Shown: one piece after another, positions 1 to 43,925 of the stretch
Layout: every line of letters starts with the position of its first letter
Numbering within the stretch: the stretch's first letter is position 1
Virus record (IMG/VR): IMGVR_UViG_3300025646_007434
Location: 1 to 43,925 of that record
Direction: 5' to 3' (one strand)
From: a virus
Length of the DNA stretch: 43,925 bases
The notes under the pieces: model-generated
Told to the model about the DNA's origin: nothing
Database searches by the model: none
What the model saw: only the letters and a program-made list of their open reading frames with translations
Made by a program: the position numbers and the translations under genes

Positions 1-287
1 CGCCAGTTTTCTTTGTCGTTAGTACCACGTAGCTTTTGAGCAAATTCTTTAATTGGGTCTTTCTCACCCCAATTGGTAGGAGATGCCATTACTTTTTTCG
101 AACCAATCCCATAATAGAATTGCATTTCGGTAAAAGGATTATCCGTGTTGTATTTAAAAGGTACTACACGAATAGTTTGCTTACCAACTGAGGGCTTCCA
201 GAACAATTGTTTTCCATCGCCCTTGCTCTGTCCATTAGATGCATTCTGCATCTGATTGAGGCGCGCTTTGATTTCATTCAAATCCAT
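1..287 (-). CDS. 32: Single-stranded DNA-binding protein, gp32-like (N-terminal part; cut by window edge)
   Basis: The reading frame starts with ATG at 285-287 and stays open to the left edge, giving about 95 residues beginning MDLNEIKARLNQM. An early FWKP segment is followed by a strand reading KQTIRVVPFKY. This matches the N-terminal layout of T4-type gp32 proteins: a basic helical arm, then the first strands of the OB-fold that coats ssDNA. In T4 this protein coordinates replication, recombination and repair. The C-terminal core, the zinc site if present and the acidic tail lie outside the window, so cysteine ligands cannot be checked. The gene has its own upstream motif (see 309-331) and lies downstream of the DNA polymerase and a small unknown gene, which fits a replication block. 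A minor alternative is another OB-fold SSB family. Confidence 0.8.
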   Translation of the reverse strand, partial: MDLNEIKARLNQMQNASNGQSKGDGKQLFWKPSVGKQTIRVVPFKYNTDNPFTEMQFYYGIGSKKVMASPTNWGEKDPIKEFAQKLRGTNDKENW

Positions 288-308
288 AATTATAACTAAT
301 TTAATGTT

Positions 309-331
309 TATAACTTAATATAATAACCTTT
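309..331 (-). promoter_or_regulatory. Candidate non-late promoter/leader motif upstream of gp32
   Basis: On the coding strand this reads AAAGGTTATTATATTAAG followed by TTATA, ending about 21 nt before the gp32 start. Nearly the same sequence lies at a similar distance upstream of the glycosyltransferase operon (18987-19011), and I noticed it nowhere else. It differs from the WATATKTAT motif in front of the structural genes, so it may mark another expression class. A promoter role is inferred from position and recurrence only. Confidence 0.4.
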
Positions 332-346
332 GGTGCAATTACCAAA

Positions 347-817
347 TTAAAGTTCAATGATTTTATAAATCTTTGTATTTAATTGTTTTAATTCATTGTG
401 CTGGGTAAGCAGAATGCAGTTTTTATAGTGTTGCCAATCAATTTTATACCTTGTATCAACTACTCCACCATTAAGCTTTTTAATCAATTCATTTAAAGCG
501 TTAATAGTATAAAGAGTATTAGTTTCTTTTTTACGGTGTACTAAAATTGTATTTTCAGGAATGTAAGCAACATTAGGTTGCTCTACATTATAGGTAATAA
601 CATACTCGTTGTTGCTTTTAACATGAAGCACAAACATTTTATCATACATTATAGTATAACGAGTACATAAATCTTTTACTAACTCATCTAAGTCTTCTAA
701 AGACGTAAATGTGCAGAATAACTTGTTATTCAAATCTCCTATATTTAAGGGGTTATCAAAATCGTAATATCCCCCATACATATAGTCAACTTCAGGTAAA
801 GTCATATGTGTTTCCAT
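347..817 (-). CDS. Conserved-looking protein of unknown function between polymerase and gp32
   Basis: This is a 156-residue soluble protein with no signal peptide, membrane segment or recognisable catalytic motif. The N-terminus is acidic and Tyr-rich (MYGGYYDFDNPLNIGDL). The rest looks like a mixed alpha/beta fold, ending in a Lys-rich helical tail (LKQLNTKIYKIIEL). The start at 817 overlaps the 3' end of the DNA polymerase gene by 26 nt in another frame; a second ATG four codons later (805) also overlaps. Translational coupling to the polymerase is therefore likely. The position between polymerase and gp32 suggests a replication or recombination accessory role, but nothing in the sequence proves it. 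Confidence 0.65.
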   Translation of the reverse strand: METHMTLPEVDYMYGGYYDFDNPLNIGDLNNKLFCTFTSLEDLDELVKDLCTRYTIMYDKMFVLHVKSNNEYVITYNVEQPNVAYIPENTILVHRKKETNTLYTINALNELIKKLNGGVVDTRYKIDWQHYKNCILLTQHNELKQLNTKIYKIIEL

Positions 818-2054
818 AACTAATTTTTATACTAAGTTCAAAACCTTCTATTATTTTTTTTATTTCTTTCAATACTTCTTTATCTTCTTGAGCGTAATCA
901 AACAAAAACGCATCATACGTGTACAACACCAATTTAGTTTTCTTACCTCTTAAAGACTTTAATATTTCCCACAATATAAGAACGTTTGTGGACGTTTCCA
1001 AGTTTTGGAGTACGTAATTAAACAACTTTTGCGGCTTCATATCCTCGGTATCTTCTTTCCTAAGTATATATTTTGATTGAGGCATCTCAATCCACCCTTG
1101 GTGTTGAAACTTATCCCACAAATCATCTATATATACTTGTATTCTTTTAAAGAATTCCAGGTTTTTATACTGTTCAAATACTCCTCCGTATAGTTGTTTG
1201 AACGTTAATTCTTTAGCTTGTTTATAATCCACTCCATACATCTTAGCAAAGTGGTTATGAATATCTTTAGTGCCAAAATCATAACCAACGAGCTTAGCAG
1301 CAAGATTAGGATGATAGGCGCTAATATCAAACTCAATAAGTTGATCATTACGCGCAATGAATGCTTGTCTACAACCGTTTTCTTTGTTGAGGGCAGCAAA
1401 ATTGACTCCCCCAAAGTTGTTTGAAGGTCTTGTTGTGAGTGTTTTAAGGTTGTATTGAGTGTAAACGTACTCTCCTTCAACGGGGTGGAAGAATTTTTCA
1501 TATAATTCTTTATTTATTCGAAGCCCGTTTGCCTCAATAGCAGAAAATACAATTGAACTTCTTTTATTAAACCATTGACAATAGTCGTCTTGACATTTGA
1601 TATTAAATATATCTAAATCTTTAAAAATTGATTCACAATACTCGTAGTGTTTAACTATAGGTACTATGCGGTTAGGGTTATTTAGATTCTTAGCGTAAAA
1701 CCATTTGTGAGTGTGTGTAAGTTCTGGTATATACGTATGATGTGTGGGTTGGATGTCTAAAAGAGTTTTGAGAGGTAAATATTGTAATGTTGATTTTTTA
1801 TTACGTACATATACCTTATTTATTTTATTTAATACGCGTTTTACCTCGTCTATATCTAATGACATAGTCTCACCATGATCAAGGCATAACATGTATCCCT
1901 TTAGTTCTCTTAACGGTCTAATATAAATTAGAGAAATCCCATCAAGGATAGGATGAGTATTAAAGTTGTAAGGGATTACTTCTAAAAATACTTCTTCAAA
2001 ACCTCGAAGACTAAATTCTTGTAATTGTTGACTATCTTCTATTAACCAAAACAT
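792..2054 (-). CDS. polA: Compact family A (PolI-type) DNA polymerase, exonuclease domain apparently degenerate
   Basis: This 420-residue protein carries the palm and finger motifs of family A polymerases. A pre-motif A segment reads TTRPSNNFGGVNFAALN (compare TGRLSSxxPNLQNIP in PolI). Motif A is EFDISAYHPNLAAKL with D243. The O-helix is AKELTFKQLYGG, with K281, F285 and Y289 matching PolI K758, F762 and Y766. Motif C is LYTYDAFLFD with D381. Both metal-binding aspartates are present, but the usual HDE of motif C is YDA, so the Glu is lost. The first 150 residues sit where the 3'-5' exonuclease belongs and keep a similar strand layout (FLEVIPYN ... DGISLIYI), but no DxE pair is visible, so proofreading is probably absent. 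T4 itself uses a family B polymerase. The gene is short for the family but appears complete at its C-terminus. Confidence 0.85.
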   Translation of the reverse strand: MFWLIEDSQQLQEFSLRGFEEVFLEVIPYNFNTHPILDGISLIYIRPLRELKGYMLCLDHGETMSLDIDEVKRVLNKINKVYVRNKKSTLQYLPLKTLLDIQPTHHTYIPELTHTHKWFYAKNLNNPNRIVPIVKHYEYCESIFKDLDIFNIKCQDDYCQWFNKRSSIVFSAIEANGLRINKELYEKFFHPVEGEYVYTQYNLKTLTTRPSNNFGGVNFAALNKENGCRQAFIARNDQLIEFDISAYHPNLAAKLVGYDFGTKDIHNHFAKMYGVDYKQAKELTFKQLYGGVFEQYKNLEFFKRIQVYIDDLWDKFQHQGWIEMPQSKYILRKEDTEDMKPQKLFNYVLQNLETSTNVLILWEILKSLRGKKTKLVLYTYDAFLFDYAQEDKEVLKEIKKIIEGFELSIKISYGNTYDFT

Positions 2055-2085
2055 TTATTAAAAATACAAAACCTTTTTTAAATTA

Positions 2086-2679
2086 TCAACCTAAATAATA
2101 TTGAGAGTAATTTTTAAAATATTGGACTAAACCTTGTAATCGTAATTGTCTTTCTGTTGTAGAAACTACACTTAAATTTATTTCATTTACCTCTCTAGAG
2201 GAAGTTCCGGTTAATGCCCAAGTTAATTTAAATGGAATATACAATTTATTATTATATTCAGGGCTACCCGATTCTAATTTATCAAAAGTATCCTTATTAA
2301 TTTCAATGTAAATTGTTTGATTTGCCTTTTTACAAAAATACCTAACAAAAGATCCTAAATTATAATCCTCTTGAGTAGGAATAGGGTGATAGTACGAAGG
2401 AATCTTTTGAGTTACAAATGTAGTTTTCTTAGCTTTAAGATATTGATCAGTCTCAAAAGAATTTATTAACCTGTTAGTAGAAGATTCTTCAACTGAGGTA
2501 GTTTCTTTTTTAATAGGGACTAATTCAATTGAAGGTACTACTTGGGGGTTTTTACCACTAAAATATTTTCCTGAAGATGTTTGGTAGTAATAACCTTCAT
2601 AGGGAGTACCTGTAAACTTATCTTCTAAGTCAAAATTACTATATTGGTTAGTTTTTACTTGAGATTTAGGATAATACAT
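2086..2679 (-). CDS. Putative baseplate-associated structural protein
   Basis: This 197-residue protein has no sure family assignment. The N-terminus holds a Tyr/Gly-rich segment (PYEGYYYQTSSGKYFSGK) of a kind I associate with small structural proteins of tailed phages; the middle is Ser/Thr/Glu-rich, and the C-terminal half looks like a beta-rich domain ending in an aromatic tail (QYFKNYSQYYLG). It starts 1 nt after the stop of the large hub-like gene, so it is almost certainly the last gene of the baseplate operon. A 31-nt gap with no clear terminator separates it from the polymerase gene, which may therefore be partly read through from the tail operon. Confidence 0.6.
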   Translation of the reverse strand: MYYPKSQVKTNQYSNFDLEDKFTGTPYEGYYYQTSSGKYFSGKNPQVVPSIELVPIKKETTSVEESSTNRLINSFETDQYLKAKKTTFVTQKIPSYYHPIPTQEDYNLGSFVRYFCKKANQTIYIEINKDTFDKLESGSPEYNNKLYIPFKLTWALTGTSSREVNEINLSVVSTTERQLRLQGLVQYFKNYSQYYLG

Positions 2680-2680
2680 A

Positions 2681-5326
2681 TCAATCAGGATTTGCTATAA
2701 CATTTTGGGGTGTGTCAATTGGTTTTAATTCATCTGAGGATTGTACTGTAAGACTTTCAATAGAAGTTTTCCACCCACTACCATCAATAGTATGTCTTAA
2801 TCCTTTTACTAAAAATGATAAGGTTTTAGGGTAAGATGGAGGAAGGATTTCAGTAGTAATATAAAATTTTTCATAAATTCTGAGTCCAGAAAATCCATCC
2901 ATATCCAAATTCATACTAAAAGGTATAAATCCTTGAATACTAGGAATTTGATTATCAGTATTATACACGGTTCCTAAATATTGGCTGTAGGAAGCGTTTA
3001 GAGATTGAGTAGATGAAATAGCTTCTCCTGTAGGAGTTTTACCATTTTTATAAAAATCCGATATAACATTACCCGGTTTTTTAAGAGCTTCTATATTTTT
3101 AGCAAATAATTGAGATGGATTTTTTAAGTCTCTCTGGTTTTGCTCAGAAACAGCCCTACTTAATTTTTGAGGTTGAATTATATCTACTAAACCTTCATTC
3201 CATTTACTAAAAGCTGTGGCATTTGTAACATCTGATTTGGAGCGGGATTGAGCTCCAATTGATATCATAGTTGCAAATTGATTTGATAGTGTAGTACTAA
3301 TCCCAACATTTGTAATAAAAGATCCATTTTGTTGTTTTGGCTTCCAACCATAAACATTCAATAAAGTTCTTTGTTCAGGAGGAACTACGGTTTTAGCTAC
3401 TCTAGGATCTAAAGGTAAATCATCAAATATTTTAATAGTATTTTGGTCATGGTCATATACCACTGAAAATTTATTAACACTACCTAAAGCTTCTTGGATG
3501 CCATATAAAAGATTTTCTAAAAATCTTAAAAGAGGTACAGCATTGTTTGAAGTGCTTTGATTTAACACACCTGCTAAATAGTGCATATTAACATGAATGT
3601 GAAGAAGTTTTCCAACAAAATCACTTCCTCCAGTTTTAAAATCAGTACCTAATACATTTTCCCAATAAGTTCCAGAAATCTTATCAGAATCTTTAGAATC
3701 TCGAGTTTTAAAAGGAATTACACATACGTTAGGGTCTGAAGAGAATTGTTCAGGGAAAGTGTAACAAAAAGTATCTTCCCAGTTAGTATCAAACTTAAGA
3801 ATAGGATCTCCACTCCCATTCACAATTAAAAGTTGCTTTTCAATATATTCTAAAATTGTTCCTAATTTAACATATTGAAAAGGAGCATTTTTACTTAAAA
3901 TAGTTTTTGTACCTTTAGATGTACCACTACTACCATCTAAAACATCTACTTGGGTAAGAGGTTGAACCATTAAAAATTCTTTTTTATCTCCAAAGAAATA
4001 AGTATTAATTAAACTTTTTCCAGATGAAGTTGTAGCTATTTTTTGTCCTTCTTTATTTATTTTATTTTTTAATTCAGTAAAGTTATCATAGATCCAACTA
4101 TTAAATATAGTTTTATCTCTTTGAGTAATAAGAACATTGTTACCTAAAGAAGGTTCAGGAGCTAAAGAGTCAGCAGGACGTTTAAGAGTTGGTTTAACAA
4201 AACTACTTAAATTGCTATATTTAGCTTTTGCGGATTTATAAGCATTTACTATTTCTGTAGTTCCTGTAAATTGTTTACCATCTGGGGTGAAACTTCCTCC
4301 TGAATCCATACTCCAATATTCATAATATTTTTCTTTTTCAGTTTCTCTTACTTTATATTGAAAATTTCCTTTATTATCTGAAAGGTTAAAATAAAAATAA
4401 GCTGGTGTAATATTACCTGAAGAATTATTTTTTTTAGGTTCAGGAGCTTTAAATGTAGGGAGAGTATGGTTAATCTTTAAAGATTCAATAACATCTCCTA
4501 TAGAAATTGCACTTACTGTAATATCGTAAGAACCATCAGTATTATATGTCCAGTTAAAATTTGTAATTTTACCGTAAAACCCATCATAATTACCTTGAGT
4601 TTTTTCTCTTTCAGTTACAATTGCTTGTAATATATCGTCTTGGTTAGGTGTTTCACTTTCTGGATTGTTGGCTGCACTAAGGTAACTAAAGGGTTTAGTT
4701 AAAAATTGAGCTTTTTGAAAAGTAAATTCTTCTGGTTTTCCTGTAAAATATAATGTATGCCCCCATTCTAAAAGAAGAGTATACCCAGGACGCATGTAAA
4801 GAGTATCTAAAATAGCAAATTGTTCTCGGTTATAAGCTTTTAATTTTAATTCAGCTTTTCTTAAAGAACCTCGGTTATAAGTACTGATGTCTAAACTTAA
4901 AATACCAGGCATTGGGACAAGTCCCCTATTTTTAGTACCTCCAAAACCATAAGCAAAATTATTAATAATTGAATAACTATTAGCAACTCCAGATTTAGGG
5001 GTATATGGGTTAAGCCAGTCTGAATCTGAAGTTCCATTAAATAAGATAAATTCTTTAGCTAATCCTCGTCCTCGATATTTTGGATTACCTGTTAAATCTG
5101 TACTAATGTTTATTTCTCTTGTAATAGTTTTACCTTCATTATCCTTCTCTGTGATTGTTTTTCCCTCTTCAATATAAACTGAAGAAAAAGCTCTAATCCA
5201 AGCTGTTTTAGAGGTTTGCCAAGTTAAAACTTCTGCTGTTTTATTTTCTAGACCTAAAAGCTGTTGGCGTAAGTCTACTTGTTTCTTAGCCCAATCTTCA
5301 GGGTTGTTCCCAACAATATTTCCCAT
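2681..5326 (-). CDS. Large baseplate/hub-type structural protein
   Basis: This 881-residue, beta-rich protein has few Cys and no signal peptide. Around residues 150-190 it contains PMPGILSLDISTYNRGSLR and then DTLYMRPGYTLLLEWGHT. A bead of this kind (regular strands, then an RPGYTLLLEWG turn) is what I associate with large hub or tail-needle-base proteins of contractile tails (gp27/gpD class). The centre is long and Ser/Lys/Asn-rich, with probable insertions. The C-terminal region (LRIYEKFYITTEILPPSYPKTLSFLVKG) again looks like a hub barrel. It is followed by the 197-aa gene and preceded, 3 nt apart, by the LysM-like protein, so tape measure to LysM protein to hub form one block. The exact T4 counterpart is uncertain. 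Confidence 0.6.
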   Translation of the reverse strand: MGNIVGNNPEDWAKKQVDLRQQLLGLENKTAEVLTWQTSKTAWIRAFSSVYIEEGKTITEKDNEGKTITREINISTDLTGNPKYRGRGLAKEFILFNGTSDSDWLNPYTPKSGVANSYSIINNFAYGFGGTKNRGLVPMPGILSLDISTYNRGSLRKAELKLKAYNREQFAILDTLYMRPGYTLLLEWGHTLYFTGKPEEFTFQKAQFLTKPFSYLSAANNPESETPNQDDILQAIVTEREKTQGNYDGFYGKITNFNWTYNTDGSYDITVSAISIGDVIESLKINHTLPTFKAPEPKKNNSSGNITPAYFYFNLSDNKGNFQYKVRETEKEKYYEYWSMDSGGSFTPDGKQFTGTTEIVNAYKSAKAKYSNLSSFVKPTLKRPADSLAPEPSLGNNVLITQRDKTIFNSWIYDNFTELKNKINKEGQKIATTSSGKSLINTYFFGDKKEFLMVQPLTQVDVLDGSSGTSKGTKTILSKNAPFQYVKLGTILEYIEKQLLIVNGSGDPILKFDTNWEDTFCYTFPEQFSSDPNVCVIPFKTRDSKDSDKISGTYWENVLGTDFKTGGSDFVGKLLHIHVNMHYLAGVLNQSTSNNAVPLLRFLENLLYGIQEALGSVNKFSVVYDHDQNTIKIFDDLPLDPRVAKTVVPPEQRTLLNVYGWKPKQQNGSFITNVGISTTLSNQFATMISIGAQSRSKSDVTNATAFSKWNEGLVDIIQPQKLSRAVSEQNQRDLKNPSQLFAKNIEALKKPGNVISDFYKNGKTPTGEAISSTQSLNASYSQYLGTVYNTDNQIPSIQGFIPFSMNLDMDGFSGLRIYEKFYITTEILPPSYPKTLSFLVKGLRHTIDGSGWKTSIESLTVQSSDELKPIDTPQNVIANPD

Positions 5327-5329
5327 AAA

Positions 5330-5632
5330 TTAAAAACGATTTAATTGGTTAAAACTTTGAACTATTCCAACATAATCTAATGGAATTCTTATTTGACTCC
5401 CAATTGGGGGGTAAAGAGAATTTTGAGGAAGACTTAAATTTGATATAGAAATTATCCACCATAAAGTAGAATCTCCATAATATTGGTCAGCTAATAAATC
5501 ATACCTATCTCCTTCATCAGTAATAACGTAAATATCACTTTCTGAAAGAGGAACTTCAGGGTACAAAGTTGTTTTATAGTAAGGACCCTGAGGTGAAAAA
5601 AGTACTTTTATATTTGAATATCTATTAGCCAT
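5330..5632 (-). CDS. LysM-like baseplate protein (gp53 / tail protein X type)
   Basis: This 100-residue protein holds a single LysM-like module: GDRYDLLADQYYGDSTLWW, then ISNLSLPQNSLYPPIGSQIRIP. The order is a start strand with GDxxDxLA, a helix ending in YGDxxLWW, then Asn and a Pro-Pro-G...IxIP exit strand. That layout is known from small baseplate proteins that clamp the tail tube hub (P2 gpX, the LysM part of T4 gp53). In a phage without a secretion signal it is a structural module and not a cell-wall lytic enzyme. It overlaps the upstream gene by 8 nt and lies 3 nt before the hub gene, showing tight coupling. Confidence 0.75.
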   Translation of the reverse strand: MANRYSNIKVLFSPQGPYYKTTLYPEVPLSESDIYVITDEGDRYDLLADQYYGDSTLWWIISISNLSLPQNSLYPPIGSQIRIPLDYVGIVQSFNQLNRF

Positions 5633-6845
5633 TATTTAAAGTAGGTTCTTTATATCCTATAAATTTAGCTCCTTTTCTAGGAATAAAATTATGAATCGGA
5701 GAAAATCCTAAACTTACAGTTAAAGAGTGAGGTAGTTGAGCAATAGTTGAATCTACAGTACCAGTTTGAGTTCTACCTAACTCCCATGGAGATTCTTCAA
5801 ATCCTCCTAAAGAAATGTTTTTTATAACACCTGGAAGGTCTATTAAATAATCTCCTACAGTTAAATATGTTAAATTACCTCTCATAAAACCAGCTTCACT
5901 ATAATCAGGAGCAGTAGTTGATATTAAATAATTAAGTTTTTCGTAAAGAAATGATTGTTCTTGTTTAGATTGAACTGCTATTCTAAATCCTAAACTTATA
6001 TCTCTAGAAAAACCTCCGTAATTATAAAAAGACTCACCTCTACCTACATATTTTACTTCATTCCAATTTGAATTAAACCCATCACTAAATGAATCTATAT
6101 AAGCTCTAAAATGTAGCCAAGTTCTTTTTGAAGGATCATTATTATCTACAACCGAAATAACAAATTTTATCATATCATTGTCTACAACATCTTCAGGAGT
6201 TGAAGCTGTGTAAAGACGTGTAAGAGAAACTTCGTCCGCTGTTCCTGGGAGGAGAATATTTTGAGTTGGGGCTATGCCCTTTTTTTCTCTTACACCAAAA
6301 TCAGGATTTTTTCTATCAGATGTTGCTCCTAAACTTCCTTTTAAAGAATTGTTAGTTCCCTTAGCAGGGTTACCCATCTTAAAAAATTCTTCTCTAGATT
6401 CACCTTTAAAACCATAACGAGTTCTAGCATTTGGGAAAGGTTGACTAAAGAAATTTAAAATGTCAGGGTTAATAAAAGCAGGAACATGTCCAAATCCTAA
6501 ACCATCAGCTATTACTTGTGCAGGTACTGTAAGAGGATTCCATACTTGGGTAGGGTTTGCTAAAAGTCCTAAAGCAACTTGTTTAGCATTAAAAGCTAAA
6601 CCTGTAGAGGTTTCTGTGTAGAGTTTATAAATTCTTTCTAAATCATCTACAGCAATCCCAGGTCTTAAAAACCCACCTCTAATTCCAAAATCATTCCCAA
6701 TACTAAATCCAGTTTCAGCGGTTGAAGCCGCATCAATATCGGGAATTGGTTTTTGAATGAAGGGTTGGCCACTAGACCCGCCTCCGGGTCTATCCATCCC
6801 ATATTTTAGGGATTTGAGGTCAGTTTTTAAATTAATTAAAGGCAT
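5625..6845 (-). CDS. Baseplate/tail structural protein, tube-initiator-like
   Basis: This 406-residue protein has a flexible Gly/Pro-rich N-terminus (DRPGGGSSGQPFIQKPIPD) and a Phe/Pro-rich central part. The C-terminal half, from about residue 225, is regular and beta-rich, with RTWLHFRAYIDSFSDGFNS, then VKYVGRGESFYNYGGFSRD, then VGDYLIDLPGVIKNISL. The FRAYIDSFSDG...YVGRGE.FY pattern is known from proteins at the tube/baseplate junction that work with LysM-like partners. It overlaps the LysM gene by 8 nt and is preceded 3 nt upstream by a 55-aa gene. A role in starting the tail tube on the hub is inferred from this context. Confidence 0.55.
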   Translation of the reverse strand: MPLINLKTDLKSLKYGMDRPGGGSSGQPFIQKPIPDIDAASTAETGFSIGNDFGIRGGFLRPGIAVDDLERIYKLYTETSTGLAFNAKQVALGLLANPTQVWNPLTVPAQVIADGLGFGHVPAFINPDILNFFSQPFPNARTRYGFKGESREEFFKMGNPAKGTNNSLKGSLGATSDRKNPDFGVREKKGIAPTQNILLPGTADEVSLTRLYTASTPEDVVDNDMIKFVISVVDNNDPSKRTWLHFRAYIDSFSDGFNSNWNEVKYVGRGESFYNYGGFSRDISLGFRIAVQSKQEQSFLYEKLNYLISTTAPDYSEAGFMRGNLTYLTVGDYLIDLPGVIKNISLGGFEESPWELGRTQTGTVDSTIAQLPHSLTVSLGFSPIHNFIPRKGAKFIGYKEPTLNNG

Positions 6846-6848
6846 TTA

Positions 6849-7016
6849 TTATCCTGGAGGGTTGTCTAAATATTTTGATGGAGTAGCTCCATCGTTTCTA
6901 TCCAATTGAGATTTAGATAAAGAATTAGTTAACTTAGATACTCCATTATATTTTCGAGGGGTAGCACCGTTATTTCTATCCAATTGGGTTTGGGATAAAC
7001 TATCAATTAAGGCCAT
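6849..7016 (-). CDS. 55-aa protein made of two copies of one short repeat
   Basis: This small reading frame starts with ATG at 7014-7016 and stops with TAA 3 nt before the next gene. The product starts MALIDSLSQTQLDRNNGATP and is almost only an internal duplication: DSLSQTQLDRNNGATPRKYN is repeated as NSLSKSQLDRNDGATPSKYL. It has its own candidate promoter (7045-7053) 28 nt upstream, lies exactly in a gap that would otherwise be empty, and is coupled to the following baseplate gene. The two copies share 'LSxxQLDRNxGATPxKY', which argues that it is translated and selected. Function is unknown; a small baseplate or tail adaptor is possible. Confidence 0.7.
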   Translation of the reverse strand: MALIDSLSQTQLDRNNGATPRKYNGVSKLTNSLSKSQLDRNDGATPSKYLDNPPG

Positions 7017-7044
7017 AGTGTTTATTTTTAATTATTAATTTATT

Positions 7045-7053
7045 ATAAATATT
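7045..7053 (-). promoter_or_regulatory. WATATKTAT promoter-like motif, baseplate operon
   Basis: On the coding strand the site reads AATATTTAT followed by AATAAA. It lies 28 nt upstream of the 55-aa gene and just after the tape measure stop codon. It is one of eleven sites of the same form at gene or operon heads. Confidence 0.55.
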
Positions 7054-7056
7054 GCT

Positions 7057-9939
7057 TTATTGCATTCTGTATGAACCAGCTGCTAAAACATTACCTACTT
7101 TTTGACCGTCTAAAATTACAGTACCTCCTTTTTCAACAGCAACTATTAATCTTTCAAGTAATTGAATAGTTTTACCATTATCTCCACCACCTAAGTTGGT
7201 ACCTCCTATTATAACGTCATCTTTTCTAAATTTAGTCATCTTACCATCCTGTAAGATGAAATCTTCAGCACTTCCACCATCTTTAGGTCCTCCTAAAGCA
7301 TTAATGGCCCAGTTACCAATACCGGATACATCGGTATTATCTGCTATTAATCCTGCTAATGCTGAACCTCCTAATCCTCCAAGGAAAGTACCTAACATAG
7401 TACCTACCCCAGGTACAGGAATTAAAGATCCTAATAACCCACCAATAATCGAACCACCTAAATCACCTAAAGCCATTACAATTTGTTTACCAATGTCTTG
7501 AGGGCCAACTCCTTGTTTTGCAGCTGCTGATATGCCAGCTCCTTGAGATATTAAGTCATAAGCAATCATTGCTAAAGAAGCAATTTTACCAATTTTAGGA
7601 ATTGCGGAAATTGTTTTTTTAAAACCTTTGCTTTTCATTAGTTTAGGCATATATTCTTTAATATATGTCATAGGATTAGCAAACTTAACTGCTTTATTAG
7701 CTAAATTAATTGCTTTTGAGGTAGTTTTTGAAACAAATTTACCTAAATTACTATCAGCTATTCTATTTCCTATTCTAGTAAAGAAATTACCACCACCACT
7801 TGGTGATGCAGAGGGTGAAGGAGCTTTAGTAAATTTACCTGTAGAAGGATCTCTATATCTTCCGGCTTTTTCATCAAATACAGGGCCTGTTGAAGTTTTA
7901 GTTTTAGGTTTAAACATATTTGTTATATTATCACCTACACTATCACTTCCCACTCCGGCTAATTTTACAAAAAGAGCACTACTGGCTGATGAACCATCTC
8001 GTTTTTTAAAAATTGTACCTTTTATGGCTATAGCTCCTCCGACAATAGCAGCCGATAACCATGGGTGTTCTTTAATAAAACCAACTACTTGACCAAATAC
8101 TTCTTTTACTTGCCTAGCTGCTGTTTTTATAGCATCTGCAAATTTTTCTGCTTTTTCAGGGAGAGAAGCTATAAATTCTTTACCGGCAGGACCATTTACC
8201 CATTCAACCATGGGTTTTAAAACTAAATCCGTAAATAAACCATTTAATGTTTCTTGAATTTTAGTCCATGTATTACTTAATGTTTGAACTAAAGGAGATA
8301 ATTCAGTATAATATTTAAGTGATGCTTCTTGTCTCCTTCTATCAATTTCTGCATTTTTTTCTGCTTCTGAAACTGAAGACATCATAGCTTTCATTCCATC
8401 TTGTTGACCTTCTACTAAATCTCCTTGAGTATTTAAGTTACTTTGTTGAGCATCTAACATCCCAGCTAATTCACCACGAGATAAACCAATAGATTTAGCG
8501 AATGCATCCTGTTGGATAACATTCATTTTATTAAATTCTTCAATAGAACCTAATTGGCTAATAATTTCATCTTGTAAGGCAGCGGTATCTCCTCTTAAAG
8601 CTGCTTCTCTAGCTTTTTCTAAATTAAGTTGTTTTCCAGTTAAAAGTTCAGCTTCCATTTCAGCAGCAATTGAATCTTCAAAATTCAATAAACTACTAGC
8701 TATATCTTCGATTTTATTCATTTCAATACCTAAAGACTTAGCTTTAGCTACTGATTCTACTAATGCTTTAGGTTGATCTCTAAAGCGTAATCTGATAACA
8801 CTAGAAACATTTGCAACATCATTTAATAAGTTTTTCTGACTAAATGCAAACTTATTAGTTTTAATAGTTTCTAAAGCTGTTTGAGCCATATTAGAAACTA
8901 AAGTTCCTGCATCTTCTCCTGATAGTTTAGCAAATTTTTGGAATTTAGCTAAAGATTCAGCAGACATTCCTGCAAATGTGTTTAACTTAACAAATACTTT
9001 TAATGTATTTGAAGTTAATTTTTCAGTTGAACCCATTGCTTCATATAATTGGGTAACTGATTGTTTAGAGGCTGCTACTGTAGGGCCTATTCCTGCTACG
9101 GATCCCGCTAATTTACTAGCAGCACCTTGGGCTAAACCTAATGTTCTAGCTACATTAGTATTTTCTTCACTTATTCGTTCAGCTGCGGATTTACCTTCGC
9201 CGTATTTTTTTGTAATAAAACTAAACAGTTTTCCAATCCCGGCCATTAATCCACCGATTAGTATTTCAGGACTAAACATTTCTTTTAACCCAGCAGCCAT
9301 ACCCTTTAATCCAGCTCCTAAAGTTTTGATTTTAGAAGATAAACTACCAGCTGCTTTACCAGAATCTACTAATGCCTTAGCTTTAGCTTGAGCTGAATCT
9401 TTAGCACTAGCAAATACTGTATCTAACCCTGAAAGTCCTAATTTGCGGGATACTTTTTCTAAACCTCCAAACACAACGCCCGTAAGGCCCATATTTTTCT
9501 GGATGGCTGTAGAGTATTTAAGTTGTTCTTGGAGTTGTTTATTTACTTCTGCTTCAGATTCAACAATTTTTCTTAATTCTTTTTCTAAAGCTTGTTTTTG
9601 TTTTGTACTATTGTTTCCAATAATTTCAATTTGAGCTTCAATAGTAGCAATTTTGGCTTGCCTGTCTTGTATGGTTTTTAAAACATCACGTTGTTTCAAA
9701 GATCCGGTAGCTGCTTTTTCCATATTAGTAGCAAGCACACCCGATACCTTAGCTAAATTATTTAATCCAGCTTGAGTATCTTTAACTAAAACTTTAGAAA
9801 CATCTTGGCTTTCTTGAAGAGCTGATTTAAAAATGTCACCAACATTAGAAGCTAAACTTCTAAGAGCATCTTCTACTACAGCAGAAGTTTCTTTAGTAAA
9901 CCTTCTAAGATCTTGTTCGTTAGTTACCTTCTTGGCCAT
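7057..9939 (-). CDS. Tail tape measure protein
   Basis: This 960-residue protein has the usual tape measure build. The N-terminal 170 residues are highly charged and helical, with coiled-coil character (KQKQALEKELRKIVESEAEVNKQ). A long, mostly helical middle (about 230-560) carries Ala-rich stretches. A helical segment at about 575-640 comes next, then a low-complexity Ser/Lys/Gly linker. A strongly hydrophobic Gly-rich segment near 810-900 (GLLGSLIPVPGVGTMLGTFL) is typical for these proteins, which are thought to be released into the host membrane at injection. The gene lies between the tail assembly/chaperone gene and the baseplate block, the standard place. At roughly 0.15 nm per residue the length would correspond to a tail of about 140 nm (inferred). 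Confidence 0.85.
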   Translation of the reverse strand: MAKKVTNEQDLRRFTKETSAVVEDALRSLASNVGDIFKSALQESQDVSKVLVKDTQAGLNNLAKVSGVLATNMEKAATGSLKQRDVLKTIQDRQAKIATIEAQIEIIGNNSTKQKQALEKELRKIVESEAEVNKQLQEQLKYSTAIQKNMGLTGVVFGGLEKVSRKLGLSGLDTVFASAKDSAQAKAKALVDSGKAAGSLSSKIKTLGAGLKGMAAGLKEMFSPEILIGGLMAGIGKLFSFITKKYGEGKSAAERISEENTNVARTLGLAQGAASKLAGSVAGIGPTVAASKQSVTQLYEAMGSTEKLTSNTLKVFVKLNTFAGMSAESLAKFQKFAKLSGEDAGTLVSNMAQTALETIKTNKFAFSQKNLLNDVANVSSVIRLRFRDQPKALVESVAKAKSLGIEMNKIEDIASSLLNFEDSIAAEMEAELLTGKQLNLEKAREAALRGDTAALQDEIISQLGSIEEFNKMNVIQQDAFAKSIGLSRGELAGMLDAQQSNLNTQGDLVEGQQDGMKAMMSSVSEAEKNAEIDRRRQEASLKYYTELSPLVQTLSNTWTKIQETLNGLFTDLVLKPMVEWVNGPAGKEFIASLPEKAEKFADAIKTAARQVKEVFGQVVGFIKEHPWLSAAIVGGAIAIKGTIFKKRDGSSASSALFVKLAGVGSDSVGDNITNMFKPKTKTSTGPVFDEKAGRYRDPSTGKFTKAPSPSASPSGGGNFFTRIGNRIADSNLGKFVSKTTSKAINLANKAVKFANPMTYIKEYMPKLMKSKGFKKTISAIPKIGKIASLAMIAYDLISQGAGISAAAKQGVGPQDIGKQIVMALGDLGGSIIGGLLGSLIPVPGVGTMLGTFLGGLGGSALAGLIADNTDVSGIGNWAINALGGPKDGGSAEDFILQDGKMTKFRKDDVIIGGTNLGGGDNGKTIQLLERLIVAVEKGGTVILDGQKVGNVLAAGSYRMQ

Positions 9940-9962
9940 TTAACATAATATTATTATATACC

Positions 9963-9971
9963 ATAAATATT
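9963..9971 (-). promoter_or_regulatory. WATATKTAT promoter-like motif, tape measure gene
   Basis: The coding strand reads AATATTTAT, 23 nt upstream of the tape measure start. It directly abuts the hairpin of the preceding terminator (9972-9998), so the T-rich tail of the terminator runs into the motif. Confidence 0.6.
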
Positions 9972-9998
9972 AAAAGGCATCATTTTTTTGATGCCTTT
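9972..9998 (-). terminator. Hairpin at the end of the tail-assembly chaperone frameshift ORF
   Basis: An inverted repeat of about 10 bp (AAGGCATCA / TGATGCCTT) with a run of six to seven identical bases in the loop is followed on the coding strand by TTTTAATATTTAT. The stop codon of the frameshift extension (9980-9982) lies inside the stem. The U-tract is short, so termination may be only partial. Confidence 0.6.
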
Positions 9999-10267
9999 GT
10001 AACATAGCTCGGAACAGTAACTTCTTGTTTAGCAACGGCTCCAGCAGCTTTCATATTAGCAATAGATTGTTCTACAGAATTTGAAGTAGAATTTTCATCT
10101 TGCTGAGAATAATATTCTCGGAGTTTATGAAATGTTAATTTTCTTAACCAAATAGGCATACTGTATACAGTGTACCAATCATAGCCGCCTTTACCATGAA
10201 ATACGATTTCGTGTATTTGGTTAAATACAGTGTTTCTAAGTTGAAACGCTTCCTCAGGCGTCAGGGA
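9980..10267 (-). CDS. C-terminal frameshift extension of the tail-assembly protein (gpT-like part)
   Basis: A 95-codon frame runs from the T8 run of the upstream gene to a TGA inside the terminator hairpin. It encodes SLTPEEAFQLRNTVFNQIHE, later GYDWYTVYSMPIWLRKL, and ends SYVTKASKK. It has no ATG before about residue 40, and a TAA lies four codons before its first T-run-derived codon. It can therefore be expressed in full only if ribosomes change frame (+1 or -2) within the T8 run and fuse it to the 246-aa product. The position just before the tape measure gene is where lambda-type gpG/gpGT fusions are made. Alternatives are a one-base homopolymer error in the sequence, which would make one longer gene, or re-initiation at the internal ATG (MPIWLRKLTF), giving about 57 aa. 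Either way this is real coding sequence and fills an otherwise unexplained gap. Confidence 0.65.
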   Translation of the reverse strand, partial: SLTPEEAFQLRNTVFNQIHEIVFHGKGGYDWYTVYSMPIWLRKLTFHKLREYYSQQDENSTSNSVEQSIANMKAAGAVAKQEVTVPSYVTKASKK

Positions 10268-10994
10268 AAAAAAAGTTTACTCCAATAGGTAATTCAATTA
10301 CCAAATCTTCCCCACCACTAGTAATGGTAATATTCATATCAACATCAGGTTGGAATTCACGAATGTATTCACGTAAAGCTCTTGAATCACGAGCTAAAAG
10401 GTAATTATCAACAAAATCACGAATTAGCTTAACATCTGTATCTCCTCCTACTGAGGTGATAATGTGTTTCATACGAGTAGAAAGATCTGGGGATGCTGTT
10501 TTGTTAACTTTTTTAAGACCTCTGATTTCAGCATCAATTTTATTTTCAAGGTGACCATTTACTAATTTAAAAGTAATTGGAGTTCCAGAAAACGGAAGAG
10601 TAAAACTAAACTCGTTAGTACCTCTAGTAAATTTACTTTCATCAATAACTTTGTTTTCTAGAGTAGTAAGATCAACAGTATGGGATTCTCCGTTATACAT
10701 AAAGTCATAATCTTTACCATAACCCAAAATACGAGATGCAATTAGGATAGCATTTTTATCTCCAATAAATAGGTCATTATAATCAACTTTAGTAACAATA
10801 AGAGATTGTAGAAGTTTATCTAAAACAACTCCTTGAGAGATATAATTTTGGTTGGTAAGAATATCCTCTTCTTTAGCGGTCATGTATTTCATTTCAATTG
10901 TACCTCCAGCTAAAGGATGGCCTTCAGGGTAAAGAAGACCTTTTGAGGGCAATTCAACCGTTTCTGTTGGAAACTTAAATTTATTTTCTTCCAT
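10254..10994 (-). CDS. Tail assembly / baseplate hub protein, T4 gp26-like (gpG-like position)
   Basis: This 246-residue protein starts with PTETVELPSKGLLYPEGHPL and then IEMKYMTAKEEDILTN. The ELPSKG...MKYMTAKEEDIL pattern is the conserved start of a T4-type baseplate/assembly family (gp26 class). The rest is mixed alpha/beta and soluble. It lies between the tail tube and tape measure genes, where other tailed phages carry the tail assembly chaperone that folds the tape measure. Near its 3' end the T8 run allows frameshifting into a 95-codon extension, a feature typical of that chaperone and not of baseplate proteins. I therefore favour the chaperone role, with the T4 name only as a sequence-based label. 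It has its own promoter-like motif 31 nt upstream. Confidence 0.65.
   Translation of the reverse strand: MEENKFKFPTETVELPSKGLLYPEGHPLAGGTIEMKYMTAKEEDILTNQNYISQGVVLDKLLQSLIVTKVDYNDLFIGDKNAILIASRILGYGKDYDFMYNGESHTVDLTTLENKVIDESKFTRGTNEFSFTLPFSGTPITFKLVNGHLENKIDAEIRGLKKVNKTASPDLSTRMKHIITSVGGDTDVKLIRDFVDNYLLARDSRALREYIREFQPDVDMNITITSGGEDLVIELPIGVNFFFPDA
10263..10276 (-). other. Putative programmed frameshift site (T8 run)
   Basis: The coding strand reads AACTTTTTTTTCCCT. Zero-frame codons are AAC TTT TTT TTC CCT; the downstream ORF is read as TTT TCC CTG. A +1 slip of tRNA-Phe on TTT, or a -2 slip on TTC to TTT, keeps pairing in the P site. The zero frame ends only four codons later (GAC GCC TGA), so the products would be 246 aa and about 341 aa. 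Confidence 0.5.
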
Positions 10995-11025
10995 AATTTT
11001 TATTTATAATAACTTGGTTACGAGT

Positions 11026-11034
11026 ATAAATATT
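11026..11034 (-). promoter_or_regulatory. WATATKTAT promoter-like motif, tail assembly gene
   Basis: The coding strand reads AATATTTAT followed by ACTCG. It lies 31 nt upstream of the 246-aa gene and directly behind the tube-gene terminator. Confidence 0.55.
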
Positions 11035-11035
11035 A

Positions 11036-11070
11036 AAATAAAAAAGAGCTTAACCAAAGCCAAGCTCTCT
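11036..11070 (-). terminator. Terminator of the tail tube gene
   Basis: A 7-bp stem (AGAGCTT / AAGCTCT) with a 10-nt loop is followed on the coding strand by CTTTTTTATTTTAATATTTAT. It lies 23 nt after the tube stop codon. The promoter-like motif follows in the same T-rich stretch. Confidence 0.7.
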
Positions 11071-11092
11071 TTAAAAAAATCGCAAAATTTTC

Positions 11093-11581
11093 TTAGTAAT
11101 TCAATACGCAGTAATCCATACCGATAGTAACTGTCAAGTTTTGAGCAGCTGCTTCGTTATCCCAGTTGTATTCACCAAATTCAGCAGCTTTAACAAAAGC
11201 ACCTTTGATGATCCATTCTGAAACGATGTCTCCTACAGGACCTAAAATATCAATAGTTAAGTCTTTCTTATAGAAATCACTATAACCATCACGGCCTGTT
11301 ACAGACTCGTGGTGTAAACGCACCCACTCCATTACAGCTTGAGCACCTGAAGGAGTGATAGGGTCGAACATAGTCATTGTTAAGTCGTTCCACTTCAACT
11401 TACCTTTAATTTTTCTATAGGTGTTGATATGGTTGAGTACAATTTCTTCCTGCGAGAAGCCGACAGACGAGATTGATTTGATAGTATACGATGGAATACC
11501 ATCTACATACATGATAAATCTATTCTGTACTTTCGGTTCGAAAGCTGTGAAGAAAATTTCGTTGGGATCTAATACTGCCAT
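11093..11581 (-). CDS. 19: Tail tube protein, gp19-like
   Basis: This 162-residue protein has the T4 gp19 layout: an N-terminal FEPKVQNRFIMYVDGIPSYT, then SVGFSQEEIVLNHINTYRKI, then KLKWNDLTMTMFDPITPSGA, followed by a helix beginning VMEWVRLHHE and a C-terminal strand pair ending DYCVLNY. Length and segment order match the T4-type tube family, whose hexamer rings stack inside the sheath and guide DNA. It follows the sheath gene and has its own promoter-like motif 29 nt upstream and a terminator downstream, so it forms a single-gene unit. High expression would fit the copy number of the protein. Confidence 0.93.
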   Translation of the reverse strand: MAVLDPNEIFFTAFEPKVQNRFIMYVDGIPSYTIKSISSVGFSQEEIVLNHINTYRKIKGKLKWNDLTMTMFDPITPSGAQAVMEWVRLHHESVTGRDGYSDFYKKDLTIDILGPVGDIVSEWIIKGAFVKAAEFGEYNWDNEAAAQNLTVTIGMDYCVLNY

Positions 11582-11610
11582 TTTGCGTTGTGTGTTATTT
11601 TATTCGTGTT

Positions 11611-11619
11611 ATAAATATT
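11611..11619 (-). promoter_or_regulatory. WATATKTAT promoter-like motif, tail tube gene
   Basis: The coding strand reads GAATATTTATAAC. It lies 29 nt upstream of the tube start, within the 52-nt gap after the sheath stop codon. Confidence 0.6.
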
Positions 11620-11633
11620 CAGTTTTTAAAGAA

Positions 11634-13355
11634 TTACGCTGGGAAAGTAGCTCCAGTTGGTAATACGTTAAAGTCTAGGTAAATAAACTCAGCAGTTTTA
11701 GTTGGCTGTAAGTAAATTTGACCTACTAACTGATTTCTATCAATCACATCTGAAGTATTGTTGGAATCATCCATAATTACTTTAAATGCGTACAAACCTT
11801 GTCTTTGTTGAACTGATTCCAAATATGGGTTAACTTGACTTAAGAATGCATTTCTAGTAGCGATAGTATTTTGTTCGAATACTAAGTTATCTGCTACTTG
11901 AGAGATGTAAGACTTAAGAGCAATTAACAATCTACGAACATTGATACGGTCAAGAGCTGATGCTTTTTTCTGTAATGTTTTCTGTCCGAATACTACTACT
12001 CCAGAACCTGGGAAGCTAGCAATTGGGTTTACATTACCTTGGTATAATGTATCTCTATCAGATTGTGATAATTTTCTTTCAGGACGCACTACTGTAGCTA
12101 ATCCACCTCTACTTAAACCAGCAGGAGCAAACCATGCTTCACCTACTCTATCGTTGTAAGCATAAACACCTGGGATTAATGTTGAAGAAGGAACCCAAAC
12201 TAATTGACCTGAATCTGGATCTGTAATTTGTAACCATGGAGCGTAAGTAGCAGCGTAACTTGAATTGTAATTAGCAGCTGCGGCTGTCATAGTATTTAAA
12301 GTAGCACCATAATCTGAAGGGTCAACTACTGCTAAAGCATCTCCTCTTTCTTGTACCATGTTAATTAACTTAGTAACAGTAGTAGAAGCATTGTCAATAA
12401 TCAAACCTGGGGCTGTAATTACATTAAATTGGTATTCATCTTGGTTAGCAAGAAGTGCTATTGATTGAGTATAAACAGATTGGTCTAAACCTTGAATGTT
12501 AGTTCCTGTAGTAATTTTGTCGTACAAAGCAGCACTTGCTTCTACTACTACACCAGAAGCACCCCCAAATGAACCACTTTGGAGTACTGGGATTGAACCT
12601 GTATAAATATCTTTAGCTACACCATTATTATCAAAGTAATCTGGAGTTGATAATCCTACAGAAGATACATAGATGTAATTTGATTTATTAGGATAAGTAC
12701 CTACAGTTTTAACGTAAGGAGTAGTATCTGAAGTATCAATAGTATTGTAGCTATCACCAATTACTCTAGCAATGTAATTTGGAGATTTTGGGTCTAATGA
12801 TAAGTTAGTCCAAGTTTCTAAAGCTACTTTTTCATTTAAAGTATCATTACCTCTTCTAATTACTAATGAGAAAGTACCAGATGCTGTATCACGGGTTGGA
12901 ATTTCCCATCTAAAGTTATCAGAAGTACCACCACTAAGAACACCAGTAGTGGCATTTGTTGAACCACTGCTGTTTAAAAGCTCACCTTGACCAATAGATT
13001 TTAAAGTAAACACTGAAGTACCGATAGCACTAGAACCACTAGCAACAAATGAAGAAGTTGCTGAGGTATAAGTACCTTTAACAACTCTAGTTACTAACAA
13101 TGAATTACCTCCATTAGTAAAGTAATTATATGCTGAAATTGAGGTTAAGAAGCTGTATACTTGGCTTGCGCTAGTAAAAGTAGTACCAAACTTATTGATG
13201 TAATCACTATAAGAAGTAACTAAAGTTGGAATACCTACAGGTCCTTTTACTGTAGGGCCTATGATAGCGGCACCAGCTTGAACAGGTTGTGATGTAACTT
13301 GAGATTGGTCGTTTTCTCTAGCTAATACACCAGGTGATAATAATGTTTCTGCCAT
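11634..13355 (-). CDS. 18: Contractile tail sheath protein, gp18-like
   Basis: This 573-residue protein starts MAETLLSPGVLARENDQS, the typical sheath N-terminus with an SPGV motif that inserts into the neighbouring subunit. AGAAIIGPTVKGPVGIPTLV and a YSDYINKFG segment follow. The middle (about 80-320) holds Ser/Thr/Gly-rich, variable protruding domains. The C-terminal domain carries RINVRRLLIALKSYISQVA and then EQNTIATRNAFLSQVNPYL, ending with a beta strand (TAEFIYLDFNVLPTGATF), the extended arm used in the inter-subunit mesh. It is directly followed by gp19, as in T4. Confidence 0.95.
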   Translation of the reverse strand: MAETLLSPGVLARENDQSQVTSQPVQAGAAIIGPTVKGPVGIPTLVTSYSDYINKFGTTFTSASQVYSFLTSISAYNYFTNGGNSLLVTRVVKGTYTSATSSFVASGSSAIGTSVFTLKSIGQGELLNSSGSTNATTGVLSGGTSDNFRWEIPTRDTASGTFSLVIRRGNDTLNEKVALETWTNLSLDPKSPNYIARVIGDSYNTIDTSDTTPYVKTVGTYPNKSNYIYVSSVGLSTPDYFDNNGVAKDIYTGSIPVLQSGSFGGASGVVVEASAALYDKITTGTNIQGLDQSVYTQSIALLANQDEYQFNVITAPGLIIDNASTTVTKLINMVQERGDALAVVDPSDYGATLNTMTAAAANYNSSYAATYAPWLQITDPDSGQLVWVPSSTLIPGVYAYNDRVGEAWFAPAGLSRGGLATVVRPERKLSQSDRDTLYQGNVNPIASFPGSGVVVFGQKTLQKKASALDRINVRRLLIALKSYISQVADNLVFEQNTIATRNAFLSQVNPYLESVQQRQGLYAFKVIMDDSNNTSDVIDRNQLVGQIYLQPTKTAEFIYLDFNVLPTGATFPA

Positions 13356-13378
13356 TTTAATCGAGGTTATGTTTTATT

Positions 13379-13387
13379 ATAAATATT
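13379..13387 (-). promoter_or_regulatory. WATATKTAT promoter-like motif, tail sheath gene
   Basis: The coding strand reads TAATATTTATAATA, 23 nt upstream of the sheath start. Behind it lies an AT-rich inverted repeat (TTCAAAAT / ATTTTGAA, about 13397-13416). Confidence 0.6.
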
Positions 13388-13494
13388 ATATTTTTTTTCA
13401 AAATAATAATTTTGAAATTAAACTTTTCTAATAAAGATCAACTTTGATTTAATCTTTTAAGAACATAACCTAACAAAGTTAATTTTTTACTATG

Positions 13495-13503
13495 ATAAAT
13501 ATA
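13495..13503 (-). promoter_or_regulatory. Second WATATKTAT copy far upstream of the sheath gene
   Basis: The coding strand reads TATATTTATCATAG, 10 nt after the stop of the heptosyltransferase-like gene and 139 nt before the sheath start. The sequence fits the motif, but its distance to the nearest start is unusual, so it may be a distal second promoter or chance in AT-rich DNA. Confidence 0.3.
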
Positions 13504-13513
13504 TTTACCTTAG

Positions 13514-14710
13514 TTAAAAATCTAAAACTTTAGAAATAGAATTAAATACCATATCAGGAGTAATAGATTTAGTACATTCAAAATGACGAGGAGTGTTTTT
13601 GTGGTCAGGACACCATTCCCAATCACCAGGATTTAACCATTCTCTGTTAAAACACCCAGTACAAAATCCTTTAGGAGTAGATACACGTTCGCAATCCTCA
13701 AATTCTGTATGAGGATCACTAAAACCAGAAATCATTACTACAGGGGTTTCTAAAGCCCACGCCAACCAAGATAAACCACTACCTACTCCAATAAATGCTT
13801 CAGCATATTTAATCTGGTTCATTCTATATTGGATAGGTTGATTTCCAGTCTCGTCAATTACGTTTTGTAAAGTACCTCCTAATTTAGAATCATGCCAATC
13901 ATCTCCTAAAGGTTCATGCGTAATCATCATTACTTTATAACCTTTTTCATTTAGATTATCAATTATTTTTTGCCACCCTCCAGGATACATCCAGTATTTG
14001 GCGTGTGCTGAAGCGTGAGGGGCAATTACAACGTACTTTTCTTCAATAGGACGAAGCAAATCAGGATATTCTAATTTAGGTTTAATTTCCTTATATTCTA
14101 AACCTAAAATATCAGTTGCAGTTTGTTGAAGAGAAAAAGGTTTAAAATCTCTAGGAACGTGATTTAAATCTGGGGTATGGTCTTCATTATAATACCAACC
14201 AATACCATATTTAGCGTATAAGTTATTTACCTCACTACCCGGAGAAATAAATTCAAGTTCAGGGTAAAGATTTTGGAACCATTCATTTTTAAAAGTTGAA
14301 ACTACGACTTCACAATCCCATTTCTTTTTAAATTCTAAAGCATAAGGAAACCAAGCTAAAGTATCTCCGATAGCTGCCGAATCTATATGAATGTAAACTC
14401 GTTGATTTTTAGGATTATATTTATGTTCAAAAACCAATTCATTTGTAGATAAGTCATAAACTTGAATATGCCATCTTACAAAATAACGAACATTAGTTCG
14501 AGTCCACATATTGTTTTGTATAATGGCGTTATGGATAACGTTTCCAGAATCCATATCAGTCATTATAACTCTATAATCTTTCTTTTGATTACCTAATACT
14601 TCTAAAAAAGCCCCTTGAATAAAATTTACATTGTAACCATTTTGGGGTTCTTTTACAGAAAGACCCAATTTTGTTAAAGTATTGTATTCGTGAATTAGTT
14701 CCTGTTTCAT
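13514..14710 (-). CDS. BAHT/TibC-type protein O-heptosyltransferase homologue
   Basis: This 398-residue GT-B enzyme resembles autotransporter O-heptosyltransferases (family GT9-like, TibC/AAH class). After an N-terminal beta domain (about 27-97) comes VYIHIDSAAIGDTLAWFPYA (105-124), the Rossmann start with the conserved GDTLAWFPY. Next are PHASAHAKYW (231-240) and the donor-side segment FIGVGSGLSWLAWAL. At the end, C350, C353, C367 and C379 form the four-Cys pattern GFCTGCF...WCPDH...FEC that binds iron in TibC. Known members transfer heptose to Ser in repetitive strand-loop-strand surface proteins. Here the enzyme is the last gene of a four-gene operon next to huge Ser/Thr-Gly repeat fibres, which are its plausible substrates (inferred). 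It overlaps the upstream gene by 4 nt. The donor sugar is unknown. Confidence 0.85.
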   Translation of the reverse strand: MKQELIHEYNTLTKLGLSVKEPQNGYNVNFIQGAFLEVLGNQKKDYRVIMTDMDSGNVIHNAIIQNNMWTRTNVRYFVRWHIQVYDLSTNELVFEHKYNPKNQRVYIHIDSAAIGDTLAWFPYALEFKKKWDCEVVVSTFKNEWFQNLYPELEFISPGSEVNNLYAKYGIGWYYNEDHTPDLNHVPRDFKPFSLQQTATDILGLEYKEIKPKLEYPDLLRPIEEKYVVIAPHASAHAKYWMYPGGWQKIIDNLNEKGYKVMMITHEPLGDDWHDSKLGGTLQNVIDETGNQPIQYRMNQIKYAEAFIGVGSGLSWLAWALETPVVMISGFSDPHTEFEDCERVSTPKGFCTGCFNREWLNPGDWEWCPDHKNTPRHFECTKSITPDMVFNSISKVLDF

Positions 14711-15660
14711 AACACTTTTTTGTAAATTTCCATTAATTCAATAGTTCTATTATACCAACTATAATTTTTTCCAGTTTGGATAGCAGCTGATGTATAATCA
14801 TCCCATCTATTTAAGATATCATCAATGCCTTCACTCATTCTAAACACATTTCGAGGGGCTCTCCACATTCCTAAAAAATCAGTTTCCATTTCAATCCACC
14901 CAACAATAGGTAATCCACAAGCTGCTGCTTCTAACAATGTAAGGTTAGGGTGTCCTGCTTCCAACTCTGAAGGGTGGAGGAATATATCGTGTTCGTGATA
15001 GATTCTGCGTAAGGTTTTATTATCAGGTTCCCAAACAATTTTCAATTTAGAATAATTAAATGCCCAGAGATTTTCATTAAACCAATTTTCATTATTTCTA
15101 GGACCTACTATAGTAATAGGTAAACTTCTCCCCATAGCTAAACCAATCCCGTAAGCAAAACCTTTTCGGTCGTGGCCATTTTTACCCCCCATTCCGTTAT
15201 TAGCTAACATCAATAATTTAGGTTCAGTAGGTTTTGGTTTATTTTTAATTAGAGGGTAAAATTCGTTATTATTAACCCCATGAGCGAAATATAAACATTT
15301 AGGGTGGTTAAAATATTCTACTAACCATTTAGCGGGCATTAAAGAAACTAAAGAACCATCAATAGCTTCTAAATTTTCTTTGTAGGTATGAGAGTCTTTT
15401 CCATAGTACCAAACATGGTGATCATGAATTTGATAAATGTAAGGAATACCTCTATTTTTTAATTCAATAGCTAAGTTAGCAACATGACAATGTACTATAT
15501 CATATTCACCTGGGTTGATATGTCCTGCTAATTTGTGGGTTGATTGGTGACCTAAGGCACGTTGATTGGTTTCAAATTCCCAAATAATTTTTTCAATAGC
15601 CCCCCAGTTTTTAGGAGGAATATCTAAACCGCAAGCGGGATCTACATGGCATATTTTCAT
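14707..15660 (-). CDS. Glycosyltransferase, GT4-like (GT-B fold)
   Basis: This 317-residue protein begins MKICHVDPACGLDIPPKNWG, the N-terminal strand and Gly loop of GT-B enzymes. It has YDIVHCHVANLAIELKNRGI as the second Rossmann part and the C-terminal donor-binding region HDIFLHPSELEAGHPNLTLL. The E-x7-E signature of family GT4 follows (E...LLEAAACGLPIVG). It is shorter than most GT4 members, with a reduced linker, but both lobes are present. No membrane segment is visible, so it acts in the cytoplasm. It is coupled by 4-nt overlaps to the FkbM methyltransferase upstream and the heptosyltransferase-like gene downstream. Extending a sugar placed by the downstream enzyme is the natural guess; donor and acceptor are unknown. 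Confidence 0.85.
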   Translation of the reverse strand: MKICHVDPACGLDIPPKNWGAIEKIIWEFETNQRALGHQSTHKLAGHINPGEYDIVHCHVANLAIELKNRGIPYIYQIHDHHVWYYGKDSHTYKENLEAIDGSLVSLMPAKWLVEYFNHPKCLYFAHGVNNNEFYPLIKNKPKPTEPKLLMLANNGMGGKNGHDRKGFAYGIGLAMGRSLPITIVGPRNNENWFNENLWAFNYSKLKIVWEPDNKTLRRIYHEHDIFLHPSELEAGHPNLTLLEAAACGLPIVGWIEMETDFLGMWRAPRNVFRMSEGIDDILNRWDDYTSAAIQTGKNYSWYNRTIELMEIYKKVL

Positions 15661-16259
15661 AAACTTTTATTTTTAGCGTATATCATTCCTAAGTTATAAT
15701 CTTTGTGTATGTGTTCAAAGTTAGTTGCAAAATTATTTTTGCTAAACATTTCTAGTATTTCAAATACTTTATAGTAATTTTCGTAAATATCATGAACTTC
15801 AATAGCAAATTGGTCTATTTTTTTAATATCTTCAGAAGAAGCATTTAATAATAAAGGATATTCCCAATATTCGATATCAACTTTACAAAAATTTACTCTT
15901 CCTAAATTAAACTTATCAAAAATAGTAGGAAAATTATAGTGACCATATTCAAATCTATCACTAATAAAACCTTTTACTTTAGTAACATTATAATCATTAC
16001 GACAATTTAACGAAAGACAATCAAAATAATGGTCTTGAGCTTCAAAAGCATAAACATGATGGGCACCCTTACTTAAAGCATATTTAGTAAAAGCTCCTAC
16101 ATTAGCTCCAAAATCAAGTACAATATCCCCTGGGTGGATTTGGATACCATAACGATCGTATTCATTATCTTCCCATATTTCTTTTTTTACATTACGTAAC
16201 CAATCAGCATCTACATCTGAAGGGAAATATAAGCCATCAATTGATTCAAAATTAGTCAT
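15657..16259 (-). CDS. FkbM-family SAM-dependent methyltransferase
   Basis: This 200-residue protein has the FkbM layout. GDIVLDFGANVGAFTKYAL is the SAM-binding motif I (DxGANxG), followed by HHVYAFEAQ with the acidic residue that binds the ribose. RVNFCKVDIEYWEYPLL matches the family's late KxDIExxE motif, and FAIEVHD is the next strand. FkbM enzymes O-methylate sugar or polyketide hydroxyls, so in this operon it probably caps a glycan on a phage protein (inferred). Its start overlaps the fusion gene upstream by 8 nt, and its end overlaps the GT4 gene by 4 nt. The protein is slightly shorter than the usual 220-280 aa. Confidence 0.88.
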   Translation of the reverse strand: MTNFESIDGLYFPSDVDADWLRNVKKEIWEDNEYDRYGIQIHPGDIVLDFGANVGAFTKYALSKGAHHVYAFEAQDHYFDCLSLNCRNDYNVTKVKGFISDRFEYGHYNFPTIFDKFNLGRVNFCKVDIEYWEYPLLLNASSEDIKKIDQFAIEVHDIYENYYKVFEILEMFSKNNFATNFEHIHKDYNLGMIYAKNKSL

Positions 16260-18972
16260 TTACAAAAATTAAAGGATTATCAGTTCTACCATCTTTTATT
16301 GCTTGTTCTACAATACTAAATCCTGGAAGATGTTTAGTATAAATTTTTTCAGCTGTACCTACTTTTAATTTAGCTACATTACATACCCATAAATCAATAG
16401 CATCCCAAGGAGTTGATTCTAATAAAAATTGAATTTTAGGAATAAATTCTTTATTAATTAAATATGATTGAGCCGGGATAAATGGAGTTACATCTGTATA
16501 AACATCTTCAATTTTAGGACCATTTAAATTTCTATCTTGCCAAGGATTTCCAAAACCTATTATATCTTGAAATTGTTCTTTAGAAATTCGACTAAAACGT
16601 TTTAAATCTTCATACAATTCTTCGTAATTAGAATCAATAATTACATCACCCTCAAAAATTAAAATGTAATCATAATCTTTATTATCCTCGGCCATAATAG
16701 CATTCTTGTGGGCAAGATAACAACCATAGTGTCCCGGAGCAAGTTTATAGTAACCAGGTCTATCCTGAACTACTTCGGGACGAGCACAAGTATCAATAGG
16801 AGGTAAATCTTTCCAAATAACATTTACTCTCTGTTCATAAACAATACCTGTTTTATTACAAAAATCCTTAATACTTTCTATAGAACGAATTTCTTTAGGA
16901 TTAATATCTGGTTCTGTAACCAGATGCATTGCTTTAATTTTCAATTTATCTAAAGAGATTGGTTGAGGAGATTCTCCATACCATTCAAACATTCCATTTA
17001 ATGAAAAATTATTATTTCTGTATTGAGAATCTACAACAATTTCTTTAGTTTCTAAATAAGCATTAGTATCTAAATCATAAATGTCCCATTTAACTTTAAA
17101 TATATCTGAAGATGAGTATGGAACTAAATCTTTTCCACTAAATTTGCTTACTACTTTATAGTCTTCTTGCTTAACAACTTGACCATTTTTTTCTAAAGTA
17201 TATTTAATTAAACGACTATCGTTACTATTAGAAATTTGAACAAATGGAGCAAAGTAATTTGGGATGTTTGTAGGTAATACTGTAAAATATTCTACTCGTG
17301 AATAATCTTTATGAGTAAAAGTTTTACTACATTCAGTTTCAAAAACTTCTTTGGGTTCCCAATGTATGTTAGAAATATTTTTAAACCCATGATACATTAG
17401 ATTTTCTAAGCCATTAGATTCGGCACCCCATAAACTCATTAAATCATCATATTGGTTTGCAGTATCAATTTTAGGTTTAGATAAAAATAGTTCAGGACGA
17501 ATTCCTAAAAACCATGTTGTAATTTGTTTACCTTCTAATGCTTCATTTTCTCCAAAAAAAGCATTTTTAGTATTTAAAATATTACTAATTTTATCAACAT
17601 AAGAAGAATCTTTTAAAATATAGTCATAATTTAAAAAATAAACTTTTTGAATTCCTAATCCCTGTGCTAAAGCTGCTCCATTATAATAGTTAGTATAACA
17701 AGTAGGCCCATGGTATACATCATTATCTTCACCACTTAAAATTACATGAGCTTTAAATTCTGGGGTGCTAACCCAAGAATTAGCATAAAATGTATGTTTT
17801 GTTAAGATATTATTGTTATCATTAATTGAATAATCTACAATATCATCTAATTCTTTTGGAATAGGAATATGTGAGGTTAAAATAACTTTGCGGCCTGTTG
17901 CTTTAACAGCCTGGATACACTCTTTAGTAGTATCGATTATTGCCTTAGTAATAGGATAAGTTGAAATAATAAATGCTTCATCTTTAATATCGTTAACAAT
18001 ATTTTTAGATTCAACTAATCCTAAAGTAGATTTAATTAATTCAGCATTTTTATTTTTATTATCAAAATCTAAATAATTTACATTACTAAATTGATTAAAA
18101 TAATCTAAGTATACTGGAAGATTGTAAATTAAAAGGTTCATGTTCCATGAAATAGATTCACGGATTACTAAAGGCATAGTTTCTTTATCAGTATTTGAAC
18201 CACGTGATGTAAATAAAAACAAATCCATAGCCTTGTAAAAGTTATCTACATCTTTACGTTCATTCCACCAGGTAACATTTGATGGCTTATCGGCCATTAG
18301 TGGTTCCCAATAATCTCTAAAATTATCTGCTTGATTTCCTACACTATGAAATTCAACATCAGGCAGCATTCGGGCATATTCAAAAAATTCTTTTTGATTT
18401 TTACGTGGTGTGAACAGACCAACGTGTAAAACATGCTTTTTATTTGGGTTTAATCCTAAAGCACGTAATGCCTCTTCACGATTAGGACGTTCTTTATATT
18501 CAATAGGATAATAAACTACTTTTTTAGGAACATTGATGTCTTTATATTGTTGAACTTGCCACTCAGATACAAAAAGAAATTTATCAGGAAAAAAAGATTT
18601 ACGAGAAGTATCGTATGAAGAATCATGAGAAGTTTCTACAATAAAATAAGGACGATCAGTCCTGTAAATCTCTTTGGCGATTTCAAAATCCATAAAATAT
18701 TCAGGTATTTCCTCTAAATGGATAATATCCGGCTGAATACTGTTAATTATATGAATTATTTCTGTTTTGTCTTCTCCTAAAACAAAAAATCTATCAGAAG
18801 GTATAAGTTTTTGTAAACGTTCTTTTTGAACTACAAGAACTCCTCCGGTTAAATCATGCCACTCTATAAGATAAATTTCAAATTCATCTTTAATGAGTTC
18901 GATTTTTTTAGTCAAATATTGAGGTAATCCTCCTGTTGATAAGTGAGGAGCAATACAAAGTAATTTTTTCAT
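16252..18972 (-). CDS. Multidomain glycosyltransferase: GT4-like + unknown + beta domain + GT25-like
   Basis: This 906-residue protein joins several units. Residues 1-330 form a GT4-like GT-B enzyme (CIAPHLSTGGLPQYL at the start; HVGLFTPRKNQKEFFEYARM; E-x7-E in KETMPLVIRESISW). Residues about 335-570 form a second alpha/beta domain that begins FIISTYPITKAIIDTTKECI, perhaps an additional GT-A-like unit. Residues about 575-645 are a beta domain with DIFKVKWDIYDLDTNAYLE, which resembles the N-terminal domain of the BAHT-like protein (YFVRWHIQVYDLSTNELVF). Residues 679-905 look like a GT25/LPS-type glycosyltransferase (GCYLAHKNAIMAEDNKDYDY, then ILIFEGD in place of the usual EDD). It heads the glycosylation operon with a distinct upstream motif (18987-19011). 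The multistep layout suggests glycan building on one scaffold. The boundaries are approximate. Confidence 0.8.
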   Translation of the reverse strand: MKKLLCIAPHLSTGGLPQYLTKKIELIKDEFEIYLIEWHDLTGGVLVVQKERLQKLIPSDRFFVLGEDKTEIIHIINSIQPDIIHLEEIPEYFMDFEIAKEIYRTDRPYFIVETSHDSSYDTSRKSFFPDKFLFVSEWQVQQYKDINVPKKVVYYPIEYKERPNREEALRALGLNPNKKHVLHVGLFTPRKNQKEFFEYARMLPDVEFHSVGNQADNFRDYWEPLMADKPSNVTWWNERKDVDNFYKAMDLFLFTSRGSNTDKETMPLVIRESISWNMNLLIYNLPVYLDYFNQFSNVNYLDFDNKNKNAELIKSTLGLVESKNIVNDIKDEAFIISTYPITKAIIDTTKECIQAVKATGRKVILTSHIPIPKELDDIVDYSINDNNNILTKHTFYANSWVSTPEFKAHVILSGEDNDVYHGPTCYTNYYNGAALAQGLGIQKVYFLNYDYILKDSSYVDKISNILNTKNAFFGENEALEGKQITTWFLGIRPELFLSKPKIDTANQYDDLMSLWGAESNGLENLMYHGFKNISNIHWEPKEVFETECSKTFTHKDYSRVEYFTVLPTNIPNYFAPFVQISNSNDSRLIKYTLEKNGQVVKQEDYKVVSKFSGKDLVPYSSSDIFKVKWDIYDLDTNAYLETKEIVVDSQYRNNNFSLNGMFEWYGESPQPISLDKLKIKAMHLVTEPDINPKEIRSIESIKDFCNKTGIVYEQRVNVIWKDLPPIDTCARPEVVQDRPGYYKLAPGHYGCYLAHKNAIMAEDNKDYDYILIFEGDVIIDSNYEELYEDLKRFSRISKEQFQDIIGFGNPWQDRNLNGPKIEDVYTDVTPFIPAQSYLINKEFIPKIQFLLESTPWDAIDLWVCNVAKLKVGTAEKIYTKHLPGFSIVEQAIKDGRTDNPLIFVND

Positions 18973-18986
18973 AGACTATTTTAAAA

Positions 18987-19011
18987 CTATAACTATAATA
19001 TAATAACTTTT
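18987..19011 (-). promoter_or_regulatory. Candidate promoter/leader motif of the glycosylation operon
   Basis: The coding strand reads AAAAGTTATTATATTATAG followed by TTATAG, ending 14 nt before the operon's start codon. It closely matches the sequence upstream of gp32 (309-331) and lacks the WATATKTAT form used by structural genes. Function is inferred from this shared sequence and position. Confidence 0.4.
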
Positions 19012-19034
19012 TGTTAAACATCCAAATTATTTAA

Positions 19035-22000
19035 TTAAGGTTGGTACCAAGCAGGAACATAAAAATCAATACCAGTAATATTAAATACTAACCAACCTGC
19101 TGCTGCTAACCCAGTATTGTCAGGAACTTCAGGTTCAAGGAATCCATACTCACCTGGGTTATTTCGAACTTCTGCGATAGTTGGACAACATGAAGTGCCA
19201 TTAGTACCTGATACTCCAGATCTACCTGCAGTTCCTGCTGTACCACTTGTACTAGATCTACCTGAGGTACCTGCTGAGCCAGTAGAACCTGAACTACCTG
19301 AAGGACCTGATAAAGCATTTATACCACTAGTACCTGTAGAACCACTAGTTCCTGAAGTACCTGAAGTACCTCCTCTACCAGCTGTACCTGAAGTACCTGC
19401 TCTACCTGAAGTACCTGATGAACCTGACCGTCCTGAAGTAGAACCTGAGGAACCATTTGTACCTGACCTACCTGAAGTGCCTGAAGAACCGGCTTTACCA
19501 GCAGTACCATTTGAACCAGAAGTACCTGAAGTAGTACCCGAAGAACCTGATGTTCCGTTTCTACCAGATGTTCCACTAGTTCCCGCCCGACCCGAAGTTC
19601 CTGAAGAGCCTGCTTTACCCGAAGTACCATTTGAACCCGAAGTACCTGAGGTAGTACCTGAGGAACCTGATGTTCCATTTCTACCTGAGGTGCCAGAAGT
19701 ACCTGCTCTACCTGAAGTTCCATTTGAACCAGAAGTACCTGAAGTAGTACCTGAAGAACCAGAAGTACCATTTCGACCAGAGGTACCTGAAGTACCAGAT
19801 TTACCTGATGTACCTGCTGAACCTGAAGTAGCAGATTCTCCTGCTAAACCAGATATACCTGAAGTACCTGTTGAACCAGAAGAACCTGAAGTTCCATTAG
19901 TCCCTGAACGTCCAGCAGTACCTGAAGTGCCAGCACGTCCTGAAGTTCCATTTGAACCAGAAGTACCTGAGGTAGTACCTGAGGAACCTGATGTTCCATT
20001 TCTACCGGATGTACCCGAAGTGCCAGCACGTCCTGAGGTTCCGTTTGAGCCACTTGTACCTGAGGTAGTACCCGAAGAACCTGATGTTCCATTTCTACCT
20101 GAAGTACCTGAAGTGCCAGACCGACCAGAGGTACCTGCTGAACCTGATGAACCTGAAGTACCTGAAGTAGCAGATTCTCCTGATAGACCTGCTATACCTG
20201 AAGTACCTGTTGAACCAGAAGAACCTGAAGTGCCACTAGTTCCTGAACGTCCAGCTGTACCTGAGGTACCTGCTCTACCTGAAGTTCCGTTTGAGCCACT
20301 TGTACCAGATGTAGAACCAGAAGAACCTGAAGTTCCGGCTCGTCCTGCTGTACCTGAAGAACCTGCTTTACCTGAAGTTCCATTTGAGCCAGAAGTACCT
20401 GAGGTAGTACCTGAGGAACCAGAAGTACCATTTCGACCAGAAGTACCCGAAGTGCCAGACCGACCAGAGGTACCTGCTGAACCTGCTGAACCTGATGAAC
20501 CTGAAGTACCTGAAGTAGCAGATTCTCCTGATAGACCTGCTATACCTGAAGTACCTGTTGAACCAGATGTACCTGAAGAACCCGAAGTTCCTGAGCGTCC
20601 AGCTGTACCTGAGGTACCTGCTCTACCTGAGGTTCCTTGTGAACCTGAGCTACCTGATGAACCTGAAGTACCTGCTTTACCTGAGGTGCCGGATGAACCT
20701 GAAGAACCACTTGTACCTGAAGATCCCCTTTTACCAGCAGTACCAGCACTACCTGAAGTACCTGAGGTACCTGAAGCATATGGAACTTCAAAGAAAATAG
20801 TTTGAGTGCAAGAATGCACATTACAAACATCTGTAGTAGGACCACTACAGTTACCATTATAAGTAAAATCGCCATATAAATAAGTAACTTCAACTACAAT
20901 ATCAACTACTGAAAAGTAAATATTATCAACTGTGTAGTAGGCACTTCCACCTCCAACTCCAGATACATTTTCATTACTAACTCTTAGTTTATTTCCTATT
21001 GGGTAGTTTAATATAGAAGATGTAACATTTCCAAAACAACTTTCTTGGTGTAAATAAAATTCAGTAATAGCACTATAAGAGGAAACATCTGTTGAAGCTG
21101 TAGCAGCATTTGCTGGCATAGTTCCTGCACAATCTATAAGATTATAACAGTATCCTACATAATAACTTCCAAATCCACTTGTTCCTGCTGAACCAGAAGT
21201 ACCTGAACTACCTGCTAAACCTGAAGAACCGCTTGAGCCGCTAGCACCTGCTACACCTGAGATACCTGAGGTACCTGTTGAACCAGATGTACCTGAAGAA
21301 CCCGAAGTTCCTGAGCGTCCAGCTGTACCTGAGGTACCTGCTCTACCTGAGGTTCCTTGTGAACCTGAAGAACCTGAACTACCGGAGGTAGCAGATTCTC
21401 CTGATAAGCCTGCTATACCTGAAGTACCTGTACTTCCTGAAGTGCCAGATGAACCTGAGGTACCTGATGAACCTGCGGTACCTGAAGTGCCTGCTCTACC
21501 TGAAGTGCCATTAGCTCCATTTGAACCTGAACTACCTGTACTCCCTGAAGTACCTGAAGTAGCCGATTCTCCTGATAAACCTGCTATACCTGAGGTACCT
21601 GTTGAACCAGATGTACCTGAAGAACCCGAAGTTCCTGAACTTCCAGCTGTACCTGAAGTGCCATTTCTACCTGAAGTTCCTTGTGAACCTGAGCTACCTG
21701 AAGAACCTGAACTACCGGAGGTAGCAGATTCTCCTGATAAGCCTGCTATACCTGAGGTACCTGTTGAACCTGAAGTACCAGAAGAACCTGAAGTACCGGA
21801 TGAGCCAGCTGTACCTGAGGTACCTGCTCTACCTGAAGTTCCTTGTGAACCTGAGCTACCTGAAGAACCTGAACTACCGGAGGTAGCAGATTCTCCTGCT
21901 AGACCAGATATACCACTAGTACCTGTTGAACCTGAAGTACCGCTTGAACCCGCAGTACCCGATGAACCCGCGGTACCTGAAGTACCTGAGCGACCTGAAG

Positions 22001-22874
22001 TGCCATTAGCTCCATTTGAACCTGATGAACCTGTTGAACCTGATGTTCCTGAGGTAGCAGATTCTCCTGATAGACCTGCTATACCTGAGGTACCTGTGCT
22101 TCCTGAAGTACCAGAAGAACCTGAAGTACCGGATGAACCCGCAGTGCCTGAAGTTCCATTTCTACCTGAAGTTCCTTGTGAACCTGAGCTACCTGAACTA
22201 CCAGATGAACCAGAAGTATTTGATTCTCCTGATAGACCTGCTATACCTGAGGTACCTGTGCTTCCTGAAGTACCAGAAGAACCTGAAGAACCTGAGCGAC
22301 CTGAAGTGCCTGAAGTACCTGAACGACCTGAAGTGCCTTGAGAACCCGAACTACCTGAAGAGCCTGAAGAGCCTGAAGTATTTGATTCTCCTGCTAAACC
22401 TGCTATACCTGAAGTACCTGTGCTTCCTGAAGTGCCTGAAGAGCCAGAAGTTCCATTTCTACCAGATGTACCTGATGAACCTGATCTACCATGAGTACCG
22501 CTAGAACCAGATGAACCTGATGATCCACTGGATCTAGCACTACCTGATGTTCCTGAAGATGCTCCTGAACTACCTGATGAACCTGATTCACCTGAGGTTT
22601 TAGTTTCACCCGCACTACCTGAAGTACCTGAAGAGCCAGATTTACCACTTGTACCCGAGGTACCGGATGAACCTGAAGATGAATTTTGTCCACTTGAACC
22701 AGATGATCCATTTAAAGCAGCTGATACCTCAATAGAGATTACTCTACCATCGTCATCAACAGATAAAGCTCTTTGAGCTGAACCTGAAGGAACGCTAAGT
22801 AGAAACAGGTCTTGTTTAAAAACTGATTGACCTGGGGTATCCTGTCTACTGGAAAATTTTCTAGTTTCAGCCAT
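19035..22874 (-). CDS. Collagen-like Gly-X-Ser fibre protein with a Cys-containing internal globular domain
   Basis: This 1279-residue protein has an N-terminal head of 55 residues (MAETRKFSSRQDTPGQSVFK...) that probably attaches to the virion. Gly-X-Y triplets, mostly GSS, GTS, GTA and GRS, run from residue 56 to about 564. A non-repetitive beta-rich domain with six Cys follows (about 565-693; it includes YCYNLIDCAG and DVCNVHSCTQT). Triplets continue to about 1228, then a C-terminal cap of 51 residues begins CCPTIAEVRNN and ends YVPAWYQP. Proline is nearly absent from the triplets. A 54-residue super-repeat (18 triplets, landmark GIAGLSGES) is visible in the first block. It has its own promoter-like motif 25 nt upstream and lies beside the glycosylation operon, so it is a candidate O-glycosylated fibre. 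An appendage or tail-fibre role is inferred. Confidence 0.85.
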   Translation of the reverse strand: MAETRKFSSRQDTPGQSVFKQDLFLLSVPSGSAQRALSVDDDGRVISIEVSAALNGSSGSSGQNSSSGSSGTSGTSGKSGSSGTSGSAGETKTSGESGSSGSSGASSGTSGSARSSGSSGSSGSSGTHGRSGSSGTSGRNGTSGSSGTSGSTGTSGIAGLAGESNTSGSSGSSGSSGSQGTSGRSGTSGTSGRSGSSGSSGTSGSTGTSGIAGLSGESNTSGSSGSSGSSGSQGTSGRNGTSGTAGSSGTSGSSGTSGSTGTSGIAGLSGESATSGTSGSTGSSGSNGANGTSGRSGTSGTAGSSGTAGSSGTSGSTGTSGISGLAGESATSGSSGSSGSSGSQGTSGRAGTSGTAGSSGTSGSSGTSGSTGTSGIAGLSGESATSGSSGSSGSSGSQGTSGRNGTSGTAGSSGTSGSSGTSGSTGTSGIAGLSGESATSGTSGSTGSSGSNGANGTSGRAGTSGTAGSSGTSGSSGTSGSTGTSGIAGLSGESATSGSSGSSGSQGTSGRAGTSGTAGRSGTSGSSGTSGSTGTSGISGVAGASGSSGSSGLAGSSGTSGSAGTSGFGSYYVGYCYNLIDCAGTMPANAATASTDVSSYSAITEFYLHQESCFGNVTSSILNYPIGNKLRVSNENVSGVGGGSAYYTVDNIYFSVVDIVVEVTYLYGDFTYNGNCSGPTTDVCNVHSCTQTIFFEVPYASGTSGTSGSAGTAGKRGSSGTSGSSGSSGTSGKAGTSGSSGSSGSQGTSGRAGTSGTAGRSGTSGSSGTSGSTGTSGIAGLSGESATSGTSGSSGSAGSAGTSGRSGTSGTSGRNGTSGSSGTTSGTSGSNGTSGKAGSSGTAGRAGTSGSSGSTSGTSGSNGTSGRAGTSGTAGRSGTSGTSGSSGSTGTSGIAGLSGESATSGTSGSSGSAGTSGRSGTSGTSGRNGTSGSSGTTSGTSGSNGTSGRAGTSGTSGRNGTSGSSGTTSGTSGSNGTSGRAGTSGTAGRSGTNGTSGSSGSTGTSGISGLAGESATSGSAGTSGKSGTSGTSGRNGTSGSSGTTSGTSGSNGTSGRAGTSGTSGRNGTSGSSGTTSGTSGSNGTSGKAGSSGTSGRAGTSGTSGRNGTSGSSGTTSGTSGSNGTAGKAGSSGTSGRSGTNGSSGSTSGRSGSSGTSGRAGTSGTAGRGGTSGTSGTSGSTGTSGINALSGPSGSSGSTGSAGTSGRSSTSGTAGTAGRSGVSGTNGTSCCPTIAEVRNNPGEYGFLEPEVPDNTGLAAAGWLVFNITGIDFYVPAWYQP
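19192..20785 (-). repeat. Second Gly-X-Ser triplet block of the 1279-aa fibre
   Basis: The DNA is built on a degenerate 9-nt theme (ACTTCAGGT on the coding strand, Thr-Ser-Gly), arranged in longer units with landmarks such as GSTGTSGIAGLSGES and GTTSGTSGSNGTSG. Third-position changes keep the protein period of three, so selection acts on the Gly-X-Y pattern. Confidence 0.85.
21183..22709 (-). repeat. First Gly-X-Ser triplet block of the 1279-aa fibre (54-aa super-repeat)
   Basis: Adjacent copies of a 162-nt unit (54 residues, 18 triplets) begin at each GIAGLxGES landmark. Within each, one triplet starts with Ala or Asn in place of Gly (GES-ATS or GES-NTS). The copies differ by Ser/Thr/Ala and Arg/Asn changes. 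Confidence 0.8.
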
Positions 22875-22899
22875 TCAAGTGGTTATTCATCATTTATCG

Positions 22900-22908
22900 A
22901 TAAATATT
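22900..22908 (-). promoter_or_regulatory. WATATKTAT promoter-like motif, 1279-aa fibre gene
   Basis: The coding strand reads TAATATTTATCGATAAATG, with the motif 25 nt upstream of the start codon and immediately behind the terminator at 22909-22936. Confidence 0.6.
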
Positions 22909-22936
22909 AAAAAATAAAGGGGTATTCTACCCCTTT
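22909..22936 (-). terminator. Terminator after the 604-aa gene
   Basis: A 9-bp stem (AAAGGGGTA / TACCCCTTT) with a 3-nt loop is followed on the coding strand by ATTTTTTAATATTTAT. It closes the three-gene operon that starts with the giant fibre and runs straight into the next promoter-like motif. Confidence 0.85.
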
Positions 22937-22980
22937 TACATTATATAACATAAAATATAATTTTTACACTGCCAAATTTA

Positions 22981-24795
22981 TTAAGAAAAATATGTAGAGA
23001 AAAAATATGGGTCTCTATTTGAACCATTTAATTTGGTTGTGGCATATGCTAAACCATAATTACCAGCAGCCCCCCTAAATTGAACTGAAGGGAAAGTTAA
23101 ATCATGATTAAAATCATTAAAGAAAGGAGTTAGACCGGTAGCACTATCTAGTATAGTACTTCCAGCTACATAATTTAATCTAAGTACCATTTCAGCTTTA
23201 TCTCTAATAGTTACTGCGGGGGTTGGTGAAGAAGGATGATATAATGCTGTACTATAAGGAATTCTTAATACCTCTACAACAGCAGGTGTAACATCTGAGT
23301 TACTATGAGAGTAACTTAAAGCTACATAACAAATTTTAGTTGTATAATAATCAGTGGTGTTTATATTTGGAATAGTATTAACTGGTCTTTCATAAACATT
23401 TGTCATTCTTTGTAGACCAAAACTACCTTCATTACCTGGAGTGAAAGCTAAAGTAGGGGTAAAAGTAGCTCCTACTTGAGTGTAAGTATCAGTTGCTATA
23501 TCGTGTTCTACTACATATAAATTTAAGCATGTTGTACTTAAAGTACCAGCTACGTATCCTACTAAAAGCCAAACTTTACCTATCGATAAATCATCTTCAA
23601 GTATACAAGCTACGTCACGTCTCATATTATTACCACTACTTGCTATAGTTCTTTCTGTTCCTAAAGTTAAAGTAGTAGCAGTATGGGTTGTTCTTCTAAT
23701 ATATAAATTGCTATTGTAATTAGTACTTCTTGCTCCTGTGTAAACATTAAAATTATATAAGCTACTTCCTGAAACTGGTACTGCTGTTGCATAAGTACTA
23801 TAACGATTTAAGCTATGTAAAGTTTGTAAAGCAAACTGTGCCGTAATTGTATTAGCTATACGATCGTATTGAATAACATTAGCCCGCAGATTAGAATTTC
23901 CTCTAGATACTACAGACCAGGCTTTGTAATCAATCCCAAAATGAACCGTACAACAATCAACAGCATTGCTAGTGTGCATTGTTATGCTAGCTGATTGAGT
24001 TGGAGAAGCAGTAATACCTGTTGTAGTATCAACAACATGTACTTTATATCTAATTTGAGCTGTAGAAGCTGTAGAACGACCTCCAGTTAGGATAAACTTA
24101 TAAGTACCAAAATTTTTAATTAAAGAAGCTATAGAGCCCATATAAACAATCCCTAAAGAAGCCTCAGTAGCTGTAGTAACTATAGGAGCTGATGCATTAC
24201 CAGCACCATTGCCTAAATTCCACAATACAAAACCTATGTCTGTAGTAGTAGATCGTTCATAAACACCTACCCCATAAGCACTATCAGCCCAAAGCATTTT
24301 CCATCTTTGGGTAGCGGTATTAAAATAACCTGTATTTGAAGCAGGATAAGTAGAATGTTGTTTTACTTGCCCAAAAGGAGCTGTAATATTAGTATAAGTC
24401 CAGTTAGTTAATCCACTCATTCTTACATTTTTTCCTGTAGCACGAGTAGAATCATCGTTAAACTGATAATAAGTTGATTGGGTTGTAGGATATGTTTGGT
24501 TAGCTAAATAAAATCCTAACATTAAAGGGTTTGAGTTAGGATAAGTATTACCACTTATAGGGAAAGCAGCTAAAGTTCCAGTATCATATATACCTAATCT
24601 TGCAGCCCACCCATTTTGGCTTAAACCACCACTACCTGAAATAGCACTTGCGTTTAATAAACTTAAATTACTAGGGCTATAGGTAGTACCATTTCCTGAA
24701 AAGGTTTGTTCATAGTTAGACCATTGACCTGCGTCTTGAGCAAGCCTTAAATTTGTAAATGGTGGTAAACCCCAAGAAATTTTAGTACCAGGCAT
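22981..24795 (-). CDS. Unknown fibre-associated protein, beta-rich, possible adhesin or tip
   Basis: This 604-residue protein is rich in Thr, Ser, Asn, Ala and Tyr and poor in Lys and Glu. It has regular short strands with recurring hydrophobic/Tyr patterns, suggesting a beta-propeller or stacked beta fold. No signal peptide or membrane segment is seen. The N-terminus reads MPGTKISWGLPPFTNLRLAQ and the C-terminus DPYFFSTYFS. It is not a Gly-X-Y protein, although it is encoded in one operon with the giant fibre, 1 nt after the 155-aa gene. That suggests it binds a receptor, caps the fibre or decorates the same appendage. No family was recognised. Confidence 0.6.
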   Translation of the reverse strand: MPGTKISWGLPPFTNLRLAQDAGQWSNYEQTFSGNGTTYSPSNLSLLNASAISGSGGLSQNGWAARLGIYDTGTLAAFPISGNTYPNSNPLMLGFYLANQTYPTTQSTYYQFNDDSTRATGKNVRMSGLTNWTYTNITAPFGQVKQHSTYPASNTGYFNTATQRWKMLWADSAYGVGVYERSTTTDIGFVLWNLGNGAGNASAPIVTTATEASLGIVYMGSIASLIKNFGTYKFILTGGRSTASTAQIRYKVHVVDTTTGITASPTQSASITMHTSNAVDCCTVHFGIDYKAWSVVSRGNSNLRANVIQYDRIANTITAQFALQTLHSLNRYSTYATAVPVSGSSLYNFNVYTGARSTNYNSNLYIRRTTHTATTLTLGTERTIASSGNNMRRDVACILEDDLSIGKVWLLVGYVAGTLSTTCLNLYVVEHDIATDTYTQVGATFTPTLAFTPGNEGSFGLQRMTNVYERPVNTIPNINTTDYYTTKICYVALSYSHSNSDVTPAVVEVLRIPYSTALYHPSSPTPAVTIRDKAEMVLRLNYVAGSTILDSATGLTPFFNDFNHDLTFPSVQFRGAAGNYGLAYATTKLNGSNRDPYFFSTYFS

Positions 24796-24796
24796 A

Positions 24797-25264
24797 TTAT
24801 TCTTTTGGTATTACATCCGCAGGAACTTCGTTATAAACTAATTGAGAGGCCGCATTTTTAGTAATTATACATCCTAAAGTAGAATAATTACCATCAACTA
24901 TTTTACTAATAAGAGCATAAACTGCTGTAATTTCACTATTAGTAACAACATTGTTGTAAGTTACAATTTCACCACTAGTTTGTTTTGATAAGAGTAAAGC
25001 TCTAGCATCTTCAGAAAATTTATATTTTAAAGCTGAAGAATATTCATTATCAAAAGCTGGGTCAATGTTAGCGGTTTCTATTCCGTTTATAATAGCAACA
25101 TGACATAAAGCATAGATAGGGGTTGTTCTTTCTTCAGATATTTGAAGAAGAAAACCTAAACGTTTTTGAAAATAGTTTTCCCCAACCATAACATCTACCT
25201 CTTCTATAAGAGATAGAATTCCTTCTTTAGCTAAAATACTGTTTTTTAATTCTTGTAACGTCAT
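24797..25264 (-). CDS. Unknown small protein between the giant fibre and the 604-aa protein
   Basis: This 155-residue, mostly helical, acidic protein begins MTLQELKNSILAKEGILSLI and ends YNEVPADVIPKE. It has no membrane segment or motif that I recognise. It overlaps the end of the giant fibre gene by 4 nt and precedes the 604-aa gene by 1 nt, so its translation is coupled to both. Small helical proteins coded between fibre genes often help fibre folding or attachment; here this is inferred from position only. Confidence 0.55.
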   Translation of the reverse strand: MTLQELKNSILAKEGILSLIEEVDVMVGENYFQKRLGFLLQISEERTTPIYALCHVAIINGIETANIDPAFDNEYSSALKYKFSEDARALLLSKQTSGEIVTYNNVVTNSEITAVYALISKIVDGNYSTLGCIITKNAASQLVYNEVPADVIPKE

Positions 25265-28200
25265 GATATTTTATTTTTTAATTCATCTATTTGGTTTTGT
25301 AATTCTTTAACGGCTTCAATTAATAAAGCAGTTAATTTTTCATAATCTACAGTTTTAACTGTTACATTTTGAGTTCCATAATCACCCAATTGTAATGTTT
25401 TTTCTCTTACAATGTGAGGAATTACTCTTTCAATTTCTTGAGCGATTACTCCTAAATCATGTTGTCCTTTTCTAGATCCTGAGAGCCAATCATATTCTAC
25501 ACCTCGTAATTGAGTTACTTTTTCAAGTGCGTTTTCAATAGTAAATACATTATCCTTTAATCTTTCATCAGAAACTGTAGTTGAGTATGCAATTACGTCA
25601 CTATCTACGTGAAGGTCTCCGTCGGATTCTAAACGAGCTCTTTCTCCACCATTTACAAAGAATGATGTGTAAGAGTTATTTACCCACCGAATGTAATCTC
25701 CAGAATCTAAACCAACATACTCAATACCATCTCTTAAATCAGATTCAATGCTTAAAGTAACATCACCAATTAAAGAACCACCTCCATCTAATCCAGTACC
25801 TGGTATTACACTAACATAAGTACCAGCTGAACCCACATTACCTGATCTACCACTAGTACCGTTTGTACCTGAAGTACCAGTTCTACCTGAAGTACCTGAT
25901 GAGCCGTTTTGACCTGAAGCTGCGTTAGCACCATTTGAACCAGTAGTTCCATTTCGTCCTGAAGTACCTGAAGTACCAGTAAGTCCTGCTCTACCTGATG
26001 TACCACTTGAACCTGATGTACCACCCCGTCCTGAAGTACTTCCGTTTGAACCTGTTGTACCTGCTTTACCCGAAGTACCAGAAGTTTGAGTTAAACCAGA
26101 TCTACCAGCTGTACCAGATGAACCTGTTGTACCACTCCGTCCTGAAGTACCACTAGAACCTCCTGAGGTACCTGAAGTACCAGACCGACCAGAAGTACCA
26201 GAAGTTTGAGTTAAACCTGCTTTACCAGCTGTACCTGAAGAACCTGTTGTACCGCTCCGTCCTGAAGTACTTCCGTTTGAACCTGTTGTACCTGCTCTAC
26301 CAGAAGTACCTGAGGTATTGGTTAAACCTCCTCTACCAGCAGTACCGCTTGAACCTGTAGTACCACTCAGTCCTGAAGTACCTGAAGTTTGAGATGAACC
26401 TCCTCTACCAGCTGTACCACCATTTGAACCAGTTGTACCACTCCGTCCTGAAGTACCCGAAGTTTGAGTTGAACCTGCTTTACCGGCAGTACCTGAAGAG
26501 CCTGAGGTGCCACTCCGCCCGGAAGTACTTCCGTTTGAACCTGTTGTACCTGCTCTACCAGAAGTACCTGAGGTGTTGGTTAAACCAGATTTACCAGCTG
26601 TACCACTTGAACCTGTTGTACCGCTCCGTCCTGAGGTTCCGTTTGAACCTCCTGAAGTACCGCTTGTACCTGATTTACCTGAAGTGCCATTATTACCATT
26701 CCGCCCAGCAGTACCGCTTGAACCTGTAGTACCACTTACTCCAGATTTTCCTGAAGTGCCATTTGCACCATTTGCACCTGAAGTTCCATTAGAACCTCCT
26801 GAAGTACCTGAAGTACCAGACTGACCAGAAGTACCACTTGCACCATTTTTACCTGCAGTACCTCCTGAACCATTAGTTCCTGAAGTAGCACTAGCACCTG
26901 AAATTCCTGCGGCTCCAGATAAACCTGAAGAACCAGAAGAACCATTAGTACCTGAAACACCACTTGTTCCTGAAGTACCGTTAGCTCCAGACCGTCCTGC
27001 AGTACCTGCTGAACCTGTAGTTCCAGCTACTCCGGATTTACCTGAAGTGCCATTATTACCATTCTGTCCAGAAGTACCGCTTGAACCTGTAGTTCCTGAA
27101 ACACCGGATTTACCTGAAGTTCCGTTTGCACCGTTTGCACCAGAAGTTCCGTTTGAACCTCCTGAAGTACCGCTTGTACCTGATTTACCAGAGGTTCCAT
27201 TATTGCCATTCCGTCCTGCTGTACCGTTTGAACCTGTAGTTCCTGAAACACCGGATTTACCTGAAGTTCCGTTTGCACCGTTTGCACCAGAAGTTCCGTT
27301 TGAACCTCCTGAAGTGCCTGAAGTGCCATTCCGTCCTGAAGTACCATTAACCCCAGATTTACCAGCTGTACCACTTGAACCTGTAGTACCTGAAACTGCG
27401 CTGGTACCTGAAGTACCATTGGCTCCAGACCGTCCTGCAGTACCTGCTGAACCTGTTGTACCTGATAAACCTGATTTACCTGAAGTTCCGTTTGCGCCGT
27501 TTTGACCTGATGTTCCGTTTGAACCTGTAGTTCCCGAAGTACCTGATTTTCCTGAAGTACCACTTACACCGTTTGCACCAGAAGTTCCGTTTGAACCTCC
27601 TGAAGTACCTGAAGTACCTGATTTACCTGATGTACCATTGTTGCCATTTTGTCCGGCAGTACCGTTTGAGCCTGTAGTTCCTGAAACACCTGATTTACCA
27701 CTAGTACCATTAGCGCCATTTGCACCTGAGGTTCCATTTGAACCTCCTGAAGTACCTGAAGTACCAGACCGACCAGAAGTGCCATTTACTCCAGATTTAC
27801 CAGCTGTACCACTTGAACCTGTAGTACCACTTACAGCTGAAGTACCTGAAGTGCCGTTAACTCCACCCCGTCCTGCTGTACCATTTGAACCAGTTGTACC
27901 TGAAGTACCGTTTTTACCTGAAGTGCCGTTTGCACCTGATTGACCTGAAGTTCCGTTCGAACCTGTAGTTCCAGCTACTCCAGATTTTCCTGAGGTTCCA
28001 TTAACACCATTTTGGCCTGAGGTTCCATTTGAACCTGTAGTTCCTGAAGTTCCATTTTGTCCTGATGTTCCGTTAACTCCAGACCGTCCTGAAGTTCCAT
28101 TTGAACCTGTAGTACCACTTACAGCTGAAGTACCTGCAGTACCTGTCAAACCAGATTTACCAGCTGTACCTGCTGAGCCATTTGTGCCTGAAACTGCTGA

Positions 28201-31200
28201 AGTACCTGAAGTACCATTTGCACCTGATTTACCTGAAGTACCTGCTGAACCTGTAGTTGCAGAAACTCCTGAGGTACCTGCTGAACCATTTGTACCACTT
28301 ACAGCACTGGTACCCGAGGTACCATTAGCACCTGATTTACCTGAAGTACCTGCTGAACCTGTAGTTGCAGAAACTCCTGAAGTACCTGCTGAGCCATTTG
28401 TTCCTGAAATAGCACTAGTACCCGAGGTACCATTAGCACCTGATTTACCTGAAGTACCTGCTGAACCTGAAGTATTACTTAAACCAGATTGACCTGCAGT
28501 ACCATTATTTCCTGTAGTACCTGAAGAACCTTGAGTTCCAGAGGTAGATGATAATCCTGATTTACCAGCAGTACCGTTAGCACCTGTTGTACCTGAAGTA
28601 CCAGCCGAACCATTTGAACCAGAAGTTGAACTTAAACCTGAAGTACCTGCAGTACCTGTCAAACCAGATTTACCTGAAGTACCTGCTGAACCTGTAGTTG
28701 CAGAAACTCCTGAAGTACCTGCTGAGCCATTAGTTCCTGAAACTGCTGAAGTACCAGATGTACCATTTGCTCCAGATTTACCAGCTGTACCGTTTGAACC
28801 TGTAGTACCACTTACAGCTGCAGTACCTGATGAACCATTTGTACCTGAGACTGCTGAAGTACCTGAAGTGCCGTTTGCACCTGATTTACCTGAAGTACCT
28901 GCTGAGCCAGTTGTGCCTGAAATAGCACTAGTACCTGAAGTACCATCTGCACCTGAAATTCCGGCGGTACCTGTTGAGCCATTTGTACCTGAAACTGCTG
29001 AAGTACCCGAAGTACCATTTGCACCTGATTTACCAGCTGTGCCACTAGATCCGTTTGAACCTGAAGTTGCACTTAGACCTGAAGTACCTGCGGTACCTGT
29101 TAAACCAGATTTACCTGAAGTTCCTTGAGAACCAGAAGTTGCACTTAAACCTGAAGTACCGGCAGTGCCATTAGCTCCACTTACACCGGCTGAACCGTTA
29201 GTACCATTTGTACCAGAAATTGCTGAAGTACCTGAAGTGCCATCCGCACCTGAAATTCCAGCTGTACCGTTTGAACCATTAGTTCCTGAAATTGCTGAAG
29301 TACCTGAGGTGCCTGTTAAACCAGATTTGCCTGAAGTTCCTGCTGAACCATTTGTGCCACTTACAGCACTAGTACCTGAGGTGCCATTATTTCCTGATGT
29401 GCCATTTGAACCGTTTGTTCCAGAAGTTGCTGAAACTCCTGATGTTCCTGCTACACCATCTTGACCTGAACTACCGTTAGATCCCGTAGTACCCGATGTA
29501 GAAGATACACCGCTAGTACCTGCGGCACCATTAGCACCTGATGAGCCATTAGACCCTGTAGTACCGCTTGTAGCGCTTACACCACTTGTGCCTGCAACGC
29601 CATTTTGGCCTAAACTACCATTTGAACCTGTAGTTCCTGAAGTTGAAGATACACCACTTGTACCCCCAATACCATTAGCTCCGGCACTACCATTTGTACC
29701 AGTTGAACCTGAAGTTCCTGATACACCTGAAGTTCTTGAAGCACCATCTGCACCTACTGAACCTGAAGTACCAGTTGAACCTGAGGTACCACTTGTACCT
29801 GAAGTTTCACTATTATTTGATTGTCCTGCTACTCCAGCTGAACCTGTAGTTCCTGATGAACCAGAAGTACCTGAAGTTGCTGATAAATTAGATTCACCTG
29901 CATCTCCGGCTGAACCTGTAGTTCCTGAAGAACCACTTGTACCTGAAGTTGCACTATCAGCTGATTGACCCGCTATACCTTGAGAACCAGTAGTACCTGA
30001 AGAGCCAGAAGTACCTGAAGTTTCACTTATATTACTTTCTCCAGCAATTCCTACTGAACCAGAAGTACCTGAAGAGCCAGAAGTACCTGAAGTTGCTGAT
30101 AAATTAGATTCACCTGCATCTCCGGCTGAACCTGTTGTACCACTTGTACCACTTGTACCTGAGGTTTGTGAAGCACCATCTGCTCCTACAGAACCTGAAG
30201 TACCTGTAGAACCACTAGTTCCTGATTGGCCTGAAGTTTGAGAAACACCATCGGCACCTGCTGAACCTGTAGTTCCTGATGAACCAGAAGTACCTGAAGT
30301 TGCACTTAAATTACTTTCACCTGCGATTCCAATTGAACCTGAAGTACCAGATGAACCTGAAGTACCTGAAGTTTCACTTATATTACTTTCTCCAGCAACC
30401 CCCGTTGAACCTGAAGTACCAGTTGAACCACTTGTACCTGAAGTTGCGGATTCGCCTGAAGTACCTGCTTCACCTGAGGTACCTACACTACCTGAAGTAC
30501 CAGATGAACCCGAAGTATTACTTTCACCAGAAGTTCCAGCATTTCCACTTGAACCTACAGTACCGGTTGAACCTGAAGTACCGCTTGTGGCTGAATCTCC
30601 AGAAGTGCCTGCTTCACCGCTTGAACCTACAGTACCTGTACTGCCTGAGGTACCACTTGTAGCTGAATCTCCAGAAGTGCCTGCTTCACCTGAAGTACCC
30701 ACACTACCTGAAGTGCCAGATGAACCTGAAGTATTACTTTCACCACTAGTACCGGCCTCACCGCTTGAACCTACAGTACCAGTTGAACCTGAGGTACCAG
30801 AAGTAGCAGAATCACCTGAAGTTCCAGCTTCACCTGTAGTTCCAAATGAACCTGAAGTACCTGAAGTACCGCTTGTATTACTTTCACCACTAGTACCTGC
30901 TTCACCACTTGAACCTACAGTACCAGTTGAACCACTTGTACCTGAAGTTGCTGATTCGCCTGAAGTACCGGCTTCACCTGTAGTTCCAAATGAACCTGAA
31001 GTACCTGAAGTACCACTTGTAGCTGAATCTCCGGAAGTGCCTGCTTCACCGCTTGAACCTACAGTACCAGTTGAACCTGAGGTACCCGATGTACCTGAAG
31101 TACCACTTGTTAAAGATTCGCCTGAGGTTCCTGCTGTACCAGTTGAACCACTTGTTCCTGAAGTACCCGAAGAACCTGCTGTATTTGATTCACCGCTTGA

Positions 31201-32550
31201 GCCAAAGGTACCTGTTAAACCTGAGGTACCTGAAGTACCAGAAGAACCTGAAGTATTAGATTCGCCTGAAGAACCAAAAGTACCAGTACTACCTGATGTG
31301 CCTGATGTACCTGAAGAACCTGCTGTATTTGATTCACCGCTTGAGCCAAAGGTACCTGTAGAACCTGAAGTTCCAGAAGTGCCCGAAGAACCAGCTGTGT
31401 TTGATTCACCACTTGAGCCAAAAGTACCAGTACTACCTGAAGTGCCGGATGTGCCTGAAGTGCCACTTGTTAAAGATTCGCCTGAGGTTCCTGCTGTACC
31501 AGTTGAACCACTTGTTCCACTAGTTCCTGAAGAGCCGGCTGTGTTTGATTCACCTGAAGAACCAGAAGTACCTGTAGATCCTGAAGTACCTGATGTGCCC
31601 GAAGAACCCGCGGTATTTGATTCACCTGAGGAACCAAAAGTACCAGTTGAACCACTTGTGCCAGAAGTACCAGATGTACCAGCAGTATTTGAAGCTCCTG
31701 AAGTACCTGATGAACCTGCAGAACCTCCACCTCCTGAAACACCACTTGAACCTGCAGTACCTGAAGTATTTGAACCACCTGAAGTACCTGCGCTGCCTGT
31801 AGTACCCGAAGTTCCACTAGTTCCTGCCGAACCTGAAGTTCCAGAAGTGCCTGATGTACCCGAAGAACCAGATGTTCCTGAAGTTCCCGATGAACCTGAT
31901 GTTCCTGCTGAACCTGAAGTACCACTTGTTCCGCTAGTTCCTGAAGAACCGGCTGTGTTTGATTCACCACTTGAGCCAAAAGTACCAGTACTACCCGAAG
32001 TACCAGAAGTACCAGAAGTACCATTTGAACCTGAAGTACCAGAAGTTCCTGATGAACCCGCAGTACCTGAACTACTGGATTCACCTGAAGTTTGGTTTTC
32101 ACCTGAACTACCAGAAGTACCAGAAGAACCAGATGAACCAGAAGTACCTGAACTTCCAGCTACAGCTGATAAACCTGAAGAACCTCCCGTACCTGATGAA
32201 CCTGAAGCGCCACCACTTGTACCTGAGGTACCTCTAGTACCTGAAATACCACTTGTACCTGAAGTACCATTAGATCCAGATTCACCTGAAGTGGCATGAG
32301 CACCAGAGCTACCATTTGAACCTGAAGAGCCTGAACTACCAGAAGTACCAGCAGTGCCCGCACTACCTGAACTTCCACTTGTTCCTGAAGATCCACTACT
32401 ATAAGAAAGACCTGATGAGCCAGTAGTTCCAGAAGAACCAGCAGAGCCAGCAGAACCTGATGAACCTGATACTCCGGATTCACCACTAATTGCGTCTTGT
32501 CCTTGGAAGGATGCTATGGATACTTGGTCTAAAAATCTTACGTTGGCCAT
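25261..32550 (-). CDS. Giant collagen-like Gly-X-Ser fibre with C-terminal S74 intramolecular chaperone
   Basis: This 2429-residue protein has a short N-terminal anchor (MANVRFLDQVSIASFQGQDA), then about 2220 residues of Gly-X-Y triplets, mostly GTS, GSS, GTA and GSN. The C-terminus is non-repetitive: a beta part (VSVIPGTGLDGGGSLIGDV ... GGERARLESDGDLHVDSD), then an S74/endosialidase-chaperone domain. Its hallmarks are VSDERLKDN (Ser2327, the usual self-cleavage Ser-Asp pair), GVEYDWLSG, DLGVIAQEIERVIPHIV and VDYEKLTALLIEAVKELQNQ, with a terminal coiled coil. In this family the domain drives trimerisation and is then cut off. Triplets contain almost no Pro, and single Gly-to-Ala/Asn changes recur without loss of register. 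As a triple helix (about 0.29 nm per residue) the shaft could reach roughly 600 nm. It is the first gene of its operon, with a promoter-like motif 18 nt upstream. Confidence 0.9.
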   Translation of the reverse strand: MANVRFLDQVSIASFQGQDAISGESGVSGSSGSAGSAGSSGTTGSSGLSYSSGSSGTSGSSGSAGTAGTSGSSGSSGSNGSSGAHATSGESGSNGTSGTSGISGTRGTSGTSGGASGSSGTGGSSGLSAVAGSSGTSGSSGSSGTSGSSGENQTSGESSSSGTAGSSGTSGTSGSNGTSGTSGTSGSTGTFGSSGESNTAGSSGTSGTSGTSGSAGTSGSSGTSGTSGSSGTSGTSGTSGSAGTSGTSGTTGSAGTSGGSNTSGTAGSSGVSGGGGSAGSSGTSGASNTAGTSGTSGTSGSTGTFGSSGESNTAGSSGTSGTSGSTGTSGSSGESNTAGSSGTSGTSGSTGTAGTSGESLTSGTSGTSGTSGSTGTFGSSGESNTAGSSGTSGTSGSTGTFGSSGESNTAGSSGTSGTSGSTGTFGSSGESNTSGSSGTSGTSGLTGTFGSSGESNTAGSSGTSGTSGSTGTAGTSGESLTSGTSGTSGTSGSTGTVGSSGEAGTSGDSATSGTSGTSGSFGTTGEAGTSGESATSGTSGSTGTVGSSGEAGTSGESNTSGTSGTSGSFGTTGEAGTSGDSATSGTSGSTGTVGSSGEAGTSGESNTSGSSGTSGSVGTSGEAGTSGDSATSGTSGSTGTVGSSGEAGTSGDSATSGTSGSTGTVGSSGNAGTSGESNTSGSSGTSGSVGTSGEAGTSGESATSGTSGSTGTSGSTGVAGESNISETSGTSGSSGTSGSIGIAGESNLSATSGTSGSSGTTGSAGADGVSQTSGQSGTSGSTGTSGSVGADGASQTSGTSGTSGTTGSAGDAGESNLSATSGTSGSSGTSGSVGIAGESNISETSGTSGSSGTTGSQGIAGQSADSATSGTSGSSGTTGSAGDAGESNLSATSGTSGSSGTTGSAGVAGQSNNSETSGTSGTSGSTGTSGSVGADGASRTSGVSGTSGSTGTNGSAGANGIGGTSGVSSTSGTTGSNGSLGQNGVAGTSGVSATSGTTGSNGSSGANGAAGTSGVSSTSGTTGSNGSSGQDGVAGTSGVSATSGTNGSNGTSGNNGTSGTSAVSGTNGSAGTSGKSGLTGTSGTSAISGTNGSNGTAGISGADGTSGTSAISGTNGTNGSAGVSGANGTAGTSGLSATSGSQGTSGKSGLTGTAGTSGLSATSGSNGSSGTAGKSGANGTSGTSAVSGTNGSTGTAGISGADGTSGTSAISGTTGSAGTSGKSGANGTSGTSAVSGTNGSSGTAAVSGTTGSNGTAGKSGANGTSGTSAVSGTNGSAGTSGVSATTGSAGTSGKSGLTGTAGTSGLSSTSGSNGSAGTSGTTGANGTAGKSGLSSTSGTQGSSGTTGNNGTAGQSGLSNTSGSAGTSGKSGANGTSGTSAISGTNGSAGTSGVSATTGSAGTSGKSGANGTSGTSAVSGTNGSAGTSGVSATTGSAGTSGKSGANGTSGTSAVSGTNGSAGTAGKSGLTGTAGTSAVSGTTGSNGTSGRSGVNGTSGQNGTSGTTGSNGTSGQNGVNGTSGKSGVAGTTGSNGTSGQSGANGTSGKNGTSGTTGSNGTAGRGGVNGTSGTSAVSGTTGSSGTAGKSGVNGTSGRSGTSGTSGGSNGTSGANGANGTSGKSGVSGTTGSNGTAGQNGNNGTSGKSGTSGTSGGSNGTSGANGVSGTSGKSGTSGTTGSNGTSGQNGANGTSGKSGLSGTTGSAGTAGRSGANGTSGTSAVSGTTGSSGTAGKSGVNGTSGRNGTSGTSGGSNGTSGANGANGTSGKSGVSGTTGSNGTAGRNGNNGTSGKSGTSGTSGGSNGTSGANGANGTSGKSGVSGTTGSSGTSGQNGNNGTSGKSGVAGTTGSAGTAGRSGANGTSGTSGVSGTNGSSGSSGLSGAAGISGASATSGTNGSGGTAGKNGASGTSGQSGTSGTSGGSNGTSGANGANGTSGKSGVSGTTGSSGTAGRNGNNGTSGKSGTSGTSGGSNGTSGRSGTTGSSGTAGKSGLTNTSGTSGRAGTTGSNGSTSGRSGTSGSSGTAGKAGSTQTSGTSGRSGTTGSNGGTAGRGGSSQTSGTSGLSGTTGSSGTAGRGGLTNTSGTSGRAGTTGSNGSTSGRSGTTGSSGTAGKAGLTQTSGTSGRSGTSGTSGGSSGTSGRSGTTGSSGTAGRSGLTQTSGTSGKAGTTGSNGSTSGRGGTSGSSGTSGRAGLTGTSGTSGRNGTTGSNGANAASGQNGSSGTSGRTGTSGTNGTSGRSGNVGSAGTYVSVIPGTGLDGGGSLIGDVTLSIESDLRDGIEYVGLDSGDYIRWVNNSYTSFFVNGGERARLESDGDLHVDSDVIAYSTTVSDERLKDNVFTIENALEKVTQLRGVEYDWLSGSRKGQHDLGVIAQEIERVIPHIVREKTLQLGDYGTQNVTVKTVDYEKLTALLIEAVKELQNQIDELKNKIS
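25821..32490 (-). repeat. About 6.7 kb of Gly-X-Ser triplet repeats
   Basis: Degenerate 9-nt repeats (coding-strand theme ACTTCAGGT and variants) form higher-order units. A 24-residue unit with landmark GSTGTFGSSGESNTAGSS dominates the 5' part. Units with GTSAVSGTNGSAGTSG dominate the middle, and GTSGGSNGTSGANGANGTSG the 3' part. The regional change in unit type suggests stepwise local duplication. Confidence 0.85.
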
Positions 32551-32568
32551 TTATGCGTGTGGTTTGTG

Positions 32569-32577
32569 ATAAATATA
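32569..32577 (-). promoter_or_regulatory. WATATKTAT promoter-like motif, giant fibre operon
   Basis: The coding strand reads CTTATATTTATCACAAACC, 18 nt upstream of the giant fibre start, starting 3 nt after the gp15-like stop codon. Confidence 0.55.
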
Positions 32578-32580
32578 AGA

Positions 32581-33516
32581 TTAAGAAATAATATTCGTTC
32601 TTTTGGTTGCTTCTCTTTCAGAAACTTCAGGAGTTACAATTCTTTCTCCATCTACAGTACCTGTAAAGAATTTTTCATCTGTTACCACCTCCATAGAGAA
32701 TACAATTTTACTCTTTTCATTAAATTTATTAAAGCTATTTAATGATTTTTGAACGATGTCAGGTATAATATACCCATTTAATTTTATATTAAAAGTTGTT
32801 CTTACTGATCTTTCGGAACCTGAAACTGTTTCTACAACTGTTGTAAAATTATCAATCATAGCTCTAAATTTGAAACGTTCAGGATCACCCCAATAACTGT
32901 CTGAAGCATAGTTAATAGCTTCAATAACTTTATTCATTTGATCTACATAATAAGTAGCAATAGTACAACTATATGTAACAGTTACATAATCTGGGTAAAC
33001 TACAGCTACAAATTCTTTAGTAGGAATTCTATTATTTAAAACTGTGAAATTATCATAAGCATTTTTGCTAGAATATTTCTTTTGATAAATTCCAAAGTTA
33101 TTTGGGTTGTTGGCATCTAATTTATTACCAATTGTTCTATTTTTTTCAATACTATCTCTTTTAAACATAATAAGTGGTAACATAATTTTACCACTTTTAT
33201 CTCGATAATATCCATCTTTTTGAAAAGATTTCCATCTTTCGGGAGAACCATAAATGATAGGAACATCAATCTGATTTCCATTTTGAGTTACAGAAGGACG
33301 AATAACATTTTGGAAATAATACATAATTGATTCATCAATATCTTGAATCCCTACTGTAAAAGGTTTAGTATTATCTCCTCTCCAAGAAATTTTAGTTCCC
33401 CTATTAGATTTAGTAGCTAAATTAGGATTACCCATATTAGCATCATAGGGTTTAACAAACTCATTACTTAACTGCTGTTGAGTTTTAGGTGTAGGTTTAT
33501 TTTGTCGTTGAGCCAT
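32581..33516 (-). CDS. 15: Tail completion / sheath stabiliser, gp15-like
   Basis: This 311-residue protein follows the order of T4 gp15: IDVPIIYGSPERWKSF (compare VPITYASKEHF), IMLPLIMFKRDSIEKN, VTVTYSCTIATYYVDQMNKV, a helix IEAINYASDSYWG and a strand TTFNIKLNGYIIPDIV (compare TFEVNGWMYPPV). In T4, gp15 hexamers close the tail end and join it to the neck. The N-terminal 45 residues are Gln/Asn/Lys-rich and look flexible. It shares one base with the gp14-like gene upstream, giving neck proteins 13-14-15 in the T4 order. Confidence 0.75.
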   Translation of the reverse strand: MAQRQNKPTPKTQQQLSNEFVKPYDANMGNPNLATKSNRGTKISWRGDNTKPFTVGIQDIDESIMYYFQNVIRPSVTQNGNQIDVPIIYGSPERWKSFQKDGYYRDKSGKIMLPLIMFKRDSIEKNRTIGNKLDANNPNNFGIYQKKYSSKNAYDNFTVLNNRIPTKEFVAVVYPDYVTVTYSCTIATYYVDQMNKVIEAINYASDSYWGDPERFKFRAMIDNFTTVVETVSGSERSVRTTFNIKLNGYIIPDIVQKSLNSFNKFNEKSKIVFSMEVVTDEKFFTGTVDGERIVTPEVSEREATKRTNIIS

Positions 33517-34073
33517 TATAATCTTTCTTGTGTAATACCCAATTTATCAGCGGGCATATAATGAGTTTTACAAATAATTGATACGTTATACCCAAATTTA
33601 TCTAAATCATCTTCTAACGGATTAGGGACATTAGGATAATCTGGGTTTTTACCTACAAAATATTGACTAGCATTTGTGGTCTCTACTTCATAATAACTAT
33701 TTTGGTAAAGAATAACATCACCTACTTCTGGGACTAAATTAGCACCATAAACATTAGAAAACTGCCACTCAGCATTAAAGTCTTTAGCTTTATCTAATAA
33801 ATCATCCCTTAAAAATCTAAATTCTAGACCCCAATTAAAATCAATACCTAAATCACTTTCAGGGAATTCTTGTTCGGGGCGGACTACTAAACAGTTAAGT
33901 AAAACAGGACCCATATAGTATTTAGTTCCTGAAGCTTCTCCATATATGTTAGTTTTAGTTTCTTCAAGACGAAATTTATAGAAAGCAGCTTGTTGAGAGA
34001 TAATATCTCCCATTAACTCTCTGTTAATGTGTCTAAATAAACTTATATCTCTTTCACCACCAAATAATGCCAT
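33516..34073 (-). CDS. 14: Neck protein, gp14-like
   Basis: This 185-residue protein begins MALFGGERDISLFRHINREL. It has an early beta part (TNIYGEASGTKYYMGPVLLN), then WGLEFRFLRDDLLDKAKDFN. The segment LVPEVGDVILYQNSYYEVET resembles the PKEGDLIYFP...FEIKFVE strand pair of T4-type gp14. It is shorter than T4 gp14 (256 aa). It lies between a gp13-like and a gp15-like gene, with 1-nt spacings or overlaps, as in the T4 neck block. Assignment relies on this synteny plus the weak motif. Confidence 0.6.
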   Translation of the reverse strand: MALFGGERDISLFRHINRELMGDIISQQAAFYKFRLEETKTNIYGEASGTKYYMGPVLLNCLVVRPEQEFPESDLGIDFNWGLEFRFLRDDLLDKAKDFNAEWQFSNVYGANLVPEVGDVILYQNSYYEVETTNASQYFVGKNPDYPNVPNPLEDDLDKFGYNVSIICKTHYMPADKLGITQERL

Positions 34074-34074
34074 T

Positions 34075-35223
34075 TTATCCTATGTAAATTGTAAATGGTA
34101 CTTGACTTAATTCTTTCTGTCTAAAATCTGTTTCTAATGAACGAGCTTCAAGTAAATTTTTACGAGAAGTTTCATCAAAATATGCTCTTAATCTTTCAAT
34201 TAAAGCCGTTTTTTCTGAAGTTGAAGCCGCAATCAAATCAGCTTGGTTTAAAGTAACTTCAGAACCAGGGATAGGTACAGTACCATATTTACCTCTTACA
34301 TATCCTAACATTTCTTTAGCAAGTGCTAAAGTATATTCAAAAATCCAGCTTCGTCCAATTGAGTTTATCTGAGAATAAACAGGATTATTATAAGGAACAT
34401 TACTTACATTAGTAACAACTCCTGAACCTGTGGATACAGCTGCTGCTGCTCTTTCAGATTTTAAAATAAATTGAATTTTTAAAGTTTCTCCGTTAAAGTC
34501 TGGAATAGGGAATATTTTAAGTTTATTATTATGGATTTCAAATGAATAATTTGACTTTCTTACTTGATCATTAAATTCAATTGCTTGAAGTTTTTGCAAA
34601 TCATAGTTAATAGGCATTAACATAAAATTAATACCTGGGGAATAGTTTCCAAATCCAAAAGCTTCTAATAAACCTTGTAAATCTGTACCAGTACCTGCGT
34701 ATGGGTCAAAATATCTTACAATAGCTGGTGGTGCTTCGTAGAAAATTCTTTTAATTTCTATGTCACCTGAGTCATATCCTTCAGATACAGCCCAAGCATT
34801 TAAATCGTAGTCTTGAACACTTGAAGTTAAAGTAAGTAACCCATCATAATATTCTACATTACCTCCTGAACCTGCTTCTACACCATATTGCTCAGACATA
34901 GCAATAATGCGAGCCATAGTAGGTGTAATTAATTGATCATTTAAAGAAGATCCTGTTCCTAATCCCTCTAAAGAAAGATAATTTTCTCTTACTTTGTAAG
35001 CATATAATTCATTACCATAAGTTGTAACAGCTTCTTCAAAAGCTGTAAAGAAAGATCCTGATTGAAGTTCAATATCAATTACAGGATATCCCAAGCGGCT
35101 AGAGCAAAATTTAGCCACTTTTACCGCATCATTTTGGAAATCGGTATCTGAACTATAGAATCCAAAAGGGACTGCATTTGAGTCCCAAATTGGATTGCCA
35201 TCATATATAGGGATATTAGCCAT
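34075..35223 (-). CDS. 13: Neck protein, gp13-like
   Basis: This 382-residue protein starts MANIPIYDGNPIWDSNAVPF, then GFYSSDTDFQNDAVKVAKFC and SRLGYPVIDIELQSGSFFTA with a FEEAVTTYGNELYAYKVREN helix. The FGFYxxDxxFQxDxVKxAKxCxxRLGYPxxDxEL pattern is, to my knowledge, that of the gp13-like neck protein in T4-related marine phages. The C-terminal half is a mixed domain ending with QKELSQVPFTIYIG. It heads the neck operon, with a promoter-like motif only 11 nt before its start codon, implying a very short leader. Confidence 0.6.
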   Translation of the reverse strand: MANIPIYDGNPIWDSNAVPFGFYSSDTDFQNDAVKVAKFCSSRLGYPVIDIELQSGSFFTAFEEAVTTYGNELYAYKVRENYLSLEGLGTGSSLNDQLITPTMARIIAMSEQYGVEAGSGGNVEYYDGLLTLTSSVQDYDLNAWAVSEGYDSGDIEIKRIFYEAPPAIVRYFDPYAGTGTDLQGLLEAFGFGNYSPGINFMLMPINYDLQKLQAIEFNDQVRKSNYSFEIHNNKLKIFPIPDFNGETLKIQFILKSERAAAAVSTGSGVVTNVSNVPYNNPVYSQINSIGRSWIFEYTLALAKEMLGYVRGKYGTVPIPGSEVTLNQADLIAASTSEKTALIERLRAYFDETSRKNLLEARSLETDFRQKELSQVPFTIYIG

Positions 35224-35234
35224 ACTTTTTTGTT

Positions 35235-35243
35235 ATAAATATT
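35235..35243 (-). promoter_or_regulatory. WATATKTAT promoter-like motif, neck operon
   Basis: The coding strand reads TTAATATTTATAAC, only 11 nt before the gp13-like ATG. If this is a promoter, the transcript would be almost leaderless. Confidence 0.55.
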
Positions 35244-35262
35244 AAAAAAATATGGTTCCTTC

Positions 35263-36003
35263 CTATCTTGTTGATTTTCCGCTTGTACCTGTTGATCCAG
35301 TTGTTATACCTCGTTCAGCAGCTTCTTCGTAAATTTCAATTAATTCATCAACAATAGGATCTCTATGGTTCTGCATTAAAGTAATAGCTATCATGTTTTT
35401 TACTTTTTTAGCAGCTGTATACAAAAATCTAAATCCTGAATCGCGTTTTGATTTTAGATCGACTTGACCATCATCACCACAAATAATCATTTTACTACGT
35501 AAACCAATACGAGTAACGATCATTTCCATTTGTTCATGAGTAACGTTTTGGGCTTCATCTACAATAATAATAGAATCTAAAAATGTTCTACCTCTCATAA
35601 AAGAAAGAGGCACAATTTCAACAACACCACTTTCTATAAGATTTTCAATTTTAGCTTTATCATAAAGAGCAAACATATTTTGGTAGATGGGTTGAACCCA
35701 AGGATCCATTTTTTCTCTTAAGTCACCAGGCAAAAAACCAATTTCTTCTTTTGATACAGTAGGACGAGTAATAATAATTTTTTCTGTCTCTTTCATAAAT
35801 AACTTATCAAGAGCAATTTGACAAGCTAAAAGAGTTTTTCCAGAACCTGCTTTACCAGCTAATAAAGTTAAAGTATTTTGTAATATTTTTTCTTTGGCTA
35901 ATTTTTGTTCTTCATTTAGTTGAACTTTAAATTTAATTGGATTTTTTGGTCTTCGTTTTTCTTGGAATACCTCGGCGGTATGATGATTTGATGCCATTAT
36001 CAA
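35263..36003 (-). CDS. phoH: PhoH-like ATPase
   Basis: This 246-residue P-loop ATPase has Walker A LLAGKAGSGKTLLACQIA, a TRP segment (IIITRPTVSKEEIGFLPGDL), EIVPLSFMRGRTF and Walker B SIIIVDEAQNVTHEQM. Then come ICGDDGQVDL and LMQNHRDPIV. All are conserved in PhoH proteins, which are very common in T4-like phages; the role is nucleic-acid related and not well defined. The last residues, GSTGTSGKSTR, look like one unit of the Gly-X-Ser repeat found in the fibre genes. The start overlaps the decarboxylase-like gene upstream by 71 nt in another frame; a start two codons later is also possible. No terminator follows. Confidence 0.93.
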   Translation of the reverse strand: MIMASNHHTAEVFQEKRRPKNPIKFKVQLNEEQKLAKEKILQNTLTLLAGKAGSGKTLLACQIALDKLFMKETEKIIITRPTVSKEEIGFLPGDLREKMDPWVQPIYQNMFALYDKAKIENLIESGVVEIVPLSFMRGRTFLDSIIIVDEAQNVTHEQMEMIVTRIGLRSKMIICGDDGQVDLKSKRDSGFRFLYTAAKKVKNMIAITLMQNHRDPIVDELIEIYEEAAERGITTGSTGTSGKSTR

Positions 36004-36712
36004 CGTAGTTAATTTTTACTAATTTATCAAGCCCTGCATTTACATGCATACTGTCCTCTAAAACGAGCTCGAAATCAAATCTAGAGTCCAGAGGTAGAAC
36101 TAAATCTACTTGAGAACCCCATCTAATTAGACTAAATCTTTCGTTTTGGGCGCATAGATCTAGCTGGTGTTTAAAAGGGGCTATTACGTTTACGTCCTCA
36201 TCGGCAATTTGGATTAAGTAGTATGTGTAATCTAAAGAAGGAACATACACTTTGTTAAACATTCGTTCATTGTACTTTAAGTACTCCATGTTATTTGGGT
36301 TGATTACCTTATTTAAGATGTCCTTCTCAACCGCTAACATAGGTTTGTTTGTAGATTCAATAGGTTCTAGGTGTTCGTACGTGAGTACGCCACCATAGGG
36401 AATTCTATTGATATGGACGTCATAAAACGACATAAAAATGCCAATTACTAATGATGGTTTATTATACTCATCATCACCCATAACATCTTTTAAAGTATAA
36501 TTAATACCCTTAATTTCTACAACAGCTTCATCAGGATGTACAACTTTTTGATAAATAATTGTACCATCAGCTGGGCTGTAGAAATGTTCCCAGTCTATAT
36601 AGTTTGGGCGAAGGGGGTCTCTAAAAAAGAAAGTGTTGCTAAGATCACCAACAGGAAGTTTTTGTAACTCTTTGACTTCTCCGTTTAACCATTCTTTTAA
36701 TGTTTGTGCCAT
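35933..36712 (-). CDS. psd: Phosphatidylserine decarboxylase-like protein
   Basis: This 259-residue protein carries the key parts of PSD proenzymes: YSPADGTII (D49), FMSFYDVHINRIPYGGVL (H100), a late beta part, and RFSLIRWGSQVDLVLPLDS, where G199-S200 is the expected self-cleavage site that forms the pyruvoyl group. The Asp, His and Ser of the catalytic machinery are present, so it may be active. PSDs convert phosphatidylserine to phosphatidylethanolamine at the membrane; no membrane helix is visible here, as in short PSDs. The basic tail (RRGIPRKTKTKKSN) could bind lipids or nucleic acid. It shares one base with the amidinotransferase-like gene upstream and overlaps phoH downstream. Its substrate might be a different carboxylated lipid or amine. 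Confidence 0.8.
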   Translation of the reverse strand: MAQTLKEWLNGEVKELQKLPVGDLSNTFFFRDPLRPNYIDWEHFYSPADGTIIYQKVVHPDEAVVEIKGINYTLKDVMGDDEYNKPSLVIGIFMSFYDVHINRIPYGGVLTYEHLEPIESTNKPMLAVEKDILNKVINPNNMEYLKYNERMFNKVYVPSLDYTYYLIQIADEDVNVIAPFKHQLDLCAQNERFSLIRWGSQVDLVLPLDSRFDFELVLEDSMHVNAGLDKLVKINYVDNGIKSSYRRGIPRKTKTKKSN

Positions 36713-37626
36713 TATAGTAAGGTTTTATTGTGATCAACTCTATTTAAATGCATCACCATACAAGAAAGCATAGCACCTGATTTCATATATTCTGAAAGAT
36801 TAAATAATACAGGTTCCATACCAGCATCAGAACAAATTTTTTCTAATGATTCAATTTTATGTTTTTCGGCCTCATAATATTCATGAGTTTTTTTCATTTC
36901 GGAAATATTAGAAGCACATAAAATCATATTGCCCATTCTAACTGAATTAGTAATTCCTCCTAGGGCATCTTCGGTATCAATAGGAATTATTTCAGTATGA
37001 CGTTCTATAGCGCGTAATTCTTCTTGATCGAATAACTCCGTAGCTATTAAAGTTTGGTCGTTATTTAACGCGAAAACACTGCAATCTAGATGGTAGAGAT
37101 ATTCGTCTGTCATAGCGACTTTGATAATATTCATATCAAATTCTTTTTCCATCCATTCATATGTTTTGATATTAGAGCGAATACCATACCCCCCAATATA
37201 AACATTATCATAAAGATACTTGATATCTGCTTCACCTTCCCATTTGTAAGGAGAGATATGGGTTTTATAACCCATTTGATTAAAGAATTTTTGACCAACT
37301 AATTCCTCACCTTTTCTAGGATCTGAGGTAAAATTAGATAATAAAATTATATTTTCGTCTTCAATATGAGGTAATTGTAAACCTAAATTTGCTACATAGA
37401 CCTGATCTTGGAAGTTACCTTCAGCAGGTAACAAATATACTAAAGATTGACCAGCCATAAAATTATACAAGTCCATAAATTGCTTGTATGCTTTAGGTCT
37501 GTTAATTTGGAGTTCTTCATCGCTCAACTCTTGCATCCAAATATTGTTTGGATCAGCCGTTGATAGCGAAAACGGAAAATTCATTACATAACTTTGTAGA
37601 TGTAACTGACTTGGAGTCTCTTTCAT
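36712..37626 (-). CDS. Amidinotransferase / DDAH-like guanidino-modifying enzyme
   Basis: This 304-residue protein has the alpha/beta-propeller signature of guanidino-group enzymes. VYVANLGLQL comes first, followed by NFTSDPRKGEE, WEGEADI (129-135, substrate acid), GYGIRSN and YHLDCSVFAL with H179 and D181. The nucleophile C289 comes at the end in SGAMLSCMVMHLNR. Such enzymes remove or transfer the amidino group of arginine or methylarginines (arginine deiminase, DDAH, glycine amidinotransferase). The catalytic triad looks intact; the substrate cannot be told from sequence. It heads a three-gene operon with PSD-like and PhoH genes, with a promoter-like palindrome 24-41 nt upstream, and is likely an auxiliary metabolic gene. 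Confidence 0.78.
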   Translation of the reverse strand: MKETPSQLHLQSYVMNFPFSLSTADPNNIWMQELSDEELQINRPKAYKQFMDLYNFMAGQSLVYLLPAEGNFQDQVYVANLGLQLPHIEDENIILLSNFTSDPRKGEELVGQKFFNQMGYKTHISPYKWEGEADIKYLYDNVYIGGYGIRSNIKTYEWMEKEFDMNIIKVAMTDEYLYHLDCSVFALNNDQTLIATELFDQEELRAIERHTEIIPIDTEDALGGITNSVRMGNMILCASNISEMKKTHEYYEAEKHKIESLEKICSDAGMEPVLFNLSEYMKSGAMLSCMVMHLNRVDHNKTLL

Positions 37627-37650
37627 TTTTTAAAACATTAATTTAGTATT

Positions 37651-37668
37651 CTACTATACATATAGTAG
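37651..37668 (-). promoter_or_regulatory. 18-nt palindrome overlapping a WATATKTAT motif, auxiliary operon
   Basis: The sequence CTACTATACATATAGTAG is an 8-bp inverted repeat with a 2-nt centre. Its core (37656-37664) is the motif TATATGTAT on the coding strand, 29 nt upstream of the amidinotransferase start. The added symmetry may be an operator, or chance extension of a self-similar motif. Confidence 0.5.
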
Positions 37669-37682
37669 AGGTACCTATAAGT

Positions 37683-37709
37683 AAAAAAGGCCTAGAAAAC
37701 TCTAGGCCT
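37683..37709 (-). terminator. Terminator after the 257-aa appendage gene
   Basis: A perfect 9-bp stem (AGGCCTAGA / TCTAGGCCT) with a 4-nt loop is followed on the coding strand by TTTTT. It lies about 20 nt after the stop codon of the gene ending at 37730 and just upstream of the next promoter-like motif. Confidence 0.9.
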
Positions 37710-37729
37710 CTTTATGAAAAATTTAAAAA

Positions 37730-38503
37730 CTAGTATATTTTACGTAAAGTAAAGATTTGAGAATAGATAGTATCATCAGCATTAGCACTATTACTCCAGA
37801 TAGCTTTGATTTCTAAAATATTGTTTATCGTAGTATCAAAAGTTGTATTATTAATATTACTAAAGATTTCAGATACAACATCACCAGAAGAATCTGTTCT
37901 AAAAGTAAATGTACCTGCTGAGGCTATTTCAGCTGTTCCTGCTCCTCCTACCTCGTTAATAGAGAAGTTTATATCTAATTTCCAGTTTTTATTTGAAACG
38001 GTAGGCATAGTAATTACACCTGTATCAGCTAAAGTAACCCCATCAGATTCAATTACAATTTCAAGATCAACATTACCACCTGCTGCATTTAGTTTTCCAA
38101 ACATTATAGCACGGAAAGCATCTCCTTTAGCAAAACCATTAGCAGGTACAGATAAGGTACCTACACCACCATCTATTAAACTACCTGTAGGGTCAGTACC
38201 TATAACGGGGGTGCTAGAACCTGTTTGATTAAATAAACCATAGTTTATTGGGAAAGCACCACCTGGGGTTAAAAATAGATTAAAAGTGCTTCCGTCTCCT
38301 TTTTCAAAGGTTATAGTTTGGCCTGAGATAGAACCTGTAACCATAAGTGAGCCGGTATCAATTGTAGAAATTGAACTAGTTACATAATTAGAAACATCTT
38401 CTAATGTAGTATATTTGGTCACACCACTTTGAACAGCAGCAAATAATTCAGAACCATCTAAAGATGAAGCTTGTTGTAATTGGGATATTGGTAAATTAGG
38501 CAT
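37730..38503 (-). CDS. Putative head/tail appendage protein with C-terminal jelly-roll-like domain
   Basis: This 257-residue protein starts MPNLPISQLQQASSLDGSEL followed by FAAVQSGVTKYTTLEDVSNY, an N-terminal module typical for phage fibre or decoration proteins. A Ser/Thr/Ile-rich linker follows (ISTIDTGSLMVTGSISGQTI). From about residue 100 the C-terminal domain is beta-rich (GFAKGDAFRAIMFGKLNAAG, LEIVIESDGVTL, WKLDINFSINEVG), as in C1q/TNF-like trimer heads. It overlaps the upstream small gene by 8 nt and follows the capsid gene, so a capsid decoration or whisker role is likely, but inferred. Confidence 0.65.
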   Translation of the reverse strand: MPNLPISQLQQASSLDGSELFAAVQSGVTKYTTLEDVSNYVTSSISTIDTGSLMVTGSISGQTITFEKGDGSTFNLFLTPGGAFPINYGLFNQTGSSTPVIGTDPTGSLIDGGVGTLSVPANGFAKGDAFRAIMFGKLNAAGGNVDLEIVIESDGVTLADTGVITMPTVSNKNWKLDINFSINEVGGAGTAEIASAGTFTFRTDSSGDVVSEIFSNINNTTFDTTINNILEIKAIWSNSANADDTIYSQIFTLRKIY

Positions 38504-38744
38504 AATTGGGTATTTCTATTTTATTTCCGTCTTCCTGTAAAAGATAAAAACCATCTTCTTGTAATAAATAAGGTACATCTTGTGAGATACTTTGTAAAGG
38601 TCCCTTCTTATGCCCCTCAAGCCAAGCTAAATAAGCATTTTTTTGATAGGTCCATTCATCTATGTAAAGATTATATTTTCTTTTTTGTTCATGTAGTGGC
38701 AAATTACGAACCTCCTCTAAACGAGAAAACTCTAACCAATTCAT
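38496..38744 (-). CDS. Small protein after the major capsid gene (start moved to 38744)
   Basis: With the ATG at 38742-38744 the product has 82 residues, starting MNWLEFSRLEEVRNLPLHEQ. It is helical and charged, with a C-terminal tandem (YLLQEDGFYLLQEDG). An in-frame ATG eight codons earlier (38768) is possible, but it would leave only 5 nt after the promoter-like motif at 38774-38782. The downstream ATG leaves 29 nt, the same distance as at the tail tube and amidinotransferase genes. It overlaps the next gene by 8 nt. Function is unknown; a head-associated protein is likely. Confidence 0.65.
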   Translation of the reverse strand: MNWLEFSRLEEVRNLPLHEQKRKYNLYIDEWTYQKNAYLAWLEGHKKGPLQSISQDVPYLLQEDGFYLLQEDGNKIEIPNYA

Positions 38745-38773
38745 AAAATAAAAAATATTGTTCTTCATACGAT

Positions 38774-38782
38774 ATACATATA
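38774..38782 (-). promoter_or_regulatory. WATATKTAT promoter-like motif after the capsid terminator
   Basis: The coding strand reads TTATATGTATATCGTATG, directly following the capsid terminator's T-tract. The same block continues as GAACAATAT, which is also found after the gp22 motif (41688-41696). Confidence 0.6.
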
Positions 38783-38811
38783 AAAAAAGAGCCCCGCTTT
38801 CGCGGGGCTCT
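38782..38811 (-). terminator. Strong terminator of the major capsid gene
   Basis: A 10-bp GC-rich stem (AGAGCCCCGC / GCGGGGCTCT) with a 4-nt loop is followed on the coding strand by TTTTTTTATATG. It is the most stable hairpin seen in the window and lies just after the gp23 stop codon. Confidence 0.95.
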
Positions 38812-38834
38812 AAGATTTATTCTAAAAATTTAGA

Positions 38835-40460
38835 TTAAAGAGTGTTTAAACCAGCAACTTTAACTAAACCGTAGAATTCTGGACGGATCATCTTCTTAGC
38901 GTAGCGAGTCAAGAGACCTTTTCTTGGAGTGAAGGTATCAGGATCGTACACCAATGGAGTCATGATCAACGGAATGTAAGGAGCGAATACAGCACCAGTC
39001 TCAAGGAACTGAGAACCTCTGTAACCCATAAGGATTTGGTTTTCAGTCATGTAAGGGTTCTTGTAAACTTCGTAACGGTTGTTGATAGCACCTACTTTCT
39101 GTACACCGAAGGCATACTTAGCTTTAGCTGCATCACCGTCTGAGTTAGAAGCGAATCCTGGGATTGATTCAAGAACTGTAGCTACAGTTGGAGAACATAC
39201 CAAGAAATTAGCACCTCCACGAAGAGTTAACTGGTGGATTCTGTTAGAGATTTTCTGAAGCTTAGTGCCCAAAGTTTGGAACCACTGACCTTGTGAGTTG
39301 TAGAAACCTAAAGATGTAGTAGTTGCACCTGAGATAGCTTCGTTGTTAACTGCAGACCATACTTCTGTGCTGCCAGCTGGTACTGAAGTGATCAACATGT
39401 CAAGGATTTCGAGGTCGATTTCCATAGCGATGTACTCGCTCATGATTGAAGTCAATTCAGCTTCAGCATCCAAAGATTGGTAAGCGTTAAGGTCTTGTGC
39501 GAACTCAGGAGTCCAAACAGCCTTTAACTTACGAGTCTTAGCTACGATAGCTTCTGATTTCAACTTAACGTTGATTTCAGGGATAGAAATAGTTGAGTTA
39601 AGAGAGTTAAGAGTGGTGTTAGCATCTTCGAAATCACCTCTCTTGTTGTCAACAGGTTGAAGTTGGTAAGTGATGTTTGCAGCAGCACCTGGGTCGATGG
39701 CGTTATCAGCAACTACGAAAGTTACGTTGTTACCAGAAACCTTAGTGAAAGCTTCAAGACCTGAGTTATCACCAGTTGATTGAGTGATGATGAAAGCGCG
39801 AGCACCTAAAAGATCTGCGTTGGCACCAGAGAAATCAACAGTTACAGTGCTGTAGCTACCGTAAGATCCAGAGAAGTTAGCATCGTAGTTGAAATCAGAC
39901 CAAGCTGCAGAAGCTGAAGTGATTACACCAGCTGCGAAGTTAGAAGCAGTGTTGTTGATAGAGTAAGAGAATCTACCAGCACCGTAAAGACCTTCAGAAG
40001 GAGCTGAACCACCTTGAGTCAAACCGTATAATGAACCTGATTCAAATACGTTACCTCCAGTTGAGAACAAATCAGCACCAGCTTTGTTAGTACCGTATTG
40101 GAAATCAAGGAAGAATACAAGACCAGAAGGCAAGTTCATTGGCTGAACTGATACGAATTCTTGAGCTGCGATTTGACCAAATACTTTACGTACTAATGGA
40201 AGAGCTACACCAGCCCATTGCTCACCAGTACCAGCAGTAAAGGTACCACCAGCTACGCCACCACCTGAAAGTGAAGCTTCGGTTACTAATTGCTTAGCTT
40301 GGTTTTCAAGAATCATAGACATGTTGTTCTTTTCAGTCTCTGAACGGAGACCTTCAAGAAGACCTGTCTTTTCCCACTTACCAGCTAATTTAGCAGCATC
40401 AGACTGCAAGTTCTTCCATGAAGAAGCAGCTGATTCTAAAAGAGTGTTTAATTGTGACAT
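38835..40460 (-). CDS. 23: Major capsid protein, gp23-like
   Basis: This 541-residue protein has a T4 gp23 layout. The first 61 residues are a helical propeptide ending KQLVTE (E61), a plausible gp21 cleavage site close to T4's residue 65. The mature start (ASLSGGGVAGG) is followed by QWAGVALPLVRKVFGQIAAQ and VQPMNLPSGLVFFLDF. The late part holds AVWTPEFAQDLNAYQSLDAE, FLVCSPTVATVLESIPGF and a C-terminal TRYAKKMIRPEFYGLVKV. Length is close to T4 gp23 (521 aa). The codon choice looks richer in C and G at third positions than in neighbouring genes, as expected for a very highly expressed gene. It follows scaffold gp22 with a 39-nt gap and no terminator, so both are probably on one transcript. 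Confidence 0.96.
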   Translation of the reverse strand: MSQLNTLLESAASSWKNLQSDAAKLAGKWEKTGLLEGLRSETEKNNMSMILENQAKQLVTEASLSGGGVAGGTFTAGTGEQWAGVALPLVRKVFGQIAAQEFVSVQPMNLPSGLVFFLDFQYGTNKAGADLFSTGGNVFESGSLYGLTQGGSAPSEGLYGAGRFSYSINNTASNFAAGVITSASAAWSDFNYDANFSGSYGSYSTVTVDFSGANADLLGARAFIITQSTGDNSGLEAFTKVSGNNVTFVVADNAIDPGAAANITYQLQPVDNKRGDFEDANTTLNSLNSTISIPEINVKLKSEAIVAKTRKLKAVWTPEFAQDLNAYQSLDAEAELTSIMSEYIAMEIDLEILDMLITSVPAGSTEVWSAVNNEAISGATTTSLGFYNSQGQWFQTLGTKLQKISNRIHQLTLRGGANFLVCSPTVATVLESIPGFASNSDGDAAKAKYAFGVQKVGAINNRYEVYKNPYMTENQILMGYRGSQFLETGAVFAPYIPLIMTPLVYDPDTFTPRKGLLTRYAKKMIRPEFYGLVKVAGLNTL

Positions 40461-40499
40461 TGTTTAAATTGATTTTTGGGTTTTTGTTATTATTTTTTT

Positions 40500-41579
40500 T
40501 TATAAACCTGCTAATTTTTTCCATCTAGCTACTTGTGGATCAATTTCCATAATAGGTTGACGGGCAACACCAGCTGGTTTTGAAGCCATGCTTAAGTTTT
40601 CTTTAACTACTTCTTTTTTAACAGTTGTTAAACTTTCAGAAATAGTTTCGAATACAAGCTTTACTTCATTTACTGATTCAGCTTTATCAAATGCAGCAAG
40701 TACTTTTGATTTTTGGCTTTCAGTTAAGTTTTTAGAACGGAAGATTTTGTTAACGTAAAGGAGTTTAGAATTCAATAAGTTGATTTCGTTTAATTCTGAT
40801 TTCAACTCTTTAATTTCTTTACTCATTTCTTTTACCTCTTCAGCTTCTCCCATATTAGCTTTTTTACTTGAAACTAAACGTTTAACGGCTTCAATACCGT
40901 CTTTAGCATAAGTAGATGCTAATACCGCTAATGGAATTCCAACGCCACCTGCCAACATAGCTAAAAGAGCTTCCATGTCAGAAACGTTTAAGTCAATTTC
41001 ATTAACTTCTTCTTTATCTTCACCTTCCATGATTTCTTCTGTTTCATCTTCTACTTCGAGTTCTTCGTCACCTTCTTCGGCTTCGAATTCCTCACCAGCT
41101 TCTAATTCACCAGCAGCTACCATATCGGCAATTACGTCTTCGATAAAAGATTTTAGATCGTCTTCAGACATTTCTTCAAGGTCGATTTCCTCGTCTTCAC
41201 CTTCTTCACCTTCAACTTCTTCAGTTTCGGTTTCTTCAGCTTCAACTTCTTCTTCCTCTTTTATGTCCTCCTTATCTTCACCTTCTTCGAGTTCAGCTAA
41301 GAGTTCATCTAAGTCCATTTCTTCTTCCATGTTGTCAGCTTTATCATAAGCTTCTTCCATTTCTTTATCCATGCCCTCTTCAACTCCGCTGTAGGTTTCT
41401 TCAACTTCTTCCTCAGCTTCGTCCATTCCTTCCATTTCTTCCAGTTTAGCTGAAAGCATAGAAGTGAGTCTTGGAGCGAAAGCTTCCTCTAAAGCTGCTT
41501 TTGCGTTTGCAATAGCCATTTCTTTAACAGCTTTTGCATCAGCGATTGCTTCTTTAAGCAAGTCTCTGTTTGTTGCCAT
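40500..41579 (-). CDS. 22: Prohead core scaffold protein, gp22-like
   Basis: This 359-residue protein begins MATNRDLLKEAIADAKAVKE with an Ala-rich helix. Residues about 50-205 are extremely acidic (Glu/Asp runs), followed by a short hydrophobic stretch (LLAMLAGGVGIPLAVLASTY). A helical coiled-coil part comes next (about 245-290). It ends IMEIDPQVARWKKLAGL. T4 gp22 is likewise an acidic, helical scaffold cut up by gp21, though shorter (269 aa). It lies between gp21 and gp23 as in T4. The start codon has a GAGG 6 nt upstream, one of the few SD-like sites in the window, and a leader of more than 100 nt with two hairpins. Confidence 0.85.
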   Translation of the reverse strand: MATNRDLLKEAIADAKAVKEMAIANAKAALEEAFAPRLTSMLSAKLEEMEGMDEAEEEVEETYSGVEEGMDKEMEEAYDKADNMEEEMDLDELLAELEEGEDKEDIKEEEEVEAEETETEEVEGEEGEDEEIDLEEMSEDDLKSFIEDVIADMVAAGELEAGEEFEAEEGDEELEVEDETEEIMEGEDKEEVNEIDLNVSDMEALLAMLAGGVGIPLAVLASTYAKDGIEAVKRLVSSKKANMGEAEEVKEMSKEIKELKSELNEINLLNSKLLYVNKIFRSKNLTESQKSKVLAAFDKAESVNEVKLVFETISESLTTVKKEVVKENLSMASKPAGVARQPIMEIDPQVARWKKLAGL

Positions 41580-41606
41580 TTTTACCTCAAAATTAAGTTT
41601 GTGGAG

Positions 41607-41670
41607 TACGATTATTAGGAATCGTAATAAGAATTTAATTAAAGTGAATACTACATAAAATTGGTAGTAT
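41607..41670 (-). promoter_or_regulatory. Structured leader of gp22: two small hairpins
   Basis: Two 7-bp inverted repeats lie in the leader: TACGATT / AATCGTA (41607-41626, 6-nt loop) and ATACTAC / GTAGTAT (41648-41670, 9-nt loop). Other genes with the same promoter-like motif have leaders of only 11-31 nt; this one has 108 nt between motif and ATG. Translational or mRNA-stability control is possible but unproved. Confidence 0.4.
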
Positions 41671-41687
41671 ATTGTTCACATACGTCG

Positions 41688-41696
41688 ATACATATA
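41688..41696 (-). promoter_or_regulatory. WATATKTAT promoter-like motif, scaffold-capsid operon
   Basis: The coding strand reads TATATGTATCGACGTATG followed by TGAACAATAT. It lies 108 nt upstream of gp22 and just after the gp21 terminator. Similarity to the site at 38774-38782 extends over about 28 bases. Confidence 0.6.
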
Positions 41697-41714
41697 TGAA
41701 AATTTTTCAAAATT

Positions 41715-41744
41715 AAAAAAAGAAAAGCCCTCTTTCGAGGGCTT
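41715..41744 (-). terminator. Terminator of the prohead protease gene
   Basis: An 8-bp stem (AAGCCCTC / GAGGGCTT) with a 4-nt loop is followed on the coding strand by TTCTTTTTTTAATT. It lies 48 nt after the gp21 stop codon and ends the upstream head operon. Confidence 0.9.
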
Positions 41745-41792
41745 AGGCCGAGGGATACTATCCAACGGGGGGTGTCTAAGGTAGCAGACTTC

Positions 41793-42398
41793 TTAAATAA
41801 TTGGGCATGTTCCGTTAGCACATAAAATTTCAGTGATAACAGAATTTACCTTTGTATATTTGTTTTGAGATGTAAAATCTAGTCCTTCTTTTACAAGTTG
41901 CATATATGAGCCAGGGTTAGAAGGTGTTGATACGAAGTCCCAACATAACAATTCAAAGTCATCTTGTACTTCTAACACACCATTTCTTTCTTGCAAGGAT
42001 CCCATTCCTCTAGAAGATACTCCAACAGTTATCCCACTATCAATGAGCGCTTTGAGAATATTACCTGATGGAGTAGGTAAGATCTCAATCTTACCCATAA
42101 CGTTATCTCCGTCCCACCACATATCTTTGATATTGTGTGAAACGTTCTTTAAGTTAATCACTGAAGATTCGGGGTGGTCTAATTCACCCATGGCTCTGTT
42201 TTCTTTAACAATTTTATCGTACTTGTTAATTTCTCTTTCCCATAAATCCTTAGAGTAGTAACGTCCATTGCCGTTTTTTACTTCGGCGGTTGCTAAAATA
42301 CCTTCTACAATTGGGTTACCTCTTTCAGAAAGTTTACCCTCTGTCAACGACACAGGGTTTACTTTAAAGAGTTGAGTTTCAATAAGTACTTGTTTCAT
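41793..42398 (-). CDS. 21: Prohead core protease, gp21-like
   Basis: This 201-residue protein matches the T4 gp21/herpes-type serine protease family. ILATAEVKNGNGRYYSKDLW comes first, followed by AMGELDHPESSVINLKNVSH with catalytic H75, then VMGKIEILPTPSGNILKALI. ITVGVSSRGMGSL holds the nucleophile Ser (128 or 129). FELLCWDFVSTPSNPGSYM ends the core. It cleaves scaffold and capsid propeptides during head maturation. Length is close to T4 gp21 (212 aa). It follows the coiled-coil core protein by 4 nt and is followed by a terminator. Confidence 0.93.
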   Translation of the reverse strand: MKQVLIETQLFKVNPVSLTEGKLSERGNPIVEGILATAEVKNGNGRYYSKDLWEREINKYDKIVKENRAMGELDHPESSVINLKNVSHNIKDMWWDGDNVMGKIEILPTPSGNILKALIDSGITVGVSSRGMGSLQERNGVLEVQDDFELLCWDFVSTPSNPGSYMQLVKEGLDFTSQNKYTKVNSVITEILCANGTCPII

Positions 42399-42402
42399 TG
42401 GT

Positions 42403-43497
42403 TTATTTTTGTAAAGATTGGCCTGGGTTTCTAGGAGCTAAATCAGCACTAGCACCATTTTTTTCATCCCAAGAAACATCATCCATTTCGTCTACCATTT
42501 CTTTCTTTTGGTAGCCTTTCCCAGCTAATTTCTCATACATTTTTTTAAGTTTTTCTTCTTTTTTCTCAAGAAGAGCAACTTCCTTTTGCATAGCCTTAAG
42601 TTTCATTTTGTCTACTAATTCAGCTAAGCTTTCATCTTCATTAATTTTATTCAAACGTTCTGTACGTTGAGCAATTTCTTCAGATACAGCCTCAATTTGA
42701 GCTTCCATAGTAACAATTTTACCTTGCTTTTCGATTTCAGCTAATTTAGAATCTAATGATTCTTTTTTCATTTTAGCTTTTTCGATTTTTTCACCTTTAG
42801 CAACTCCAGCTCCGTAAACTTCTTCTTCGCCTTTGTTTTTAGCTACTTTATCTTTTTCGCCTTTATCTACTCTTTTAAATTCTGAATCGGATTCACTGAG
42901 TAAAGACATTAATGAAATTCTTCCTTCGTTCATTTTTACTTTTTCCATTTGATCTGATTTTGAGGGTTTTAAAGCTACAGCTTCATCAGTATAACCTACA
43001 CCTTCAACACCAAACATTCCGTTTTTGGTATAAAAGATAGGGTCTTTAGCTAAGTTTTTCTTAACTATATTTTTGATTTCTTCTAAATCTTTAGTTGGAT
43101 TTTGTTTAGCTTCAAAATATACACCACTCTGGAATTGGTCAAAGATTAAATTATCTTGAAGTTTTTTATCTTCAGTATCATAATCTTTATCAGCAGCTTC
43201 TTCTACTTCTTTAGAAGGTTTTTTCTCTTCCGCCTTTGCTTCTTCAGCAATAAAGTTTTTGAATGCAGATTCCCAAGATTCTTCAGGACGAGAATAATCC
43301 CCAATAGCTTGTAAACCAACAAAGTTTTCACTGATTACTCCTCTATCTTTTAGGGCAGCAGATGCTTCTTCAAAGGTAGCGGCATTTCTAATAGCGTCAG
43401 GAAATAAACGCTTAGCTTCTTTTAAAAACACACCTTTGTGTCCTTTTCCTTCTTTAATTAAATTAAATTGTGTTTGTAGAGTTTTCATCATCTTCAT
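42403..43497 (-). CDS. Charged coiled-coil head/core-type protein of unknown function
   Basis: This 364-residue protein is very rich in Lys and Glu. An N-terminal part (HKGVFLKEAKRLFPDAIRNA, then ATFEEASAALKDRGVISENF) looks like a small helical domain. Residues about 245-340 form a long coiled coil (KLAEIEKQGKIVTMEAQIEA, MQKEVALLEKKEEKLKKMYE). It lies directly before the prohead protease, where T4-like phages encode prohead core components (gp67/68), so an internal core or scaffold role is likely but not proven. Its start overlaps the upstream gene by 35 nt. Confidence 0.65.
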   Translation of the reverse strand: MKMMKTLQTQFNLIKEGKGHKGVFLKEAKRLFPDAIRNAATFEEASAALKDRGVISENFVGLQAIGDYSRPEESWESAFKNFIAEEAKAEEKKPSKEVEEAADKDYDTEDKKLQDNLIFDQFQSGVYFEAKQNPTKDLEEIKNIVKKNLAKDPIFYTKNGMFGVEGVGYTDEAVALKPSKSDQMEKVKMNEGRISLMSLLSESDSEFKRVDKGEKDKVAKNKGEEEVYGAGVAKGEKIEKAKMKKESLDSKLAEIEKQGKIVTMEAQIEAVSEEIAQRTERLNKINEDESLAELVDKMKLKAMQKEVALLEKKEEKLKKMYEKLAGKGYQKKEMVDEMDDVSWDEKNGASADLAPRNPGQSLQK

Positions 43498-43925
43498 TTT
43501 TTAGTACGCTAATAATATCTTTAAGATAGTCTTGAATTAAGTCTGTCCCGTATACTACAGCATATGATTTGGGGTTTTCTTTATAATATTTTTCTGTTTC
43601 AGCTTTAGCATCATCCAAAAGTGGTTGAATTTGTCCTAACAAATCCGTAATGCGATCAAATCCCAACATTCTTTGATTTTGGTATTGAGCTACACTTTGG
43701 GGTTGATTAGCTGCCTCAGGCAATTTATACTTATACATATTAGTTTCTTTGAATAATTGTTTTACTTCTAAACCAGAACCTGGTATTTTTTTAGGGACTG
43801 GTTTAAATCCTAACTTATAGTAATATATGTTTTTAGCACCTTTAGCATTTTTATTTTTATTAAATGCCATAGGAGTAGCGTATTGAGCACCTTCACCTGG
43901 GGTGAATGAAGCACCTGCAGTGCCT
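43463..43925 (-). CDS. Head-region protein of unknown function (5' end outside the window)
   Basis: The reading frame is open through the right edge: upstream of an internal ATG (43868-43870) the same frame codes GTAGASFTPGEGAQYATPMA, so the true start is probably outside the window and about 153 residues are visible. It continues with NIYYYKLGFKPVPKKIPGSG and has a helical C-terminal half (QYQNQRMLGFDRITDLLGQI) ending in an acidic tail. The ASFTPGEGAQYATPMAF stretch looks like conserved structural-protein sequence. It lies before the core protein and protease, where T4-like genomes have portal gp20 and small core genes, so a head-assembly role is probable. Confidence 0.65.
   Translation of the reverse strand, partial: GTAGASFTPGEGAQYATPMAFNKNKNAKGAKNIYYYKLGFKPVPKKIPGSGLEVKQLFKETNMYKYKLPEAANQPQSVAQYQNQRMLGFDRITDLLGQIQPLLDDAKAETEKYYKENPKSYAVVYGTDLIQDYLKDIISVLKNEDDENSTNTI

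What the first reader, a model, noticed from the sequence alone, without database searches (positions are those of the whole stretch)
13514..32550. Possible glycosylated collagen-like fibre system: giant Gly-X-Ser fibres next to a four-gene O-glycosylation operon
Seen: two proteins with together about 3,260 residues of Gly-X-Ser/Thr triplets lie immediately upstream of an operon with GT4+GT25-like fusion, FkbM methyltransferase, GT4 and a BAHT/TibC-type transferase. Known: BAHT enzymes O-glycosylate Ser of repetitive surface proteins; bacterial collagen-like proteins such as BclA are glycosylated on Thr; glycosylated Thr can stabilise a proline-poor triple helix. Inference: the phage glycosylates its own collagen-like fibres in the host, which would stabilise, hydrate or mask them. 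Nearly every triplet offers Ser or Thr and almost none has Pro, so an alternative way to stabilise the helix would be needed. I know of no described phage system with this make-up.
Basis: partly seen in the sequence, partly recalled or inferred. Interest (0 to 1): 0.88.

Follow-up and report, generated by a model that had tools for sequence, protein, structure and literature searches.

The report
Phage collagen fibres with sugar-adding genes
A large group of uncultured T4-like phages carries giant serine-rich, proline-free collagen-like fibre genes next to their own enzymes for attaching sugars to protein serines, which suggests that these viruses glycosylate their own fibres; this is new for phages but has not been tested at the bench.

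Summary
Two collagen-like fibre genes (2,429 and 1,279 aa; 959 uninterrupted Gly-X-Y triplets, 86% with Ser or Thr, one Pro) lie beside GT4-GT25, FkbM, GT4 and TibC-like genes, in a T4-like phage contig. The TibC-like protein is a clear member of the serine O-heptosyltransferase family (BAHT): TIGR04414 327 bits against a cut-off of 200, fold match to TibC TM about 0.8, catalytic Asp and all four iron-finger Cys conserved. The cassette order is conserved across dozens of IMG/VR relatives. BAHT genes occur in 18 of 44 contigs with Gly-Thr-Ser repeats and 2 of 44 with Gly-Pro repeats (p=3e-5), and those two also carry a Ser/Thr-rich fibre. Relatives that lack the fibre usually lack BAHT. Unexpectedly, relatives whose fibres contain Pro usually encode a prolyl-hydroxylase-like oxygenase beside them; relatives with Pro-free fibres do not (8/2/0/16, p=3e-5). 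Best reading: a phage kit for modifying collagen-like fibres after translation, with O-glycosylation for Ser-rich fibres and probably hydroxylation for Pro-containing ones. No modification has been shown chemically, the phylogenetically independent contrasts are few, and the helix-stabilising role is inferred. I found no earlier report of phage BAHTs or of this pairing.

The parts
25261..32550 (-). Collagen-like fibre 1, 2,429 aa: 639 Gly-X-Y triplets in runs of 5 or more, interrupted about every 24 residues by a non-Gly triplet (ATS, NTS, NTA and similar); ends in a Peptidase_S74 intramolecular chaperone
25261..25986 (-). Stretch submitted for the C-terminal end of fibre 1: last triplets plus tail-fibre tip with Peptidase_S74 chaperone (E=1.4e-15)
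24797..25264 (-). 155-aa ORF between the two fibre genes, no confident family
22981..24795 (-). 604-aa ORF between the two fibre genes, no family match; found only in the near-identical locus L009 among the loci compared
19035..22874 (-). Collagen-like fibre 2, 1,279 aa: 320 triplets, 86.6% with Ser or Thr, non-collagenous island near residues 570-701 and short C-terminal domain
16252..18972 (-). 906-aa glycosyltransferase fusion: GT4 domain, middle domain, C-terminal GT25-like domain (23.7 bits, cut-off 24); best PDB fold matches are human COLGALT1 and LH3, from a low-confidence model
15657..16259 (-). FkbM-family methyltransferase, 200 aa (PF05050, TIGR01444)
14707..15660 (-). GT4 glycosyltransferase, 317 aa
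13514..14710 (-). TibC/BAHT-family protein O-heptosyltransferase, 398 aa: TIGR04414 327 bits, Asp116 (TibC Asp110) and Cys350/353/367/379 (iron finger) conserved, fold match TibC TM about 0.8
11634..13355 (-). gp18-like tail sheath, the conserved right-hand neighbour of the cassette, used as anchor for the control search
32581..33516 (-). Conserved left-hand neighbour (orf312); in many relatives it lies 60-500 bp from gp18, i.e. the site without the cassette

Best explanation
The cassette between orf312 and gp18 encodes giant trimeric collagen-like tail or baseplate fibres together with the enzymes that modify them in the infected cell. Inferred steps: the TibC/BAHT-family enzyme transfers a first sugar (ADP-heptose in known members, here probably a host-supplied donor) to fibre Ser residues, most of which stand at the outward-facing Y position of Gly-X-Ser; the GT4 and GT4-GT25 enzymes extend it to a short glycan; the FkbM enzyme O-methylates that glycan. 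Because the repeats have almost no proline or hydroxyproline, the dense sugars probably stabilise and hydrate the triple helix, and may also protect it from proteases or act in receptor binding. Shown here: gene content, family membership of the BAHT, conserved order, co-occurrence with Ser/Thr-rich Pro-free fibres. Not shown: any glycan, its identity, or its effect.
For: BAHT membership: TibC E=3e-58, TIGR04414 327 bits against cut-off 200, fold match TibC TM 0.75-0.81 against 0.4-0.6 for LPS GT9 enzymes such as WaaC, catalytic Asp and the four iron-finger Cys invariant in 15 phage homologues. TibC modifies Ser, not Thr, in repetitive proteins and needs the iron finger (PMC4358343). Conserved order in 80 loci. 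Fibre composition: S/T 50-88% and Pro near 0 beside BAHT against Gly-Ile-Gln or Gly-Pro fibres in relatives without BAHT (L117, L163, L098). Sampled Gly-Thr-Ser contigs 18/44 BAHT+ against 2/44 Gly-Pro contigs, p=3.4e-5; of at least 80 kb 11/14 against 1/9; both BAHT+ 'controls' also carry Ser/Thr-rich fibres. Sheath-anchored intervals: both 6, fibre only 3, BAHT only 1, neither 27, p=2e-4. The pairing recurs in different arrangements: same strand, convergent, between two fibres, GT4-FkbM-BAHT fusion in the isolated phage Mel-JY01. A parallel pairing of a prolyl-hydroxylase-like gene with Pro-containing fibres in sister phages supports modification of the fibres as the theme.
Against: No glycan or modified peptide has been observed. 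The Fisher tests ignore relatedness; phylogenetically independent contrasts go the right way but are few (BAHT-fibre 3:0, p=0.25; P4H-Pro 5:0, p=0.06). The Gly-Thr-Ser and Gly-Pro samples may differ in host group. Exceptions: L157 has a Ser/Thr-rich fibre with GT4-GT25-oxygenase fusion but no BAHT in 11 kb; L162 has BAHT without a fibre in the interval; several large phages (L424, L427-L429, L432, L435, L436, L451, L452) have BAHT with no Ser/Thr-rich fibre within 10-20 kb. Donor synthesis genes (HldE domain II) are clear in only 1 of 20 contigs, so the donor must come from the host or differ. That Gly-X-Ser repeats form a triple helix is not shown.
Confidence: 0.75

Rival explanations
1. The glycosyltransferases remodel the host's surface polysaccharide (LPS or capsule) to block superinfection or release receptors, and lie near the fibres only because both concern host recognition.
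For: This is how GTs near T4-like tail-fibre clusters of pelagimyophages were interpreted (PMC7029224). GT4, GT25 and FkbM domains are common in polysaccharide synthesis. L168 adds a C-methyltransferase and a Polysacc_synt_2 sugar-nucleotide enzyme.
Against: The most conserved enzyme belongs to a protein-O-heptosyltransferase family and is closer in fold to TibC than to LPS heptosyltransferases. BAHT tracks one composition class of fibre. The genes sit in the late tail module beside gp18.
Confidence: 0.14
2. The enzymes glycosylate another virion protein (sheath, tube, capsid, or the 604-aa protein), as mycobacteriophages glycosylate capsid and tail tube, and the fibre association is linkage.
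For: Phage virion glycosylation is established for other proteins (Freeman 2023, cited in PMC12619734). The cassette lies next to gp18 and gp19.
Against: Relatives keep gp18 and gp19 but lose BAHT together with the fibre. The association persists where the cluster is convergent to the fibre or no sheath gene is detected nearby.
Confidence: 0.08
3. The Gly-Thr-Ser repeats are flexible, mucin-like glycan carriers or polyglycine-II bundles rather than collagen triple helices; glycosylation occurs but does not stabilise a helix. (Compatible with the fibre being the glycosylated target, so its probability is not exclusive of the best explanation.)
For: Almost no Pro, very high Ser and Thr, an interruption about every 24 residues in fibre 1. 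No structure is available for such sequences.
Against: Pfam Collagen matches; the S74 chaperone at the tip of fibre 1 is characteristic of trimeric fibres; 50 of 74 interruptions in fibre 1 replace exactly one triplet, keeping the register; sister phages carry Gly-Pro collagens in the same place.
Confidence: 0.3

Closest known systems
TibC/Aah BAHT family with TibA/AIDA-I autotransporters (PMC4358343)
   Same: Same enzyme family by curated model, fold, catalytic Asp and four-Cys iron finger; acts on Ser of highly repetitive surface proteins
   Different: Phage-encoded, neighbour is a collagen-like tail fibre and not an autotransporter beta-helix; accompanied, often as fusions, by GT4, GT25 and FkbM enzymes; donor unknown
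Mimivirus collagen glycosylation (R699, PMC9546862; collagen hydroxylation noted in PMC8968730)
   Same: A virus that encodes both collagen-like proteins and collagen-modifying enzymes; GT25/COLGALT-like fold may be shared by the window GT fusion
   Different: Eukaryotic giant virus, sugars on hydroxylysine; here a bacteriophage with a Ser O-heptosyltransferase family enzyme
Mycobacteriophage capsid and tail-tube glycosylation (Freeman 2023, cited in PMC12619734)
   Same: Phage-encoded glycosyltransferases that modify the phage's own virion
   Different: Different targets; no collagen-like fibres reported
Bacterial collagen-like glycoproteins BclA/BclA1 (PMC8968730)
   Same: Glycosylated prokaryotic collagen-like proteins; glycans thought to improve hydration of the helix
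   Different: Spore proteins of Bacillus and Clostridioides with Pro and Thr in the repeats; no BAHT reported there
Viral prolyl 4-hydroxylases (PBCV-1 and marine viruses, PMC9301287)
   Same: Viral oxygenases proposed to hydroxylate collagen-like proteins; sister phages here place one beside Pro-containing fibres
   Different: The window itself lacks this gene; its fibres are Pro-free

Membership tests
BAHT (TIGR04414 hepto_Aah_TibC) | Score above the curated equivalog cut-off | tested here: met
   327.2 bits, cut-off 200
BAHT (TIGR04414 hepto_Aah_TibC) | Iron finger of four Cys (TibC 339, 342, 358, 370) | tested here: met
   Cys350, 353, 367, 379 align to TibC and are invariant in 15 phage homologues
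BAHT (TIGR04414 hepto_Aah_TibC) | Catalytic Asp110 and TibC fold with N-terminal beta-barrel | tested here: met
   Asp116 invariant; model pLDDT 84, TM 0.75-0.81 to 4RAP/4RB4
BAHT (TIGR04414 hepto_Aah_TibC) | ADP-heptose donor, Ser acceptor, dodecamer | not testable with these tools
   Needs biochemistry; HldE domain II clear in 1 of 20 contigs, so a donor would come from the host
BAHT (TIGR04414 hepto_Aah_TibC) | Neighbouring autotransporter substrate | tested here: not met
   The neighbour is a collagen-like fibre; no autotransporter was identified in the window
Collagen-like protein (PF01391) | Long Gly-X-Y runs over Pfam cut-off | tested here: met
   75 matches, best 7.7e-11; 959 triplets
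Collagen-like protein (PF01391) | Forms a triple helix | not testable with these tools
   Needs circular dichroism or diffraction; trimeric S74 tip on fibre 1 only
GT25 (collagen galactosyltransferase / LPS GT25) | Pfam PF01755 over cut-off | tested here: inconclusive
   Window protein 23.7 bits against 24; relatives L157 60.6 and L104 30.1 pass; best PDB folds COLGALT1 and LH3 but model pLDDT 62, TM 0.25 or less
Phage virion glycosylation system | Glycan on a virion protein, lost when the GT is removed | not testable with these tools
   No virions or mutants available
Prolyl 4-hydroxylase-like oxygenase (PF13640) | Present in the window cassette | tested here: not met
   No such gene between the fibres and gp18 in the window, whose ORFs there are all accounted for; present in sister phages with Pro-containing fibres

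The most novel reading that the evidence does not exclude
A widespread group of aquatic, probably Flavobacteria-infecting T4-like phages and some larger relatives carries a modular collagen-maturation kit: a TibC-type serine O-glycosylation module for giant Pro-free Gly-Thr-Ser fibres and a prolyl-hydroxylase-like module for Gly-Pro fibres, i.e. two chemically different ways to stabilise collagen-like triple helices, swapped in and out with the matching fibre gene.
Probability: 0.5. Interest if true: 0.92.

Novelty: new variant of a known kind. Interest (0 to 1): 0.85.

Why it matters
If right, it adds a new substrate class (collagen-like fibres) and a new setting (phages) for the serine O-heptosyltransferase family, explains what a common set of phage glycosyltransferases does that is usually annotated as DNA or LPS modification, and answers how a collagen with no proline could be made stable in bacteria. 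It gives a natural experiment, since related phages with Gly-Pro, Gly-Ile-Gln and Gly-Thr-Ser fibres carry different modifying genes, and possibly a route to hydroxyproline-free glycosylated collagens made in E. coli. An isolated phage (Mel-JY01) makes it directly testable.

Tried and rejected
Collagen fibre without BAHT as the rule: rejected by the sheath-anchored control (27 of 37 intervals have neither). Apparent exceptions L049, L055, L067, L103 and L104, whose nearest fibre is Gly-Tyr-Gln or Gly-Pro: resolved by reading further upstream, where a giant Ser/Thr-rich fibre lies. L059, apparently without a fibre: its contig has a 3,185-aa one. BAHT positives in the Gly-Pro control: both also carry Ser/Thr-rich fibres. 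Phage-encoded donor synthesis: mostly absent. Bacterial BAHT relatives with collagen neighbours in genome contigs: only four hits, all in MAG contigs; three carry a Gly-X-Y ORF and two a tail-sheath gene, so they look like binned phage. PHROGs knows no family for the BAHT. The COLGALT1 fold match is kept as a lead only, because of low model confidence and because other GT25 folds may be missing from the PDB. Paper searches for phage with TibC, collagen-like and glycosyltransferase, and prolyl hydroxylase gave no description of the pairing; subscription papers are not covered.

Full report
What is there. The window is a 43,925-bp IMG/VR contig with a T4-like structural module: prohead protease, major capsid protein, PhoH, head-tail adaptor, tail sheath, tail tube, baseplate hub and wedge. 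Its capsid protein is closest, among phage records, to Flavobacterium phage immuto (57%) and Microcystis phage Mel-JY01 (51%). Between orf312 (32581-33516) and gp18 (11634-13355) lie two collagen-like fibre genes, two unknown ORFs, and four genes: GT4-GT25 fusion, FkbM methyltransferase, GT4, TibC-like transferase.

Observation. Fibre 1 (2,429 aa) has 639 and fibre 2 (1,279 aa) 320 Gly-X-Y triplets in runs of at least five; 86% of triplets hold Ser or Thr, Y is Ser in 56% and 66%, and a single Pro occurs. Ser is written with both TCN and AGY codons, which argues for selection on the protein. In fibre 1, 50 of 74 interruptions replace exactly one triplet (ATS, NTS, NTA), so the register is kept. 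The tip of fibre 1 is a Peptidase_S74 chaperone.

The TibC-like enzyme. It matches TibC in the PDB with E=3e-58, passes the NCBIfam equivalog TIGR04414 at 327 bits against a cut-off of 200, and its AlphaFold model (pLDDT 84) matches TibC at TM 0.75-0.81 against 0.4-0.6 for LPS heptosyltransferases. The catalytic Asp and the four iron-finger Cys are invariant in 15 phage homologues. TibC modifies Ser, not Thr, of repetitive autotransporters with ADP-heptose (PMC4358343). So the family is a protein O-glycosylating one; substrate and donor here are not known.

Co-occurrence. 198 of 199 pattern matches in IMG/VR encode a relative; in the best 80 the order fibre - GT4(-GT25) - [FkbM] - GT4 - BAHT - gp18 - gp19 is conserved wherever the contig allows it to be seen. 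Where the nearest visible fibre was of another type or absent, reading further upstream found a Ser/Thr-rich Pro-free giant (up to 4,335 aa). To avoid choosing by BAHT, I took contigs of at least 20 kb with a Gly-Thr-Ser coding pattern and with a Gly-Pro-Ile/Gln pattern: BAHT in 18/44 against 2/44 (Fisher p=3.4e-5), and in those of at least 80 kb 11/14 against 1/9. The two exceptions in the Gly-Pro set carry both fibre types. Anchoring instead on gp18, intervals between orf312 (or the fibre) and gp18 hold both fibre and BAHT in 6, fibre only in 3, BAHT only in 1, neither in 27 (p=2e-4). In many of the 27, orf312 and gp18 are 60-500 bp apart: the site without the cassette. The arrangement varies: same strand, convergent, between two fibres, and GT4-BAHT or GT4-FkbM-BAHT fusions, the last in the isolated phage Mel-JY01, whose collagen ORF is missing as such from its annotation.

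An unexpected second pairing. Sister phages whose fibres contain Pro (Gly-Pro-Ile, Gly-Pro-Gln, Gly-Tyr-Gln) carry a 200-aa 2OG-Fe(II) oxygenase of the prolyl-4-hydroxylase-like family PF13640 between the fibre and the GT genes; phages with Pro-free fibres do not (dereplicated 8/2/0/16, p=2.9e-5). One of the two Pro-fibre exceptions (L163) has a DUF6445 gene in that place, which by eye resembles a 2OG oxygenase; the other (L098) has its fibre elsewhere. In L157 the oxygenase domain is also fused to GT4 and GT25. The Pro stands mostly at X, unlike the Y-position hydroxyproline of animals, so what the oxygenase does is open. I set the Pro threshold after seeing the data, so this p-value is descriptive.

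Limits. Fisher tests ignore relatedness. On a gp18 tree BAHT and fibre change together in 3 of 3 informative independent pairs (p=0.25), oxygenase and Pro in 5 of 5 (p=0.06). The scans were capped and the contigs are fragments. Several large phages have BAHT with no Ser/Thr-rich fibre within 10-20 kb. The COLGALT1 and LH3 fold matches of the GT fusion rest on a model with pLDDT 62.

Reading. The most likely account is that the phage modifies its own fibres: O-glycosylation on Ser by the BAHT, extension by GT4 and GT25, methylation by FkbM, with stabilisation and hydration of a proline-poor helix as the likely purpose. Rivals are host-surface remodelling, which is how similar clusters were read before (PMC7029224), glycosylation of another virion protein, and a non-helical glycan-bearing rod. 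Known relatives of the idea are the mimivirus collagen glycosyltransferase (PMC9546862), mycobacteriophage virion glycosylation (cited in PMC12619734), BclA (PMC8968730) and viral prolyl hydroxylases, whose use was called cryptic (PMC9301287). I found no report of phage BAHTs or of this pairing in the papers that could be searched.

Noticed in passing
L049 4453-5043, L067 6502-7092, L103 4306-4896, L104 5239-5847, L141 3902-4513, L157 4510-5091, L199 9321-9902: Prolyl-4-hydroxylase-like 2OG-Fe(II) oxygenase genes beside Pro-containing collagen-like fibres, absent where fibres are Pro-free
   Followed up: partly
L157 5096-7525: 809-aa fusion of GT4, GT25, OGFOD2-like and 2OG-Fe(II) oxygenase domains downstream of a Ser/Thr-rich fibre with 9% Pro
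   Followed up: partly
L089 (PP395634.1) 2-3052 and 4750-8430: Microcystis phage Mel-JY01: a collagen-like ORF at the record's start is not annotated as such, and a GT4-FkbM-BAHT fusion is named only 'methyltransferase FkbM'
   Followed up: yes
L435 1187-5311: Intein-splicing and LAGLIDADG matches inside a GT-BAHT fusion protein
   Followed up: no
L427 8107-10887: Two BAHT-like ORFs (298 and 418 aa) separated by an FkbM-like gene in one phage contig
   Followed up: no
L117 32-6586: Two fibres of mainly Gly-Ile-Gln triplets with little Pro, Ser or Thr and no modifying gene seen nearby
   Followed up: no
window 25261-32550: Fibre 1 interrupts its repeats about every 24 residues by one non-Gly triplet (ATS, NTS, NTA), keeping the register
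   Followed up: partly
window 35263-36003: The PhoH-like protein ends in GSTGTSGKSTR, resembling the fibre repeats
   Followed up: no
L447, L448: BAHT cassettes with fibre in contigs binned to Winogradskyella and Flavobacteriales MAGs, a weak hint at the hosts
   Followed up: partly
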